DNA of 64,000 nucleotides, taken from positions 930,001 to 994,000 of the forward strand of contig NZ_NKFL01000007.1 in NCBI RefSeq assembly GCF_002223055.1, in the 5' to 3' direction. The notes beneath the pieces are model-generated. The model had not been told where the DNA came from and searched no databases. It worked only from the letters and a program-made list of their open reading frames with translations. The first letter of the stretch is position 1; each line of letters opens with the position of its first letter. This stretch comes from Burkholderia sp. HI2500. GTDB lineage: Bacteria > Pseudomonadota > Gammaproteobacteria > Burkholderiales > Burkholderiaceae. The translations under genes were made by a program, and so were the position numbers. Positions 1-64,000 of this stretch are shown here, piece by piece.

Positions 1-877
1 CGCCGCGTGGCACAACGCGAGCCTATCCGGTCCGCGTGCCGCCGCGCATCGCGCGTACTGGCTCGCGCAACTGGCGCCGCCGCTGCCCCGCCTGCAACTG
101 GCATCCGACTTCCCGCGGCCCGAGCGGCCCGGTCATGCCGGGCAGACGCTCGAAGTCGAACTGCCGGCGCCGCACGCGGCAGAACTCGCCGCGCTGGCCC
201 GCGCGCACCATACGTCGCTCTACGCGGTGCTGCTGGCGTCGTTCTGCGTGCTGATGCATCGCTACACGGGGCGTGAGGACATCGTCATCGGCAGCGTATC
301 GGCCGGGCGCGACAGCGAGCCGCTCGAATCGCAGGTCGGCGTGTATCTCAACACCGTCGTGCTGCGCGTGCCGGTGCGGGCATCCTCGACCGTCGCCGAC
401 GTGATCGACGGCGTGGCGACAGCCTCCACGCAAGCGCTGGAGCATGCGTCCTATCCGTTCGACGTGTTGCTGGAAGACCTGAAGATCCGCACCCCGGCGG
501 GCCATTTTCCGATCTTCGACATTCAGGTGAACCACGTGTCGATGCCGGCCCCGCAGCCCGGCCTGCGCATCACGGACCTCTCGCCGGCGGACACGACGGC
601 CAAGTTCGACCTCTCCTTCCAGGTCGTGGAAAGCGAAGGCCGGCACCTGATCCAGTTCATCTACAACACGCACCTGTTCCGCCCGTCGACCATCGCCGCG
701 ATGCGCGATCGACTGCTCGCGATCCACGACGTCTTCCGCCGCGACCCGGCCACGCCGGTCGATCGCATCCCGCTCTCCGGCGAGGCCCCCGCCGCCGGCC
801 CACGGGCCCGCGTCGGCCTGCGCCTGAAGCGCGCGCCCGAGGTCACGGCCGACGACGCGCTCGAGGAGAAGACGTGA
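1..877 (+). CDS. ocfE: NRPS, C-terminal part of a condensation domain (5' end outside window)
   Basis: Only the last ~290 residues are present; the frame is open from base 2. They form the C-terminal lobe of a condensation domain: an IVIGSVSAGR stretch, a VGVYLNTVVLRVP stretch, YPFDVLLEDL and FDIQVNH are all typical of NRPS C domains. The protein stops about 40 residues after the domain with a basic and then acidic tail (LKRAPEVTADDALEEKT) that could act as a docking segment for the next synthetase. No A, T or TE domain follows, so the C domain is the last domain of this protein and must work with the A-T of the downstream protein. The gap to the next gene is 87 bases. The symbol is by analogy with the occidiofungin cluster order; the domain call is firm, the name less so. 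Confidence 0.8.
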   Translation, partial: AAWHNASLSGPRAAAHRAYWLAQLAPPLPRLQLASDFPRPERPGHAGQTLEVELPAPHAAELAALARAHHTSLYAVLLASFCVLMHRYTGREDIVIGSVSAGRDSEPLESQVGVYLNTVVLRVPVRASSTVADVIDGVATASTQALEHASYPFDVLLEDLKIRTPAGHFPIFDIQVNHVSMPAPQPGLRITDLSPADTTAKFDLSFQVVESEGRHLIQFIYNTHLFRPSTIAAMRDRLLAIHDVFRRDPATPVDRIPLSGEAPAAGPRARVGLRLKRAPEVTADDALEEKT

Positions 878-964
878 TGTGGATCGTCCGGAGTTCGAGC
901 AGCGTGCGCCGTGCGCGCCGCTTCGGGTTGTTTCAGGTGAACAAAACGTTTCAAGGAGTGTCCT

Positions 965-3900
965 GTGCAAGACAATAACGTGCTGGTCACCGACCATCGC
1001 TATGCCTCCACCGCGCGTTTCTGGCGCGAAAGCCTTTCGCAGGTCGCCGGCGTCTACCGGATCGCGGCGTACGCCCCGAATCAGCAACCGGGTCGCCCGC
1101 TGTCCCGCACGGTGCGGCTCACGCCCGCGTCGCTCGACCTGTTGCGGCGCATCGGCGACGGCGAGCTTGCCGAGTTCGCCGTCACGGCGGCGGGCATTGC
1201 ATTCCTGCTCTGGAAATACTTCCGGATTCCGGTCACGGTGCTCGGCACGCCGGCGCTGGCCGCGCATCCGCCGGCCCGCGCCGCCACCGTGCCGCTGATC
1301 ATCGAGGTCCGTCCCGACGAGCGCGTCGAGGACTACCTGTCGCGCGTGGCCGCGATCGTGGAAGACAGCTACGCCGAGCCTCACTTCCCGCTTGAAACGC
1401 TCGTGCGCAACGAAAAGGACATGGCGCTCGCGCAGCTCACGAAAGTCGCGCTCGCTGACGACCGGGTGCACGACGCACCGACCGGTCGCGACGACGATCT
1501 GCAGTTGCATCTGCGGCTCGCGCGCGGCGAAATCGAGCTTCGTTACAGCACGGCGATCGAGCCTTTCATCATCGACGGTTTCGCCGGCAGCCTCGGCGCG
1601 GTGCTGGCGGCATTCGAACACCTCGACACGGCCGTCGGCGACATCGCATCGGCCCCGCCGGAAGAGGGGCCGCTGCTGAGCGCCTTCAACGAAACCGCGA
1701 CGGCCGGCCCCAGCCACCCGACGGTCGTCGCCATGTTCGAAGCGCAGGTCGCCCGCACGCCGACGGCGCCGGCCCTGGTCACCGACAGTGCGCTGATGAC
1801 CTACGCCGACCTGAACGCGCGGGCCAACAGCCTCGCGCATCAATTGCGCGAACACCACGGCGTCGGGCCGGAATCGCTGGTCGGCATCATGCTCGACCGT
1901 TCCGAATGGATGATCGTCGCGATTCTCGGCATCCTGAAGGCGGGCGCGGCGTTCGTTCCGCTGGACCCGGCGTATCCGGCCGAGCGGATCAATCACATCC
2001 TCGGCGACACCGGCCTGTCGTTGCTGGTGACCCAATCGAATCAGCTCGCGCAGTGGTATGAGTTCTCCGGCGTGACGCTGCTGCTGGACCAGGAACTCCC
2101 CGGCTGGCCGCCGCGGCCCGACAACCCGCCGTACCGTGCCGAACCGGCGCACCTCGCCTACGTGCTCTACACGTCCGGCTCGACCGGGAAACCCAAAGGC
2201 TGCCTGCTCGAACACCGGAACCTGGCCCACTACATCGCGTGGGCCGCCGCGTATTACTTTCCGGAAAGCACGACCGGCAGTTTCGGCCTGTACAGCTCGC
2301 TCTGCTTCGATTTCACGCTCACCAATATCTTCTGCCCGCTGGTGCGCGGCAAGACGCTGCGCATCTATCCGCAGTCGGAGAGCATCGACACCATCCTGGC
2401 CCGGATGTTCCAGCCCGGCAGCGGCGTCGACACCCTCAAGCTCACGCCCACCCACATTCACCTGCTGGAGTACATGAACCTGGCGCGCTCCGGCGTGCGC
2501 AAGGTGATCGTCGGCGGCGAGGAACTGACGCCCCAGCACATCGCCACGCTGCGCAAGATCGATCCCGCGATCGAGATCTACAACGAGTACGGTCCCACCG
2601 AGGCGACGGTCGGCTGCATCGTCGAGCGCGTCGAGGACGCGCCGTCGACGGTGCTGATCGGCCGGCCCATCGCCGACACCCGCGTGTACATGCTCGACGA
2701 CGCGCTGCGGCCGGTTCCGCTCGGCGTGCCCGGCGAAATCTGCCTCGCCGGCGCGGGCCTTGCACGCGGCTACCACCAGCGGCCCGACGTCACCGCCGCG
2801 AAATTCGTCGAGCATCCGTTCCCCGGCGAAGCGCGCATCTATCGCACCGGCGACATCGGCCGGTGGCTGCCCGACGGACGTATCCAGTGCTACGGGCGCG
2901 TCGACCACCAGGTCAAGATCCGCGGGCACCGTGTCGAACTCGGCGAGATCGAGGCCGCGATCGCCGCGCACGAGGACGTCGTCGGCGCGGCGGTCATGCT
3001 GCGCGAATCCGCCCACGGCGTGCGCAAGCTGGCGGCCTACGTCAAGGGCGCCGCGAGCCTGAGCGTGCCGGACCTGCGGGCCTATCTGGCCGGGAAGCTG
3101 CCGGACTACATGGTTCCGTCCGACATCATCCCGATCGCCGAATTTCCGCTCAACGCCAACGGCAAGCTGGATCGCCCGGCGCTGCTGGCGCTGGAGCCCA
3201 ACGCCGCGCCCGACGACGCCCGTCTCGACGCCACGCCGATTCAGCTCGAGCTGGTGCGCATCTGGCGCGACGTGCTCGACAATCCGGCCGTCGATCTCAC
3301 CGGCCGCTTCTTCGACTACGGCGGCGATTCGCTGCAAGCCATGCAGCTGGTCTCGCGGATCTGGAGCAGCTTCTCCGTCGAGATCGGCATCGACGCGATC
3401 TTCGAACTCCAGACCATCAGCGCGGTGTCCGACCTGATCGAAGCGTCGTCGCCCCACGCCGGTTCGACGGCCGGCGCCATCCTGCCCCGCTCGCGCGCGA
3501 ACGACCTGCCGCTGTCCTTTCCGCAGCAGCGGCTGTGGTTCCTCGCGCAACTGGAAGGCCCGTCGGCCACCTACAACATCTCGAGCGCGCTGCGCTTCGA
3601 CGGCGAACTCGACATCGCGCGCCTGCAGGCCGCCGTGTCCGAGATCAGCCGGCGTCACGAGATCCTGCGCACGACGTTTCCCGCCGTCGACGGCCGCGGG
3701 GTTCAACGCATCGCGCCGCCGGCGCCGGTCGCGCTCGACGTCGTCGACGTCGCCCGCGAATCCGACACGCTCGCGCGGCTCGCGGAGGAAGCCGCCCGCC
3801 CGTTCGATCTCGCCGCCGGGCCGCTCTATCGCGTCGTGCTGTATCGCGTCCATGAGCGCCTGCACGTCTTCGGCATCGTGATGCATCACATCGTCTCCGA

Positions 3901-6900
3901 TGCATGGTCGTCAGGCATCCTGATCGGCGAACTGGCCGCGCTCTATGCCGGCGAGTCGCTGCCGGAACTGGCGGTCCAGTACGCGGACTACGCGGTGTGG
4001 CAGCACGAGCGCCTGGCGTCCGCCGACACGCATCGGGAACTGGCGCTGCTGAGCGCCGCGCTGGCCGATGCGCCGGACCTGATCGAACTGCCCACCGACC
4101 GCCCGCGGCCCGCCATCCAGCAGTTCCGCGGCGCGGTGCTGCCGTTCCAGCTGAGCGGCGAACGCGCCGACGGCCTGCGCGCGATCGCGCGTGCGTCCGG
4201 CACCAGCACGTTCATGGTCGTGCTCGCCGCGTATGCGCTGCTCCTGTCGCGATACAGCAACCAGCAGGACCTCGTCATCGGCTCCCCGATCGCCAACCGG
4301 CGGTCCAGCATGACCGAGCCGCTGATCGGCTTCTTCGCGAACATGCTCGCGCTGCGCGTGGACCTGTCGGGCAATCCGACCTTCGGCGAACTGCTGGCGC
4401 GCGTGAAGCGCGTCGCGCTCGACGGCTACAGCCGCCAGGAGATTCCGTTCGAGCAGGTAGTGGATTCGCTCGCGCTCGAGCGCAACCTGAGCCGCACGCC
4501 GGTGTTCCAGGTCGTGTTCGCGTACGAAAAAGCGCCGTCCCAGGCGGTGGGCTTCCCCGGTCTCGTGGCCACGCCGGTGTCGGTCGAGACCCACACCGCG
4601 AAGTTCGACCTCACGCTCCATGTGCAGGATGCCGACGACGGCCTCGCGGGCTCGCTGGAATACAACCTCGACCTGTTCGACGCCGCCACGATCGATCGCA
4701 TGGCGGAACACTTCCGCACGCTCGTCGATGCCGTGACCGCCGATCCGGACGCGCCGCTCGGCGCGCTGCCGTTGACGAGCGACGCGGAGCGGAACCTGAT
4801 GACGGTCGAGTGGAACCGCACCGACACGGATTTCGGCGACGCCGCCGCACAACCGCTGCATCGGTTGTTCGAACAGCAGGTCGAGCGCACGCCCGATGCC
4901 GTCGCGGCCGTCTTCGATGACCAGACGCTCACCTACGCCGAACTCAACCTGCGCGCCAACCGCCTCGCCCACCACCTCATCGCGCTCGGCGTCGGCCCCG
5001 ATGCCCTCGTCGGCGTCGCCATGGAGCGCTCGCTCGACATGAGCGTCGCGCTGCTCGCGATCCTCAAGGCCGGCGGCGCTTACGTCCCCGTCGACCCCGA
5101 CTACCCCGCCGAGCGCGTGCGCTTCATGATCGATCACGCGCAGTTGCGCTGGCTGCTCACCCAACAGCATCTGCGCGACGCGCTGCCCGAGACCGACGCC
5201 CGCCTGATCGTCGTCGATACCGACTCGCTCGACCTCGATGCCGCGGCGACGTCCAACCCCGCGCCCGCGCTCGACGGCGACAACCTCGCCTACATGATCT
5301 ACACGTCCGGCTCGACCGGCCGCCCCAAGGGCGCGCTCAACACCCATCGCGCGATCACCAACCGCATCCTCTGGATGCAGCACGCCTACGCACTCGACGC
5401 TGACGATACGGTGCTGCAGAAAACCCCGTTCAGCTTCGACGTCTCGGTCTGGGAACTCTTCTGGCCGCTCGTCACCGGCGCGCGCCTCGTGTTCGCCCGA
5501 CCCGGCGGCCAGCGCGAGACCGATTACCTGGTCGAGCTCATCGAGCGCGAACGCATCACCACGCTCCATTTCGTGCCGTCGATGCTGCGTGCGTTCCTCG
5601 ACCATCCCGACCTCGACGCGCACTGCGCATCGCTGCGCCGCGTCGTATGCAGCGGCGAGGCGTTGCCCCACGACCTGCAGCAACGTTGCCTCGAGCGCCT
5701 GGACGTCAGGCTGTACAACCTCTACGGCCCGACCGAGGCCGCCGTCGACGTGACCGCGTGGGAATGCCGCCGCGACGACCCGCACCGCATCGTCCCGATC
5801 GGCCGGCCGATCGCCAACACCCGCCTCTACATCGTCGACGCGCAGATGCAGCCCACGCCGATCGGTGTGCCCGGAGAACTGCTGATCGGCGGCACGCCGG
5901 TCGGGCGCGGCTACCACGGCGAACCCGAACTGAGCGCCGGGAAGTTCATCGCTGATCCGTTCTCCGCCGACCCGCTCGCGCGCCTCTACCGCACCGGCGA
6001 TCTCGCGCGCTACCGGCCCGACGGCAACATCGAATTCCTCGGCCGCATCGATCACCAGATCAAGCTGCGCGGCCTGCGCATCGAACCCGGTGAAATCGAG
6101 GCCGCGCTGCGCACGCATCCGTCGGTCGACGACTGCGTCGTGATCGCGAAAACCGCAGGAGCCCGAACGTTCCTGATCGCCTATGTCGCGACCGCGGAGC
6201 CAGACATTGCCGATCTGCGCGGTTATCTCGGCGGCAAGCTCGCCGACTACATGGTGCCGTCGCAGTTCGTCGTCCTTGCATCGTTGCCGATGCTGCCCAA
6301 CGGCAAGATCAACCGCAAGGCGCTGCCCGCCCCGGCCGACGGGGTCAACGTGGTCAACATGGCCCAGCCGCACGCGCCCGCCGTCACGCCCCGGGAAATC
6401 CTGCTGGCGTCGATCTGGCAAGACGTGCTGCAGCTGCCTTCCGTCGGCATCCACGACAATTTCTTCGAACTCGGCGGCGACTCCATCCTGAGCATCCAGG
6501 TGGTCGCGCGCGCCAATCAGGCGGGGCTGCGCGTGACGGCGAAGCAGCTGTTCCAGTATCAGACGATCGCGCAGCTGGCCGCCGCGCCCGAGGAGCGGGC
6601 AGCCTGCGTGCCGACCTTGAGCCCGCTGGGCGACGCGCCGCTCACGCCGGTGCAGCACTGGTTCTTCGACCAGGAGATCGACGCGCCGTCGCACTTCAAT
6701 CAAACGGTCCTGATCCAGGTGCCGGCGGATCTCGACGCGTCGCGGCTGGCCGACGCGTTCCGGCAAGTCTACGAACATCACGACGCGTTGCGACTGCGTT
6801 TCTCGCGCGATGCGGGCCGCTGGACCCAGCACGTCGTCGCCGGCGGCGAGATGCCGGCGCTCTTTGCGAAACAGGTGATCGCCGGCGACGCCGCCGAGCG

Positions 6901-9900
6901 CCTGGCGGCGATGCGCGCCGCCGCCGCTGACGCGGAGCGCGGCATCGACATCACGCACGGCCCGTTGCTGGCGGCGCGGCTCTTCTGCGTGGCCGGCGAG
7001 CCGCTCGCCCGCCTGTTCGTGTCGATCCATCACCTGGCGGTGGACGGCGTGTCGTGGCGCGTGCTGCTCGAGGACTTGCATGCCGCCTACCACGGCCAGC
7101 CGTTGCCCGCGAAAACGACGTCGTTCCGCGAATGGGCGCTGCATCTGCAGGAACGGGCCCGGTCGCCGGCCATCGGCGACGAAGCGCGACTGTGGCAAGC
7201 GCTCCTCGCGCAGCCCGTCGAGCCGATACCGGTCGACTATCCGGCCGCAGGCGTGCCCAACAATGTGGCCAACAACGCGGTCGGCGACGCGTCATCCGTT
7301 TCATTCGAGCTGGACGAAGCCGACACCACCGCGTTGCTGCGCCGGCTGCCACGGGCCTACGACACCCGCATCAACGACGTCCTGCTCATCGCGCTCGCAC
7401 AAGCCTGTAGCATGGTCACCGGCAACGCCCGCACGCGGATCGATCTCGAGAGTCACGGCCGCCACGTGGCGGACGCGCCGCTCGACCTCACCCGGACGGT
7501 GGGCTGGTTCACGTCCATCTACCCCGTCGTGCTCGACGCCGACGCGATGCACACGCCGGAGCAGGCGCTGCGTGCCGCGCGCCAGCAGCTGCGCCGGATT
7601 CCGGCCGACGGTCTCGGTTATTCGCTGCTCCGCTACCTGAGCCCCGACGCCGCCGTGCGCGACAGTCTCGCCGCGTTGCCGCAGGCCGATATCCTCTTCA
7701 ACTATCACGGGCAGCTCGATACCGTGTTGCAGCAATCCGACGGCTGGCGCCCGGCGACCGAAGACCTCGGTTCGCTGCGTGCCGGGCGGTCGCAGCGCAC
7801 GCACGCGTTCGAGATCGTCGCCGCCGTGGTCGACGGCAAGCTGCAGGTGGACTGGCGCTACGGCGAGCGGCTCCACCGGCGGCAGACGGTCGAGAACCTG
7901 GCCGCGCACTTCAGGGACCGGTTGCTCGACTTCACGGCGTCGGTCCCCGACACCGCGGCGGACGACATCGACGACAGCTACCCGCTCTCGTCGCTGCAGC
8001 AGGGCATCCTGTTCCATTCGCTGTACGACCTGGATCCTGCCGCCTATTTCCAGCAGTTCAGCTTCGTCGTCAGCGGCCCGCTCCAGGTGCCGGCGCTCCG
8101 GCAGGCGTGGGCCCATGCGCTCGCGCGCCATGCCGTGCTGCGCACCGCGTTCGCGTGGGCCGATCGCGAGCAACCCGTCCAGACCGTGCTGCACACGGTC
8201 GATCTGCCGTGGACAGTGCTTGACTGGCGGCACCGCGATGCGTCCCGCCGCGCGCAGGACTTCGATGCATTCCTCGCCGACGACCGGAAGCGCGGCTTCG
8301 ATCTGCAGCAGGCGCCGCTGTTCCGCTGCACGCTGATCCAGGAAACCGACACGCGCCATCGCTTCTGCTGGAGCGCGCACCACATCATCCTCGACGGCTG
8401 GAGCACCGCGACCCTGATGAAGGAGGTGTTCGCCGACTACCTGTCGCTCGCGCGCACCGGCACGCCCGCGGTCGCGGCGTCGGCGCCCGGATACCGCGCG
8501 TACATCGACTGGCTCGCGCGTCATCCGCGCGCCGCCGACGAAGCCTGGTGGCGCGCCGAGCTGGCCGGCTTCCCCGCCGCCACGCCGATCGCGGCCAGCC
8601 CGGCCCGGCAGACGACCGGCGACGCCGCGCGACAGGACAAGCGCCGGACCCAGCAATTCCTGCTGGACGAGGCGCTGACCGCGCGGCTGCACGTGCTCAC
8701 GCGTGCGCATCGCGTCACCCTCAACGTGCTGATCCGCGCGGTCTGGGCGTTGGTGCTGCGACGCCACGCCGGAACGGACGACGTCGTCTTCGGCGTCACC
8801 GTGTCCGGGCGCCCGCCGCTGCTCGACGGCGTCGAGTCGATCGTGGGGCTGTTCATCAACACGCTGCCGCTGCGCCTGCGTATCGCGCCCGAGCGCCCCT
8901 TCACCGAATGGCTGGCAGAGGTTCACGCCGCGCAGACGGCGATGGAGCCGCACTCGTACAGCTCGCTGGTCGACATCCAGTCGTGGAGCGAAGTGCCCGC
9001 CCGCGACAGCCTGTTCGACAGCCTGCTGGTCTTCGAGAACTTCCCGGTTGCCGCCGCCCCCGAACTCGGGCCGGACGACATCGAGATCCTCGACACCCGC
9101 GCGTTCGCGGAATCGAACTACCCGCTGACCCTGACCGTGCACCCGGACGCGCGCATCGGCTTCCATATTTCGCACGATGCGCACCGCGTCGCGCCGGATG
9201 TCGTGCGGCAGATGCTCGACACCCTCCGCACGTTGCTCGAGCGATTCGCCGAGCACCCGGACCAGCCGACCGGCCAGCTCGCCGACCCGCCGGCCGCCGA
9301 CGGCCAGCCGGGCGCGCCGCGCGATGCGGCCGGGCCGGCGATCGAAGCCGCCGCCGGTGCGGCCACGGCGGCACGCGTCGTCGCGCCCACGGCGGACGAG
9401 CGCACGTTGCTGGAGATCTGGCAGCGGATCTTCAAACGAGACGACATCGCGGTCACCGACAACTATTTCGACCTCGGCGGCCACTCGATCATCGCGATCC
9501 AGCTGATGGCCCATGTCGAGAAGGCGTTCGATCGCCGGCTGCCGATTTCCTGTCTCTTCGAGAATCCGACGATCGAGAAACTGGCGGCGGCGCTCGCCAC
9601 GAACGAACCGGCCGCGCCCGCCGGCGGACTCGTGCCGATTCGCGACGGCGGCCCCGCCGCGCCGCTCTTCCTGCTGCCGGGCGCCGGCGGGAACGTGGTC
9701 TACTTCCACCCGCTCGCGCACCACCTGAGCGGCGCCCACGCGATTCACGGGCTGGAAGCGCCCGGCCTCGACGGCGCGTGCGAGCCGCTCACCCGCGTGG
9801 AAGACATCGCGGCCCGTCATATCGAGCGCATCTGGCCGCTGGTGGGCGCGGGTCCGTACTACCTCGCTGGCCACTCGTTCGGCGCGCACGTGGCGCTCGA

Positions 9901-10480
9901 GATGAGCCGGCAACTGGTCGCCAAGGGCGCCGACGTGAAGCTGCTGGCGATCCTCGACGCGTCCGCGCCCATCGACAGCTCGGCCGCCACGTACTGGCAG
10001 GACTGGGACGACACCGAATGGCTGGTCGCGATCGCCCACGAAATCGGCACCTTCCTCGGCGCCGACCTCCAGGTGACGCGAGCCGACCTCGTCCCGCTCG
10101 ATCCCGACGGCCAGGCCGACTTGATCCTCGCGCGGATCGGCGACCGCGGCAACTGGTTCGCGGACGCCGGGCCCGACCGCCTGCGCGCGTACCTGCGCGT
10201 CTATCAGGCCAACTTCAAGTCGCACTACGCGCCGCACGCCACGCCGCTGCCCGTACCGATCGCGTTGTTCCGCAGCACCGAGCACGATCCCGACGACTTC
10301 GCGCCGTCGCCCGAGATCGCGCAGCTTCGCCTGGACCCGGCCTGGGGATGGTCCCGCTTCTCGACGCTCCCCGTCGCGGTGACGGACGTCCCCGGCGACC
10401 ACCTGACCATGCTGCTCGATCCGCATGCCGGCGCCCTCGCCGCCCATGTCAATTCGTTCCTGGAAAAACAACCCTCATGA
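965..10480 (+). CDS. ocfD: NRPS, (half C)-A-T-C-A-T-E-C-T-TE, terminal synthetase of an occidiofungin-type glycolipopeptide
   Basis: A 3171-aa synthetase that adds the last residues and releases the ring. Start is GTG with AAGGAG at 953-958. Residues 1-235 resemble only the C-terminal lobe of a condensation domain, with no HHxxxDG. A1 follows (YTSGSTGKPKG near 402; binding-pocket residues DFTKIGEVG-K, the Asn pattern), then T (YGGDSLQ near 784). Next is C (HHIVSDAWS near 975, DG changed to DA), A2 (near 1448; DVWHVSLVD-K, the Ser pattern), T (LGGDSIL near 1835) and E (HHLAVDGVSW near 2024; RTVGWFTSIYP near 2178). The end is C (HHIILDGWS near 2472), T (LGGHSII near 2836) and TE (GHSFG near 2970). 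The third module has no A domain, so its carrier must be charged in trans. Asn then D-Ser then one more residue fits Asn7-Ser8-Asn1 of occidiofungin, whose OcfD also carries a C-terminal TE. The stop overlaps the next start (ATGA). Confidence 0.88.
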   Translation: MQDNNVLVTDHRYASTARFWRESLSQVAGVYRIAAYAPNQQPGRPLSRTVRLTPASLDLLRRIGDGELAEFAVTAAGIAFLLWKYFRIPVTVLGTPALAAHPPARAATVPLIIEVRPDERVEDYLSRVAAIVEDSYAEPHFPLETLVRNEKDMALAQLTKVALADDRVHDAPTGRDDDLQLHLRLARGEIELRYSTAIEPFIIDGFAGSLGAVLAAFEHLDTAVGDIASAPPEEGPLLSAFNETATAGPSHPTVVAMFEAQVARTPTAPALVTDSALMTYADLNARANSLAHQLREHHGVGPESLVGIMLDRSEWMIVAILGILKAGAAFVPLDPAYPAERINHILGDTGLSLLVTQSNQLAQWYEFSGVTLLLDQELPGWPPRPDNPPYRAEPAHLAYVLYTSGSTGKPKGCLLEHRNLAHYIAWAAAYYFPESTTGSFGLYSSLCFDFTLTNIFCPLVRGKTLRIYPQSESIDTILARMFQPGSGVDTLKLTPTHIHLLEYMNLARSGVRKVIVGGEELTPQHIATLRKIDPAIEIYNEYGPTEATVGCIVERVEDAPSTVLIGRPIADTRVYMLDDALRPVPLGVPGEICLAGAGLARGYHQRPDVTAAKFVEHPFPGEARIYRTGDIGRWLPDGRIQCYGRVDHQVKIRGHRVELGEIEAAIAAHEDVVGAAVMLRESAHGVRKLAAYVKGAASLSVPDLRAYLAGKLPDYMVPSDIIPIAEFPLNANGKLDRPALLALEPNAAPDDARLDATPIQLELVRIWRDVLDNPAVDLTGRFFDYGGDSLQAMQLVSRIWSSFSVEIGIDAIFELQTISAVSDLIEASSPHAGSTAGAILPRSRANDLPLSFPQQRLWFLAQLEGPSATYNISSALRFDGELDIARLQAAVSEISRRHEILRTTFPAVDGRGVQRIAPPAPVALDVVDVARESDTLARLAEEAARPFDLAAGPLYRVVLYRVHERLHVFGIVMHHIVSDAWSSGILIGELAALYAGESLPELAVQYADYAVWQHERLASADTHRELALLSAALADAPDLIELPTDRPRPAIQQFRGAVLPFQLSGERADGLRAIARASGTSTFMVVLAAYALLLSRYSNQQDLVIGSPIANRRSSMTEPLIGFFANMLALRVDLSGNPTFGELLARVKRVALDGYSRQEIPFEQVVDSLALERNLSRTPVFQVVFAYEKAPSQAVGFPGLVATPVSVETHTAKFDLTLHVQDADDGLAGSLEYNLDLFDAATIDRMAEHFRTLVDAVTADPDAPLGALPLTSDAERNLMTVEWNRTDTDFGDAAAQPLHRLFEQQVERTPDAVAAVFDDQTLTYAELNLRANRLAHHLIALGVGPDALVGVAMERSLDMSVALLAILKAGGAYVPVDPDYPAERVRFMIDHAQLRWLLTQQHLRDALPETDARLIVVDTDSLDLDAAATSNPAPALDGDNLAYMIYTSGSTGRPKGALNTHRAITNRILWMQHAYALDADDTVLQKTPFSFDVSVWELFWPLVTGARLVFARPGGQRETDYLVELIERERITTLHFVPSMLRAFLDHPDLDAHCASLRRVVCSGEALPHDLQQRCLERLDVRLYNLYGPTEAAVDVTAWECRRDDPHRIVPIGRPIANTRLYIVDAQMQPTPIGVPGELLIGGTPVGRGYHGEPELSAGKFIADPFSADPLARLYRTGDLARYRPDGNIEFLGRIDHQIKLRGLRIEPGEIEAALRTHPSVDDCVVIAKTAGARTFLIAYVATAEPDIADLRGYLGGKLADYMVPSQFVVLASLPMLPNGKINRKALPAPADGVNVVNMAQPHAPAVTPREILLASIWQDVLQLPSVGIHDNFFELGGDSILSIQVVARANQAGLRVTAKQLFQYQTIAQLAAAPEERAACVPTLSPLGDAPLTPVQHWFFDQEIDAPSHFNQTVLIQVPADLDASRLADAFRQVYEHHDALRLRFSRDAGRWTQHVVAGGEMPALFAKQVIAGDAAERLAAMRAAAADAERGIDITHGPLLAARLFCVAGEPLARLFVSIHHLAVDGVSWRVLLEDLHAAYHGQPLPAKTTSFREWALHLQERARSPAIGDEARLWQALLAQPVEPIPVDYPAAGVPNNVANNAVGDASSVSFELDEADTTALLRRLPRAYDTRINDVLLIALAQACSMVTGNARTRIDLESHGRHVADAPLDLTRTVGWFTSIYPVVLDADAMHTPEQALRAARQQLRRIPADGLGYSLLRYLSPDAAVRDSLAALPQADILFNYHGQLDTVLQQSDGWRPATEDLGSLRAGRSQRTHAFEIVAAVVDGKLQVDWRYGERLHRRQTVENLAAHFRDRLLDFTASVPDTAADDIDDSYPLSSLQQGILFHSLYDLDPAAYFQQFSFVVSGPLQVPALRQAWAHALARHAVLRTAFAWADREQPVQTVLHTVDLPWTVLDWRHRDASRRAQDFDAFLADDRKRGFDLQQAPLFRCTLIQETDTRHRFCWSAHHIILDGWSTATLMKEVFADYLSLARTGTPAVAASAPGYRAYIDWLARHPRAADEAWWRAELAGFPAATPIAASPARQTTGDAARQDKRRTQQFLLDEALTARLHVLTRAHRVTLNVLIRAVWALVLRRHAGTDDVVFGVTVSGRPPLLDGVESIVGLFINTLPLRLRIAPERPFTEWLAEVHAAQTAMEPHSYSSLVDIQSWSEVPARDSLFDSLLVFENFPVAAAPELGPDDIEILDTRAFAESNYPLTLTVHPDARIGFHISHDAHRVAPDVVRQMLDTLRTLLERFAEHPDQPTGQLADPPAADGQPGAPRDAAGPAIEAAAGAATAARVVAPTADERTLLEIWQRIFKRDDIAVTDNYFDLGGHSIIAIQLMAHVEKAFDRRLPISCLFENPTIEKLAAALATNEPAAPAGGLVPIRDGGPAAPLFLLPGAGGNVVYFHPLAHHLSGAHAIHGLEAPGLDGACEPLTRVEDIAARHIERIWPLVGAGPYYLAGHSFGAHVALEMSRQLVAKGADVKLLAILDASAPIDSSAATYWQDWDDTEWLVAIAHEIGTFLGADLQVTRADLVPLDPDGQADLILARIGDRGNWFADAGPDRLRAYLRVYQANFKSHYAPHATPLPVPIALFRSTEHDPDDFAPSPEIAQLRLDPAWGWSRFSTLPVAVTDVPGDHLTMLLDPHAGALAAHVNSFLEKQPS

Positions 10481-11139
10481 AACTGAAATCAACGCCGACG
10501 ATCGACAACACGTTCGCCCGCAAGGTCTGCATCAACCTGGACCGGCGTCCCGACCGCTGGGAAGCGATGCAACGAAAATTCGCAGAGCAGAACATCCTCA
10601 CGGTGGAACGGCTGTCCGCCGTCGATGCAAGGCTGGTGAGCGTGCCGGAATCGTTGAGCCACATGCGTCCGCAGGACTACGGCTGCACGATGAGCCATCT
10701 CGCGGCCGTGAAACAGGCGAAGGCCGCCGGCGCCAGCGAAGTCCTGATCTTCGAGGACGACGCGTTCTTCGACGCCGAGTTCGCCGCGCGCTTCCCCGAG
10801 TTCATCGCGCAAGTGCCGGACGACTGGCACATGCTGTTCCTGGGCGCGTATCACTTCACGCCGCCCATTCCCGTCGCGCCGAACATCGTCAAGGCCGTGG
10901 AGACGCTCACCGCGCACGCGTACGTCGTCAGGGACTCGCTTTACGACGCGTTCATCGCGATCAACGAAAACCCGCCGGCGATCAACGACCGCAACAACCT
11001 CGTCCTGCAGCAGACGTTCAATTGCTACTGCTTCGAGCCGAACCTGGTCGGACAGGAGTCCGGCTACTCCGACATCATGGACGAAGTGATGCCGGAGAAG
11101 CCGCTGACCTATTCGATGCCCATTCCGGACGGCTGGTAA
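10477..11139 (+). CDS. ocfC: Glycosyltransferase family 25 (LPS-type), probable xylosyltransferase of the glycolipopeptide
   Basis: A 220-aa protein beginning with the GT25 opening (VCINLDRRPDRWEAM near residue 18), which binds the nucleotide sugar. It also has the family's YGCTMSHLAAVKQA segment near 68 and an acidic LIFEDDAFF motif near 90 (the DxD-like metal site). ATG at 10477 overlaps the stop of the upstream NRPS by four bases, so translation is probably coupled and the substrate is likely the NRPS product. In the occidiofungin cluster the enzyme at this position (OcfC) attaches xylose to the hydroxylated fatty amino acid; that role is carried over by position and family, and the sugar cannot be read from sequence. 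No signal peptide or membrane segment, so cytoplasmic. Compact relative to many GT25 proteins (250+ aa). Confidence 0.82.
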   Translation: MKLKSTPTIDNTFARKVCINLDRRPDRWEAMQRKFAEQNILTVERLSAVDARLVSVPESLSHMRPQDYGCTMSHLAAVKQAKAAGASEVLIFEDDAFFDAEFAARFPEFIAQVPDDWHMLFLGAYHFTPPIPVAPNIVKAVETLTAHAYVVRDSLYDAFIAINENPPAINDRNNLVLQQTFNCYCFEPNLVGQESGYSDIMDEVMPEKPLTYSMPIPDGW

Positions 11140-11193
11140 CGCCTGCCGCCCCGTGCTCGCCGCGAACCCTCACTCGACAGGCCATTGAACCTC

Positions 11194-11676
11194 ATGCAAA
11201 CCACCACCGTTGACCTCGAAGCGGCGTTCGTACAGGCCGCGCTGGATGCGCTTCACCGGGACTGCAAGCTCGGCGACGCGATTTCACTGGCTTACGGGAA
11301 ATGCGAATCGACTGCCGGCGTGATCGACCTGATTTTTCCGTTGATCACGAAGAAACTGCGGATCGACTACATCCTCATGTACAGCATCGAAAGCAATCCC
11401 CGCACGCTCCTGCAATTTCTTCGGCAGGTCGAGTCGCGGCTGGCACGGAACGAAAACTGGACGGCCGCGTCGGTCGAGGCCGCGTTGCGGAGCGTGGCCG
11501 ATTCGACGGACAGCGTCGGCTGGGCGCGGGCGCAGCGCCTGCTGAAGTGCTGCATCCTGTTTTCCGATTCGCCGCTGGGCATCGTGGAAAGCATCACGTT
11601 CCTGGGCCAGCACGAAACCTCGTCGAGGTTGAGATCAGCGGCAAGCAATGTCGAACTCAGCCACCTGATCAACTGA
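11194..11676 (+). CDS. ocfB: Small protein of unknown function in the glycolipopeptide operon
   Basis: A 160-aa soluble protein with no motif I recognise. It is mixed alpha-helical, has no signal peptide or membrane helix, and starts with MQTTTVDLEAAFVQAALDAL. An in-frame TTG at 11185 is an alternative start; neither start has a strong ribosome-binding site. It lies 54 bases after the glycosyltransferase and 16 bases before the exporter, on the same strand, so it is almost certainly co-transcribed. The position matches ocfB of the occidiofungin cluster, for which I know no biochemical role. I assign no function. Confidence 0.65.
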   Translation: MQTTTVDLEAAFVQAALDALHRDCKLGDAISLAYGKCESTAGVIDLIFPLITKKLRIDYILMYSIESNPRTLLQFLRQVESRLARNENWTAASVEAALRSVADSTDSVGWARAQRLLKCCILFSDSPLGIVESITFLGQHETSSRLRSAASNVELSHLIN

Positions 11677-11692
11677 GACCTATTGGCCATTC

Positions 11693-13396
11693 ATGGATTC
11701 CGCTCAAAGCAAATCGCCGCCCTGGCATTCCGCCGTCACGCTGATGTGGCGCAGTCATCCCTGGCTGACGCTGGGCACGGTCCTGACGGGCCTCGTCAGC
11801 GGCATCGCGTCGATCGTGGGCGTCGGGTTGATCAGCACCGTGCTGCACGACCCGTCTGATCGACAGACGCTGCTGCTGATGTTCATTGCGGTGAATGTCA
11901 TCGCGGTGGTCTGCAGGAGCGGCGCGGCCGTGATGCCGTCCTATGCGTGCATGAAAGTCATGACGAGATTGCGCGTCAACCTGTGCAAGCGGATCCTTGC
12001 GACCCCGCTCGACGAAATCGACCGACGCGGCGCCCCCCATGTGCTGACCTTGCTGACACAGGACATTCCGCAGCTGAGCCAGACCCTGCTCACCATCCCG
12101 ACGATCATCGTTCAATCCGTCGTGCTGATCTGCAGCATCGTCTATCTCGCCTATCTCTCGTGGATCGTTTTCGCGTCGACGATGATCCTGACCCTCGTCG
12201 GCCTGGTGCTTTACCTGTTCTTCTATCGGAAGGCGGTCAATTTCACCGAGCGGGTTCGCGATGAATTCGTCCAGTTCAACGAATACACGCATGGCCTCGT
12301 GTTCGGCATCAAGGAACTCAAGCTCAACCGGGCGAGGCGCCGCTGGTTCACCCGGGCCGCGATCGAACTGTCATCGAAGCGCGTGGCGGGATTCAACTAC
12401 ATCGAACGCTTCTGGTTCATGAGCGGCGACAGCATCGGCCAGATCACCGTCGCGGTGCTGCTCGGCTTCCTGCTGTTCGGCGTGCCTTCGCTCGGCGTCG
12501 TGGATCCGTCCGTCCTCACGGCGAGCATTCTGGCCGTGCTCTACATGATGGGGCCCTTGACCATGCTGATCAATATCCTGCCGGTGATGGCCGAAGGCAA
12601 GACCGCGCTCGCCCGGCTGGCGGAATTCGGTTTCCTGATCGATGACACGCAGGACGCACGCAATGAGCCGCCCCATCCGGGCGCCGTGGCATCCCCATCG
12701 GCGAAGTCATGGAAGGTCATCGAGTTGAACGAGGTGACGATGAACTACCGTGACAATGAATCGTCGACCGACTTCGTGCTCGGCCCCATCAACATGACGA
12801 TTCATGCCGGAGAACTCGTCTATGTAATCGGCGGCAACGGCAGCGGCAAGAGCACGTTGTGCAAGGTCCTCAGCGGCCTCTATGCGCCGACCGGCGGCAC
12901 CATTTCGCTCGACGGAAAAGTCATCGACGACGATGCCCGGGAACGCTACCGAAACCTGTTTTCCGCCGTCTTCACCGATTTCCATTTGTTCAATCGCATC
13001 ATCGGGCCGGATCGGGGCAATGACAGCATCGAGCTTGCCCGGAAATACCTCGACACCCTGAAACTGGCGGACAAGATCGAGATTTCCGGCCGCACCTACT
13101 CGACCACCCGGGCGCTATCGACCGGGCAACGCAAGCGCTTGGCGCTGCTTTGCGCGTACATCGAGGATCGTCCGATTTACATCCTGGACGAATGGGCCGC
13201 CGATCAGGATCCGGTCTTCAAGCGATTCTTCTATGAAGTGCTGGTTCCCGACCTGAAATCCCGCGGGAAATGCGTCGTCATCATTACCCACGACGATCAG
13301 TACTTCAAGCTGGCGGACCGGGTCATTCGGCTCGATAGCGGCCGTATCTTCTCCGATACGGCCGTATGCGCCGTCCCGGCCGAAGCCGCCGGATGA
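11693..13396 (+). CDS. ocfA: Cyclic-peptide export ABC transporter (fused membrane and ATPase domains)
   Basis: A 567-aa half-transporter of the SyrD/PvdE cyclic-peptide exporter type. The first ~320 residues hold about six hydrophobic segments (for example LTLGTVLTGLVSGIASIVG and ILTLVGLVLYLFFY). The ATPase half has Walker A (GGNGSGKST near 382), a degenerate signature (LSTGQRKRLAL near 477) and Walker B (IYILDEWAAD near 494). The protein would sit in the inner membrane as a homodimer and move the finished glycolipopeptide out of the cytoplasm, which also protects the producer. It is the last structural gene before the regulators. ATG at 11693 has only a weak ribosome-binding site, and the short gap from the upstream stop suggests coupling. 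The family call is secure; the substrate is inferred from the neighbours. Confidence 0.88.
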   Translation: MDSAQSKSPPWHSAVTLMWRSHPWLTLGTVLTGLVSGIASIVGVGLISTVLHDPSDRQTLLLMFIAVNVIAVVCRSGAAVMPSYACMKVMTRLRVNLCKRILATPLDEIDRRGAPHVLTLLTQDIPQLSQTLLTIPTIIVQSVVLICSIVYLAYLSWIVFASTMILTLVGLVLYLFFYRKAVNFTERVRDEFVQFNEYTHGLVFGIKELKLNRARRRWFTRAAIELSSKRVAGFNYIERFWFMSGDSIGQITVAVLLGFLLFGVPSLGVVDPSVLTASILAVLYMMGPLTMLINILPVMAEGKTALARLAEFGFLIDDTQDARNEPPHPGAVASPSAKSWKVIELNEVTMNYRDNESSTDFVLGPINMTIHAGELVYVIGGNGSGKSTLCKVLSGLYAPTGGTISLDGKVIDDDARERYRNLFSAVFTDFHLFNRIIGPDRGNDSIELARKYLDTLKLADKIEISGRTYSTTRALSTGQRKRLALLCAYIEDRPIYILDEWAADQDPVFKRFFYEVLVPDLKSRGKCVVIITHDDQYFKLADRVIRLDSGRIFSDTAVCAVPAEAAG

Positions 13397-13449
13397 GCCG
13401 CGATCCCGATGGGACACGATGCGCGCCGTACCGGATTCGACGGCCGGCG

Positions 13450-13483
13450 ATGCGTCTGTCCCGGCAAACCGTTACAGACGCAT
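13450..13483. promoter_or_regulatory. 10-bp perfect inverted repeat between exporter and LuxR-type gene
   Basis: ATGCGTCTGT at 13450-13459 is repeated in reverse complement (ACAGACGCAT) at 13474-13483 with a 14-base spacer. It lies 54 bases past the exporter stop and 77 bases before the regulator start, in a 163-base gap. No T-run follows, so it is not a classic rho-independent terminator. It could be an operator for the LuxR-type regulator or an RNA hairpin that separates the two genes. Confidence 0.45.
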
Positions 13484-13559
13484 TCGCACGTGGGTGTTTA
13501 AATCATGTCGGCATCCATGCGCACACGCGCAGCTTCAACGTCTCATCAGGAATCCTTTC

Positions 13560-14450
13560 ATGGAGTTCAGCAGATTGTTCGCACACGTCGGCGAAGCGAT
13601 CTCGAGCAGCGGGAGCCGACGTTTTCCCCGAATGATGTACAACCTGATCGCCGCGGCGGTCCCCGTCGACGAGATCCGCATTTCGGAGCTGGCGGTCGAC
13701 GACTCACCTGACGGCCATCCCGCGGTGCGCAGCCTCGGCGCGGTCGGCGCGGCGCTCGCGAAGGCCGGGGTGACCGCCGCCTGTTGCGGGCCGCAGATGC
13801 CGCCGCGCCCGGGGGCGAGCCCCCTGCACGTCGACGACACGCTCGCCGGCCACGGCCCCATCCACGCGCAGCTCGACCGCTTCATCGTCATGCAGGCGGC
13901 GGTCGTGTCGCCGCGTTACGCGCAATTCCACCTCGTGACCCGCAAGCGGGGCCACTGTTACGTGATCTCGTTGTATCGCACGTGTACGTTCGACGATTTC
14001 TCGCCGCAGGAGCGAACCTTCCTCAAGGAACTCTCGCACGTGCTGTTTCCGATCGTCGAGAGCCATGTCGCGGCGCTCGACGCGACGCCACCGGCCGCCC
14101 AAGTGACTATCGCCGCGCCGCCGGCGACGCAATCGGGCCGGGAGCGCGTGGCGCGGCGGTTCGCCGAGCGTCTGCGGCAAGCCGGCGTCAAGCTGTCGAC
14201 GCGCGAGATCGAGGCATGCACGGCACTGCTGGCCGGCGACACGGTGCCCGCCATCGCCATGCGTTTCGCGCTGCGCGAAAGCACCGTCGAGACCTACCTG
14301 AAGCGGGCCGCCGTCAAGCTGGGCTTCAGCGGGCGTCATGGCCTGACGCGCTGGATGCTCGACGAGACGGCCGGGGCCGCGACGGAAGCGGGCGGGGACG
14401 GCATGCGAAGCGTGCGGCGCGACTACGCGTCGCCGCGCATCGGAACCTGA
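13560..14450 (+). CDS. ambR2: LuxR-family transcriptional regulator
   Basis: A 296-aa regulator. The C-terminal ~65 residues are a LuxR-type helix-turn-helix: LSTREIEACTALLAGDTVPA, then LRESTVETYLKRAAVKLGF (near residues 215-270). The N-terminal ~200 residues do not show the usual autoinducer-binding pattern, so whether it senses a small molecule is open. It is a paralogue of the minus-strand regulator at 14753-15574; both share ESTxETYxKRAAVKLG and GRHGLTxWM. ATG at 13560 is chosen because AGGA lies 8 bases upstream and the N-terminus (MEFSRLFAHVGEAISSSGS) aligns with MFAKLGKVISSAGS of the paralogue; the longer in-frame extension does not. Position matches AmbR2 of the occidiofungin cluster, where AmbR1/AmbR2 are the proposed cluster activators. 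Confidence 0.85.
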   Translation: MEFSRLFAHVGEAISSSGSRRFPRMMYNLIAAAVPVDEIRISELAVDDSPDGHPAVRSLGAVGAALAKAGVTAACCGPQMPPRPGASPLHVDDTLAGHGPIHAQLDRFIVMQAAVVSPRYAQFHLVTRKRGHCYVISLYRTCTFDDFSPQERTFLKELSHVLFPIVESHVAALDATPPAAQVTIAAPPATQSGRERVARRFAERLRQAGVKLSTREIEACTALLAGDTVPAIAMRFALRESTVETYLKRAAVKLGFSGRHGLTRWMLDETAGAATEAGGDGMRSVRRDYASPRIGT

Positions 14451-14660
14451 GGGCACACGGCCCGAACACGCCGATCCGGCGGCGCGGCGTGCGTCAGGCG
14501 CGGCACGCCAGGCACTTCAGCGCGCGCGACGCCGACGCAGGCGCAGGCGACGCGCGAAACTCCATGGGACGACTGCCGCCGGTTTCCATCTCGCGTCGCA
14601 CGTCGGCAATCTAGCCGGCGCCGCAACCCGCGCTGCCGCACCCGGTGACATCGTCGTCAT

Positions 14661-14690
14661 CGCCCGCGCCGACGCGCGTCGGCGCGGGCG
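14661..14690. terminator. Perfect 30-bp palindrome between convergent regulator genes
   Basis: CGCCCGCGCCGACGC is followed directly by its exact reverse complement, giving 15-bp arms without a spacer. It lies in the 302-base gap between the ends of the two convergent LuxR-type genes, and nothing else is recognisable there. It would form a very stable hairpin in transcripts from either side. There is no T-run, so termination would not follow the textbook rho-independent form; a transcription barrier or an mRNA 3'-end stabiliser is the most likely role. Confidence 0.5.
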
Positions 14691-14752
14691 CGTGCGGCAG
14701 CCTTCCAGGCTAGTCGGCCGGCGGTGTGTCGCACGTCGGCGGCGTGTCGGCG

Positions 14753-15574
14753 TCACGCCGCCGACGCGCACGGTACGGAATCGTCGATCATCCATTTCGT
14801 GAGCCCGTGCCGGCCGCTGATGCCGAGCTTCACCGCGGCGCGCTTGATGTACGTCTCGATCGTGCTCTCCTTCACACCGAGCTCGCCGGCCATTTCGCGC
14901 AGCATCTTGCCCGCGAGCAGGCCGAGGCACACTTCGTTTTCACGCGCCGACAGCACGACCCGCGCGCGCGCGAGCCGCGATTCGAACTCGTGGCGCAGCG
15001 CGTCGACGCCGGGCAAGCCTGCCGTCGCACCGGGCGCCGTCGCGCATTCGAGCGTGCCGTGCCGACGCGTCGACGCATGCCATTCGACGAGCGGCAACAG
15101 CGTATCGGCGAAATTCTTCAGGAACGACATCTCCTGCAACGAGAAGTCGCGATGCGATGCCGTGCGATGCAGCGAGATCACGTAGCGCCGATTCGCCTTG
15201 CCCGACACGAGATGGCACTGAAATCCGCCGCCCGGCCCGCGCGGCGGCGCGACGTCGCCGCCATTGCCACGCCGCAACAGCGGATTGATGTGAATGAGCT
15301 GCCGGTCGCAGGCCGCCAGGATCCGGTTCAACGGCGGATGCGCGGCCGGTTCCCGCTCGCCGTGCGCGGTCGGCGCGCCGCGCCCGTCGCCGCCCGGCGC
15401 GCCGAACGCGCCGAGCGATTGCACGCGGACGACTTCGCCCGCCGGCTCGTCGAGCGTCCATTCAGTCATCCGGGTGATCGCGAGCGGAATCGATTCGACC
15501 AGCAATGCATGCATGTCGGATGCGAACCGCTCACTGCCGGCGCTCGAAATCACCTTCCCGAGCTTCGCGAACAT
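14753..15574 (-). CDS. ambR1: LuxR-family transcriptional regulator
   Basis: A 273-aa regulator with a C-terminal LuxR-type helix-turn-helix (LSARENEVCLGLLAGKMLRE, then KESTIETYIKRAAVKLGISG). The N-terminal domain is unassigned. The start is ATG at 15574-15572 with AAGGAG (complement of 15581-15586) 7 bases upstream; longer forms would lack a ribosome-binding site. It faces its paralogue at 13560-14450 tail to tail. It corresponds in position to AmbR1, reported as required for occidiofungin production in Burkholderia contaminans MS14. Its promoter must lie in the long, AT-rich region to its right, which points to regulated expression. Family call firm, orthology probable. Confidence 0.86.
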   Translation of the reverse strand: MFAKLGKVISSAGSERFASDMHALLVESIPLAITRMTEWTLDEPAGEVVRVQSLGAFGAPGGDGRGAPTAHGEREPAAHPPLNRILAACDRQLIHINPLLRRGNGGDVAPPRGPGGGFQCHLVSGKANRRYVISLHRTASHRDFSLQEMSFLKNFADTLLPLVEWHASTRRHGTLECATAPGATAGLPGVDALRHEFESRLARARVVLSARENEVCLGLLAGKMLREMAGELGVKESTIETYIKRAAVKLGISGRHGLTKWMIDDSVPCASAA

Positions 15575-16955
15575 CTGACTCTCCTTGTTGTGCGTGCTTG
15601 AGGACCTGGCGCAACACCGGCGCGCGCGAGCCGGCACGGTTGGCGCGGCGCGCGTCGGGTCGCGCTGCGTCGCACGCGTTCTCAGGCGGGCAACGCGCGC
15701 CGCCGGCGCGCGATCCGGAACACGCCATGCGCGTGCGAATGATCGTCAGGCACGGCGAGCGCCACCGCGTCACCGACGATCGAACAGACCGATGACGAAC
15801 GAGAAACAGGCACGATGTTTCCTCCGTATCGGACAGCGCGATGCGGCAGGCGTCGCATCGATGGACGTTCACGACGGGCAACGCTGCCAGCAGCCGAAAC
15901 GTCCATTTCGGTCGATGCGCGTGGCGGGACGAAAACGCGCCGCCGACGGAGGTGCTGCAGACCTGAATCGGACAACCCGGCGCCGGCTCGAAGCAGGCGC
16001 GTTTCCGGCGTATTCAACGAAAAATGTCGATCAAAAAGCGAAACGATTCTTTCCATTGAATTTGATCCATGTATATCCCAGCCGCGTATGATAGCGATGA
16101 TTTAAGACATTTGCAGTTAACCCGAAATTTATTTTTAAAACGACATCGCCCGATAACCGGAAATCGGCATTATTATCAACGCACGAATAAATCAACATTC
16201 GTTTACCACGAACTTTGGTAATAATCGGCCGAGCGACGCTTACCACGAATTTTCATCCGGGAGCGCTATTCGAGAGAGGAATTGTCGGATTTCACCAGCA
16301 CCCCGCTCATCGAGCTGGCTTCAAGGCATATCTTCCGGACGTTATTTCGATTCACTCAACAATCGATTCAATATGCGCGACGGCAAAGCATAGTTTCCAC
16401 CCCAAGCCCACGGCTGCTGGCCTCCGAGACCGGCGTTGCAAAAACACCCACAAAGGGCGAAGCCATTTCCCGTCATAAAATTTCCATATTAAATCAGTCG
16501 GAATTCGTCAATTCCACCGCTTGTCTCCCGATAGATAAATTGTTACGCTTTCGACCGAAATATACGACGCATCATCAATCAACCGTGAACTGCGGTCGGG
16601 TTTATTTAAAAAATCGAAACATGACGATTAATATTCACGTGAAATCATCTTTTATCGATTGCCGCGGCTAGCGCTTCGCCGCACGCGATTCCGTCGAATT
16701 TCCCTATCCGCTTGTCGACAGAACAGGCCGACGGCCAATTGCAGCAATCTCCCGGCGGTTTTTCGATTTCCTTTTAGACGCCCGTGGTGATGCGCGGCCC
16801 GCGCATTGCCGGACGCATCGTTCTTTTTCAATCCTGCCCGACCCGAGCGCAACGCTTCCCGAGCGTCACGCCTGCATCGATTGCCACACCAGTCTCAACG
16901 CGTCATTTGTCGTCTTTCCAATCTTCAAAACAATGCCGAAAAATTGGAGCACACC
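15575..16955. other. Long non-coding region with AT-rich core
   Basis: 1381 bases between the divergent regulator at 15574 and the FAD oxidase at 16956. The stretch from about 16030 to 16670 is clearly AT-rich against the GC-rich surroundings and holds short repeats and A/T runs. The open frames here (for example 16282-16671 plus and 16031-16246 minus) lack a ribosome-binding site, recognisable domains and GC-type codon use, so I do not call them genes. The region probably carries the ambR1 promoter and the promoter of the oxidase. Its composition could reflect regulatory DNA bound by nucleoid proteins or an old insertion boundary. Confidence 0.6.
16203..16221. promoter_or_regulatory. Interrupted palindrome, candidate operator
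   Basis: TTACCACGAACTTTGGTAA has 6-bp arms (TTACCA/TGGTAA) around a 7-base centre, the size of a dimeric regulator site. The left half, TTACCACGAA, recurs as a direct repeat at 16240-16249, 37 bases further on. Both lie in the AT-rich non-coding region upstream of ambR1. This is a candidate binding site for a LuxR-type dimer such as AmbR1/AmbR2; nothing in the sequence proves the partner. Confidence 0.35.
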
Positions 16956-18704
16956 ATGAGTCACGACTTCCGAGACGAACCCGCGCCGCGTCGCGCCTTC
17001 CTGGCCGACATGGCAAAACTCGCGGCGGCCGGCATCGTCACCGGCTGGACCCCGCTCTACCAGATCGCGGCACACGCGCGGACGGCCGGCGACACGCCGC
17101 CCGGCTTCCCGGCCGACATCCCGCTTTACAAGCAGGCATTCCAGAACTGGAGCGGCGAGATCGCCGTGCAGGACGTATGGACCGCCGCGCCGCGCTCCGC
17201 CGACGACGTCGTCGCGACCGTCAACTGGGCGCGCGCGAACGGCTACCGGATACGCCCGCGCGGCTACATGCACAACTGGTCGCCGCTGACGCTGGACCCG
17301 GGCGCCGGCGCCGCGAACCTCGTGCTGCTCGATACGACGAAGTCGCTGACGGCCGTCTCCGTCGACACGTCGGCACGTCCGGCGCGCGTCACCGCCCAAA
17401 CGGGCGTCTCGCTGGAGTCGTTGCTCGCGACGCTCGAGCCATATGGCCTCGGCGTGATTGCCGCGCCGGCACCGGGCGACATCACGCTCGGCGGCGCGCT
17501 CGCGATCGATGCACACGGCACCGCCGTGCCGGCGGCCGGTGAAACCTTGCAGCCGGGCCATACATACGGCTCGCTGAGCAATCTCGTGGTCGCGCTCACC
17601 GCGGTCGTGTTCGATCCGGCCCGGCAGCAATACGTGCTGCGCCGGTTCGAGCGCGGCGATCCCGAGATCGGCGCGTTCCTCGCACACATCGGGCGGGCGT
17701 TCGTCGTCGAAGTCACGCTGACGGCAGGCCCGAACCAGCGGCTGCGCTGCCAGAGCTACGTCGATATTCCGGCATCCGAACTGTTTGCGCCGGCCGGCTC
17801 GACGGGCCGCACGATCGCGTCGTTTCTCGATCGTTCGGGCCGGGTGGAAGCCATCTGGTTCCCGTTCACGACCAAGCCGTGGCTCAAGGTCTGGACGCCG
17901 ACACCCAGCAAGCCGTTCCTGTCGCGCGCCGTCACGCAGCCGTACAACTATCCGTTCTCCGATTCGATCTCGCAGACCATCTCGGATCTCGTCAAGCGGA
18001 TCGTGATCGGCGGCGAAGGCGCGTTGACGCCGCTGTTCGGCCAGACGCAGCTGGCCATCACGACGGCCGGTCTCGCACTCACGCTCAGCGGGGACATCTG
18101 GGGCTGGTCGCGCACCGTGCTGCAGTACATCCGGCCGACGACGCTGCGCGTCACCGCGAACGGCTACGCGGTGCTGGCGCGGCGCGCCGACGTGCAGCGC
18201 GTGATCAGCGAATTCGTGCAGTTCTATCAGAACCGCGTCGACACGTACAAGGCGCGCAACGAGTATCCGATGAACGGTCCGGTCGAGATCCGCGTCACCG
18301 GCCTCGACAAGCCGGCCGATGCCGGCGCGGGCGCGGCCGTGCCCGCGTTGTCCGCGCTCAAGCCGCGTCCCGACCGGCCGGAATGGGATACCGCCGTGTG
18401 GTTCGACATCCTGACGTTGCCGGGCACGCCGGCCGCCGATCGCTTCTATCGCGAGATCGAGCAATGGATGCTCGCGAACTACACCGGCTCGTATGCGACG
18501 GTGCGCCCCGAATGGTCGAAGGGCTGGGCCTATACCGACACGGCCGCCTGGCAGGACGACACGATGCTCACCACCACGATTCCGAACCTGCATCGTGAAG
18601 GCCAGCCGCCGTCCAGCAGCTGGGATACGGCGCGCGCGACCCTCGAACGCTACGACCCGCACCGGATCTTCCGGTCGCCGCTGCTCGACCGGCTGATGCC
18701 GTAG
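16956..18704 (+). CDS. Tat-exported FAD-linked oxidase, cholesterol-oxidase-like (VAO family)
   Basis: A 582-aa flavoprotein. The N-terminus has a twin-arginine motif (RRAFLADMAKLAAAG at 12-26), so it is probably folded with its cofactor and exported by Tat. Residues ~75-250 form a PCMH-type FAD-binding domain (RSADDVVATVNWARANGYRI near 80), with His106 in YMHNWSPL where class II bacterial cholesterol oxidases attach FAD covalently. The C-terminal half resembles the cholesterol-oxidase substrate-binding domain. It would oxidise an alcohol, possibly a sterol, and give H2O2 in the periplasm; the substrate cannot be read. ATG at 16956 has GGAG about 7 bases upstream. It stands alone between two biosynthetic clusters, reading away from ambR1, and may belong to neither. 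Other VAO-family carbohydrate or alcohol oxidases are possible. Confidence 0.75.
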   Translation: MSHDFRDEPAPRRAFLADMAKLAAAGIVTGWTPLYQIAAHARTAGDTPPGFPADIPLYKQAFQNWSGEIAVQDVWTAAPRSADDVVATVNWARANGYRIRPRGYMHNWSPLTLDPGAGAANLVLLDTTKSLTAVSVDTSARPARVTAQTGVSLESLLATLEPYGLGVIAAPAPGDITLGGALAIDAHGTAVPAAGETLQPGHTYGSLSNLVVALTAVVFDPARQQYVLRRFERGDPEIGAFLAHIGRAFVVEVTLTAGPNQRLRCQSYVDIPASELFAPAGSTGRTIASFLDRSGRVEAIWFPFTTKPWLKVWTPTPSKPFLSRAVTQPYNYPFSDSISQTISDLVKRIVIGGEGALTPLFGQTQLAITTAGLALTLSGDIWGWSRTVLQYIRPTTLRVTANGYAVLARRADVQRVISEFVQFYQNRVDTYKARNEYPMNGPVEIRVTGLDKPADAGAGAAVPALSALKPRPDRPEWDTAVWFDILTLPGTPAADRFYREIEQWMLANYTGSYATVRPEWSKGWAYTDTAAWQDDTMLTTTIPNLHREGQPPSSSWDTARATLERYDPHRIFRSPLLDRLMP

Positions 18705-19054
18705 GGATCCCGGCGGAAGCCGGCTGCCATGGCCGCCACGGAACGGATGACGATGCGCGAACCGTGCAGGTTCGCAAGGTCATTCAGGATGTGGCGGCCG
18801 GCAGGCTGGAACCGTGGCGAGCGGCGGAACGGCTGAATCGACGACCCGACAGGCTCGCCTGCGGGTCGCCAGGCCGCGGGAGCGCGGCCGCGAAGCGCTC
18901 CGGCCCATGCACGACTGTCGAAGCGATTGCCGGATGCGGCGCGTGATTCGACAACAGCACCGCGCAAAACCGCACCGGCCCCACTGCCATCGGTCGATCG
19001 TCAAAAGGCGACCGCCTGCCGCCGGTCGCCCGCAGCCGGTCGCCCCTCCCCGCC
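18705..19054. other. Convergent intergenic region
   Basis: 350 bases between the ends of the plus-strand oxidase and the minus-strand oxygenase. Apart from the minus-strand terminator at 19003-19030 I see no gene. A 60-codon open frame around 18764-18946 has no ribosome-binding site or domain. Confidence 0.6.
19003..19030 (-). terminator. Rho-independent terminator of the second biosynthetic operon
   Basis: Read on the minus strand: GGCGACC, a 10-base loop, GGTCGCC, then TTTT (complement of AAAA at 19003-19006). A perfect 7-bp GC stem directly followed by a T-run, 25 bases past the stop of the Asp/Asn-hydroxylase-family gene, is a good rho-independent terminator and marks the 3' end of the large operon. 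Confidence 0.7.
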
Positions 19055-19873
19055 TTACGCCGCGGCCGCTTCCGCCCACGGCGGCCGGAAATCCAGCCCG
19101 AGATGCTGGCTGATCGCCGCGTCGAGCCGCTCCACCGCGTCCCGCTCGATACGCGTGATGCCCGGATGCCAGATGTCGACGAGCAGGCAAACCCGCGGCT
19201 CGTTGCTGTCGTTCCAGCTCTCATGCTCGAACGTATCGTCGAAAATGATCGCGCGCCCGTCCGGCCACTCGCGAATCTCGTCGCCGACGCGCAGCCGCGA
19301 ACCGCGCGGCACGATCAGCGGAAGCTGGCAGGTCAGCTTCAGATTCGTCGTGTCCGTATGCGGCGGAATCCGCGTCCCGCCCTGGATCACCGAAAAGATG
19401 AAGGCGCCGCTCGGGCTGAGGAAGTCCTGCACCTGCCGCATCAGCGCCGCGGTGCGCGGGCAGCGGCGGCAATTCTCCTCGACCTCGGGCTCGCCCTTGC
19501 GCCTGAAATAGAACGACCCCCAGTCGTTGCGCCGGATCGATTCGAAACGCCCGGCCACCTGCTCTTCGTACGGCAGCAGCATCGGCGTGGTCACCTGGGC
19601 GAGAAACTCCTCGCGCAGCACGTCGACCGACGCCTCGAACGTCGACGTGAACGCCTCGAGCGCCGGATAGTCGGACGCCTCGTACCACGGCTTGCCGTCC
19701 AGCCCCGGGAAATAGAACAGCAGCGGCCGCTGATATTTCGGCAACGCGGGCAGCGGAACCCGCCCCGTGTTGATGTCGACGAACTCGATCACGCGTTCGA
19801 GCTCCGCGGTCCCGTACTGCGACACGAGCGCCTCCAGCGTCTCGTGAATCGCGATGCGCATCTCCTGTTTCAA
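19055..19873 (-). CDS. Aspartyl/asparaginyl beta-hydroxylase-family Fe(II)/2-oxoglutarate oxygenase
   Basis: A 272-aa soluble oxygenase. The C-terminal half carries the family's marks in order: HTDTTN at 172-177 (His172 is one iron ligand), DDTFEHESWND at 212-222 (His217 the second), and RVCLLVDIWHP at 227-237 (Arg for 2-oxoglutarate). The family lacks the usual Asp ligand, so the two-His site is normal. It would hydroxylate an amino-acid side chain, either free, on the carrier protein, or in the finished peptide. The start is taken as TTG at 19873, because AAGGAG lies 7 bases upstream; an ATG four codons later would sit directly on its ribosome-binding site. It is the last gene of the operon, 92 bases after the exporter gene and just before the terminator. 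Fold call strong, substrate unknown. Confidence 0.82.
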   Translation of the reverse strand: MKQEMRIAIHETLEALVSQYGTAELERVIEFVDINTGRVPLPALPKYQRPLLFYFPGLDGKPWYEASDYPALEAFTSTFEASVDVLREEFLAQVTTPMLLPYEEQVAGRFESIRRNDWGSFYFRRKGEPEVEENCRRCPRTAALMRQVQDFLSPSGAFIFSVIQGGTRIPPHTDTTNLKLTCQLPLIVPRGSRLRVGDEIREWPDGRAIIFDDTFEHESWNDSNEPRVCLLVDIWHPGITRIERDAVERLDAAISQHLGLDFRPPWAEAAAA

Positions 19874-19965
19874 AGTCGATCTCCTTGGCTATCGTGGGGT
19901 GACAAACAACAAAATTGCCGCTTCCGCATGACGCATCACACATGAATCGAAACGGTGCGCCCGGC

Positions 19966-21213
19966 CTACGCGCGCGCCGTCGTCTTCGCCTCCTCCATCG
20001 GGTCGGCGGCCCAGCCGCCGATCGACGCGCCGTACCCGGCCGCCGCCGCGACCAGCACGCCGACGCCGCACCACACCGCCTGCACGCCCCACTGGCTGAC
20101 CAGGTAGCCGAGCAGGATCGACGCGATCATGCTGCCGAGCTGGAACACCAGCGAAAAGAACGAGACGGCGCGCGATCGCAACGCATCGGGCGTCCGGTGA
20201 TGCAGCACCGCGTTGACCACCGCGCCGGCGATGCCGAGGAACAGCGCGACCCCGCTCAGCACGGCGCCGAACGCGACCACGTGATTCGCCCAGCGCGTCA
20301 GCACGAGGCTCGCGGCGAGCCCGGCGAACGGCAGCGACACGGCGAGCGCCGGCCGTGCGGCGCAATGCTTCATCACGCGATACGACACCCAGCCGCCCGC
20401 GCCCTTGACGACCAGCATCAGCGTGAGGAACAGGCCGAACGCCCAGGTCGCGCCATGCATCGGCACGAGCGTCTTCAGCACCACCGGCCAGTAGCTCTCC
20501 AGCACCGACACGACGCCGCCGAGCAGCATGCAGAGCAGGATCAGCGGCCGCACCGCGCCGCCGTGCCACGCGAAGCGCACCAGTTCGCGCAGGTCGTCGC
20601 GCATCCGGCCGGCCGGCGCGGCCTCGGGCGGCGCCTGCTCCGCCTCGGCGAAAAACCATGACGTCAGGCCCAGCAGCACGATGAACAAGCCGCCTGCGAG
20701 CGCCAGGCCGATCCGGTAAGGGTTGTCGAACAGCCGGCTGCCGATCAGGTCCGGGAGCACGCCGCCGACCAGCGACATGCTTGCCAGCCCGAGCGCGGAG
20801 GCCAGCTCCGCGCGGCCGAGAAAATAAGGAATCCGGTTCGTCTCGCCGTGCTCGCGCAGCAGGCCGACATACCACGCGTCGACGGTGCCGGAACTCATCG
20901 CGCGCGCGACGCCGAAGCTCGCCGCGGCGAGGTACAGCACCGGCTTCTGGCTGAAGCACAGCATCAGCGCGCAGCCGATGCTGTTCATCAGCAGCGAGAT
21001 GCGATAGGTCCGGATCCGGCCCACGCGGTCGGCCATCGCGCCGAACGGCAGTTCCAGCGCGATGGTCGACAGGCTGAACACCGCCGCGTAAAGCCCGATC
21101 TCGAACAGCGTGAAATGGCTGTGCAGCAGGAACAACGTGACGACCGGCAGCACGAGGCCGAAGGTGCCCCACAACGCCGCCTGCTGCAGGCAGTACCGCA
21201 GGTGGACGGTCAT
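19966..21213 (-). CDS. MFS transporter, probable product exporter
   Basis: A 415-aa integral membrane protein with about twelve hydrophobic helices and the MFS cytoplasmic-loop motif after helix 2 (GAMADRVGRIRTYR near residue 61). It probably uses the proton gradient to expel the product of the surrounding NRPS-PKS operon and so gives self-resistance. The start is ATG at 21213; it overlaps the stop of the GNAT gene by four bases (ATGA), a sign of translational coupling. Longer versions starting upstream would run through the GNAT gene in another frame and are rejected. Closest general class is drug efflux (DHA type); the cargo is inferred from context only. Confidence 0.85.
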   Translation of the reverse strand: MTVHLRYCLQQAALWGTFGLVLPVVTLFLLHSHFTLFEIGLYAAVFSLSTIALELPFGAMADRVGRIRTYRISLLMNSIGCALMLCFSQKPVLYLAAASFGVARAMSSGTVDAWYVGLLREHGETNRIPYFLGRAELASALGLASMSLVGGVLPDLIGSRLFDNPYRIGLALAGGLFIVLLGLTSWFFAEAEQAPPEAAPAGRMRDDLRELVRFAWHGGAVRPLILLCMLLGGVVSVLESYWPVVLKTLVPMHGATWAFGLFLTLMLVVKGAGGWVSYRVMKHCAARPALAVSLPFAGLAASLVLTRWANHVVAFGAVLSGVALFLGIAGAVVNAVLHHRTPDALRSRAVSFFSLVFQLGSMIASILLGYLVSQWGVQAVWCGVGVLVAAAAGYGASIGGWAADPMEEAKTTARA

Positions 21214-21653
21214 CGGCCGTCCTTGCCGCCGGACTCGAGCAGCAGGTACTCGCCGTCTTCCGAGCTGCCGGCGCCGATCTCGACGAAACCGCACGCGGCA
21301 TAGAACGCCAGCGCCGGCCCGTTGGCGCGCAGGCACTTGAGCCGGTAACGCGTGGCCGGCCAGCCCGGCAACGCGCGCAGCAGCGCCCGGCCGATGCCGC
21401 TCCGGTGGTGCGACCGGTGCACGTGCAGGTGATGGATGAAATGGTCGGGCTCCCAGACCGACACGAAGCCGGCGAGTCGCCCGCGGTCGTCCTCGGCGAC
21501 CCTCAGCCGCTCGCCTTCCGTCTGGGCCTCGAAATCGGCCAGCTGGAACGCGCCGGCCGGCTGCCAGACGAAGGTCTCGCGGCGCGAGCGCAGGAACAGT
21601 TCGCACAGGGCCGGCGTATCGGCGGCCACGGCGTCACGTACGATGATCTTCAT
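21210..21653 (-). CDS. GNAT-family N-acetyltransferase
   Basis: A 147-aa single-domain acetyltransferase. The acetyl-CoA pyrophosphate loop is visible as HHRSGIGRALLRAL near residues 85-98, preceded by the beta-4 strand HHLHVHRS and followed by LAFYAACGFVEIG, the usual GNAT end. The start is ATG at 21653 with GAGG upstream. It sits 7 bases after the serine hydrolase stop and overlaps the MFS start. In this operon it could acetylate the peptide product, either as a tailoring step or as self-protection; nothing in the sequence decides which. Family secure, substrate unknown. Confidence 0.82.
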   Translation of the reverse strand: MKIIVRDAVAADTPALCELFLRSRRETFVWQPAGAFQLADFEAQTEGERLRVAEDDRGRLAGFVSVWEPDHFIHHLHVHRSHHRSGIGRALLRALPGWPATRYRLKCLRANGPALAFYAACGFVEIGAGSSEDGEYLLLESGGKDGR

Positions 21654-21660
21654 GATGCGC

Positions 21661-23106
21661 TTACCTCGCGGCAGTCGTGGTTGCCGGGCCCGCACAGCCC
21701 GGCAGGCTCGCCATCACGTCGGCGACGAAACGTTCGGTATCCCAACTGTGGTCCACCGTCGCGCCCAGCCGCGTGATGACCGCGCGGCACGACGGCACGA
21801 TCACCACCAGCTGGTGATTGAAGCCGTCCATCATCATCAGGTCCGCCGGCAGCGACGGAAACCGGCGCGCGCCGCCGACGCCGGCGTTCAGCCACAGATG
21901 CGCGCCGAGCCGGCCGTCGTGCCGCGCCGCCTGGGGCGTCGCCATGAAGCGCACCCAGTCCGGCTCGACGATGCGCGTGCCGCGCCACACGCCTTGCTGC
22001 AGGATCAACTGGCCGAGCTTCGACCAGTCCCGCGCCGACGCCAGCATGTAGCTGCCGCCGACCAGCGTGCCCGACGCGTCGGGCTCCATCATCGCGGTGC
22101 GGATGCCGAGCGGCTCGAACAGCCGCGCCCGCGCGAACGGCACGACGTCGAGCGGCCGCGGCGAAATCGCGCGCGCGACGATCTTCGCGACCAGCACGCT
22201 GCCGCCGCTCTGGTAGTCCACCTCGCGGCCGGGCGCGACCTTCAGCGGCCGGCTCGCGACGAAGCGCGCCATGTCGGTCGACTGGTACAGCATCTTCGTC
22301 GTGTCCGAGCCGGGCAGATAGCCTTCCTGGTAATCCAGCCCGCTCGTCCATTGCAGCAGGTTGCGCAACTGGATCGCCTGGCGCGGATCGCCGGGTTGCG
22401 CCCAGTCGTCCAGCAGGTGATCCTGCGTGAGCGTCAGCTTGCCGTCGCGGGCCAGCACACCCGCCAGCAACGCGGTGACGCTTTTCGTCATCGACCAGCC
22501 GAGCAACGGGGTGTCGGCCGTGACGCCCGGCGCATACCGCTCGCCGACGAGCTTGCCATCCTGCCGCACGACCACGGCCAGCGTGTTGCGCAGCGACGCG
22601 GGCGACGGCTCCGCCATCGCGCGATCCAGCACGGCGCTCAGCGCCGGCAGCGGATCGGCCGGCGCGACATCGTCGGCGTTGCCGTAGTGGTCGACGTAGC
22701 CGGCATCGGCCGCGGCGGGCGGCAGCGCGAGGCCGCGGCCCGCCGCGCGCAATGCGTCGATCTCATCGGCCGGCGCGATCGTGCAGCCGAGGCCCGGCCG
22801 GTACAGCGCGACCGTCGAACGCAGCACGCCGAGCCCGGCGGCCTCGACGGTCTGTCGCGCCCGGTCGATCCGGTACGTGACGAAGTTGAACAACGGATTG
22901 ATCGGCTTGACTTCGCGCGCGAACAGCGCACGTGCATCGCCGTCGCCGCCGGCGAGCGCGCGCGCGCACAGGTAGTGCGACGCGTAGCCGGTGGCGGCGG
23001 GCAGCGCCCAATACAGCAGGCCCGCGGCAATCACCAGCAACAGCACGGCCGTGGCGGCGAGCATCTTGAAGGCGGCAGCGACACGGGACGGATGACGATC
23101 CGGCAT
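21661..23106 (-). CDS. Membrane-anchored serine hydrolase of the beta-lactamase/PBP superfamily
   Basis: A 481-aa protein with one N-terminal membrane helix (about 14-35, rich in A/L/V) and a periplasmic catalytic domain. It has the SxxK motif (SMTK near residue 205, Ser nucleophile), a tyrosine motif (YQS near 297) and a late DGFNHQ segment in place of KTG, the pattern of 6-aminohexanoate-dimer-hydrolase-like esterases and amidases. It is therefore probably not a true beta-lactamase. It lies inside the operon, 79 bases after the CmlA-like gene and 7 before the GNAT gene. Because the assembly line lacks a thioesterase, possible jobs are peptide maturation after export (like ClbP in colibactin) or, less likely given the membrane anchor, chain release (like SurE-type thioesterases). 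ATG at 23106 is chosen by AGGA upstream and the signal-anchor position. Confidence 0.75.
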   Translation of the reverse strand: MPDRHPSRVAAAFKMLAATAVLLLVIAAGLLYWALPAATGYASHYLCARALAGGDGDARALFAREVKPINPLFNFVTYRIDRARQTVEAAGLGVLRSTVALYRPGLGCTIAPADEIDALRAAGRGLALPPAAADAGYVDHYGNADDVAPADPLPALSAVLDRAMAEPSPASLRNTLAVVVRQDGKLVGERYAPGVTADTPLLGWSMTKSVTALLAGVLARDGKLTLTQDHLLDDWAQPGDPRQAIQLRNLLQWTSGLDYQEGYLPGSDTTKMLYQSTDMARFVASRPLKVAPGREVDYQSGGSVLVAKIVARAISPRPLDVVPFARARLFEPLGIRTAMMEPDASGTLVGGSYMLASARDWSKLGQLILQQGVWRGTRIVEPDWVRFMATPQAARHDGRLGAHLWLNAGVGGARRFPSLPADLMMMDGFNHQLVVIVPSCRAVITRLGATVDHSWDTERFVADVMASLPGCAGPATTTAAR

Positions 23107-23185
23107 GGGAGTGGTTTCCTGGTTCGACGATTCGACGAGACGAGACGACACGACACGATGCGGACGGCCGCGTGGCCGCCCGCGC

Positions 23186-24781
23186 TCAGAGGATGATTTC
23201 CTTCTTCAGGTACAGCCGCTCGGACTGGATGTCGTGCGCGTGACAGCGGGCGATCAGCTTGTCCGATTCGACGATCGGCAGCGACGTCGGCGCGTATTCG
23301 ATGCTGGAGATGAACTTGAGCCAAGGCTCCGCGCCCATCGCATAGACGAACACCTGGCGCGGCGCGAAGCACTCGACCAGCGGCCACGCGCGCTCGCAGT
23401 CGGAGCCGTTCAGCCGGCGGTTCTGGTCGAACTGCCGCCCGAGCGGCTCGTTCAGGAGCGCGCCGTACAGCCAGGACATCGGCGCGCCCTCGCATTCCAT
23501 GCCGATGAACAGCGTGCCGATCCGGCCGATGCGCTGCGCGATACGCTGGTACAGCTCCGGCTGCAGGTTGTTCGAGTCGGCCGCGAACAGCATGCTCTTG
23601 CCGTCCACCTTCAGCGCGAACGCCATCTTCGCGGCGATATGCAGATCGCCGTGCTCGCCGAGGAATGGCAGCGCCACGATCTCGCCGCCCGGCACGGGCA
23701 CGCTGTCCAGCTCGCCGACCTCGACCACCCGCTCGAACCCGCACGCCTCGAGCGCGAGCCGGATCGACGGGTCCTGCAGGAACCCGCCATGGCTGCGCGG
23801 CACCACCAGCGTGCCGATCCGGTGCCGCAGCTGCAGCAGGCTCTCGAGCACGATGTGATCCTGGTGGTTGTGGGTCAGCAGCACGTAGTCGATGCGCTCG
23901 GGCAGATCCGCGAACGTGAACGGATCGTCGCCCTGGCCGAGCGGATAGCCGACGATCGGATCGGTCAGCAGCGAAAATTCCGCGGTTTCGACCAGCACCG
24001 TCGCATGGTTGAAGTAGCGCACCCGCACCGGCTGCCCCGCGCGCGCCGGCGCCGACGGCGGGCGCGGCGGCGGCGCGTCGGTGAACCAGGTTTCGAGTGC
24101 CGCGCGCCGCTCGGCACCGCCCTCCGCGTGAACCAGCAGGCGGTCGATCAGGTCCGGCGCGGCGCCCGCGTGGCGAGCCGCGAACAGTTCGTCGTACAGC
24201 GCGTCGCGGAACGGCAGGCGGATCTGCACCATGTGCTCGTCGGGAAAGCGCGGCGTGCTGAGCATGAAGCTCCGGTCGTCGCTGGTCGCGAGGAAGCCGT
24301 TCACGCTCTGCAGCGCGTCGAGATAGCCGGCGCTGTCGTACAGCAGCCGCTCGAACAGCCGGTACGACGCGTGGCCGCGCAGGTCGTAGCCCAGCTCGAC
24401 GAAGCCCTTCAACGGCTCGGGCACCCGCGCATACAGCGGCGACAGCGTGTCGCCGCCCCCTTCCCGCGCGAGCAGCTCGTCGAGCTCGCGCAGCGCGTCC
24501 GCCAGCGCCAGCAGCGGCGCGGCGCGCGTGCGGGTGTCGCGGATCAGCGCGTCGACCGCCGGCAAGAGCTCCCGGCCGCCGTTGAGGAACGGCCCGCCGG
24601 CCATTTTCGCGGCGGAACGCCGATGCAGTTCGGGTGCGCGGATGAAGGATTCCATGATGCGCAGGTGCACCTGCTTCATCACCAGCGCGCAGGTCGCCGG
24701 CTGCAGCAGGAACGTCCACGCATACCACTGATTGACCAGCGGTTCGAAGACGACGTTCGGTTTCAGGTAGATCTGGGTCAT
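23186..24781 (-). CDS. CmlA-like dinuclear-iron amino-acid beta-hydroxylase (metallo-beta-lactamase fold)
   Basis: A 531-aa protein with an N-terminal domain of about 250 residues and a metallo-beta-lactamase-fold C-terminal domain. The metal motif THNHQDH places His304, His306, Asp308 and His309; Glu376 (LPFLGEHGD) and Asp402 (AADSNN) follow. Length and this layout, above all the extra Glu, match CmlA, the diiron enzyme of chloramphenicol synthesis that beta-hydroxylates an aminoacyl group on its NRPS carrier. So this is most likely an oxygenase acting on a residue bound to the megasynthase, not a beta-lactamase. The start lies one base past the stop of the NRPS-PKS, so both are translated together. 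Which residue is hydroxylated is unknown. A zinc hydrolase of the same fold is the alternative. Confidence 0.75.
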   Translation of the reverse strand: MTQIYLKPNVVFEPLVNQWYAWTFLLQPATCALVMKQVHLRIMESFIRAPELHRRSAAKMAGGPFLNGGRELLPAVDALIRDTRTRAAPLLALADALRELDELLAREGGGDTLSPLYARVPEPLKGFVELGYDLRGHASYRLFERLLYDSAGYLDALQSVNGFLATSDDRSFMLSTPRFPDEHMVQIRLPFRDALYDELFAARHAGAAPDLIDRLLVHAEGGAERRAALETWFTDAPPPRPPSAPARAGQPVRVRYFNHATVLVETAEFSLLTDPIVGYPLGQGDDPFTFADLPERIDYVLLTHNHQDHIVLESLLQLRHRIGTLVVPRSHGGFLQDPSIRLALEACGFERVVEVGELDSVPVPGGEIVALPFLGEHGDLHIAAKMAFALKVDGKSMLFAADSNNLQPELYQRIAQRIGRIGTLFIGMECEGAPMSWLYGALLNEPLGRQFDQNRRLNGSDCERAWPLVECFAPRQVFVYAMGAEPWLKFISSIEYAPTSLPIVESDKLIARCHAHDIQSERLYLKKEIIL

Positions 24782-24782
24782 G

Positions 24783-27700
24783 TCAGGAATGATCGTGTTC
24801 GACTACGGGAACGGCGGCGTCGGCGACGAGCGCGAGCGCGGCCTCCATGTGCTCGCGCCACCGGCGCAGCAACCGTTCGGCAGTGGCGCGCGTGTGCACG
24901 GTGTTGCTGTAACGGCACTCGAATGCGAGTTCGCCGTCGCCCGCGACGCAGACGAGGTTCAGCAGGTGCGAACGTTGGTCGGTCGCCGCGCGATCCGCGC
25001 CCACCGCCTCGGGCGCGGCGGAGAACCACGCGGAAGGGCGCGCGGCGGCCGCCGAGACGAAATCGACGCTGACCTGCGGCTGCACGCAACGCCGCCACGC
25101 GTCGGCATCGACGCCGGCGGGCGGCGGCACGTCCGCGCCGCCCAGCGCCGCCGGCGGCAGCGCGGCGAGCGCCGCCTCCCACGCGCGCAGCGCGGCGACG
25201 CCCGGCGCGCCGGCGTGCTGCGGCAACAGCAGCGGCACGTCGCAGACGAAGCAGCCGAGCGCGCGCTCGACCGCCGGCCCGTCGTCGAGCCAGTCGCGGC
25301 CGTGCCGGCCGAGATCGGCGACCACCGCGCCGCCCGCCCATTCGGTCAGCGCGCGCGCGGCCGCCGCGATGGCGACGGTGGCGGCTTTCACGCGCAGGCG
25401 CTGCGGCACGACGGTGAGCATCCGTCGCGCCGCGTCGCCCGTCAGCCGGTCGCGCACGACCTGCTGGCTGGCCTCCGCGTTGTCGCCGGGTGCCGCGTGC
25501 CGATCCCGCGGCAGCGCGACGTTGGCCGCCATCGGCGCGAAGTACGCGGCGCTCTCGCCCGCCGCCCGCGCGGCGGCAATGCGCGCGTCCACCGCACGCA
25601 GATAGGCCGGGTACGCGAGCGTCGGCGCGGCCAGTGCCGGCGTCCGGCCGTTCGCATGCGCCGCATATGCGTGGGCCAGGTCGTCCAGCAGCACCGCCCA
25701 GCCATGGCTGTCCGCCACCAGCCCGTGCACGACGAGCAGCAGCCGGTCGCCGGCCGCGCCGCACCGGTAGTGCGCGATCCGGACCAGCGGCCCGTGCGCG
25801 AGATCGAAGCCCAGCTGCAGCGTCGCGCCGTGCGCGGCGATGAAGCGGGCCGCATCGTCCGCCGTGCCGAGGTCGTGGCTGCTGAAGCAGCGCTGCACGG
25901 CGTCCGCGTCCGCCGGCGCGATGCGGCCGGCCAGCGCGTGGGCATCGAATACGCAGCGCAGCCCCGGGTGCGCGTCGAGCAGCGAGCGGAACGCGGCCCG
26001 CAGCGCGTCGGCGTCGAGCGGCTGCGCCGCCTGAACGAGCAGCGAGCGGTTCCAGTGGTGCGCGTGCGGGCGCTGCAACACGCGCCGCTGATACGGCGTC
26101 AGCGGGAATCCGGACGCGTCGTCCGCCTCCGGCCGCACCGTCAGCGGTCGCAGGCATTCGGCCAGGTCCGCGAGGGTCGAGGTCGAGAAGAAGTCCTGAG
26201 GATCGACCGTCCAGCCCGCCCGGTTCAGTTGCGCGACGGCGCGCAACACCAGGATGGAGTCGCCGCCCAGCCCGAAGTAGTTGTCGTCCCGGCCGATCCG
26301 GTCCAGCCGCAGCACGTCGCGCAGCACCGCCAGCAGCGCGCGCAGCGGCGGCGCTTCGTCGCCGTCCGCGGCTTCGTCGGGCAGCACCGCCGTCGACACC
26401 CACTGGCGGTCGATCTTGTCACCGGACGTCTTGGGCAGCGACGGCACGATGGCCAGCGCATGCGGCACCAGGTGCGCCGGCGCCACGCGGCGCAACGCAC
26501 GCAGCCGCGCGCGCGCCGCATCGCGTGGCGTGGCCGGCGCATCCGACGCGTCGGAACCCACGACGATGAACGCCTCCAGGCGCGGCGCCGGCGCATCGGG
26601 CCCGCTCGACAGCCGCACCGCCGCCTCGCGCACGCCGTCCTGGTCGAGCAGCAGCGCCTCCACCTCGGCCAGGTCGACGCGAATCCCGCGCACCTTGATC
26701 TGGCGATCGCTGCGGCCGAGGTAGACCAGTGCGCCGTCCGTATCGCGACGCACGAGGTCGCCGGTGCGATACATGCGCGCGCCCGGCTGGCCGGCGAACG
26801 GATCGGGCAGGAAGGCGGCGGCCGTCTGCCCGGGCCGGCCCGGATAGCCGCTCGCGAGCGCACTGCCGCCCAGGTAGAGCTCGCCGCGGCACAGCGGCGG
26901 CACCGGTTGCAGGTGCGCGTCGAGCACATAGGCGGTGGTGCCCGGCAGCGGCGCGCCGATCGGCACGTCGCGTTCGTCCGGGCGCGCGGCGGTCGGCACG
27001 TCGTGCACGACGGACGTGATCACGCTTTCCGTCAGCCCGTACGCGTTCATCAGCGCCACGCGGCCGCCCGTCACGGCGCGCCATGCCTGCACCGCCGCGA
27101 GCGGCACCGTCTCGCTGCCCGTCACGACCAGGCGCAGCCGCGCCGGCAGCGCGGCCTCGCCGAGCCGGATCGCACGCACCCATTCGCGCCAGAACGACGC
27201 GGGCAGGTTGAGAACGGTCGCGCGCTGCGTATCGAGCAGGCCGCTGAACGCACCGAGCGTCGGCCATGCCGCGCGATCGAGCAACAGCAGGCAGGCGCCG
27301 GCGGACAGCGTCGTGAAAATCTCCTCGATCGACACGTCGAACACGAGCGACGAGAACTGCACGACGCGGTCGTCTGCGGTCATCCGGTACGCGGCGCACA
27401 GCGCCTGGATCTTGTGCGCGACGGCCCGATGGCTGACGTCGACGCCCTTCGGCACGCCGGTCGAGCCGGACGTGAACAGCGTATAGGCGGCCTGCTGCGG
27501 ATCGATGCACGCGGGCAGCGCGCCGGCGGGCGCATCGCCCAGCACGGCAAACGCGATCGCCGCGCATCCGGGCCATGCCGGCGCCGCCGCCGTGGCGTCG
27601 TGCACGAGCAGCACCGGCGCCGCCTGCGACAGGATCGCGTGCTGCCGCGCGGCCGGCGCGGCGGGATCGAGCGGCAGGTAGGTCGCCCCGGCGTGCAGCA

Positions 27701-30700
27701 CGCCGAGCAGCGCCACCAGTGCGTCGAGCCCCGTCGGCAAGCACAGCGCGACGCGGTCGCCGGTGCGCACGCCGCGCGCGAGCAGTGCGCCCGCGACCTG
27801 GTCCACCCGGGCCCGCAGCGCCCCGTAGCTGAGCGTCTCGTGCGCGGTGGCGACCGCGGGCGCGGCGTTGCCGGCCGTCAGCGTGCCCGACAGCAGCGAC
27901 ACGAGGTCGGACGCCGCCCGCGCAGGCGCGTCGACGGTGCCGGACGCCGCCTGCCATGCCTGCCGCTGCGCGGCCGACAGCACGCCCGCGTCGCCCAGCG
28001 GCGCATCGTCCGGCAGCGTCAGCAACAGGTCCAGCGCCGCGTGGAACTGTTCGACCACCTCGTCCGCCTCGCCCCGCTCCAGCGCGCCGTCGCGTGTCAG
28101 CAGCACGCCGCCGTAGCCCGCGCCGTCGCGATGCAGGTTCATCGTCAGGTCGTATTCGGTTTCCGTTTCCGGCGTGTCCTCGAACGCGACGTCCAGCGCG
28201 CCGATCCGCACCTGGCGAACCGGCGCCTCCTGCATCGAGAACACCACCTGGAACAGCGGCGTCAGCGACGCGTCGCGCGGGCCGGCGAAACGCTCGACCA
28301 GCTTTTCGAACGGATAGTCCTGATGCGCGTGCGCGGCCATCACGCAGTCGCGCACCCGTTCGATCCATGCGCGCGTGCTGCTGGCCGCCGGGAACGCCAC
28401 GCGCAATGCGAGCAGGTTGACGAAAAAGCCGACGAGCTCTTCGGTGCGGCTCGACGCGCGGTTGGCGACCGGCGAGCCGACCACCAGGTCGCGCTGCCCC
28501 GTGCGCCGCGACAGCATCAGCAGGAACGCGGACAGGAACACGACGTACGGCGTCGTCCGCAAGCGCCGCGCCAGCGCGTCGACCTGCGCGGCGCGCCCGG
28601 CGTCCACCGCGACGCGGCCGCTGTGCGCGAGGCGTCCGGGCGTGCGCGCGCGACGCCGGTCGCCGCCGAGGTCGAGCACCGGCGCGCCGTCCAGGTGCGC
28701 CCAGAACGCCTCGTGCGCCGCGTCGTGCCCGGCGGCGAACCGCGCCGCCTGCTCCTCGCTGTAGTCCGCGTAGTCCCACGCGGGCGGCGCGGCCTCCGGC
28801 GCGCGCCCCTGGCTCGCCGCGCCGTACAGCGACGCGAGATCCTGCGCGATCAGCCGGAACGACCAGCCATCGACGACGATGTGATGGAACGACATCAACA
28901 GGCACGCGCGGCGCGGCCCGAGTTCGAGCAGCCGCGCGCGGAACAGCGGCGGCCGCGCGAGACCGAACGGCTCCGCCCGCAGCGCGTCGCGATGCTGCGC
29001 GATGAACGCGCGCAGCGCGTCGTCCGTGTCGTCCGTGTCGTCCGTGTCGCCGGCGTACGCATGGATCGACAGCGCGACCGCCGCGTCGGCATGCACGTGC
29101 TGCTCGCCGCCGCCGTCCGGCCCCTCGTGGAACGACGTGCGCAGCACCGGATGGCGCGCGACCAGCCCGCCGAGCGCCGCGTGCAGCGCGGCGCGGTCGA
29201 CGTCGCCGTGCAGATGCAGGCATTGCGGCAGGTGGAAGACCGAACCGCCCATGCCGAGCCGTTCGAGCGTCCACAGCCGGCGCTGCTGGAACGACATCGG
29301 CGCGCGGCGCGGCCCGGCGGCCGGCCGGCCAGCCGGCGTCGTTGCCGCCCGCTCGGCTGGCTGCGCGGGTTCCGCCTGCATGCGAATCGCGCAGGCCAGC
29401 CCGTCGATCGTCGGCGCACTGAAGAACGCCTCGAGCGTCAGCTCCGCATTCAGCCGCTCGTGAATCCGCGCGAGCACGCGCCCGGCCAGCAGCGAATCGC
29501 CGCCCAGCGCGAAGAAATCGTCGGTCGGCGTGATCCGCTCATGGCCGAGGCATTCCGTCCAGATGCGCGTCAGCGCATGCCGCACGTCGTCGGTTTCGAC
29601 CGCTGCGGCGCGCGGGGTGTCGACCGCAACCGGTGCAGCAACCGGTGCAACGGCCGGCGCCTGCGGCTGCGCGCGCTCGAGGGGGCCGCCCTGCTGGGCC
29701 GGCAGCCAGTGGCGCGTGCGCTCGAACGGATAGCCCGGCAACGGCAGCCGCTTGCGGCGCTCGCCCGCGTACGCGTCGCGGCGCGTCAGTCGCGCGCCCT
29801 TCGCCCACAGCCGGCCGTAGCCGGCGAGCAAGGTCGCCATCGTGCGCGGCGCGCGCTCCGTGAAGCTTGCCAGCACCGCGTCGGCCGGCGCGCAGCGATG
29901 CGCGCGCACCAGCGCCGCGAGCACGTCGCGCGGGCCGATCTCGACCCACAGCGCGTCGCCCAGCGCCGCCAGCGTCCGCACGCCCGCCGAGAAACGCACG
30001 GTGCCGAGCACGTGCGCAGCCCAGTACGCGGGATCGGCGGCGCGCTGCGCATCCAGCAGCGTGCCGTCGAGGTTGGAGATCAGCGGGATGCGCGGCGCGT
30101 GCAGCGTCATCGTCGCGGCATGCGCCTGCACGCGCGCGGCCGCGTCGGCCATCATCGGCGAATGGAACGCGTGCGACGACGCGAGCGGCGCATGCGCGAC
30201 CCCCGCGTTGCGCAGGTGCGCCGCGAACGCGTCGACCGCGTCCACCGGGCCGGACACCACGCACTGCAGCGGCCCGTTGACCGCCGCGACGGCGAGCGTC
30301 GGCGGCAGCTGCGCGGCCAGTTCGTCCTCCGCGATCGATACCGACAGCATCGCGCCGGCCGGCTGCGCCTGCATCGCCGCCGCGCGCGCCGCCACGAGGC
30401 CGACCGCGTCGTCGAGCGAGAACACGCCCGCGCAGCACGCGGCGACCAGTTCGCCGAGGCTGTGGCCGATCAGGTAGTCCGGCGTCACCCCCAGCGCCGC
30501 CCACGCCTGATACAGCGCGTACTCGTACGCGAACAGCAGCGGCTGGACCAGCGCCGTGTCGGTGGTGCTCGCGTCGCCCAGCAGGTACGGTTCGAGCGCC
30601 AGCCCGGCCGCCCCCGCGAACCGCCCGCACACGTCGTCGAGCGCGGCGCGGAACACCGGGTGCTCGCGATGCAGGTCGCGCGCCATCCCGGCGGCCTGCG

Positions 30701-33700
30701 CGCCCTGCCCGGTGAACAGGAAAATCACCGGGCGCGCGGGCGGCGCGTCGCCGGTGGCCGGCCACCCGCCCGCGGCCAGCGCGTCGAGCGCCGTGTCGCG
30801 CGACTCGGCAACCACGAACGCCCGGCACGCGTGGTCCTGCCGGGCGGCCTGCAGCGTATGCGCGACGTCGGCCAGCGCCCATTCCGGGTGGCGGCGCCAC
30901 GCGGCGGCGAGGCGGTCCGCCGCGCGCCGCAGCCCGTCCGGCGTGGCGGCCGACAGCCGCAGGCAATGCGCGGCGGCGGCCGTCGGCGCATCCGCCTCGG
31001 GCGGCGCGGCTTCCAGGATCACGTGCGCATTGGTCCCGCCGATGCCGAACGAGCTGACGGCCGCGCGGCGCGGCGTGCCGCCGTCCGGCCAGTCGGCCGC
31101 TTCCGCGGTGAGGCGGAAGGCCGTGTCGTCGAGTTCGAGCAGCGGGTTGGGCGTGTCGAAATGCAGCGTGCCCGGCACCTTGCCGCGTTCGAGCGCGAGC
31201 GCCGCCTTGATCACGCCCGCGAGCCCCGCCGCGCTGTCCAGGTGCCCGACGCTCGTCTTGACCGCGCCGAGCAGGCGCGGGGCGCGTGCCGGGTGCTGGC
31301 CGTAGGTCGCCTTCAGCGCGGCCATTTCGATCGGATCGCCGAGCAGCGTGCCGGTGCCGTGCGTCTCGACATAGCCGACCGACGCGGCGTCCACGCCCGC
31401 GTCCGCCAGCGCGGCGCGGATCACCCGTGCCTGGCCCGCGGGGCTCGGCGCGGTGTAGCCGGCCTTGTCGTGGCCGTCGTTGTTGATCGCGGAGCCCTTG
31501 ACGACCGCATACACGTGATCGCCGTCGCGGCGCGCGAGATCGAGCCGCTTCAGCACCACCGCACCCGCGCCGCTGCCCTCGACGGTGCCGCTCGCGGCCG
31601 CGTCGAAGGCGCGGCAATAGCCGTCCGCGGAAAAGATCCCGCCGGTGCGGTGCAGGTAGCCCGGCACGCCGTCGACGCCGATCGACGCCGCGCCCGCGAG
31701 CGCGAGTTCGCAGTCGCCCTGCGCGACCGCGCGCGCGGCCATGTGCAGCGCGACCAGCGACGTCGAGCACGCGGTGTTCAGCGTGACCGCGGGGCCGGTG
31801 AGGTTCAGCCGGTAGGCGATCTGCGTCGCGGGCTGGTTCAGCACGTTGATCTGGTACAAGCCGAGCGCGTCGACCGCGTCGCGGTTGCCGAGCACGTGGT
31901 TCGCGAGGTACTGGCTCGCGCCCACGCCGACGTAGACGCCCACGTCGCGCGCGAGCCCGGGCCCGGCATAACCGGCGTCCTCGAGCGCGCGGTAGCTTTC
32001 CTCCATCAGCTTGCGCTGCTGCGGATCCATGATCTCGGCTTCGCGCGGCGTATAGCCGAAGAACGCGGCGTCGAAACAGTCCGGATCACGAATCAACCCG
32101 CGCGCGGCGACGAAGCGCGGATTGCCGAGCAGGTCGTCCGGCACGCCGAGCGCGCGCAGCCGTGCGTCGTCGAGCCGGGTGATGCCGTCCTCGCCCGCGA
32201 GCAGCATGCGCCAGAACTGCTCGACGTCGTCCGCGCCCGACACGGCCGCGCTCATCCCGATGATCGCGACGTCGCGGCTGTCGACGGGCGATGGGCTCAC
32301 GGCCGCGACCGCGACCGCGCCGTCGACATCCGCATCGGCCGACGACGTGCCGGACGCGGACAGCCAGCCGGCCAGCGTGCGAATCGTCGTGTAGCGGAAC
32401 AGGTGATCGATGTCGACGTCGCGGCCGAATTCGCGACGCAGCCGCGCCTGGCACTGGATCAACGCGAGCGAGTGGCCGCCGGCGTCGAAGAAGTTGGTGT
32501 CCGGATCGATCTCGGCGAGGCCGAGCACGTCGCACCAGATCGCCGCGACCGCGCCCTCGGCATCGCCGGGTGTGCGGTGTGCGGGGGTGGCAGGGCCGGC
32601 GGAATCGGTGGCGCCCGCCGCGTCGAGCGGCCAGTCGGCCAGCCGGAGACGATCGATCTTGCCGCTGCCGGTCATCGGCATCGCGTCGAGCACGACGATC
32701 CGGTCGGGCACCATGTACGGCGGCAGCGCCTGTTGCGCATGCGCCTTCAGCGCGCCGTCCGGCAGCGCGCCCGCCGCCTGCACGAACGCGCAGAGCACGG
32801 CGCCCGCGCTCCCCGTACGCGCGAGCACCGCGACCTTGGCGACCCCCGGATGGCGGCCCAGCACCGATTCGACTTCGCCCGTCTCGATGCGGAAGCCGCG
32901 CACCTTGACCTGCTGGTCGTCGCGGCCCACGAATTCGAGGTCGCCGTGCCGATCGAAGCGGGCCAGGTCGCCGGTGCGATACAGCACGCGATCCGCATCG
33001 CCGGTCGCATACGGATTCGGCACGAAGCGCTCCGCGCTCAGTTCGGGCCGGTTCAGGTAGCCTGACGCCAGCGCGCGCCCGGACAGGTAAAGCTCGCCGG
33101 TCACGCCGATCGGCAGCCGTGCGAGATCGGGCGCGAGGATGTGCGTGCCGACGTCGCCCACCGCGCGGCCGATCAACACGGGGCCGCTCGCGCAGCGCCA
33201 TACGGTTGCGTAGATGCTGGCCTCGGTCGGGCCGTAGGCGTTGAACAGCGGCGCGTGCGGCAGCACGCGCGCCGCCAGCTCGACGGTCGCCGGCAGCAGC
33301 GGCTCGCCGGCGGCGAATACCGCGCGCAGCGGGCTCGCCGCGCCGGCGTCGAGCGACTGCAGGAACAGGTGCAGCATCGACGGCACGAAATTGACCACCG
33401 TCACGCGATGCTGCTCGATCGCGCGCTGCAGGTAGCGCGGATCGTACTGGCCGTCCGGCCGCGCGATCACGATCGCGGCGCCCTTCATCAACGGCCACAG
33501 CATTTCGGTGAGCGAAACGTCGAACGATTGCGCGGTCTTCCACAGCACGCGATCGCCCGCGGCCAGCGGATACGTGCGGGCGAGCGCGTCGAACAGCGCG
33601 AGGATGCCCTCCTGGCGGCACAGCACGCCCTTCGGCGTACCGGTCGAGCCGGACGTATAGAGAATGTAGGCCGGGTCGCCGGGGCTGACGCGCGGCGCGG

Positions 33701-36700
33701 CGGCCAACGCGGCCGGGCCCGCTTCCGCCAGCGCCGCCTGCTCGACGAAGCGCACGCCGCACGCGCGCAGGCAGGCGGGCGCGGCGGCATCGCCGACGAT
33801 CGCCTCCGGACGCGCGTCATCCACCATGAAGCGATGGCGCGCTTCCGGCAACGCGGGATCGAGCGGCAGATACACGGCGCCGATCCGGAACAGCGCGAGC
33901 ACGGTCCGCAGCGTCGCCGCCGTGCGGCCCGCGCACACCGCCACGACGTCGCCCTGCCGCACGCCCAGCGCGACGAGCGCAGCGGCGTGCCGGTCGCACT
34001 GTTCGAGTAGCGCCGCATAGGTCGTTTCGCCCGTGTCGTCGATCAGCGCGACGGCGTCCGGCGCGGCGGCCGCGCACGCGGCAAGGCGCTCGCCGACGCT
34101 CGCGCCAACCGGCCGCCCCGGCTTCGGCGCCGCCCAGTCGTCGAGCCGCGCGAGCGTGGCAGGCAGCAGCCACGTCGCCGCGGGTGCGCCGGCAAGCCGC
34201 CGCAGCGCTTCGTGCTGCGCGTGCGCGATGTCTTCCGCGTCGGCGCGCCGCAGGCTGTCGGCCCGGTAGCCGACGATGCAACGCAGCCGCTGGTCGCTCG
34301 CGGAGACGGAGAAGTCGACCTGCACCGGAAAGCTGTTGACCGCATGGCCGTCGCGGCCCGCGAGCATCCGCACGTCCGCGTCGTCCAGCTCGCGCAGCAC
34401 GTGGAAGCTCGTGAAATTGAACAGCACCTCACCCAGCTCGATCCCGCCGTTGTCCTGCCGGATCTGCTGCGACGGATAGAAGCGGTGCCGGAAAATACCC
34501 GACTCGATCTCGAACACCTGCCGCACCTGCGCGACGGGCGATGCCGCGCCGTCGAGCGCCGCGCGCACCGGCACCGAATTCAGGAACAGCCCGACCGCAC
34601 GCGCCGCATGCTCGGTCTCGGGCCGCACGTGCGTCACCATCGACGTCAGCACGTCGCGCCGCCCGCTCAGCGCCTGCAGCGCGCGCAGGTGGGCAGCGAG
34701 CAGCACGCTCTTGAGCGGCACGTTCGCGTCGCGCGCGAGCGCGCGCAGCGCCGCCTCCAGTTCGACGGAGACCTCGACCTCCAGATAATCCACCCGTTCG
34801 TCCGCCGCGTCGCCCGGCAGCGGCGCGCGGCGCAGCGACAGCGCCTGCGCGCCGTCGAGCCGGCCGCGCCAGAACTCGCGCTGGGCCGGATCGGCGAGCG
34901 CGGCCTGTTCCAGTTCGATGAAATCCCGGTAACCGGCCTGCACCGGCTCGTCGTCCTGCGGGTTCCGCGCGCCCGTCAGGCCCGCCGTGTAGAGCCGGAT
35001 GAATTCGGCGGTCAGCGCGGCCTCGCTCCAGCCGTCGAGCATCGCGTGATGGAAGCTCCACACCAGCTTGAAGCGCTGCGCCGCCAGCTTGAACACGAAG
35101 CAGCGAAACAGCGGCGCGGCGGCGATGTCGAACGCGGCGAACCGCTCGCCGTCCATGAACGCGGCGATCCGGGCGGCCTGCGCCGTCGCGTCGAGCGCGG
35201 TCAGGTCGGTGACCGTCAGCGGAATGCGCGCCGTGTCGAACACGAGTTGCAGCGGCACGCTGAACCCCTCCATCCGCAGCGCGGTGCGCAACGCCGGATG
35301 GCGGGCCGACAGCCGGTCGAGCGCGTGCGCGAGGCACGCTTCGTCGTACGCATACGCGACCTCGTAGCCGATCACGTCGTGGTACACGCTCGAGCGCTCG
35401 TGGCGCAGGCCGTGATAGAGCATCCCCAGTTGCAGGCGGCTGAGCGGATACGCGTCGACGACGCCGGCCGGCAGCCGCGCACGATCCGCTTCGCTCGTCA
35501 GCGGCGCCCGGGCGACGGCGGCCTCGGCCGGCGCAACTGCAACGGCGCCTGCCCCCGCGCCGCGCTGCCGCTCGATGTGCTCGCCCAGCGTCCGCACGCT
35601 CTGGTGGACGAACAGGTCCTGGATCTCGAATTCGAGCCCGTGGCGCTGCGCCTGCGCCTTCAGCCGGATCGCCAGCAGCGAATCGCCGCCGAGATCGAAG
35701 AAGCCGTCGTCGAGGCCGAACCCGCTGCGGCCGAGCACGTCTTCCCACAGCGTGCGCAGGACGCGCTGCGTGTCCGTCAGCGTCTCGGGCGCCGCGTCGA
35801 CGGGCGCGTCGGCCGGCGTGAGCCGCGCGAGCGCGGCCCGGTCCACCTTGCCGTTCGCCGTCAGCGGAATGTGCGGCACCGCGTGGAAGCGCGCCGGCAC
35901 CAGATGATCCGGCAGCGACGCCCGCAGCTGCGCGCGCAGGCCGGCTTCGTCCGGCACGTCCGCGCCCGTGCCCGGGCTTGCGGTCCAGTACGCGACGAGC
36001 TGCTTGTCGCCCTGCGGCGTCGCGTCGACCGTCACGACGGCGGCCTGCACGCCGCGGCACGCGGCCAGCGCCGCCTCGATTTCCGCCGGCTCGATCCGGT
36101 AGCCGCGCAGCTTCACCTGCCGGTCGCGCCGGCCGAGGTAATGCAGCGCGCCGTCATGCGCCCAGTAGCCGACGTCGCCGCTGCGGTACATGCGGGCGCC
36201 CGGCTCGCCGCCATGCGGATCGGGCACGAACGCGGCCGCGGTCAGGTCCGGCCGGTTCGCGTAGCCGTGCGCGACGCCGGGCCCCGCGATGTAGAGGTCG
36301 CCCGCCGCGCCGGCCGGCAGCGGATTCAGGTCGTCGTCGAGCACATACACCGACGTGCCCTGGATCGGCATGCCGATCGGCACCGTGCGCCCGGCCGCCA
36401 GCGCGCCGCGCACCGGGTACGCGGTGGCGAAGGTCGTGGTCTCGGTCGGCCCGTAGCCGTTGACCACCTGGCCGCGTTCCAGCAGCGCGCGGGCGCGCGC
36501 CACGTGCGGCAGCGACAGCACGTCGCCGCCGCAGACGAGGTAGCGCAGCTGCCGCAGCGCGTCCGGCGCGTGATCGACCATCGCCGCGAACAGGCCGCTC
36601 GTCAGCCACAGGATCGTCACGCCCGCGTCGACCAGCAACGGCCCGAGCTGGTCGAGCGACGCGTCGCGCCCAACCGGCACGACGAGCGACGCGCCGTTCA

Positions 36701-38822
36701 GGAGCGCGGTCCAGATCTCGAACGTCGACGCGTCGAATGCCGTCGGCGCGAACTGGAGGAACACGTCGTCCGGCGTCACGTCGAGATAGGCCGGCCGGTA
36801 GGCGAGCCGCAGGATCGCCTGCTGCGGCACGATGACGCCCTTCGGACGATCGGTGGTGCCCGACGTGTACATCAGGTACGCCGGCATCTGCGCCGGCAGC
36901 CCGCTCGCGACGAACGCGCCGTCGCGCGCGGCGATCTCGTCGTCGTGGTCCTCGAGGACGATCAGGTTCAGATAGCCGTCGCGCAGCGCATCGGTGCGCG
37001 CCACCACGTCGTCGCGCGTGACGATCACGCTTGCCTGGCTGTCGTCGATCAGGAATCGCAGCCGGTCCGCCGGATAGCGGCTGTCGAGCGGCACATACGC
37101 GCAGCCCGCGTTGAGCACCGCCAGCATCGCGACGATCAGCTCGGCGCCCGGCTCGAGGCACAGGCCGACGGTCGAGCCCGGCGACACGCCGAGATCGCGC
37201 AAGTGATCCGCCAGCCGGTTCGCGCGCAAGTTCAGCGCGTGGTAGTCGAGCGTCGCGTCGCCGTGGCGGATCGCCGTGCGGCCCGGATGCTGCCGCGCGA
37301 GCGCGTCGATCACCGCGCCGATCGAGTCGGGCAGCGGCTGCCCGAGCGGCCGGCTCTGCCAGCCGCGCAGCGCGTCGAGCGTGGCCGCGTCGCCGCGCGC
37401 GAGCGTGCCGAACGGCGCGTCCGGCTGCGCGGTCAGCGCGTCGAGGTACTGCGCGTAGGTGCGCGACAGCCGCTCGATATCGGCGGCCTCGAACAGATCG
37501 GTGCGGAACACCGTGCAGCAGCGCACGCCGTCGGACGTCAGCTCGGCGAACAGCGTCAGGTCGAACTGCGCGTAGCGGTACAGGTCGTCGCGCACCGTCA
37601 TCGCCGGCATCCCGGCCGGCGTCGCCGGCTCGGCGGCGCCGGGCACCGCGCCTTTCGTGTCCTGCAGCACGAAGTTGACCTGGAACAGCGGGCTGCGCGC
37701 GGCATCGCGCGCGACGCCGACCTGCTCGACCACCTGGTCGAACGACACCGCCTGATGCCGCAGCGCGTCGGCGACGGTGTCGCGCTCGCGCTCGACCAGC
37801 GCGGCGAACGTGGCGCAGCCTTGCCGCGCGGTGCGCAACGCGAGCAGGTTCGCGAAGAAGCCGACGATGCGCTCGCTGCCCGGATGCACGCGGTTCGACG
37901 CGGTCGTGCCGATGCAGAAGTCGTCCTGGCCGGCGTAGTCGCCGAGCAGGCACCGCCACGCGGCCAGCATCACGGTGAACAGCGTGCCGCCCTGCCGGCG
38001 CGCCAGCGCCTCGGCCCGCGCGCGCACGGCGGCGGGAATCGTGAAGAACACCAGTTCGCCGTCGTGCGCGCGCCGCGGCGGGCGCGGCAGCGCGAACGGC
38101 AATTCGAGCGTCGTCGCGCCGGCCAGCCGGCCCTGCCAGTAGGCGAGGCTCGGCGCGCTGTCCGCGGCGCCGCGCGCCTGCTGCCACAGCGCATAGTCCG
38201 CATAGTGCGGCTCGTCGTCGGCCGGCGGCTCGAGCTCGCGGCCCGCCAGCCGCGCCGCGTAGGCCCGCCACCAGTCGGCCAGCATCAGTTCCAGCGACCA
38301 CCCGTCGACGATCAGGTGATGGGCGGTCAGCACGAGAATCTGCCGCGCGTCGCCGACACGATGCAGCGACACGCGCAGCAGCGGCCCGTGCGCCAGGTCG
38401 AACGGCTGCGCGATTTCGGCGGTGATCGTGCGGGCGATGTCCGCGTCGGTCGCGCCCGCCGCATGACGATGGACGGGCAGCGACGGATCGAGCGCGGGGT
38501 GCACACGCTGGTACAAGCCGCCGTCGCGCGCGTCGAACGTCGTGCGCAGCGCCTCGTGCCGCGCGACCACGTCGCACAGCGCCGCCCGCAATGCCGCTTC
38601 GTCGAGCGTGCCCGCAATCTCCAGCACGTGCGGCACGTGGAAATGGCCAGCGCCGCCGCTGATCGCCATCTGCACCCACATCCGCAATTGTTCCGCCGAC
38701 GCGGGCAGGTCCGCCGGCCGCGCCTGGCGGGTAATCGCGTCGCGGCTGCCCGCGCCGCGCTGCCTGCCGAACGCTTCGAGCAATTGGCGACGCTTGTTTT
38801 CGGTGGAATCGTTATGCGACAT
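24783..38822 (-). CDS. Hybrid NRPS-PKS megasynthase, C-A-T-C-A-T-KS-AT-T-C-A-T-E*
   Basis: A 4679-aa multidomain enzyme. C1 (HHLIVDGWS near 171), A1 (near 654; DAFWVGGTF-K, the Val pattern), T (LGGDSLL near 1044). C2 (HHAMLDGWS near 1257), A2 (near 1724; DVTNFAAIY-K, no match known to me), T (AGGHSLA near 2114). KS (start near 2186; TACSTSL near 2351; HGTGT near 2490), AT (GHSLGE near 2789; HAFHS near 2886, malonyl type), T (LGGDSLL near 3106), with no KR, DH or ER. C3 (HHIVVDGWS near 3317), A3 (near 3787; DVENVGAIT-K, unassigned), T (LGGDSIL near 4186). The last ~450 residues resemble an epimerase domain but with HGLVADSHGW in place of HHxxxDGxSW, so the catalytic His is lost. No thioesterase follows. 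The start is ATG at 38822, sharing one base with the upstream stop (TGATG). Confidence 0.9.
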   Translation of the reverse strand: MSHNDSTENKRRQLLEAFGRQRGAGSRDAITRQARPADLPASAEQLRMWVQMAISGGAGHFHVPHVLEIAGTLDEAALRAALCDVVARHEALRTTFDARDGGLYQRVHPALDPSLPVHRHAAGATDADIARTITAEIAQPFDLAHGPLLRVSLHRVGDARQILVLTAHHLIVDGWSLELMLADWWRAYAARLAGRELEPPADDEPHYADYALWQQARGAADSAPSLAYWQGRLAGATTLELPFALPRPPRRAHDGELVFFTIPAAVRARAEALARRQGGTLFTVMLAAWRCLLGDYAGQDDFCIGTTASNRVHPGSERIVGFFANLLALRTARQGCATFAALVERERDTVADALRHQAVSFDQVVEQVGVARDAARSPLFQVNFVLQDTKGAVPGAAEPATPAGMPAMTVRDDLYRYAQFDLTLFAELTSDGVRCCTVFRTDLFEAADIERLSRTYAQYLDALTAQPDAPFGTLARGDAATLDALRGWQSRPLGQPLPDSIGAVIDALARQHPGRTAIRHGDATLDYHALNLRANRLADHLRDLGVSPGSTVGLCLEPGAELIVAMLAVLNAGCAYVPLDSRYPADRLRFLIDDSQASVIVTRDDVVARTDALRDGYLNLIVLEDHDDEIAARDGAFVASGLPAQMPAYLMYTSGTTDRPKGVIVPQQAILRLAYRPAYLDVTPDDVFLQFAPTAFDASTFEIWTALLNGASLVVPVGRDASLDQLGPLLVDAGVTILWLTSGLFAAMVDHAPDALRQLRYLVCGGDVLSLPHVARARALLERGQVVNGYGPTETTTFATAYPVRGALAAGRTVPIGMPIQGTSVYVLDDDLNPLPAGAAGDLYIAGPGVAHGYANRPDLTAAAFVPDPHGGEPGARMYRSGDVGYWAHDGALHYLGRRDRQVKLRGYRIEPAEIEAALAACRGVQAAVVTVDATPQGDKQLVAYWTASPGTGADVPDEAGLRAQLRASLPDHLVPARFHAVPHIPLTANGKVDRAALARLTPADAPVDAAPETLTDTQRVLRTLWEDVLGRSGFGLDDGFFDLGGDSLLAIRLKAQAQRHGLEFEIQDLFVHQSVRTLGEHIERQRGAGAGAVAVAPAEAAVARAPLTSEADRARLPAGVVDAYPLSRLQLGMLYHGLRHERSSVYHDVIGYEVAYAYDEACLAHALDRLSARHPALRTALRMEGFSVPLQLVFDTARIPLTVTDLTALDATAQAARIAAFMDGERFAAFDIAAAPLFRCFVFKLAAQRFKLVWSFHHAMLDGWSEAALTAEFIRLYTAGLTGARNPQDDEPVQAGYRDFIELEQAALADPAQREFWRGRLDGAQALSLRRAPLPGDAADERVDYLEVEVSVELEAALRALARDANVPLKSVLLAAHLRALQALSGRRDVLTSMVTHVRPETEHAARAVGLFLNSVPVRAALDGAASPVAQVRQVFEIESGIFRHRFYPSQQIRQDNGGIELGEVLFNFTSFHVLRELDDADVRMLAGRDGHAVNSFPVQVDFSVSASDQRLRCIVGYRADSLRRADAEDIAHAQHEALRRLAGAPAATWLLPATLARLDDWAAPKPGRPVGASVGERLAACAAAAPDAVALIDDTGETTYAALLEQCDRHAAALVALGVRQGDVVAVCAGRTAATLRTVLALFRIGAVYLPLDPALPEARHRFMVDDARPEAIVGDAAAPACLRACGVRFVEQAALAEAGPAALAAAPRVSPGDPAYILYTSGSTGTPKGVLCRQEGILALFDALARTYPLAAGDRVLWKTAQSFDVSLTEMLWPLMKGAAIVIARPDGQYDPRYLQRAIEQHRVTVVNFVPSMLHLFLQSLDAGAASPLRAVFAAGEPLLPATVELAARVLPHAPLFNAYGPTEASIYATVWRCASGPVLIGRAVGDVGTHILAPDLARLPIGVTGELYLSGRALASGYLNRPELSAERFVPNPYATGDADRVLYRTGDLARFDRHGDLEFVGRDDQQVKVRGFRIETGEVESVLGRHPGVAKVAVLARTGSAGAVLCAFVQAAGALPDGALKAHAQQALPPYMVPDRIVVLDAMPMTGSGKIDRLRLADWPLDAAGATDSAGPATPAHRTPGDAEGAVAAIWCDVLGLAEIDPDTNFFDAGGHSLALIQCQARLRREFGRDVDIDHLFRYTTIRTLAGWLSASGTSSADADVDGAVAVAAVSPSPVDSRDVAIIGMSAAVSGADDVEQFWRMLLAGEDGITRLDDARLRALGVPDDLLGNPRFVAARGLIRDPDCFDAAFFGYTPREAEIMDPQQRKLMEESYRALEDAGYAGPGLARDVGVYVGVGASQYLANHVLGNRDAVDALGLYQINVLNQPATQIAYRLNLTGPAVTLNTACSTSLVALHMAARAVAQGDCELALAGAASIGVDGVPGYLHRTGGIFSADGYCRAFDAAASGTVEGSGAGAVVLKRLDLARRDGDHVYAVVKGSAINNDGHDKAGYTAPSPAGQARVIRAALADAGVDAASVGYVETHGTGTLLGDPIEMAALKATYGQHPARAPRLLGAVKTSVGHLDSAAGLAGVIKAALALERGKVPGTLHFDTPNPLLELDDTAFRLTAEAADWPDGGTPRRAAVSSFGIGGTNAHVILEAAPPEADAPTAAAAHCLRLSAATPDGLRRAADRLAAAWRRHPEWALADVAHTLQAARQDHACRAFVVAESRDTALDALAAGGWPATGDAPPARPVIFLFTGQGAQAAGMARDLHREHPVFRAALDDVCGRFAGAAGLALEPYLLGDASTTDTALVQPLLFAYEYALYQAWAALGVTPDYLIGHSLGELVAACCAGVFSLDDAVGLVAARAAAMQAQPAGAMLSVSIAEDELAAQLPPTLAVAAVNGPLQCVVSGPVDAVDAFAAHLRNAGVAHAPLASSHAFHSPMMADAAARVQAHAATMTLHAPRIPLISNLDGTLLDAQRAADPAYWAAHVLGTVRFSAGVRTLAALGDALWVEIGPRDVLAALVRAHRCAPADAVLASFTERAPRTMATLLAGYGRLWAKGARLTRRDAYAGERRKRLPLPGYPFERTRHWLPAQQGGPLERAQPQAPAVAPVAAPVAVDTPRAAAVETDDVRHALTRIWTECLGHERITPTDDFFALGGDSLLAGRVLARIHERLNAELTLEAFFSAPTIDGLACAIRMQAEPAQPAERAATTPAGRPAAGPRRAPMSFQQRRLWTLERLGMGGSVFHLPQCLHLHGDVDRAALHAALGGLVARHPVLRTSFHEGPDGGGEQHVHADAAVALSIHAYAGDTDDTDDTDDALRAFIAQHRDALRAEPFGLARPPLFRARLLELGPRRACLLMSFHHIVVDGWSFRLIAQDLASLYGAASQGRAPEAAPPAWDYADYSEEQAARFAAGHDAAHEAFWAHLDGAPVLDLGGDRRRARTPGRLAHSGRVAVDAGRAAQVDALARRLRTTPYVVFLSAFLLMLSRRTGQRDLVVGSPVANRASSRTEELVGFFVNLLALRVAFPAASSTRAWIERVRDCVMAAHAHQDYPFEKLVERFAGPRDASLTPLFQVVFSMQEAPVRQVRIGALDVAFEDTPETETEYDLTMNLHRDGAGYGGVLLTRDGALERGEADEVVEQFHAALDLLLTLPDDAPLGDAGVLSAAQRQAWQAASGTVDAPARAASDLVSLLSGTLTAGNAAPAVATAHETLSYGALRARVDQVAGALLARGVRTGDRVALCLPTGLDALVALLGVLHAGATYLPLDPAAPAARQHAILSQAAPVLLVHDATAAAPAWPGCAAIAFAVLGDAPAGALPACIDPQQAAYTLFTSGSTGVPKGVDVSHRAVAHKIQALCAAYRMTADDRVVQFSSLVFDVSIEEIFTTLSAGACLLLLDRAAWPTLGAFSGLLDTQRATVLNLPASFWREWVRAIRLGEAALPARLRLVVTGSETVPLAAVQAWRAVTGGRVALMNAYGLTESVITSVVHDVPTAARPDERDVPIGAPLPGTTAYVLDAHLQPVPPLCRGELYLGGSALASGYPGRPGQTAAAFLPDPFAGQPGARMYRTGDLVRRDTDGALVYLGRSDRQIKVRGIRVDLAEVEALLLDQDGVREAAVRLSSGPDAPAPRLEAFIVVGSDASDAPATPRDAARARLRALRRVAPAHLVPHALAIVPSLPKTSGDKIDRQWVSTAVLPDEAADGDEAPPLRALLAVLRDVLRLDRIGRDDNYFGLGGDSILVLRAVAQLNRAGWTVDPQDFFSTSTLADLAECLRPLTVRPEADDASGFPLTPYQRRVLQRPHAHHWNRSLLVQAAQPLDADALRAAFRSLLDAHPGLRCVFDAHALAGRIAPADADAVQRCFSSHDLGTADDAARFIAAHGATLQLGFDLAHGPLVRIAHYRCGAAGDRLLLVVHGLVADSHGWAVLLDDLAHAYAAHANGRTPALAAPTLAYPAYLRAVDARIAAARAAGESAAYFAPMAANVALPRDRHAAPGDNAEASQQVVRDRLTGDAARRMLTVVPQRLRVKAATVAIAAAARALTEWAGGAVVADLGRHGRDWLDDGPAVERALGCFVCDVPLLLPQHAGAPGVAALRAWEAALAALPPAALGGADVPPPAGVDADAWRRCVQPQVSVDFVSAAAARPSAWFSAAPEAVGADRAATDQRSHLLNLVCVAGDGELAFECRYSNTVHTRATAERLLRRWREHMEAALALVADAAVPVVEHDHS
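29020..29046 (-). repeat. 9-bp tandem repeat, three copies, inside a condensation domain
   Basis: TCGTCCGTG is repeated three times without change and keeps the reading frame. On the coding strand it gives a run of alternating Asp-Thr-Asp residues early in the third C domain of the hybrid megasynthase. Such repeats can gain or lose units by slippage without breaking the frame. Confidence 0.75.
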
Positions 38823-41800
38823 CAAACCAGCTCTCCCGACGATGAAAACAGTGTGAGTAGTTCGTCCATGTCGTCCGGCGCGAGGCGATCGAGCAGCGCT
38901 TCGAGGCGGGCCTCCCGCTGGGCTTTCTGGCCGAGCGCGACCAGCACCTGTGCGCTGAACCGGTCGAGCTGCGGTGCGCCGAACAGCAGCGGCGGCGACA
39001 GCAGCAGCCCGTAGCGGCCATTCAGACGCGCGATCAGCTGGATCGCCTGCACGGAGCTGCCGCCGAGCATGAAGAAATGATCGTCCGGCCCGATGTCGGC
39101 GACGTCGAGCACGGCCGACCACTCGGCGGCGACCTCGGCCTGGAACGGTGTCTTGGCGCGCGCCTCGGCGCCGCGCGCGCGCGTCTCGAGCGCCGCGTCG
39201 GCGAGCTGGGCCAGGCGCTTGCGGTCGATCTTGCCGGCCGGCAGCAGCGCGATGCGCTCCACCACGTCGATGCGCGCCGGACGCATCGATTCGGGCAGCC
39301 GCGCGGCCAGCTCCGTGTGCAGCGCGTCCACCGGCCAGCTGTCCCACCCCGCGGCCGGCTCGACGAACGCATGCAGCAGCCGCACGCGCCCGTGCACCCG
39401 CACCGGCACCACCGCGCACTGCGCGATGCCCGGCAGCGCCAGCAGGCACGCCTCGATCTCGCGCAGTTCGATCCGGTTGCCGTTGAGCTTGACCTGCTCG
39501 TCGCGCCGGCCGAGGTAATGCAGTTCACCGTGCTCGCCGAACATCGCGATGTCGCCGGTGCGGTACATGCGCGCGCCTGCACGGCCCGCGTACGGATCGG
39601 GCACGAAGCTCGCCGCGGTGAGATCCGGGCGGCCGACATACCCTTGCGCGAGCCCCGCGCCGCCGATGTACAGCTCGCCCGCGCGGCCGGGCGCGCAGGG
39701 CTCGAGGCCCGCGTCCAGCACGTACAGCGACACGTTGTCGATCGGCCGGCCGATCGGCACGCCGGCGCGCGCGTAAGCCTCGCCCGGCGCGCAATGCCAC
39801 ACGCTCACGTCGATCGCCGCCTCGGTCGGCCCGTACAGGTTGGCGAGCCGCACGCCCGGCAGCAGCCGGTGGAAGCGCTCGGCCTGCTCGGCGAGCAGCG
39901 CCTCGCCGCTGCAGACGACCAGCGCGAGATCCGGGAAGCGCTGCCCGGGCACCGCGTCCAGGAACGCGTTCAGCATCGACGGCACGAAGTGCGCGACCGC
40001 GATGCGCGCGTGGCGCAGCAGCGCCGCCAGCCCGGCCGGGTCCTTGTGCAGCTCCGGCGGCGCGATCACCAGCGCATGCCCGCTCTGCAGCGTCCACAGG
40101 AATTCCCAGACCGACACGTCGAAAAAGTACGGCGTCTTCTGCAGCACGCGCACCGGCGCGGCATCGGCGAGCAGCGAGCCGTGCCAGTCGAGCCGGTTGA
40201 CCAGCGCGCGATGCGTGTTGGCGACGCCCTTCGGCGCGCCGGTGGAGCCGGACGTGTAGATCACGTAAGCGATCCCGTCCGGGTGCAGGCGCCGCGCCGG
40301 CAGCGGCTCGGCGGCGAGCCACGCCGCCCGGTCGTCCAGCGCCTGCCGCGCGGCCGGCCCGGCGGGCAGGCGCGCCAGCAGGTGCCGCTGCGTAAGCAGC
40401 AGCGCGAGCCCGGCATCGTCGACGATGCGCCGCAGCCGCTCCGGCGGCGCGGCGGGATCGAGCGGCACGTAGGCCGCGCCCGCGCGCAGCACCGCGACGA
40501 TCGCCAGCACCATTTCCGTCGAGCGCTCGCAGCACAGCCCGACGAGGGCCCCCGGCGTCACGCCGCGCGCCGCGAGAAAACCCGCGAGCCGGGCCGACAG
40601 CGCATCCAGTTCGCGATAGGTCAGCTGCTCCGCGCCGAACTGGACGGCCGGCGCATCCGGCGTCGCGGCGCACTGCGCGGCGAAGCGGGCCGGCCAGTCC
40701 GTCGCGTCGAGCGGGCGCGCGGGCCCGTGCCAGTGGCGCGCGAGCCGCGCGCGCTGCTCGGGCGCCAGCAAGTCGACCGCGAGCGCGGGCTGCGCGTCGT
40801 CGTCCAGGTACGCGCGCAGCAGCCGGCCGAAGGACGCGGCGAACTCGCCGATCCGCGCCGCCGGCACGCGGCCCGTGTCGTATTCGAGATTCACGTGCAG
40901 GCCGTCGGGCGTCAGCTGATACGCGAAGTTCAGGTCGAACGGCCGCTCCGCGGCGACCGCCGGCAGCAATTCCGCTTGCACGCCGTGGAAGGCGAGCGGT
41001 GCGTCCTGCACGAAGAACGCTTCCGTCACGCCGACGTTGAAGACGGGCGCATCGGCCAGCGAGCGCGTGCGCCGCAGCGCCGTCACGAGATCGGTCAGCG
41101 ACAGCTGCTGATGGCGCTTGGCCTCCGCACGCTGGGCGGTGGTGCGCGCGACGATGTCGATGAACGTGTCGCCCTGCCGCAGCGAAAAGATCATCGGCAG
41201 GTTGTTCACGAAGCATCCGCTGGCCTCGCGAAAACCCGGCGAGCGCATGTTGACGGGATAAGTCACGACCAGTTCGCGCACGTCCTGCCAGCGGGCCAGC
41301 GCGATCGCGAACAGGCTCGACAGCACGAGAAACGGGGTCGACCGGCTCGCGCGGGCACGCGCGCGCAGCCGGCGCGTGATGTCCGCGTCGAAGCGCAGCC
41401 GGTGGATGCGCCCCTCGCCCGGAGCGGCCGATGCCGGTGCCGCTGCCGCTGCCGCCGCGTCGAACTCGAGCCCGAGCGGCGCGTGCGCCAGCGCGCCGAG
41501 CCAATAGGCGAGGTCTTCGTCGTAGCGCGGCGACGCGCGGTACGCGGCTTCGAACGCGAGCTGCTCGCCGAGACCGCGCAACGTGCGGGCGGGCGCCGGG
41601 CCCACGCCGAGCGCGTGGTTGTACAGCGCCGTCAGCCGCTGGTTGATGTACACCGCCGAAAACGCATCGGAGATGATGTGCGGAAAGCTGAGCACGAGCC
41701 GGTGCACGTCGGCCTCCTCGCGCAGCAGCGCGAAGCGAAACAGCGGCGCGTCGTCGAGCGCGAACACGTGCGCCGCGCGCGCGGCGATCCACGCGTCGGC

Positions 41801-42088
41801 CTCGGCGGCGTCCAGCGCCGGCGCCGCCCGCGCGTCGCGGTAGTCGAGCGCGACCGTCACGCGGTCGTGCACGTCCCGCACCACGCCGGCGTCGCCCATC
41901 CGGAACGAGCTGCGGCATCCTTCGTCATGCTCGTGGACGAACGCCTCCAGCGCGCGCCGCAGCGCGTCGCGATCCAGCGGACCCGACAGGCGGTAGACGA
42001 GCGCGGTCGTGTAGGCCGACGAGTGCGGATTGAGCTGCCACTCGAGCCAGAAGCGGTACTGATAGGCTGAAAGCGAAGTGGTACGCAT
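38822..42088 (-). CDS. NRPS, single module C-A-T (Ser predicted)
   Basis: A 1088-aa one-module synthetase, probably the start of the second assembly line. Residues 1-430 are a condensation domain whose active site reads PHIISDAFS near 138: the second His and the Asp are kept, the first His is Pro and the Gly is Ala. The A domain (YTSGSTGAPKG near 615) has the pocket DVWHVSLID-K, the Ser pattern. The T domain has LGGSSVQ near 1010, so the phosphopantetheine Ser is present although the usual Asp before it is Ser. A start-module C domain suggests that an acyl group is put on the Ser nitrogen, but the unusual motif leaves this open. ATG at 42088 has AGGGG upstream; longer frames have no support. 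Its stop overlaps the start of the hybrid synthetase by one base, so they are coupled. Confidence 0.88.
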   Translation of the reverse strand: MRTTSLSAYQYRFWLEWQLNPHSSAYTTALVYRLSGPLDRDALRRALEAFVHEHDEGCRSSFRMGDAGVVRDVHDRVTVALDYRDARAAPALDAAEADAWIAARAAHVFALDDAPLFRFALLREEADVHRLVLSFPHIISDAFSAVYINQRLTALYNHALGVGPAPARTLRGLGEQLAFEAAYRASPRYDEDLAYWLGALAHAPLGLEFDAAAAAAAPASAAPGEGRIHRLRFDADITRRLRARARASRSTPFLVLSSLFAIALARWQDVRELVVTYPVNMRSPGFREASGCFVNNLPMIFSLRQGDTFIDIVARTTAQRAEAKRHQQLSLTDLVTALRRTRSLADAPVFNVGVTEAFFVQDAPLAFHGVQAELLPAVAAERPFDLNFAYQLTPDGLHVNLEYDTGRVPAARIGEFAASFGRLLRAYLDDDAQPALAVDLLAPEQRARLARHWHGPARPLDATDWPARFAAQCAATPDAPAVQFGAEQLTYRELDALSARLAGFLAARGVTPGALVGLCCERSTEMVLAIVAVLRAGAAYVPLDPAAPPERLRRIVDDAGLALLLTQRHLLARLPAGPAARQALDDRAAWLAAEPLPARRLHPDGIAYVIYTSGSTGAPKGVANTHRALVNRLDWHGSLLADAAPVRVLQKTPYFFDVSVWEFLWTLQSGHALVIAPPELHKDPAGLAALLRHARIAVAHFVPSMLNAFLDAVPGQRFPDLALVVCSGEALLAEQAERFHRLLPGVRLANLYGPTEAAIDVSVWHCAPGEAYARAGVPIGRPIDNVSLYVLDAGLEPCAPGRAGELYIGGAGLAQGYVGRPDLTAASFVPDPYAGRAGARMYRTGDIAMFGEHGELHYLGRRDEQVKLNGNRIELREIEACLLALPGIAQCAVVPVRVHGRVRLLHAFVEPAAGWDSWPVDALHTELAARLPESMRPARIDVVERIALLPAGKIDRKRLAQLADAALETRARGAEARAKTPFQAEVAAEWSAVLDVADIGPDDHFFMLGGSSVQAIQLIARLNGRYGLLLSPPLLFGAPQLDRFSAQVLVALGQKAQREARLEALLDRLAPDDMDELLTLFSSSGELV

Positions 42089-42167
42089 GGTAGCCCCTGT
42101 CTGGATGCATGAAGGACGTGAAGGACATGGAGGACGGCGCGGCGGGTCGCGCCCGGCGCGCCGCGCG

Positions 42168-43580
42168 TCAACGGACCGCGTGGCCCGCGACGTCCGGTGC
42201 CGCGAAGTGTTCGGCGATGCAGTGGCGCAGCCGCGGCCCGAACACGGCGGCGATGTCGTCGGCCGAGTACGGCGCGATGGCGTCGTCGATGCCGAGCGTG
42301 CGATCCACCTCCTGCTGGAGCCGCGTGAAGATCCGCTGCGCGGCGCGCTCGTCGTGCAGGTACGTATTGAGCGCGTCCGCCGTCGCCCGCGCCGCCGCCG
42401 CGTCGAGCCCGTGCGCCGCGAACGCGTCGGCCGACCATGCGTCAGCGTCGCGCGGCGCATCGCGCATCGCGTCGATCTCCGCCAGCAGCGCCGGCCCGTG
42501 CGCGCCGAGCGTGGCCACGCACATCCGGTCCGCCGCGGCGACGAGCTGGTTCAGCCCGGCCGTCATCTGGCGCAGCACCGTCCCCGCCGGCCATTGCCGC
42601 GCACGCGCGATCTCGGCCTCGTCGCCCTGCAGCAGCATCGTCAGATCCTCGCGGGCGATTTCGTGCGCGAGCGGGCTCGTGTGTTCGGTGGACCAGTCCT
42701 CGAAGCGCGCCAGCGCGTCGCGGAACGCGTGCGTGCGCGCCTGCCCGGGCACCGCGTCGAGCGCGACGATCAGCGCGCGCAACTGCTGCGCCGCACGCAC
42801 CGCGAACAGGTATTTTTCGGCTTCGAGCTTCAGGAACGCCGCCGCGTAGCGGTAGAAGCCGGGCTCGGCCGCGCTCGCTTCGGCGCCCGCCGGCGGCGCC
42901 GGCTCGATCATCGCGCGATAGGCCTGCTCGACCATCGTCTGCGGCCCCGCGCACACCGAGTTGCGGCCGACGAGCAGGCCCGCCGCCTCGGCGACCAGGT
43001 AATACGCGTCGCTGGCGAGGCACGGCGCGGCCGGATCGCCGCCCGACGCCATCCGCTTGATCAGCGAGATATGCACGATCCGGTGCATGCCGAGCGAGAT
43101 CCGGTAGATGATCGACGGCACGACGGGAATGGCATCCGGGTCGGCCGGCTGCTCGCGCCGGCGGATCAGGTACGCGGGCAGCAGCTGGCACAGCTTGCTG
43201 ATGAACCACAGGTCGAGCATCGACACCGCGCCGTCGTGGCCGCGCAGGCGGCAATACCCGTCGCGCAGCGTCGAGATGGTCGGCAGCACCAGATGCCAGT
43301 GGTTCGCGAACTGCCGCAGCGACGAGATGTTCATCGGCAGCGCGTGATGAAACCGGCTGCCCTCGTACTCGCAGCGTGCGGCTTCGATCTCGATGCCGTC
43401 GCGCGCGTCGGCCGGCGCGATCTCCTCTCCGAGCGGGCGAAAGAAGCTGTCGCGATACGCGACCATCGAGCCCAGCATCGAGCGCCAGTAGAACTCCGGT
43501 TTGTCGAGCGCACGCGGCCCGTGATAGCCGGTCGCGTACAGCGCGTCGATGACGGTGAAATCAAACTCGTTCTGCATCAT
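42168..43580 (-). CDS. Unrecognised 470-aa protein of the NRPS-PKS operon
   Basis: I recognise no family. The protein is soluble, helix-rich, without signal peptide or membrane helix. It has an aromatic and His-rich N-terminal third (for example EFYWRSMLGSMVAYRDSFFR, FHHALPMN, FANHWHLVLP) and a helical C-terminal half. Clusters such as FHHALP and NHWHLVLP, with several nearby acidic residues, could bind a metal or haem, but no known motif is complete. Two adjacent ATGs (43580 and 43577) share AGGA upstream; spacing slightly favours the second. It sits 67 bases after the JmjC-type gene and 79 before the first NRPS, so it belongs to the operon and probably acts in precursor supply or tailoring. 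An oxygenase is a reasonable guess, not a claim. Confidence 0.6.
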   Translation of the reverse strand: MMQNEFDFTVIDALYATGYHGPRALDKPEFYWRSMLGSMVAYRDSFFRPLGEEIAPADARDGIEIEAARCEYEGSRFHHALPMNISSLRQFANHWHLVLPTISTLRDGYCRLRGHDGAVSMLDLWFISKLCQLLPAYLIRRREQPADPDAIPVVPSIIYRISLGMHRIVHISLIKRMASGGDPAAPCLASDAYYLVAEAAGLLVGRNSVCAGPQTMVEQAYRAMIEPAPPAGAEASAAEPGFYRYAAAFLKLEAEKYLFAVRAAQQLRALIVALDAVPGQARTHAFRDALARFEDWSTEHTSPLAHEIAREDLTMLLQGDEAEIARARQWPAGTVLRQMTAGLNQLVAAADRMCVATLGAHGPALLAEIDAMRDAPRDADAWSADAFAAHGLDAAAARATADALNTYLHDERAAQRIFTRLQQEVDRTLGIDDAIAPYSADDIAAVFGPRLRHCIAEHFAAPDVAGHAVR

Positions 43581-43647
43581 GGCTTCCTGAAGAGACACGG
43601 CCGCCGGCACGGCGGCTCGATAGAACGAACGGCGTGGCGCCGGCGCG

Positions 43648-44538
43648 TCAGCGCGGCATCGACATCGGCTTGTCGGCCGTGCCGGCCGCGCGGCCCCACC
43701 GGCGCGCGAGCGCCTGCCACAGGCTCGCGAGCTCGACCCGGCAGAAGGTCCGCACGGCGCGGGGCGACCACCACCAGTAATTCACGTTGATCGAATCGCT
43801 CAGCGATTCCACGTAGTGCCACCAGCCGGGCGGCAGGTACAGCACCTCGCCCGCCTCCAGCACGAAGTCGTGGCGCGGCGCCGACTGCACGCGCGGAAAC
43901 CGCACCGGGTCCGGATCGCTCATGTCCACCGGGCTGAAGATCACCGGCAGGTCGCGGCGCTGCCGGTAATACACGTTGGCGGACTGCCCGGGCGCAAACA
44001 GCACCCAGCGCTTGCGGCCGTACACCTGCACGTTCAGGTTCTCGTGCCGGTCGAAATGCATCGGCGACGAAATCCCGGTGGGGCCGAGCCAGAAGCCCGG
44101 CCGCAACACCAGCCTGCGCCGCAGCCAGTGCGGCATCCAGCCGGGAAAGCCGTGCTGCTCGTGCAGCGGCGCGATGTCGTCCTTCAACGCCGGCGCCGTC
44201 GAATAGATCGCCGCGTAGGTGATGTACGCCGTACGGGCGCTGCCCTGCGCCTGCATCGCCCGGATCGTTGCGCCCAGGCGTGCGGTCTCGTAGCGGCGCG
44301 CGCCCAGGTACAGGTCCGGCTGCGTCGGCGTCGGCGACAGCTGCGAGGTCTCCACCGTGATCTCGTGCTCGCCGTAGCGCTCGACGAAGAAATCCGGCGT
44401 CCAGCGCGTGCGCGCGGGCCAGGCTTCGATGAAGCCTTCCAGCACGGCCGGATGCTTCAGTCCGGCCAGAACGTCGCGCATGCTGCGGCTGCCGTCATAG
44501 CGAATCCGCGGCATCGGCACAATCTTGCTGCCAGTCAT
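43648..44538 (-). CDS. JmjC/cupin-fold Fe(II)/2-oxoglutarate oxygenase
   Basis: A 296-aa cupin-like JmjC protein. The iron-binding facial triad is visible: His161 and Asp163 in SPMHFDRHENL and His241 in LPPGWWHYVES, with the family's NVQVYGRKRWVLFAP strand near 169-183. Bacterial members hydroxylate amino acids or small molecules, so here it is likely a tailoring or precursor-forming hydroxylase for the peptide. ATG at 44538 has AGGAG upstream. It lies 28 bases after the CmlA-like gene and 67 before the unknown protein, within the operon. It is one of four oxygenase candidates in the cluster. Fold and metal site are clear, substrate is not. Confidence 0.8.
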   Translation of the reverse strand: MTGSKIVPMPRIRYDGSRSMRDVLAGLKHPAVLEGFIEAWPARTRWTPDFFVERYGEHEITVETSQLSPTPTQPDLYLGARRYETARLGATIRAMQAQGSARTAYITYAAIYSTAPALKDDIAPLHEQHGFPGWMPHWLRRRLVLRPGFWLGPTGISSPMHFDRHENLNVQVYGRKRWVLFAPGQSANVYYRQRRDLPVIFSPVDMSDPDPVRFPRVQSAPRHDFVLEAGEVLYLPPGWWHYVESLSDSINVNYWWWSPRAVRTFCRVELASLWQALARRWGRAAGTADKPMSMPR

Positions 44539-44566
44539 CGTGGGGCTCCTGTCGACGGGAAGAAAA

Positions 44567-45994
44567 TCAGGACACCTGCCAGTCGCCGTGGTGACGCAGC
44601 ACGTCGCCGGGCAGCCAGCGAATCACGCGGGTGGCGCCGCCGAGTGCGCCGATGCGCGCGTCGATCTGGTCGAGCGTTTCGGCTTCCGCGGGCTCGCCGT
44701 TGATCCAGCCGATGTCGCCGATCTCGGTGGCGATGCCGCAGAACCCGTTCGCATACGGCGCGAACGCGCGCGCGCCGGCGCGTGCGCAGAGCTCGCCGAT
44801 GCCGTCCGGGCCGAGCGTGATGGACGGGCCGTCGCCCGCCTCCGCGATGCGCGGCAGGCGTTGCAGCTCGGTCATCGGCAGCACCATCCAGAACGTGAAC
44901 AGGCCCTGCCAGAACGGCGCCTTGCGCAGTTCGCGGCAGCAGCTCAGGACCAGGTCGGGCCGGCCGCGACGGGCGACCGACTGGTCGATCACGTCCATCA
45001 CCGAGCCCTTTGCATCCTCGCCGCTGTCGACGAGCAGGATCACCGAGAACTGCGGCGTCGTGACCCGGTAGCAATTGCCCCAGTTGCGCACGTCGTGCGG
45101 CGGCACGGCCGCGCCGATGGTCGGCTGCTCGCCGTAGAACGGCAGGATGTCGATCTCGATGTCGCCGATCCGCACCGTCTCGCCCCAGCCGGGCGCGAGC
45201 ACCGTCTGCCCGACGTCACGCAGCGACTGCTGCATGTCGTCCTGCGCCAGCAGCGATGCGACCGGGATGCGCGGCACGATGACGGGCACCGATCCGTCGC
45301 CGCCGTGCCGCAGGATCGTCGGGACATGCCAGTGGTCGAGATGGCCATGCGTGACGAGCATGCCGTCGATCCGCTGGCCCAGGTTGGACGGCGCGCGATC
45401 GAGATCGGGCAGGCCGACGTTGCCGCCGATCGCGAGGCTGATCGGGTCGGTCAACAGGCGGGTGGTGTCGGAGGCGATCAGCAGCGACGCGTGTTCGAGC
45501 CGCTGGATGCCCGGGCCGTCGAACGCCGGCCACGCCAGCGCCGCGTCGTCCGTGGGCCGTTCGCAGCCGAGCAGGCGGGGATCCGCGTACAGCGCGGACA
45601 GCGGCTGCCAGTGGTTGCGCTGCAGCGCGTCGCGCAGCGCGTTCGCGAGTCGCGGCACGTCGCCGGCGGCAGTGTCGAGCACGATCGGCTCGCCGTGCCG
45701 CGGCGCGAGCGCGAGCGTCCAGCGGTCGCGCTGCTGATGCAGATCGTAGAGCAGCGCGCGGCTCGCGATACAGCCGCCGGCCGCCACCGAATCCGGATCG
45801 AACAGCTCCTCCAGGAACGGATAGCGCGCAATCGCGTCGCGCAACAGCGCGGCGCAGGCGGCCGGCTCGAATTTCGCTGCCATGAATTGCTGCATGAGCG
45901 CGTCCTGCTGCTCGATCAGCCGGCCCAGGTCATGCGCGCGCGAAGCCAGAATGCCTGTATTGAGGAAGACCCCCAGGCGATCATCGACAGACAT
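44567..45994 (-). CDS. Second CmlA-like metallo-beta-lactamase-fold beta-hydroxylase candidate
   Basis: A 475-aa protein with the same plan as the gene at 23186-24781: an N-terminal domain (~165 residues, shorter here) and a metallo-beta-lactamase-fold domain with THGHLDH (His216, His218, Asp220, His221), LPFYGEQ (Glu289) and LLVDSGED (Asp323). The extra Glu in a PF-x-GE context is shared by both and fits the CmlA group of diiron hydroxylases. The two proteins are otherwise quite different, so they probably serve different residues or steps. ATG at 45994 is chosen; an in-frame GTG 20 codons upstream lacks support. It follows MbtH by 128 bases and precedes the JmjC gene by 28. It could also be a zinc hydrolase. 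Confidence 0.65.
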   Translation of the reverse strand: MSVDDRLGVFLNTGILASRAHDLGRLIEQQDALMQQFMAAKFEPAACAALLRDAIARYPFLEELFDPDSVAAGGCIASRALLYDLHQQRDRWTLALAPRHGEPIVLDTAAGDVPRLANALRDALQRNHWQPLSALYADPRLLGCERPTDDAALAWPAFDGPGIQRLEHASLLIASDTTRLLTDPISLAIGGNVGLPDLDRAPSNLGQRIDGMLVTHGHLDHWHVPTILRHGGDGSVPVIVPRIPVASLLAQDDMQQSLRDVGQTVLAPGWGETVRIGDIEIDILPFYGEQPTIGAAVPPHDVRNWGNCYRVTTPQFSVILLVDSGEDAKGSVMDVIDQSVARRGRPDLVLSCCRELRKAPFWQGLFTFWMVLPMTELQRLPRIAEAGDGPSITLGPDGIGELCARAGARAFAPYANGFCGIATEIGDIGWINGEPAEAETLDQIDARIGALGGATRVIRWLPGDVLRHHGDWQVS

Positions 45995-46122
45995 GGTGTG
46001 TTTACCCTCGGATTCTCTCGGCGAAACGCTGCATGCGCCCGCGCGCCCCGTCACCGGGCCGCGAGAGGCCGCATCGTTCCTTTATCTTTTATTGCGCCGT
46101 GCGTGGCGCGACGCGTCGACCG

Positions 46123-46332
46123 TCAGGCCGACAGCGCGACCCGGACGCTCAATGGCCGCATGTCGGTCCAGTTGGCGTTGATCCATTCGAGACAGGCGTC
46201 CCGGGTTCCCGACGGGCCCGCCGCCCGCCAGCCGTCCGGCACGCGCTTGTCGTCCGGCCAGATCGCGTATTGTTCCTCGTGATTGACGACCACCTTGAAA
46301 ATGGTGTCGTGGTTCGGCATTTCGGCTTCCAT
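46123..46332 (-). CDS. MbtH-like protein
   Basis: A 69-aa MbtH-family protein with the family signature: [10 protein letters not shown] near 17-26, VPDGWR near 31 and the closing [14 protein letters not shown]. MbtH proteins bind A domains of NRPSs and help them fold and work, so this one probably serves the Ser, Val and unassigned A domains of this operon. An ATG four codons later (46320) is an alternative start. It is the first gene of the operon and faces the stand-alone thioesterase across an AT-rich intergenic region. Confidence 0.93.
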
Positions 46333-46662
46333 GTCTCTCTCGTTTCAATAATCGATCAAGCGTGTCACACGCATAACATGATTCGATATTTCTATAAAAA
46401 CAGCACGCCCAGCCATGCCGGGTAACGATGCAAGCACTTTGAAATCGAAGCGAGCAGACTTTACCATAAGCCATCCGAAAACAATTACATTTCTATTGAA
46501 TAAAAACAAAGCAAATCATAAGCGGCGCCGGCCAATAATCCCGGCCATTGTTTATAAATATGTGAATCGATGACAAACAATCTGTCCTTTCGATTAAATC
46601 GATAATCGGCTTAATTGTTTGAATATTTTGTATGGTTCGTTTTTAAAGCGGAGTCCCGACGC
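46333..46662. promoter_or_regulatory. AT-rich divergent promoter region of the NRPS-PKS cluster
   Basis: 330 bases between MbtH (minus) and the thioesterase (plus), strikingly AT-rich against the flanking genes (A and T runs around 46485-46625). It must contain the start sites of both transcripts. I see several AT-rich hexamers but no pair with convincing -35/-10 spacing, and no clear operator palindrome, so no exact promoter is given. No pathway-specific regulator gene lies directly next to it. Confidence 0.6.
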
Positions 46663-47463
46663 ATGGCCTTGCTACCCAGTACCCTCACCATCCCGCGCGA
46701 GCGCCCGACGGCTCGGCACCGGCTGCTGGTGTTCCATCACGCGTGCGGCGCGGCGGCCAATTACTACCGGTGGGCGGCGTCCTTCCCGGACGATATCGAG
46801 GTCTGGCTGATCGAGCTGCCCGGTCGCGGCAAAAGCCTGGGCACGCGCGCGATCGATACGTTGTCCGAACTGATCGACTTCCTGCGGGCGCTCCGGCCGC
46901 TGCTGCCGCGCGACTACGCGGTGTTCGGCCACAGCATGGGGGCGCTGATCGCGTACTGTTTCGCGCGCGACATGGCGCAACTGGGGCATCCGCCCGTCTG
47001 GCTCGGTGCGTCCGGCACCGATGCGCCGTTCTACCCGCATCGCCACGCGCCGCTTGATGGCGCGCCGGTGCACCGGCGCAACGACGCGGACATCGTCGAC
47101 TATGTCGTGTCGCTCGGCGGCACGCCGCGCGAGGTAGCTGAGCACGACGCGCTGCGGGCGATGCTGCTGAAGCTGGCCAAGGCGGATTTCCGCGTGATCG
47201 AGGCGTGCTTCCCGCTGCCGTCCGCAACGGCGCTGCCCTGCCCCGTCACGGTCTTCTCGGGCCGCGACGATACGTTGCTGAGCCCCGCCGGGCAGCGTGA
47301 CTGGTTGCGCGCATCACGGCACACGGTCACCTTTCGCGCGTTCGACGGCGGGCACTTCTATCTGTTGGAAAACCCGGCCGCCGTTCAGCACGCGATCGGC
47401 GAGGCGCTGGCCGATGCGGTGCGATGCGACACCGCCGAGGCGTCGGCCGGCCCGTGCCGCTGA
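46663..47463 (+). CDS. Type II (stand-alone) thioesterase
   Basis: A 266-aa alpha/beta-hydrolase of the NRPS/PKS type II thioesterase family (GrsT/SrfD-like). It has FHHACGAAANYYRWA near 25 (the family's FPxAGG region), the nucleophile elbow GHSMG near 91 and the closing catalytic His in FDGGHFYLL near 230. Such enzymes remove wrong acyl groups from carrier domains; in a line without an integrated thioesterase it could also take part in release. ATG at 46663 has GGAG 9 bases upstream. It is divergent from MbtH and shares the AT-rich promoter region with the operon. Family call is strong. Confidence 0.88.
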   Translation: MALLPSTLTIPRERPTARHRLLVFHHACGAAANYYRWAASFPDDIEVWLIELPGRGKSLGTRAIDTLSELIDFLRALRPLLPRDYAVFGHSMGALIAYCFARDMAQLGHPPVWLGASGTDAPFYPHRHAPLDGAPVHRRNDADIVDYVVSLGGTPREVAEHDALRAMLLKLAKADFRVIEACFPLPSATALPCPVTVFSGRDDTLLSPAGQRDWLRASRHTVTFRAFDGGHFYLLENPAAVQHAIGEALADAVRCDTAEASAGPCR

Positions 47464-47495
47464 CGTCGACGCGCGCGGTGATGCCGGCCGTCGCG

Positions 47496-47513
47496 CGGGC
47501 GCCAGGGCGCCCG
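47496..47513. terminator. GC-rich hairpin between convergent genes
   Basis: CGGGCGCC, AG, GGCGCCCG: a perfect 8-bp stem with a 2-base spacer in the 76-base gap between the thioesterase and the TetR gene. There is no T-run, so it is only a possible transcription barrier. Confidence 0.35.
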
Positions 47514-47539
47514 GGCGGCCAGCCGCCGCGACGCATGCG

Positions 47540-48241
47540 TCACGCGGCGCCGTCGCGCCCTTTCGGGAACACGCCATGGCTCATCGCGTCGAGCTGCCGA
47601 CCGATCTCCGCGCGCAATTCGGCGGAGATCTCGAGGCTGTCGAGCAGTTTCGAAATCCACAGCCCGTCGGCGGCGAGCCGGCAGATCATCAGCGTCGCGG
47701 CCTGCTCGAGCGGCACGGGGTCCGGCCGCGTCCATTCCCGCATCGGCACCGACCAGCGCGCGCGCGTGTCCTGATCGGTAATCATCGACGCGACCAGCAC
47801 GCGCAGCACGTCGGTGCTCGCGACCGAATGCGACTCGTCGAGCACCGCGTGCATGTAGGCCCGCGCCACCGCGCCGGCGCCTTCGGCATCCGCCGCCACC
47901 CGCGCGGCCATCTGCGCGGCGAACCGCTCGGTCGCCTGGCCGAACAGCGCATCCAGCAGCCCCTGCTTGTTCGCGAAGTGATACTGCAGCGCGCCTTTCG
48001 TCACGCCGGCCCGCTCGGCCACCGCATCGAGCGTCAACGCGGCCACGCCGTGATGTGTCGCGATTTCCGATGCAGCCGCCAGCAACTGCGCACGCACCTG
48101 ATCCGGCGCTTTTTTCCGACGCACGCCGGCGGTGGGGACAGCCGGCGCCGAGGCTGCTTCAGTCGCCCGCGCACCGGCCGTTCCAGCCGGTTCGACGGGC
48201 GCGGACGCATCGTGCGGCGCGGGTTCGAGGTGTTTTTTCAT
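47540..48241 (-). CDS. TetR/AcrR-family transcriptional repressor
   Basis: A 233-aa regulator. After an Ala/Pro-rich leader of about 50 residues, the DNA-binding domain reads QLLAAASEIATHHGVAALTL, then VAERAGVTKGALQYHFANKQ, the classic TetR helix-turn-helix with YHFxNK. The C-terminal part (IEISAELRAEIGRQLDAM) is ligand-binding and not diagnostic. It is transcribed divergently from the squalene-hopene cyclase with only about 60 bases between, so it probably controls that gene and itself. ATG at 48241 is used since the upstream frame would cross the shared promoter. The ligand is unknown. Confidence 0.85.
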   Translation of the reverse strand: MKKHLEPAPHDASAPVEPAGTAGARATEAASAPAVPTAGVRRKKAPDQVRAQLLAAASEIATHHGVAALTLDAVAERAGVTKGALQYHFANKQGLLDALFGQATERFAAQMAARVAADAEGAGAVARAYMHAVLDESHSVASTDVLRVLVASMITDQDTRARWSVPMREWTRPDPVPLEQAATLMICRLAADGLWISKLLDSLEISAELRAEIGRQLDAMSHGVFPKGRDGAA

Positions 48242-48277
48242 GGTGCGGATGGTAGCACCCGGCGTCTCGATATAAAC

Positions 48278-48290
48278 ATTCCGGCCGGAT
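48278..48290. promoter_or_regulatory. Palindrome between tetR and shc, candidate operator with nearby -10
   Basis: ATTCCGGCCGGAT is a near-perfect palindrome centred on CGGCCG in the short divergent gap. TATGAT at 48293-48298 could be a -10 element but overlaps the alternative ATG at 48294. A TetR-type repressor bound here would block both genes. Candidate only. Confidence 0.4.
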
Positions 48291-48305
48291 GGTATGATCC
48301 GCCGC

Positions 48306-50348
48306 ATGATTACACCGACCTCCTCCCCCTGGTCCGCGCTCGACACCGCCATCGCCCGTGGACGCGACGCCCTGGTGCGTCTCCAGCAGCCTGACGGCAG
48401 CTGGTGTTTCGAACTCGAATCCGACGCGACGATCACCGCGGAATACATCCTGATGATGCATTTCATGGACAAGATCGACGACGTGCGCCAGGAGAAGATG
48501 GCGCGCTACCTGCGCGCGAACCAGCGGCTCGACACGCATGGCGGCTGGGCGCTGTACGTCGACGGCGATCCGGACGTGTCGTGCAGCGTGAAGGCGTACT
48601 TCGCGCTGAAGGCAGCCGGCGACAGCGAACATGCGCCGCACATGGTCCGCGCGCGCGACGCGATCCTCAAGCTCGGCGGCGCGGCCCGCGCGAACGTGTT
48701 CACGCGGATCCTGCTCGCGACGTTCGGCCAGGTGCCGTGGCGCGCGACGCCGTTCATGCCGATCGAATTCGTGCTGTTCCCGAAGTGGGTGCCGATCTCG
48801 ATGTACAAGGTCGCGTACTGGGCGCGCACGACGATGGTGCCGCTGCTGGTGCTGTGCTCGCTGAAGGCGCGCGCGCGCAATCCGCGCAACGTCTCGATCC
48901 GCGAGCTGTTCGTCACGCCGCCGGACGAGGAACGCCGGTACTTCCCGCCCGCGCGCGGCATGCGCAGGCTGTTCCTCGCGCTCGACCGCACGGTGCGCCA
49001 CGTCGAGCCGCTGATCCCGAAGGGCCTGCGACAGCGCGCGATCCGCCATGCCGAGGCGTGGTGCGCGGAGCGCATGAACGGCGAGGACGGGCTCGGCGGC
49101 ATTTTCCCGCCGATCGTGTATGCCAACCAGATGATGCAGGTGCTCGGCTACCCGGACGACCATCCGCTGCGGCGCGATTGCGACAACGCGCTGGAGAAGC
49201 TGCTGGTCACGCGGCCGGACGGCAGCATGTATTGCCAGCCGTGCCTGTCGCCGGTGTGGGACACCGCGTGGAGCACGATGGCGCTCGAGCAGGCGCGCGG
49301 CGTGGCGGTAGCGGAAGACGGCGAGCCGGGCGACGCACGGCGCGCGCTCGACGAACGCATCGCACGCGCGTACGACTGGCTGGCCGAACGCCAGGTGAAC
49401 GACCTGCGCGGCGACTGGATCGAGAACGCGCCGGCCGAGGTCCAGCCGGGCGGATGGGCGTTCCAGTACGCGAACCCGTACTACCCCGACATCGACGATA
49501 CGGCGGTCGTCACCGCGATGCTCGATCGCCGCGGCCGCACGCATGCCAACGCGGACGGCACGAACCCGTATGCGCCGCGCGTCGCGCGCGCGCTCGACTG
49601 GATGCGCGGGCTGCAGTCGCGCAACGGCGGCTTCGCGGCATTCGACGCCGACTGCGACCGCATGTACCTGAACGCGATTCCGTTCGCCGACCACGGCGCA
49701 CTGCTCGATCCGCCGACCGAGGACGTGTCGGGCCGCGTGCTGCTGTGCTTCGGGGTGACGAAACGGTCGGACGAACGCGAGTCGGTCGCGCGCTGCATCG
49801 ACTACGTGAAGCGCACGCAGCAACCCGACGGCAGCTGGTGGGGCCGCTGGGGCACGAACTACATCTACGGGACGTGGAGCGTGCTGGCCGGCCTCGCGCT
49901 CGCCGGCGAGGACAAGTCGCAGCCGTATATCGCGCGCGCGATCGAATGGCTGCGCTCACGGCAGCACGCGGACGGCGGCTGGGGCGAGACGAACGACAGC
50001 TACATCGACCCGAAGCTGGGCGGCACCAATGGCGGCGAGAGCACGTCGAACTTCACCGCGTGGGCGCTGCTCGCGCAGATGGCATTCGGCGATTGCGAAT
50101 CCGATTCGGTGAAGCGCGGCATCGCGTATCTGCTGTCGGTCCAGCAGGAAGACGGCTTCTGGTGGCACCGCTCGCACAATGCGCCGGGCTTTCCGCGCAT
50201 CTTCTACCTGAAGTATCACGGCTATACCGCGTATTTCCCGCTGTGGGCGCTCGCGCGCTATCGGCGGCTGGCGGGCGCGGCGGCCGCGCGGGCGTCGGCT
50301 GCGCACGGTGCGACGGCGGTCAAGGCAGCGGCCACGGTGCTCGCCTGA
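48306..50348 (+). CDS. shc: Squalene-hopene cyclase
   Basis: A 680-aa terpene cyclase that folds squalene into hopene or diplopterol, the first committed step of hopanoid lipids at the membrane. The acid motif DIDDTAV (DxDDTA type) lies near residue 397 and several QW repeats are visible (for example QPDGSW near the N-terminus, QSRNGGFAAF, QPDGSWWGRW, QHADGGWGE). Length fits the bacterial family. The start is taken as ATG at 48306; an ATG four codons upstream is possible. Neither has a strong ribosome-binding site. No other hopanoid genes (hpn) are next to it, and its only likely control is the divergent TetR gene. Confidence 0.92.
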   Translation: MITPTSSPWSALDTAIARGRDALVRLQQPDGSWCFELESDATITAEYILMMHFMDKIDDVRQEKMARYLRANQRLDTHGGWALYVDGDPDVSCSVKAYFALKAAGDSEHAPHMVRARDAILKLGGAARANVFTRILLATFGQVPWRATPFMPIEFVLFPKWVPISMYKVAYWARTTMVPLLVLCSLKARARNPRNVSIRELFVTPPDEERRYFPPARGMRRLFLALDRTVRHVEPLIPKGLRQRAIRHAEAWCAERMNGEDGLGGIFPPIVYANQMMQVLGYPDDHPLRRDCDNALEKLLVTRPDGSMYCQPCLSPVWDTAWSTMALEQARGVAVAEDGEPGDARRALDERIARAYDWLAERQVNDLRGDWIENAPAEVQPGGWAFQYANPYYPDIDDTAVVTAMLDRRGRTHANADGTNPYAPRVARALDWMRGLQSRNGGFAAFDADCDRMYLNAIPFADHGALLDPPTEDVSGRVLLCFGVTKRSDERESVARCIDYVKRTQQPDGSWWGRWGTNYIYGTWSVLAGLALAGEDKSQPYIARAIEWLRSRQHADGGWGETNDSYIDPKLGGTNGGESTSNFTAWALLAQMAFGDCESDSVKRGIAYLLSVQQEDGFWWHRSHNAPGFPRIFYLKYHGYTAYFPLWALARYRRLAGAAAARASAAHGATAVKAAATVLA

Positions 50349-50356
50349 GCGGTAAC

Positions 50357-50377
50357 GTGACGGCGCAAGGCCGTCAC
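50357..50377. terminator. Hairpin between shc and the convergent ankyrin gene
   Basis: GTGACGGC and GCCGTCAC form an 8-bp stem with a 5-base loop just after the cyclase stop; the right arm overlaps the stop codon of the convergent ankyrin gene. No clear T-run. Likely a bidirectional 3'-end hairpin. Confidence 0.45.
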
Positions 50378-51036
50378 ACGAAGCCCTCTTCGACCAGCGT
50401 GCAGCCGTGCGCCGTGATCTCGTGCCGCTGGCCCGAGCCGCCGACCACGCGGCTCCAGCTCTTCGACACGAGCATGGCCGCGGCGCCGTCGGCGTGCAGC
50501 GCGTAACCGAACCCGCCATACATGCCCGGCACGCCGAACCATACGCTGTCGGCCTGCGCGTCGAGTTCCAGCAGCGGTTCGAGTTCGGGCAGGCGCAGCG
50601 CGTCGACGCGCAGGTGTGCGATGCGGCCGAGCATCATCTCGTGGAAGTGGCGCTGGATGTCGCGCAGCGTTTCGTCGGGCACGAAGCGTCGCGGCTGCGG
50701 CGTCAGCAGATCGATCAGATGCCGATGCCCGCGCTGCGCGGCGATATCGACCGGGCGCGCGCCGTCTGCATCGCGCAGCATGCGCCACGCACCGAGCTGC
50801 AACAGTTCGACGACGACCTCCTGCGGCGCGCCGCCGTAGGCAGCCTGATGCAGCGGTGTATAAAGCGACTTACCGCCGAGCCGCGTCGCGTTGACGAGCT
50901 TGTGCTCTTTTGCAATGCAGCCGAGCATCGTCGCCCAGTCGCCGTTGCGCGCCGCGTCGGCCAGCGCGTGCCGGCTCGCGACCTGCGCGTCGTCGAGCAC
51001 ATCCGCGCCCGTGATTCCATCCCATGTGATGCCCAA
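50374..51036 (-). CDS. Ankyrin-repeat protein
   Basis: A 220-aa soluble protein. Residues ~20-110 contain about three ankyrin-type units (ADAARNGDWATMLGCI; TPLHQAAYGGAPQEVVVELL; RPVDIAAQRGHRHLIDLL), a protein-binding scaffold. The C-terminal half (VWFGVPGMYGGFGYALHADG) is not recognised but is rich in Gly and aromatic residues and may be a separate beta domain. No signal peptide. It is convergent with the squalene-hopene cyclase and divergent from the cupin gene. No role can be assigned beyond protein binding. Confidence 0.75.
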   Translation of the reverse strand: MGITWDGITGADVLDDAQVASRHALADAARNGDWATMLGCIAKEHKLVNATRLGGKSLYTPLHQAAYGGAPQEVVVELLQLGAWRMLRDADGARPVDIAAQRGHRHLIDLLTPQPRRFVPDETLRDIQRHFHEMMLGRIAHLRVDALRLPELEPLLELDAQADSVWFGVPGMYGGFGYALHADGAAAMLVSKSWSRVVGGSGQRHEITAHGCTLVEEGFV

Positions 51037-51234
51037 CCGTTTTCTCCTTTCGCCTCTCGCGCATCCGGCCGGCGCGTCGTCCGCTCATCATAAGCGTTCG
51101 TCACGGCCGTGCGTCGCGACACGAGTCGCGGCGCCGGCAACCGCCAAACCCGCCCGCAAGTATGGAATCATGCGAACGCGCCGTCGGCGCGTTCATTTCA
51201 CAACGACTCAGCACAACGACTCAGGAGGCCAGCC

Positions 51235-51606
51235 GTGCTCGACATTACCGCCATCACCGATGCCCTCACCCCGAACGGCGAACCCGTGCAATACCGCGTC
51301 GCGCCCGAGAAACTGCTGGCGGGCGACCCGCTGCAGACGCTCACGCCCGGCTTCACGAGCCCGTGCGGCCGCTTCTCGACCGGCATCTGGGAAAGCACGC
51401 CGGGCTGCTGGCGGGTCGCGTATACCGAAGCGGAATACTGCGAGATCCTGGCAGGCACGTCGGTGATCACCGACGAGGAAGGCAACGCGAAAACCCTGCG
51501 CGCCGGCCATCGCTTCGTCATTCCGCCGGGCTTTCGCGGCACGTGGGAAGTCGTCGAGCGCACGCGGAAAATCTTCGTCGCGTACGAAGCGCAGCCGACG
51601 GAATGA
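51235..51606 (+). CDS. Small cupin-domain protein
   Basis: A 123-aa single cupin barrel: WESTPGCWRVAYTEAEYCEI followed by LAGTSVITDEEGNAKTLRAGHRFVIPPGFRGTWE, with the GxxFxxPxGxxxxW-like second half typical of the DUF861/(S)-ureidoglycine-type cupin group. The metal-binding His residues of classical cupins are mostly missing, so it may not be a metal enzyme. GTG at 51235 is preceded by a perfect AGGAGG at 51223-51228 with 6 bases spacing, which decides the start. It stands alone between two minus-strand genes. Confidence 0.8.
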   Translation: MLDITAITDALTPNGEPVQYRVAPEKLLAGDPLQTLTPGFTSPCGRFSTGIWESTPGCWRVAYTEAEYCEILAGTSVITDEEGNAKTLRAGHRFVIPPGFRGTWEVVERTRKIFVAYEAQPTE

Positions 51607-51633
51607 GCCGCACCGGCCCCGGCGTCGGAAACG

Positions 51634-52803
51634 TTACCGCCAGCCGTCGAGCGCCCCGAGGATCCCGTACGCGGCCTTCACGCGGTCCTCGTTCGGATAG
51701 CTGCGGTTCGCGAGCATCACGATCGCGATCCGCTTCGACGGGACGAACGCGACATAGGTACTGAAGCCGTTGGTCGAGCCCGTCTTGTTGATCCACGTGT
51801 CCGCGCTCGGCGCGAGCGGCGGCTTGATCGCGGCGGCCGGTAGCCCGTCACGCAGCATCTTCATCGAGTTGCCTTCGAGCAGCGTCGGCAGCGCGACCGG
51901 ATACGGATACTGTTCCCAGATCAGGTCCTGCGTCAGCGGCCCCGAGCGGAAATAGCCGGTGTGCGTGCGTTCGAGCGCGCGCTGCAGGCGCGGCGCGGTT
52001 TCGATCAGCCCCATATTCGCCTGCACGAAGCGCAGCAGGTCGGCCGCCGTGGTCCGCACGCCGTAGGCCGGCTGCCACAGCATGCCGCCCGTCATCCGGA
52101 TCGGCTTGCCGTCCTGCGTATAGCCCTGCGCATAGTCGGCCTGGCGCGCATCGGGCACGTTGATGTACGTGTGCGTCATGCCGAGCGCGGGAAAGAGCCG
52201 CTGCTCCATCAGCACCGCGAAATCCTTGTGCATCGCCTTCGCGGTGAGCCACCCGAGCATGCCGACCGACACGTTCGAATACGTACGGTACGTACCCGGC
52301 GCGTGCGCGGGCCGCCACGCGCCGAGATAGCGGATCAGGCCCGCGTCGTCGCGGATGCTGTCCGGCACCTGCACGGGCATGCCGCCGGACGTGTGCGTGC
52401 CGAGATCGCGCAGCGTCACGACACCGAACGGCTTGCCCTGCAGCGCGGGCAGGTACTTGCCCACCGGGTCGGCCAGCGACAGTTCGCCGCCCTCCTGCGC
52501 ATCGGCCGCGAGGGTCGCGGTCAGCGTCTTGCTGACGGAGCCGATTTCGAACAGCGTATCGCCGGTGACGGGCTTGCCCGATTGCGTCGACATCACGCCG
52601 TAGTCGAACACGTAGGGCTTGCCGTCGGCGACGATGCCGATCGCCATGCCGGGAATCGCGTACTGCTTCATCAACGGCGCGATGTGGCGGGTGACGGTGT
52701 CGTGGAGCGCGTCCTGGGTGACGGCGGCCGCGCGGCCGGCCGTGGCGGTGGCGCACGCGGCGACGAGCAGGGTCGCGGCGAAGCGTGTCGCGTTGAATCG
52801 CAT
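51634..52803 (-). CDS. Class C (AmpC-type) beta-lactamase
   Basis: A 389-aa periplasmic serine hydrolase. It has a signal peptide of about 26 residues (cleavage near AGRAAA), SVSK at 89-92 (Ser89 nucleophile), YSN (in TYRTYSNVSVG) and KTG (in NKTGSTNG), the full class C motif set, and the usual AmpC length. It would hydrolyse cephalosporins and possibly act as chromosomal resistance. ATG at 52803 has a short upstream GGAACC-type site. There is no ampR next to it, so it is not in the usual inducible pair. A DD-peptidase-like relative is possible, but the motif set favours a beta-lactamase. Confidence 0.83.
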   Translation of the reverse strand: MRFNATRFAATLLVAACATATAGRAAAVTQDALHDTVTRHIAPLMKQYAIPGMAIGIVADGKPYVFDYGVMSTQSGKPVTGDTLFEIGSVSKTLTATLAADAQEGGELSLADPVGKYLPALQGKPFGVVTLRDLGTHTSGGMPVQVPDSIRDDAGLIRYLGAWRPAHAPGTYRTYSNVSVGMLGWLTAKAMHKDFAVLMEQRLFPALGMTHTYINVPDARQADYAQGYTQDGKPIRMTGGMLWQPAYGVRTTAADLLRFVQANMGLIETAPRLQRALERTHTGYFRSGPLTQDLIWEQYPYPVALPTLLEGNSMKMLRDGLPAAAIKPPLAPSADTWINKTGSTNGFSTYVAFVPSKRIAIVMLANRSYPNEDRVKAAYGILGALDGWR

Positions 52804-53236
52804 GGTGGCGGTTCCTTTGAGTTCTGATGGTTGCGTGGACAACGGTCCGGCCACGCCGTGCGGAAATCGCAGTGGCCGGCCTGCCGAAGCAGGACTATCC
52901 CCTGTCGATCCGCCGCCAACAATCGACGATATGTTGCGCGAGACGAAAGAAAATCTTTTGGCGCCGTCCCCTGCCGAACGGCGGGGGATTCCCATGCCTG
53001 GCGATGCACGTCCGCATCGGAGCATGTTCGACGCAGCGTTGGTATCTCGATCATGCGAGACACCGCATTCACTTCAGGCCCACGCTCTTGTTCGCAGCCC
53101 GGCGAACCTTTTCGGCCGCGTCGTGCCGTCTTTCGACCCGTACGCCGAACAGGGCTGGGTAGAAGAACCGCCTTCGTCGAACGGATGAAATCGGCACAGC
53201 GATGGATAACGCGGCCGCCGGCGGGCCGCGCGACCA
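52804..53236. other. Intergenic region without recognisable gene
   Basis: 433 bases between the two minus-strand genes. Open frames of 80-150 codons exist on the plus strand (for example 52831-53280), but they have no ribosome-binding site, no domain and run into the 3' end of the hydrolase gene. A mild AT-rich patch around 52940-52965 could be promoter DNA for the beta-lactamase. Confidence 0.5.
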
Positions 53237-54049
53237 TCACCCCGGCAGCCGCCCGAGAAACGCGAGCATCGCCGCGTTGAACCGCTCGGGCCGCTGCAGC
53301 GGCGCGAAATGGCTCACGCCGGGCAGGGTCGTCAGCATCGCGCCCGGAATCGTGCTTGCCAGGTACGCCGCATGCTCGGGCCGGATGAATTCGTCGTGCT
53401 CGCCCAGCACGATCGTCACCGGAACGGCAATCGCCGCGAGATCCTGCGCGCGGTAATCCGGTTGCGTGCGCATCATTTCGCTGACCGCCGCGACGAAGGC
53501 GTCGAACTGGTCCGGCGTCGCGGACAGTGCTGCGTAGTCCTTGCGGTGCCGCGCGAAGCAGCGGTCGAGCAGCGGGCTCGGCACGATCTCCTTCGTCCCG
53601 CTCGGGTCCATGTTGCACGCGAAGAAGAACACGCCGGCCGCCCGTTCCGGCGCGCGATCGGCCAGCACGAGCGCGATGCACGCGCCGTCGCTCCAGCCGA
53701 CGAAGCGCGCACGGTCGACGTGCAGCGCGTCGAGGACCGCCAGCACGTCCGAGGCCATGCGTTCGTAGGAATAGGGTTCGTCGTCGCGCGTGCTGCGGCC
53801 GTGGCCGCGGCTGTCGATCACGATCGCGCGGTAGCCGGCCGCGAGCAGCGCCGGCACCTGGTTGCCCCAGTTGCCGCTGTGGCCGAGGCCGCCGTGCAGC
53901 AGCACGACCGCCGGGCCATGGCCGAACGACGCGTGCCAGATGCGCGCGCCGTCGTGTTCCAGCCATCCTTGCTCATCGGCCGCCGGCAGCGGCGTGCCGC
54001 CTTGCGACTCGAAGCGGGCGAGGTCGTCGTCGTTGAATTCCGCATTCAT
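53237..54049 (-). CDS. Alpha/beta-hydrolase
   Basis: A 270-aa cytoplasmic hydrolase. It has the oxyanion region LLHGGLGHSGNWG near 50, the nucleophile elbow GWSDG near 118, an acid in LGEHDEFI near 216 and the catalytic His in GVSHFAPLQRP near 244. The pattern is that of esterases, lactonases and haloperoxidase-like hydrolases; the substrate cannot be told. ATG at 54049 has AGGA about 10 bases upstream. It lies 70 bases after the FlxA-like gene on the same strand, so the two could be co-transcribed. Confidence 0.82.
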   Translation of the reverse strand: MNAEFNDDDLARFESQGGTPLPAADEQGWLEHDGARIWHASFGHGPAVVLLHGGLGHSGNWGNQVPALLAAGYRAIVIDSRGHGRSTRDDEPYSYERMASDVLAVLDALHVDRARFVGWSDGACIALVLADRAPERAAGVFFFACNMDPSGTKEIVPSPLLDRCFARHRKDYAALSATPDQFDAFVAAVSEMMRTQPDYRAQDLAAIAVPVTIVLGEHDEFIRPEHAAYLASTIPGAMLTTLPGVSHFAPLQRPERFNAAMLAFLGRLPG

Positions 54050-54119
54050 CGTTCAGCCGTCCTGTCGAGGGAGACGTGCTCGCGATTGTAATGCGTGCGG
54101 CCGACACGGCCGCGACCGG

Positions 54120-54578
54120 TCAGGCCTGCGTCGACACCAGCCCGCCCGCCTGCGAGCCGCCCGATTTCTGGATCGCCGCCGCGAGTTGCGAGATCGCAGT
54201 CGAAAGCGCCCCCGAGATCGCGCTGGCTTGCGCGCTCAGCGACTGCTGTTCGATCGCCGCGGCCGGGTCGTCCTTCGCGCGCTGGCTCGCGCTCGCGATC
54301 TGCTGCTCCAGTGCCGCGAGCTGCTTCTGCAGCCGCTCGATCAGCGCCTTCAACTGGCTGACCGCCGGGTCGTCCGACGACGCGCCCGATGCGCCGAGCG
54401 TTTCGCCGGTGGCGCCGGTCGACTCCTTCGTGCCGGGGGTGGCGGTCGTACTCGTCGCACCCGAGGTACTCGTCGCGCCATCGGTGGACGTCGTCGCCGC
54501 AGCGCCGGACGAAGCGTTCGCGTTCAGATTGCCGTCCGCCAGCGGCGAGCGTGTGGTCGTGGAGAAATCGATCTGCAT
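54120..54578 (-). CDS. FlxA-like coiled-coil protein
   Basis: A 152-aa protein with a Ser/Thr/Ala/Gly-rich, probably disordered N-terminal half (repeated GATSTSGATST-type stretches) and a clear coiled coil near residues 75-100 (LKALIERLQKQLAALEQQI), followed by an Ala/Ser/Gln-rich helical tail. This layout matches FlxA-like proteins, small proteins linked to flagellar regulons in enterobacteria, with unknown function here. No signal peptide. ATG at 54578 is used; a longer upstream frame runs through non-coding DNA. Confidence 0.6.
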   Translation of the reverse strand: MQIDFSTTTRSPLADGNLNANASSGAAATTSTDGATSTSGATSTTATPGTKESTGATGETLGASGASSDDPAVSQLKALIERLQKQLAALEQQIASASQRAKDDPAAAIEQQSLSAQASAISGALSTAISQLAAAIQKSGGSQAGGLVSTQA

Positions 54579-54980
54579 CGTGTCGGTCCGTATGTCGGTA
54601 AGCGAATCGTGACTGGGATGAAACTGCCTTCCAGAATGTTTACGGCATTCGTCACACGAAACTTGAGTATCGGGGACGGACTGATTTAGCCGAAGATCGA
54701 CCGGTTTAGCCGCGAAAGGGCCAGATTGACGGCCCGGCGGCGCTGGTAAAATCGCGGCTTCGCCAGCGGGATTCGCGCGCCGATCGCCTCCGGGTATGAG
54801 CACGCAACGCCGCCGGCTTCGACTCCCGCCCTGCCGGGCGCGGCACGCAGTACGTGCCGGCGCCGCGGTCGCGGCTGCGCGGGTCGCCTTTTTCGTGCGC
54901 CGGTGTGCCCCGCTCGCCCTGTCGAGCAGCGAGCGCCATGCGGCGCGCACGCACTTCATCACGTATTCGAGGAACCCACG
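54579..54980. other. Divergent intergenic region
   Basis: 402 bases between the FlxA-like gene (minus) and the small membrane protein (plus). It probably carries both promoters; a TAAAAT at about 54746-54751 is a possible -10 element. I see no other gene or clear repeat. Confidence 0.45.
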
Positions 54981-55115
54981 ATGGCCCGCATCGGCGCCTT
55001 CTGCATCACGACGTGGCTTGCCGCCGCGATTCTCTACTTCGGCCAGCACTCCGTCGCGATGATCGTATTGAGCGGTGTCGTCGTATTCGGCGGCTTCGAT
55101 CTGCTGCGCCCGTAG
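54981..55115 (+). CDS. Small hydrophobic membrane protein
   Basis: A 44-aa peptide with two short hydrophobic stretches (FCITTWLAAAILYF and VAMIVLSGVVVFGGF), probably one or two helices in the inner membrane. ATG at 54981 is preceded by GAGGAA at 54969-54974, a good ribosome-binding site, which is why I call it a gene despite its size. Function unknown. The methyltransferase starts 113 bases downstream on the same strand. Confidence 0.55.
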   Translation: MARIGAFCITTWLAAAILYFGQHSVAMIVLSGVVVFGGFDLLRP

Positions 55116-55228
55116 ACACGCCTGGCGACGCCACCGCGCACGGCCGCGATGGCCGATGCGATTGTGATAGCCTCTCCCGCACCATCCGTCAGATGCGCGC
55201 GCCGCTGGCGAGAACAGGAGAACGGGAA

Positions 55229-56005
55229 TTGAATCACGACCTGAATCGCCACCCGGCGGCCCTTACCTGCAAAGTGTGTGCTGCCCACGCGCCCATCTGC
55301 GGCCTGGTCGATTTTTCGCGCTGCGGCGCGGACTTCATTGCCGGGAAAAAGGTCGACCCGTATGCGGGGGTGCCGGTCTACTACCATGCGTGCGAGCAAT
55401 GCGGCTTCACGTGGGCCCCGATGTTCGACAGCTGGACCCACGACGATTTCGCGCAGCATGTCTATAACGCCGACTACCCGCGCCACGACCCCGAGTATCT
55501 CGAGATCCGTCCGCAACAGCATGCCGACCTGATCTGCACCAGCTTTCCGGAAATGCGGGAAGGCCGGGTGCTCGATTTCGGCTCGGGGCTGGGCTTGCTG
55601 GAACAGAAGCTGGCATCGCGCGGCTTCGCGGACGTGACGTCGTACGATCCGTTCTCGCACCCGGTTCCGCCCGAAGGCAGCTTCGATACGATCCTGTCAT
55701 TCGAGGTGTTCGAGCATCATCAGGCGCCGGTCGACCTCTTCGACCAGATCATGCGCCATCGGAAGCCCGACGGCGCGCTGCTGTTCCAGACGTCGCTGAT
55801 CACCCGGGACATCCTCGATCAAGGCATCGATCAGTGGTGGTACTGCGTGCCGCGCAACGGGCACATCTCGTTTCACACCGCCCAGTCCCTGACGCTGCTT
55901 GCCCAACGCCACGGGCTCGAATATGGCGCATTCGGCCCGTCGCTGCACGTCGTCTTCGATCGCGCGGCGACACCGCGCTGGCTCGACAAATTCCTCAAGC
56001 AGTAG
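55229..56005 (+). CDS. SAM-dependent methyltransferase with N-terminal cysteine-rich segment
   Basis: A 258-aa protein. Residues ~11-60 hold two Cys pairs (CKVC and CEQC) that probably bind zinc. A class I methyltransferase core follows: LDFGSGLGLLEQKLA near 105 (SAM-binding motif I), SYDPFSHP (motif II) and DTILSFEVFEHHQAP near 138. The type resembles C-methyltransferases of sugar or polysaccharide pathways with an N-terminal zinc ribbon. TTG at 55229 is chosen as start, because AGGAG lies 8 bases upstream and there is no nearby ATG in frame. Substrate unknown; the neighbours give no pathway. Confidence 0.75.
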   Translation: MNHDLNRHPAALTCKVCAAHAPICGLVDFSRCGADFIAGKKVDPYAGVPVYYHACEQCGFTWAPMFDSWTHDDFAQHVYNADYPRHDPEYLEIRPQQHADLICTSFPEMREGRVLDFGSGLGLLEQKLASRGFADVTSYDPFSHPVPPEGSFDTILSFEVFEHHQAPVDLFDQIMRHRKPDGALLFQTSLITRDILDQGIDQWWYCVPRNGHISFHTAQSLTLLAQRHGLEYGAFGPSLHVVFDRAATPRWLDKFLKQ

Positions 56006-56108
56006 CGGCCTGGCGGCTATCCGGCAGGCCACGAACACCGCGCGCATTCACGCGGCGCGTCACCGGCCCGCTCCCGCTTGGCGCGCCCTCACGCAGCACC
56101 CACCTGCG

Positions 56109-58997
56109 TCAGCAGGCCGCGAACGTCGGCACCGCCGGCGCGACCGCCAGCGCGCGCTCGTTGAACACGACCGGCACGCCGCCGAGCCCCAGCCGGCAGT
56201 TCGGGCGATCGAGCCGCCACCCGTCGACGCGCAGCGCGACGCGCGACACCGGCGCGCCGCCCGCATGCGGCAGGTCGATCGTGATCTGCCGCTTCCCGCC
56301 GGGTATCAGGTTCAGGTAGTTGTCGCTGTAGAACGCCGGCAGCACACGCGCGCCGGTCGACGGATCGAATACCTGCACGTGCGTCATCAGCGCGACGGCG
56401 GCGCCGAGGTTCGCGACGTCGACCGTGATGCGCGTCGTCACGTCGTCGGCCTCGGCCGACGATGCGTGGACGGATACGGCCGCACCCGGCATCGTGTCGA
56501 GCGACGTGTATGCGTCGTCGCCCCCGTCGCGCTGCCGCCAGTAGACGTTCTCGGCCAGCGCATTGTCGCCCGAATCGGTCAGCGCGAGCGCGACGATGCA
56601 TACGTCCGATTTCGCGGCGGCCAGCGCCGACGCGAGGTTCGCCACCACGCGATACGACGCCTTCGCGACGCCGCCGACATCCGCGCTCGTCCGGCTGCTC
56701 AGCGTGCCATCGAGGTTGTACACGCGCATCTCGACGCGGCCGGTGACGGCCGCCGCCGTGTGATTCGCGATCGTCACGTCGGCCGTGCTCGCATCGAGAA
56801 TCGCATTGACGCGACGGCACCCGTGGCGCACCGCGAAGAACGACGCGTGCGCCTCGAGATCGTGGCTGTACATCTGCCACACGAAGCTCGGCTGCGCGGG
56901 GTTCGTCATCCACATGATCACGCCGGTGGCCGGCGACGTGATCTTCCCGGCCACCGGGCCGATCATCACGGCCGCGTTCGCCTCGTAGATCGAGCGGATG
57001 CATTCGTAGTTCATCATCTGCGCCTTGCGCACGAAATCCGCGAGATTCCGGATCGCGCCGTAGCGCAGCGCCGTCATCGCGATGTAGCCGGCGCCGCCCT
57101 GCTTGCCGACCGCCGGGTAGTACGCGCCGTTGCCGTTCATGTCGCGATCGGCCCAGAAGTCGTCGGGGCATTCGTACGAGGCCGGCGGCAGCATCGCTTC
57201 GACGCATTCGAGCGTCGGGATCGAATGCGAGCCGACTTCGTTGTGAAACGCGACCGACGTCGTGCCGTAGCCGCGGCTGAACGCGGCCTGCGGCGACGCC
57301 CAGTTGTACGGGCCGCCTGACGAATAGCCGTTCACCGCGCCGGCGCCCGTATCGCCGGCCGAACTCGTGAGGCACAGGCGCTGCGGGTCCAGCTCGGCAA
57401 CGAGCGCGTCGAGCCCCTTGACGAGTGCCGGCGGCGGCGCACCTTCGTTGCCGCCGCACCAGAGCAGGATCGACGGTCGATGACGGTGGCGTGCGATCAC
57501 GTCGCGGATATTGTCGAGATCGCGCGGCACGTTGGCCGGGCCCGACCCGTCTCCTTCGGTCGAGAAGAAGAAATCCTGCCAGACGAGGATCCCGTGGCGG
57601 TCGCATGCGTCGAAGAAGTCGTCGCTCGTGCTCTGCCCGTTCCAGTTGCGGATCAGGTTGAGGTTCGCGTCGCGATGGAGCCGCACCTGGTGGAACAGCC
57701 GCGCGCGCGGAATGCGCTTCAGCGCTTCGTCGAGCCCCCAGTTGCCGCCCATCACGAGAATCGGCAGGCCGTTGACCGTGATGCTCAACTGCTTGCCCAT
57801 GCCGATGTCGCGCGCATAGTCGATGCGACGCAGGCCGATGTTCAGCGTGCGCTCGTCCGACAGCAGGCGCCCGACCTTGACGCCGACCGTCACCGCATGA
57901 AGAGTCGGTTCGCCGTACCCGTTCGGCCACCACAGGCGCGGTTGCTTGATCGACAACGCCGCGATCTCCGACGACGTGAGCGACACCTTCGTCGTCGTGC
58001 CCGACGCGGGAATCGCGATGTCGTGGCTGAACGGCGCGCCGTTGCCGATCGTGCCGACGAGCGTCGCGACGAGATCGGCGCCCGAGCCATTGTCCAGTTC
58101 GAGATCGAGCCGCAGCTCGGCGCGCGACAGGTCGGCGGACAGCGTGTGCGCGACGTGGATCGCCGCGATGCGCACCGCGCCGGTCGTGAACCAGGTCACC
58201 GGCTGCCAGATGCCGAGCGCGCGATCGGGAATCGTCGGCAGCCAGTCCCAGCCCGCCGAGCAGAAGAACGTCGGCCCGTTCTTCAGCGTGACGCCGGTCG
58301 GGCCGCCGTTGCGCCCGCCACGCGTGACGCCGCTCTGGTAGCTCGGCAGCAGCGGCCCTTCGGAGAAATCCAGCTTGACCACGCGCACCGCGAGATTGGC
58401 CGCGCCACCCGCCTGCGGCACGAGCCGCGAGATGTCGAACGCGCCCTGCTTGAACGCGCCTTCCAGCCGGCCGACGAGCGCGCCGTTCAGCCAGACCTCG
58501 GCGCAGTAGTTGACGCCGCCGAAACGCAGCCACAGCCGCTGCCCCGGCTGCCGCGCCGGCGCCGCGAAGGTCGTCCGGTACCAGTAGTCGGTGTCCTTCA
58601 GCGTATCGGGAATGGTGTCGGTGACGATGCGGCCGTAGAACGGATCGGGATACTTGCCGTTGACGATCATGCTGTTCAGCACGGTGCCGGGCACCGTTGC
58701 CGGCGCCATGCCCGCCACGCCAGCGGCGCCCGACAGTTGCGCCCCGTCGGCGCCCGGCAGGCTGCTCGCCGATGCGAACGTCCAGTTCGTGGCGAGTTCC
58801 TGCGTGGCCAGCAGGCTGCGCGCCGGGTCGTTCGGCACGCCCGGCACGGTCGGTGTGACCGTCGCGGGACCGTCGGCGCCCGGCGTGCCGGCCGTGCCCG
58901 CTGCCGGATCGATATCGCCGTTGCAGCCGGCGAGCCAGCTCGTACCGGCGAGTGCTGCGCTGTAAGACAGGAATTTCCGGCGCGATGTCGATTGCAT
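56109..58997 (-). CDS. Exported glycoside hydrolase family 2 (beta-mannosidase/exo-beta-glucosaminidase type) lipoprotein
   Basis: A 962-aa enzyme with a Tat motif (RRKFL at 6-10) and a lipobox ending in Cys25 (WLAGC), so probably a Tat-exported lipoprotein. A jelly-roll and Ig-like GH2 part is followed by the TIM barrel. WCGGNEG carries the acid/base Glu and FHNEVGS is the likely nucleophile region. The layout fits the beta-mannosidase/exo-glucosaminidase branch of GH2. It lies 73 bases after a GH92 gene on the same strand, suggesting joint breakdown of mannose-containing glycans such as N-glycans or fungal mannan. ATG at 58997 has GGGAGA upstream. Confidence 0.82.
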   Translation of the reverse strand: MQSTSRRKFLSYSAALAGTSWLAGCNGDIDPAAGTAGTPGADGPATVTPTVPGVPNDPARSLLATQELATNWTFASASSLPGADGAQLSGAAGVAGMAPATVPGTVLNSMIVNGKYPDPFYGRIVTDTIPDTLKDTDYWYRTTFAAPARQPGQRLWLRFGGVNYCAEVWLNGALVGRLEGAFKQGAFDISRLVPQAGGAANLAVRVVKLDFSEGPLLPSYQSGVTRGGRNGGPTGVTLKNGPTFFCSAGWDWLPTIPDRALGIWQPVTWFTTGAVRIAAIHVAHTLSADLSRAELRLDLELDNGSGADLVATLVGTIGNGAPFSHDIAIPASGTTTKVSLTSSEIAALSIKQPRLWWPNGYGEPTLHAVTVGVKVGRLLSDERTLNIGLRRIDYARDIGMGKQLSITVNGLPILVMGGNWGLDEALKRIPRARLFHQVRLHRDANLNLIRNWNGQSTSDDFFDACDRHGILVWQDFFFSTEGDGSGPANVPRDLDNIRDVIARHRHRPSILLWCGGNEGAPPPALVKGLDALVAELDPQRLCLTSSAGDTGAGAVNGYSSGGPYNWASPQAAFSRGYGTTSVAFHNEVGSHSIPTLECVEAMLPPASYECPDDFWADRDMNGNGAYYPAVGKQGGAGYIAMTALRYGAIRNLADFVRKAQMMNYECIRSIYEANAAVMIGPVAGKITSPATGVIMWMTNPAQPSFVWQMYSHDLEAHASFFAVRHGCRRVNAILDASTADVTIANHTAAAVTGRVEMRVYNLDGTLSSRTSADVGGVAKASYRVVANLASALAAAKSDVCIVALALTDSGDNALAENVYWRQRDGGDDAYTSLDTMPGAAVSVHASSAEADDVTTRITVDVANLGAAVALMTHVQVFDPSTGARVLPAFYSDNYLNLIPGGKRQITIDLPHAGGAPVSRVALRVDGWRLDRPNCRLGLGGVPVVFNERALAVAPAVPTFAAC

Positions 58998-59070
58998 GGT
59001 GTCGTTCTCCCGGATGGCGTCGTCTCGACGGGCGCGCAGGGTGGCCCCTGCGCGTCGTGCCCGCTTGGGT

Positions 59071-61755
59071 TTATCGCGCGCCGGCCTCGCGCATGCGCAT
59101 CGCCGCTGCCGACCCGCCGGCCGTCATCTGCGTGTAGTCCGCGTTCGGCCCGGACGGCGGCGTCAGGTTGTCGGCAGCCGCCCATTGCGTCGGCGTCGCG
59201 GACAGCGCGTAGCTCATCGTGCCGCCATTGGCGATCTTGCCCAGCGGCAGCCACGACCCCGCGTAGTCCGCGCCATTGACCTTCAGCGACTGGACATACG
59301 CAAACGACGGGCGCCCCGCGCTGTCCATCGTGACCTGCTTGTCGCTTTCGAGCCGCAACGTCTTGCCGTTGCCGAACCAGACGGTGATCCCGCTGAACTG
59401 CGGCGTGGACAGCGCGAGCCCCGCCTCCGACGGAATGACCGGGAACATGCCGAGCGCGGCCCACACGTACCAGCTCGACGTCGCGCCCATGTCGTCGTTG
59501 CCCGGCAGCCCGTCGCGGGCCGTCGTGAACGCCTTCGACATGATGATCGGGAGAACGTACTGTGCGCCGCTCGGCTGCCCGGCCCAGTTGTACCCCCACG
59601 GCGACTGGAACGACGGTTCGTTGCCGATGTACAGGGTGTTCGACGATTCGCCGCCGTTCAGGCTGCCGGAGGACGGCACGCTCGAGAACGGCGTCGTGAT
59701 CGCGAACAGGTTGTTCAGCCGCGTGACGGCTGCCTGCTTGCCGCCGATCGCATCGATCAGCGCGCTCCAGTCCTGCGCGAAGGTCCAGAAGTAGTTCGGC
59801 TCCGTCGATTCGTGGAACGCGCCCTGCACCAGCGTGCCCAGCGTGCCGGGCGCCGAGCCGGCCGGCGGCGCGTTGCGCGCGGCGATCACCTTGTTCGTGT
59901 AGTCGAAGATGTTGCGCCACCACCCGGCCCGCGTGTACAGCGTGCCGATGGTGTCCGGCGTCACGCCGACCGACGGCGCGTTCAGCACGCTGGCGGGCAG
60001 CGCCTGCAGGAACGCGGCCGCGGAGCGGTCGCTCAGCACGCGCTCGATGGTCGCCGACGACGAGTGACCGTCATCGCTCTGCGACAGATAGTGGGCCGTC
60101 AGGAAATTGGCCAGGCCCTCTGCGCTCGTGCGATCGTTGCAGGCGCTGGACGGATCGAACACCGACTGCTTCGTCAGGCGGGCGGCCGACACCAGGTCGA
60201 AATCGTTCGCACCGAACTTGTACGCGCCGGCAATCACGTTCAGCGCGTTGTCGCCCGCCATCGGCGTCGAGTCGTCGCTGCCGTCGACCCAGTGCGGGAA
60301 CGCGCCGCACTGCAACCCGTCGACGACGAGCGACTGCATCATGTCGCTCGATTCCTTCGGTGCGAGCAGCGCCAGCAGCTGCGCCTGCGACCGGTACGTG
60401 TCCCACAGCGAGAAACCCGTGTAGTGGTTGCCCGCGCCGCCCTGCGATCCGTCGGCGCGCCGGAATGCGTAATCACTGACCTTGGCCGTCTCGCGCGGCG
60501 GAATGGTGCCGGTCTGGTCGACCGACTTCGGATAGCTGCCATCCGCGTTCCTGGGCTGGCGCATGCTGCGGAATTCGCCGTTCGTGTCGCTGTAGAGCGT
60601 CGGCGTGCCGAACACGCGATAGAGCGCGGTGTAGAACTTCGTCAGGTTCGCCTTCTGCGTCGCATTCAGCGATGCGGGCGTCGCGGCCTGGTCGATCTGG
60701 ATCGTGTTGAGCCGGTCGTTCCACAGGCCGGACGCGTTCTTGCGTGCGTCGTCGAACGCGAGCGTCTCGCCCTCGGCCTTCAGGTTCGCCTGCGCATTCC
60801 GGACGCTGACGGACGACACCCCGACTTTCACGGTGACGGTCCGGTCCGCGTCGGTCAGGTCGAACTGCAGCGTCGCCGCGCCGTTGCTGGCGGTATTCAC
60901 CGCCGAGGTGCCCGCCTGCTTGCGCAGCGGCTTGTCGAAGCTCGCGTAGAAATATACGGGCGCATTCCATACGGTGCCGTACGGCGTGCAGAACGCCGGC
61001 GCCACGGCCTGCCCGCTTATCGACTTGCCGTCGCTCGCGAGCGCCAGCGCGACGTTGTTCGCGGTGACCTTCGTGCTGCCCGAATCGCTGTTGCCGTTCA
61101 GCCTCGCGTCGATCGAGAAGAAGCCCTTGTCCTTGTTCGTGTACGTGAAGCGCGCGATGCCGGCGCGCGCGGTCGCGCTCAGCTCCGTCACGATGCCGTT
61201 CGCGAGACGCACCTTGTAGTACCCGGGCTCGGCCGTCTCATCCGCGTAGCGGTACCCGACGCCGATCGGCCGGCCGCCCGAGGCCACGGGCGTCGCCGCG
61301 TCGGTCGGCAGCATCGCGACCGTGCCCTGCCCCGGGCACCCGACACCGCTCAGGTGCGTCACGCTGAAGAAGTCGATCGTGCCGCCCGACCCGCCTGTCG
61401 ACAGGTAGCCGCCCGAGCCGTTGAAGTCGTAGCGCGGCGTGTTCGGCCCGAAATTCACCATCCCGAACGGCACCATCGCGCCCGGGCTCACGTTGCCCGC
61501 GTAGCCGGAATCCGCATTGACCTGCGTGCCGATCAACGGATTGACGAACTGCGTCAACGCCATGTCGGTGCGCTTCGGCGGGGCCGGCTGATCCGGCTGG
61601 GAAGGTTGCGACGGCCCCGCCGTCGGCGGGACGGTCGACGGCGTGTCGCCTGCGCCGCTGCTGGCCGTCTGGACACTGTTCACGTCGTCGCCGCCACACG
61701 CGGCCAATGCCGCGCAAGCCAGTGCGGCGACGAGCAAGAGTCGTGGATTTTTCAT
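59071..61755 (-). CDS. Glycoside hydrolase family 92 (exo-alpha-mannosidase) lipoprotein
   Basis: An 894-aa lipoprotein (lipobox LAAC, Cys20, then a Ser/Thr/Pro-rich linker). The GH92 signature is clear: FVNPLIGTQ near the start, the GNVSPGAMVPFGMV segment, FSVTHLSGVGCPGQG, and, far downstream, LYIGNEPSFQSPW and DDMGATSSWYVWAALG. GH92 enzymes are calcium-dependent exo-acting alpha-mannosidases, mostly alpha-1,2, and remove mannose from N-glycans and yeast mannan. It is the first gene of a two-gene unit with GH2. Upstream is an AT-richer region with a palindrome (62047-62062). ATG at 61755 has only a weak GAAG site. Confidence 0.9.
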   Translation of the reverse strand: MKNPRLLLVAALACAALAACGGDDVNSVQTASSGAGDTPSTVPPTAGPSQPSQPDQPAPPKRTDMALTQFVNPLIGTQVNADSGYAGNVSPGAMVPFGMVNFGPNTPRYDFNGSGGYLSTGGSGGTIDFFSVTHLSGVGCPGQGTVAMLPTDAATPVASGGRPIGVGYRYADETAEPGYYKVRLANGIVTELSATARAGIARFTYTNKDKGFFSIDARLNGNSDSGSTKVTANNVALALASDGKSISGQAVAPAFCTPYGTVWNAPVYFYASFDKPLRKQAGTSAVNTASNGAATLQFDLTDADRTVTVKVGVSSVSVRNAQANLKAEGETLAFDDARKNASGLWNDRLNTIQIDQAATPASLNATQKANLTKFYTALYRVFGTPTLYSDTNGEFRSMRQPRNADGSYPKSVDQTGTIPPRETAKVSDYAFRRADGSQGGAGNHYTGFSLWDTYRSQAQLLALLAPKESSDMMQSLVVDGLQCGAFPHWVDGSDDSTPMAGDNALNVIAGAYKFGANDFDLVSAARLTKQSVFDPSSACNDRTSAEGLANFLTAHYLSQSDDGHSSSATIERVLSDRSAAAFLQALPASVLNAPSVGVTPDTIGTLYTRAGWWRNIFDYTNKVIAARNAPPAGSAPGTLGTLVQGAFHESTEPNYFWTFAQDWSALIDAIGGKQAAVTRLNNLFAITTPFSSVPSSGSLNGGESSNTLYIGNEPSFQSPWGYNWAGQPSGAQYVLPIIMSKAFTTARDGLPGNDDMGATSSWYVWAALGMFPVIPSEAGLALSTPQFSGITVWFGNGKTLRLESDKQVTMDSAGRPSFAYVQSLKVNGADYAGSWLPLGKIANGGTMSYALSATPTQWAAADNLTPPSGPNADYTQMTAGGSAAAMRMREAGAR

Positions 61756-62208
61756 TTCTTCGTTTAGTACCGTTAATTAAAACGATTGATCCGGCGCCGA
61801 CGATCATCCGGCACGCCGCCCGGCTTGCGGGCCCTGCGCGGCACATCGATGCCGCGCGGCGTGGCGTCGGCTGCCCCCCCAAAACGACGTCACGCTGACT
61901 TTCAGATGCGAACACCCGGCGACGATCGTTGCCTCCGCAACCGTCTCCACCACCGCCCTGCCTCCTGGAGCGTCACAGGCTTCCCAGGGGCTTACAGTGC
62001 CGCAACGACTGTTTATTCACTACAAGAAGTTTCCCGAATTTTCAGTTTGTTTAACTAAACAATCCGGCGTTAAGTGGCTTTGGGTACAAATTTCCGCCAT
62101 TGTTGCGTTGCAACGGCGGCGCACAGGGGGGTGCTTTGACGGGCGCCCGGCGAACCCGGGCGCCACATGAACCGGCGGAACGGAACGAATGAATGAATGC
62201 CGTGCGCG
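61756..62208. other. Intergenic region upstream of the GH92-GH2 unit
   Basis: 453 bases holding the promoter of the glycosidase pair. The stretch near 61760-61785 (TTAATTAA-like) and 62030-62065 is AT-rich. I see no gene; small open frames lack ribosome-binding sites. Confidence 0.5.
62047..62062. promoter_or_regulatory. Palindrome upstream of GH92, candidate operator
   Basis: TTGTTTAACTAAACAA has 7-bp arms (TTGTTTA/TAAACAA) around AC. Its size and AT-rich centre resemble sites of LacI/ROK-type sugar regulators. It lies about 290 bases before the GH92 start and about 150 bases after the end of the beta-propeller gene. No regulator gene of that type is in the window. Confidence 0.35.
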
Positions 62209-63396
62209 TCAGCGCGGCAACGTCCTCAGCGAAGAAGGCCCGCCCGTCAGTGCAATCCGCTTGCCCGTATCGTGCAGCTTGCCGCCTTCGACCGAATAGA
62301 GCGCCAGTTGCCGTTCGACGTTGAACTGCACGATCACGTGCCGGCTGTCGGCGGTGAACACGATGCCTTGCGCGGCTTCGCCGCCGGGCAACTCGCTCAC
62401 CTTCACGGCCTGCCCGTTGCGGATCTCGAACAGCAGCACCTTGCCGATCTTGTGGCGGCCCGGGTTGTCGGCCGTCAGGTTCGAGCCGTCCATCGCCTGC
62501 ACGGCGATCCACTTGCCGTTCGGCGAGATCGCGACGCCTTCCGGCAACGACGGCACCGTCAGGTACTGGACCGTGCGGAACGGCGTGCGCGACACGTCGA
62601 TCAGCGCGACGGTATCGGCGTCGCCCGCCAGCGTGCCCGTATAGCCCGGCAGCCCCGCGAGCCCGACGTTGCTGACGACGGCCCAGCGGTTGTCGCTCGA
62701 CACGTCGATCGTGTAAGGCGCGACGCCGGTGCTCAGGCGCGACCCGCTGTCGGTCACCTTGCCGTCGTCGACGTTCAGCACCGCGATGCCCTGCTCGTCG
62801 CGCAGCGACACGAGCGCATGCTTGCCGTCATGGGTGAAGCTGATCCCCGCCAGCCGCTTCTTGCCGATCTTCAGGTTGCCGTCGAGCGTCACGTTCGTGC
62901 CGTCGATACGCAGGATCGACACGCTGCCGTCGACGTTCGCGACGAGCGCGAGCTTGCCCGAGCGGTCGATCGCGATGCCTTGCGGATGCGTGCCGAGCTC
63001 GATGCGCGTGATCGACGGCGGCGCGGCGTCGAGATTCACGACCTGCAGGAACGTGTCGAACACGAGCTGCTTCGCGGCCGTGTCGTAGCGCGTCGGCGCG
63101 CCGACGAGCGCGAGCTTCGCGTCCGGCGTGATCGCGACGGCCTGCGGCGGCCCCTGGATGCCGTTCTCGACGTCGACCTGCAGCGCGACCTTCGGCGGGA
63201 ACGTGCTGGCGTCGAGCAGCGTCAGCGTGTCGGCGGGCGGCGAAGCCAGATAGGTGTCGCGGCCCTCGACGCGCTGGTACTTGCCGTCGTTGCCGGACAC
63301 GATCCAGTCGGCGGCGTGGGCGGCAACGGCCGTCGTGGCGAGGGTCAGTGCGGCGAGCAGGCGCGCACTGCGCGGGCGAAAAGGATTCGAATGCAT
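62209..63396 (-). CDS. Periplasmic beta-propeller (YncE/lactonase-like) protein
   Basis: A 395-aa protein with a signal peptide (cleavage near VAAHAA at about 25-30) and seven or so YncE-like blade repeats (for example LALVANVDGSVSILRI, HALVSLRDEQGIAVLNV, WIAVQAMDGSN, HVIVQFNVERQLALYS). Such propellers bind DNA, metals or partner proteins in the periplasm; no catalytic residues are evident. ATG at 63396 has GGAGAA 9 bases upstream; the longer frame upstream has no support. It lies 128 bases after the MlrC-type gene on the same strand. Confidence 0.75.
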   Translation of the reverse strand: MHSNPFRPRSARLLAALTLATTAVAAHAADWIVSGNDGKYQRVEGRDTYLASPPADTLTLLDASTFPPKVALQVDVENGIQGPPQAVAITPDAKLALVGAPTRYDTAAKQLVFDTFLQVVNLDAAPPSITRIELGTHPQGIAIDRSGKLALVANVDGSVSILRIDGTNVTLDGNLKIGKKRLAGISFTHDGKHALVSLRDEQGIAVLNVDDGKVTDSGSRLSTGVAPYTIDVSSDNRWAVVSNVGLAGLPGYTGTLAGDADTVALIDVSRTPFRTVQYLTVPSLPEGVAISPNGKWIAVQAMDGSNLTADNPGRHKIGKVLLFEIRNGQAVKVSELPGGEAAQGIVFTADSRHVIVQFNVERQLALYSVEGGKLHDTGKRIALTGGPSSLRTLPR

Positions 63397-63524
63397 GTCG
63401 GTCGATTCTCCGGATCGGTTGCGGACACAATGGATGGCATCGACCCTGCTGCTCGACGGGTCGGTGCCATCGCATGATGCCCGAAAGCCGGCAAATCCGG
63501 CGTTTTGCGCCCGGTCGGTTTCCG

Positions 63525-64000
63525 TCACGCCGTCCCGCGCGCGCCGGACGACGACCATTCGCCCACCACGTCGAGCGGATACACGGGCCGCGCCAGCCGC
63601 TCGTATTGGAACAGCCCGTAGTCCGACCCCGTCACGCCGCGGCTGTCGCATTCGACCAGCGCGGCTGCGATCGGCACGAACACCGGCCGGCAATACATCC
63701 GCGACTTCAGCAGCAGGAAGCGCGCGCGGCGTGGATCGACGCCGACGCTCTCGAACACGCCGAGATCCCACGGCTCCTGGGTCCGCTCGGTGATGACCAG
63801 CGTGGCCGCGCCGATGTCGAGCACGGCCGTGCGGCCCATGTACGCACGCTGGCCCGTGTAAGTGGGCCCCGTGATCACGTATTCGCCGTCGGTGAGCGCA
63901 CGCACGATGCCGGTCGCGCGGAACGGCTCGCGCCGCACGCCGCCGTGCGACGGCAGGCGGTTGCCCACCGATACCGTGACGGTCGCGCCGACACCCGCGT
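63525..64000 (-). CDS. MlrC-type (M81) metallopeptidase, C-terminal part (5' end outside window)
   Basis: At least 158 residues of a protein that reads in from beyond 64000. The visible part is the MlrC C-terminal domain: GATVTVSVGNRLP, EYVITGPTYTGQRAYMGRTA, FLLLKSRMYCRPVFVPIAA and RPVYPLD. The family is named after microcystinase C, a zinc peptidase that cuts linearised microcystin; most relatives are uncharacterised and may act on small peptides or lactones. A GTG at 63968 could look like a start, but the frame stays open and family-like to the window edge. Likely in an operon with the beta-propeller gene. Confidence 0.8.
   Translation of the reverse strand, partial: AGVGATVTVSVGNRLPSHGGVRREPFRATGIVRALTDGEYVITGPTYTGQRAYMGRTAVLDIGAATLVITERTQEPWDLGVFESVGVDPRRARFLLLKSRMYCRPVFVPIAAALVECDSRGVTGSDYGLFQYERLARPVYPLDVVGEWSSSGARGTA

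What the first reader, a model, noticed from the sequence alone, without database searches (positions are those of the whole stretch)
19055..47463. A complete hybrid NRPS-PKS cluster I cannot match to a known product
One minus-strand operon of 12 genes, with gaps of at most ~128 bases and several overlaps, holds all parts of a pathway: MbtH, five tailoring candidates, two synthetases, an acetyltransferase, an exporter and a serine hydrolase, plus a divergent type II thioesterase. It ends at a rho-independent terminator. The predicted backbone Ser-Val-X-(unreduced malonate)-Y with several hydroxylations fits none of the Burkholderia products I know (occidiofungin, ornibactin, malleobactin, glidobactin, fragin, icosalide).
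Basis: partly seen in the sequence, partly recalled or inferred. Interest (0 to 1): 0.85.

Follow-up and report, generated by a model that had tools for sequence, protein, structure and literature searches.

The report
Orphan peptide-polyketide cluster with odd terminus
Several Burkholderia and a few related bacteria carry a gene set, 28 kb long here and found at different genome sites, that is predicted to make an unidentified hydroxylated peptide-polyketide, and its assembly enzyme ends in an altered domain that likely takes part in freeing the product in an unusual way.

Summary
Eleven (not twelve) minus-strand genes, 19055-46332, with gaps of at most 128 bases, plus a divergent type II thioesterase, encode one NRPS-PKS pathway. 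Adenylation codes read Ser, Val, X, Y around one unreduced malonate module. Four of four relatives fetched across the whole cluster keep all 11 genes in order. Ten full-length orthologues of the large synthetase are listed, seven of them named Burkholderia, Chromobacterium or Janthinobacterium. Myxococcus has the same Ser-Val-X'-malonate-Y plan, with an identical nine-residue code at Y. One genome shows the empty insertion site, and two carry the island at other sites. A 469-aa tailoring protein belongs to an undescribed helical family. No known product found, but MIBiG could not be searched. Best reading: an orphan, horizontally moving family making a hydroxylated acyl-Ser-Val-X-C2-Y chain, probably closed to a tetramic acid on release (inferred).

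The parts
19003..19030 (-). terminator-like hairpin (8-bp stem, 8-base loop) and TTTT at the operon end
   Evidence: sequence and position, fold z -1.54; not listed by the scan
19055..19861 (-). AspHyd: aspartyl/asparaginyl beta-hydroxylase family, 268 aa
   Evidence: PF05118 E 2.2e-45; HxD and H motifs
19966..21213 (-). MFS exporter, 415 aa
   Evidence: PF07690 E 1.1e-25
21210..21653 (-). GNAT acetyltransferase, 147 aa
   Evidence: PF00583
21661..23106 (-). SerHyd: PF00144 serine hydrolase, 481 aa, SxxK motif and an N-terminal hydrophobic anchor, predicted to face the periplasm
   Evidence: PF00144 E 4.6e-27; hydropathy and motifs
23186..24781 (-). CmlA/FrsH-type diiron beta-hydroxylase, 531 aa
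   Evidence: CmlA_N E 3.2e-67; PDB 8a90 E 2.5e-135 and CmlA E 3.4e-112; HNHQDH and GEH motifs
24783..38822 (-). NRPS2, 4679 aa: C-A(Val)-T-C-A(X)-T-KS-AT-T-C-A(Y)-T-E*
   Evidence: Pfam, domain mapping, codes
24786..26123 (-). E*: terminal epimerization-type domain without catalytic His and Glu
   Evidence: PDB sequence match, motif comparison, tree
26406..27887 (-). A domain Y, code DVENVGAIT, identical in Myxococcus
29904..30725 (-). acyltransferase domain, HAFH motif (malonyl type, recalled)
   Evidence: PF00698, motif
31155..32276 (-). ketosynthase domain; no reductive domain was listed in the module
   Evidence: PF00109/PF02801
38822..42088 (-). NRPS1, 1088 aa: C-A(Ser)-T; first C has PHxxSDA instead of HHxxxDG
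   Evidence: Pfam, motifs, code
42168..43577 (-). U470: 469-aa helical protein of an undescribed family
   Evidence: no Pfam or NCBIfam family above cut-off, no PDB sequence match, no confident fold match; 17 database rows, one of them a short odd frame
43648..44538 (-). JmjC/Cupin_8 2-oxoglutarate oxygenase family, 296 aa
   Evidence: PF13621 E 3.1e-43; HFD...H motif
44567..45994 (-). second MBL-fold protein, 475 aa, CmlA-like in the metal region, without CmlA_N
   Evidence: CmlA E 1.9e-6; HGHLDH and GEQ motifs
46123..46332 (-). MbtH-like protein, 69 aa
   Evidence: PF03621 E 6.8e-22
46663..47463 (+). divergent type II thioesterase, 266 aa; not next to the G412 copy
   Evidence: PF00975 E 2.1e-37
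18739..47513 (.). stretch absent from the empty site in G409 (edges good to about 8 bases): the island
   Evidence: blastn against L070

Best explanation
This island encodes a five-module NRPS-PKS line that is predicted to build an N-acylated Ser-Val-X-malonate-Y chain and, as it ends in an altered epimerization-type domain (E*) instead of a thioesterase, would likely let the chain go by closing its unreduced beta-keto end onto the last residue as a tetramic acid. Shown: domain order, substrate codes, the missing thioesterase domain, loss of both epimerase catalytic residues, conservation, the empty site and the other sites. Inferred: (1) a first C domain acylates Ser; (2) the CmlA-type enzyme beta-hydroxylates carrier-bound Val, as FrsH does Leu, with JmjC, Asp-hydroxylase-type and possibly U470/MBL enzymes adding further oxidations; (3) the C2 unit stays a beta-ketone because the module has no ketoreductase; (4) Y is added and E*, holding the last carrier protein, shelters or helps a Dieckmann-type closure instead of epimerizing; (5) the adjoining GNAT, MFS and anchored serine hydrolase likely mask the product in the cytoplasm, export it and unmask it outside. 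The whole set appears to spread between strains as a unit.
For: Domain order and lack of reductive or thioesterase domains in NRPS2. Codes for Ser, Val, X and Y. A beta-keto unit followed by one C-A-T is the plan of known tetramate lines (recalled). Terminal domain: matches PvdL, tyrocidine synthase 1 and gramicidin S synthase 1 chains by sequence (that these stretches are E domains is recalled) and groups with E domains in a tree (E* and E together 100/100, apart from C; 18 canonical E rows form a clade 96/98 without the 7 E* rows). Motif HGLVADSHGW and LGRHGR against HHxxxDGVSW and LExHGR in the genome's own E domains. 11 of 11 NRPS2 sequences keep the altered motif at 58-98% overall identity, so the domain is maintained, not decaying. 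The divergent type II thioesterase is not next to the G412 copy and its best-scoring relative in that genome is 35% identical, so release does not seem to depend on it. CmlA-type enzyme; FrsH acts on carrier-bound Leu (PMC7794379, passages). Synteny 4 of 4; empty site in G409 and other sites in MS389 and LK29. Anchor on the serine hydrolase.
Against: No metabolite, expression or enzyme data. A tetramate-forming E-type domain is not known to me. X and Y are unassigned, so whether Y can close a ring is unknown. Thioesterases elsewhere in the genome (G412 has six matches of 29-38% identity) or hydrolysis could release the chain. E* monophyly with Myxococcus is unresolved (48% of bootstrap trees), and the Myxococcus motif HFLIADGVTW is less altered than HGLVADSHGW. 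The first C domain has a weakened motif (PHxxSDA), so acylation of Ser is uncertain. Both U470 fold searches gave no confident match. Of the four C domains only two match Myxococcus best by position; C1 does not and C0 is tied.
Confidence: 0.4

Rival explanations
1. Same line, but the chain is hydrolysed or cyclised off by a separate enzyme: the divergent thioesterase, or a PF00144 hydrolase working like the penicillin-binding-protein-type thioesterase SurE, which serves lines that end in T-E.
For: Line ends in T-E* with no thioesterase and the operon holds a PF00144 protein with SxxK; SurE logic is recalled.
Against: The PF00144 protein has an N-terminal hydrophobic anchor with positive residues before it, so it is predicted to lie outside the cytoplasm; the divergent thioesterase is not next to the G412 copy and has no close relative there; E* has lost the epimerase residues.
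Confidence: 0.27
2. E* is a spent domain kept only as a structural end cap; the chain leaves the line slowly by itself or by general thioesterases.
For: Catalytic His and Glu are both gone.
Against: The altered motif is itself conserved (ADSHxW, GxHGRD, GCFVCD) in 11 of 11 sequences, which fits a kept function better than decay.
Confidence: 0.15
3. The C2 unit is oxidatively trimmed on the line (for example by U470) so that the product is an alpha-ketoamide protease inhibitor of the poststatin or myxoprincomide type (structures recalled).
For: U470 and a JmjC enzyme accompany Ser-Val-X-malonate-Y lines in both phyla; myxobacterial products with beta-hydroxyvaline exist (PMC10099666, passages).
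Against: U470 has no known fold or function; a distant relative sits beside NRPS ORFs in which I saw no ketosynthase motif.
Confidence: 0.1
4. Already known product that these tools could not dereplicate.
For: MIBiG and most subscription papers are not held; the cluster is in well-studied species such as B. ambifaria and B. contaminans.
Against: Six paper searches (two returned no paper) and nine papers' passages gave no matching pathway.
Confidence: 0.12

Closest known systems
Myxococcus sp. CA023 FAAL-NRPS-PKS line (L006/G827; uncharacterised)
   Same: Codes for Ser, Val and Y (Y identical over nine residues), KS-AT-T before Y, E* end, U470 and JmjC genes.
   Different: Starts with a fatty acyl-AMP ligase; X code differs (DIVQVGIIW); no match to the MBL, CmlA, GNAT, MFS, serine hydrolase or Asp-hydroxylase proteins at E 1e-5 in the 21 kb of L006 searched (the rest of that region was not searched for them).
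FR900359 (frs) cluster
   Same: CmlA/FrsH-type beta-hydroxylase and MbtH partner (PMC7794379 passages).
   Different: Depsipeptide made by NRPSs and released by thioesterase domains, as the passages describe it.
PKS-NRPS tetramate lines (HSAF, equisetin, reutericyclin type; recalled)
   Same: Unreduced malonate followed by a single terminal C-A-T.
   Different: They end in a thioesterase or reductase-like domain; here E*.
Glidobactin/syringolin lines (recalled)
   Same: NRPS module, PKS extension, last NRPS module in one protein.
   Different: Those have reductive domains and a thioesterase; here neither was listed.
Corramycin and vioprolide (Myxococcota)
   Same: Idea of a masked precursor exported and hydrolysed outside; beta-hydroxyvaline in corramycin (PMC10099666 passages).
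   Different: Corramycin: twelve modules, FAAL start, thioesterase domain.

Membership tests
Hybrid NRPS-type I PKS line | C-A-T modules and a KS-AT-T module in one line | tested here: met
Canonical NRPS epimerization domain | E-type sequence, following a T domain | tested here: met
Canonical NRPS epimerization domain | catalytic His of HHxxxDG | tested here: not met
   HG in 11 of 11 Burkholderia-type, HF in Myxococcus; HH in 18 of 18 canonical rows, three mis-cut C rows set aside
Canonical NRPS epimerization domain | catalytic Glu of ExHGR | tested here: not met
   G at this place in 11 of 11 and in Myxococcus; E in 18 of 18 canonical rows, three mis-cut C rows set aside
CmlA/FrsH diiron beta-hydroxylases (23186-24781) | CmlA_N domain joined to an MBL domain with HxHxDH and GEH | tested here: met
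CmlA/FrsH diiron beta-hydroxylases (44567-45994) | CmlA_N domain and GEH motif | tested here: not met
   no CmlA_N; GEQ in place of GEH
Tetramate-forming PKS-NRPS lines | unreduced PKS module before one last C-A-T | tested here: met
Tetramate-forming PKS-NRPS lines | terminal thioesterase or reductase-like Dieckmann domain | tested here: not met
   none listed by Pfam
SurE-type trans-acting thioesterases (21661-23106) | PF00144 domain with SxxK | tested here: met
SurE-type trans-acting thioesterases (21661-23106) | cytoplasmic protein | tested here: inconclusive
   N-terminal hydrophobic anchor by hydropathy only
Known MIBiG products of Burkholderia | same domain order and tailoring set | not testable with these tools
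   MIBiG not held; paper searches only

The most novel reading that the evidence does not exclude
E* is a new kind of NRPS release domain: an epimerization-type fold that lost its epimerase residues and now closes the beta-ketoacyl-aminoacyl thioester to a tetramic acid. It defines a family of hydroxylated Ser-Val-X-tetramate peptides shared by Burkholderia, Chromobacterium, Janthinobacterium and myxobacteria, with U470 as a new class of tailoring enzyme.
Probability: 0.2. Interest if true: 0.78.

Novelty: new variant of a known kind. Interest (0 to 1): 0.5.

Why it matters
An orphan pathway present in many Burkholderia strains (for example 59 member sequences in the B. ambifaria cluster), conserved down to substrate codes, moving as a unit and using a line end without precedent that I know, makes two questions testable: how an NRPS without a thioesterase lets its product go, and what the undescribed U470 family does. 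If E* is a release domain, reading it as an epimerase (as its family match would suggest) would be wrong.

Tried and rejected

Myxoprincomide and corramycin as the myxobacterial counterpart: passages read. Corramycin has 12 modules and does not fit; myxoprincomide's structure was not given in the passages seen, so it is not excluded.

U470 as diagnostic of this backbone: rejected. A distant relative in G910 lies beside a different FAAL-NRPS run, and U470-like domains in longer frames occur widely in Myxococcales.

A single origin of E*: not settled. Three rows cut by script as E domains (L076_1, L077_1, L079_1) fell among C domains; I set them aside before counting 18 of 18. The tree used 6 of the 11 Burkholderia-type E* sequences plus Myxococcus, and E rows from 7 database proteins and 4 own-genome loci that I picked.

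Slips mended: the first checkpoint note reads one A4 code position wrongly; the aligned reading DVENVGAIT replaces it. The second note gives 16617 as the left edge of the empty-site match; that number belongs to B. lata, and for G409 it is 15896. The NRPS2 query was out of frame, so its rows there are not used; and later use the right frame.

X as glycine: A3 is closest among PDB chains to the second A domain of linear gramicidin synthase, but its code is not a glycine code known to me; left open. Paper searches (alpha-ketoamide) found nothing; 100 (Dieckmann, epimerization) listed six papers that I did not open.
Full report
What is there. The stretch 19055-46332 holds 11 minus-strand genes with ATG starts, no internal stops and gaps of -4 to +128 bases; a thioesterase gene runs the other way at 46663-47463. 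In the order of transcription: MbtH (PF03621), an MBL-fold protein, a JmjC/Cupin_8 oxygenase, a 469-aa protein without any Pfam or NCBIfam family above cut-off (here U470), NRPS1, NRPS2, a CmlA-type hydroxylase, a PF00144 serine hydrolase, a GNAT acetyltransferase, an MFS exporter and an aspartyl/asparaginyl-hydroxylase-type enzyme. A hairpin followed by TTTT lies just behind the last gene, but it folds only modestly better than shuffles (z -1.54) and the terminator scan did not list it.

The line. NRPS1 is C-A-T; NRPS2 is C-A-T-C-A-T-KS-AT-T-C-A-T followed by one more condensation-family domain. Pfam lists no ketoreductase, dehydratase, enoylreductase or thioesterase in NRPS2 (E up to 1e-6). 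Nine-residue codes are DVWHVSLID, DAFWVGGTF, DVTNFAAIY and DVENVGAIT; the first two are Ser and Val codes (recalled), the others are unassigned. The acyltransferase has the HAFH motif of malonyl-type domains (recalled). The first C domain has PHIISDA in place of HHxxxDG, keeping the second His.

The odd end. By sequence the last domain matches PvdL, tyrocidine synthase 1 and gramicidin S synthase 1 chains in the PDB best or nearly so (that these stretches are E domains is recalled). I compared it with the four best E-type matches elsewhere in the same genome (of 14 further matches, some of them C domains). Where all four have HHxxxDGVSW it has HGLVADSHGW, and where the three with readable letters have LExHGR it has LGRHGR (a motif check finds ExHGR in the fourth too). 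The ten full-length orthologues listed from the protein database (P0018-P0027, a capped list; 58-98% identity to NRPS2) share the altered pattern, so 11 of 11 with the window. In a tree of 33 domains, 18 canonical E rows form one clade (96/98), and the 7 E* rows (6 of the 11, plus Myxococcus) lie outside it but with the E side (100/100), apart from C domains; three rows that my script mis-cut as E fell among C domains and are not counted. Whether E* arose once is unresolved (48% of bootstrap trees). I read E* as a kept, re-purposed domain.

Distribution. The U470 profile finds 6 of 65 genomes of the genus, the window's own included, 1 of 399 drawn from the order, the window's own, and 2 of 369 drawn from the class, the own and one weak partial match. 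Named carriers are B. lata, B. arboris, B. cepacia LK29 and Burkholderia sp. MS389, besides Myxococcus sp. CA023. Database orthologues of NRPS2 are labelled B. contaminans, Burkholderia sp. AU15512, B. ambifaria, B. sola, B. glumae, Chromobacterium amazonense and Janthinobacterium agaricidamnosum, and three of the ten have no name. The divergent thioesterase is present in four of these five and not found in the 36 kb fetched from G412; in the whole G412 genome its best-scoring relative is 35% identical and the six matches span 29-38%. The NRPS2 gene of G412 carries one in-frame stop near the second T domain, while a full-length B. glumae-labelled protein exists; whether G412 is B. glumae was not established.

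A cousin in another phylum. Myxococcus sp. CA023 (L006) carries U470 (35% identity) and two JmjC proteins (42% and 33%) next to two synthetases. Their codes are DVWHFSLVD, DAFWLGGTF, DIVQVGIIW and, after a KS-AT-T module, DVENVGAIT, identical to Y. The Ser, Val and Y adenylation domains and E* match best at the same position; X matches the Ser domain best. Of four C domains two match by position, one does not and one is tied. As controls, the Myxococcus E* scores 185 bits to ours against 105 for the best E domain of the window's own genome (one program); the Y domain scores 307 bits to its Myxococcus partner (BLASTP) and 238 to the next best A domain in its own genome (another program, so only a rough comparison). 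The Myxococcus line starts with a fatty acyl-AMP ligase. A second genome (G944) has U470 and JmjC neighbours, but its contig ends just inside the synthetase. Of 145 genomes in that order 32 match the U470 profile at E <= 1e-10, only these two over full length.

A moving island. In G409 the sequence matching window 15896-18738 (92.3%) continues directly into that matching 47514-55904 (94.1%): an empty site missing the stretch from about 18739 to 47513. B. lata has the cluster at the window's site, whereas in MS389 and LK29 the match is confined to 19027/19030-47434/47437, with no match to the window outside it in the stretches fetched. I looked at one empty site only, and I did not search for a recombinase.

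How it probably works. CmlA-type enzymes hydroxylate amino acids bound to T domains; FrsH does this to Leu (PMC7794379, passages). The window's enzyme is close to them and keeps HxHxDH and GEH, so carrier-bound Val is the likely target. A beta-ketone followed by one amino acid and no thioesterase is the arrangement from which known lines make tetramic acids by Dieckmann closure (recalled); here the usual closing domain is replaced by E*. The serine hydrolase has an N-terminal anchor preceded by basic residues and is followed by GNAT and MFS genes with a 7-base gap and a 4-base overlap, which suggests acetylation inside, export, and hydrolysis outside. A masked-precursor scheme has been proposed for corramycin (PMC10099666, passages). 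The mechanism in this paragraph is inference.

Literature seen. Passages only: PMC11619377, PMC9958762, PMC4905989, PMC10821513, PMC10099666, PMC11837247, PMC7794379, PMC13372681, PMC10826400. No paper was read whole. Searches did not turn up this cluster (two returned no paper); the library lacks most subscription journals and MIBiG is not held, so absence from print is not claimed.

Verdict. Observation confirmed with corrections; interpretation partly supported. New variant of a known kind; interest 0.5, because orphan NRPS-PKS clusters are common, but the conserved non-epimerase end, the cross-phylum backbone and the mobile unit make this one worth a bench test.

Noticed in passing
window 965-10480 (+); G000:C7:911-940 kb: Another NRPS ORF of 3171 aa (three condensation-family, two A and three T domains, thioesterase) is part of a run of NRPS ORFs that begins outside the window, with an ABC transporter (11693-13396) and two LuxR-type regulators (13419-14450, 14753-15637).
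   Followed up: no
L026, L031, L035, L040 and others: In Myxococcales genomes a U470-like domain occurs in longer frames; in the four that I read it follows an extra N-terminal stretch of 100 aa or more, and some genomes have up to four matches. L026 lies beside an ORF that looks TolC-like to me (not tested). No family model matched the three tested (L026 against Pfam, L031 and L035 against NCBIfam).
   Followed up: partly
L058 (G910): A distant U470 relative sits near a different FAAL-NRPS run in which no ketosynthase motif was seen.
   Followed up: partly
L021 (G412): The large synthetase gene holds one in-frame stop near its second T domain in this genome; full-length relatives exist elsewhere.
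   Followed up: no
window 48294-50348 and 16806-18704: Genes flanking the island: a squalene-hopene cyclase and a cholesterol-oxidase-family FAD enzyme; they are neighbours in G409, which lacks the island at this site.
   Followed up: yes
window 51634-53025 (-): A second PF00144 beta-lactamase-family gene, outside the island.
   Followed up: no
window 18731-18738 / 47514-47521: At the empty site the two flanks overlap by about 8 bases; it may be a chance overlap of the two alignments.
   Followed up: partly
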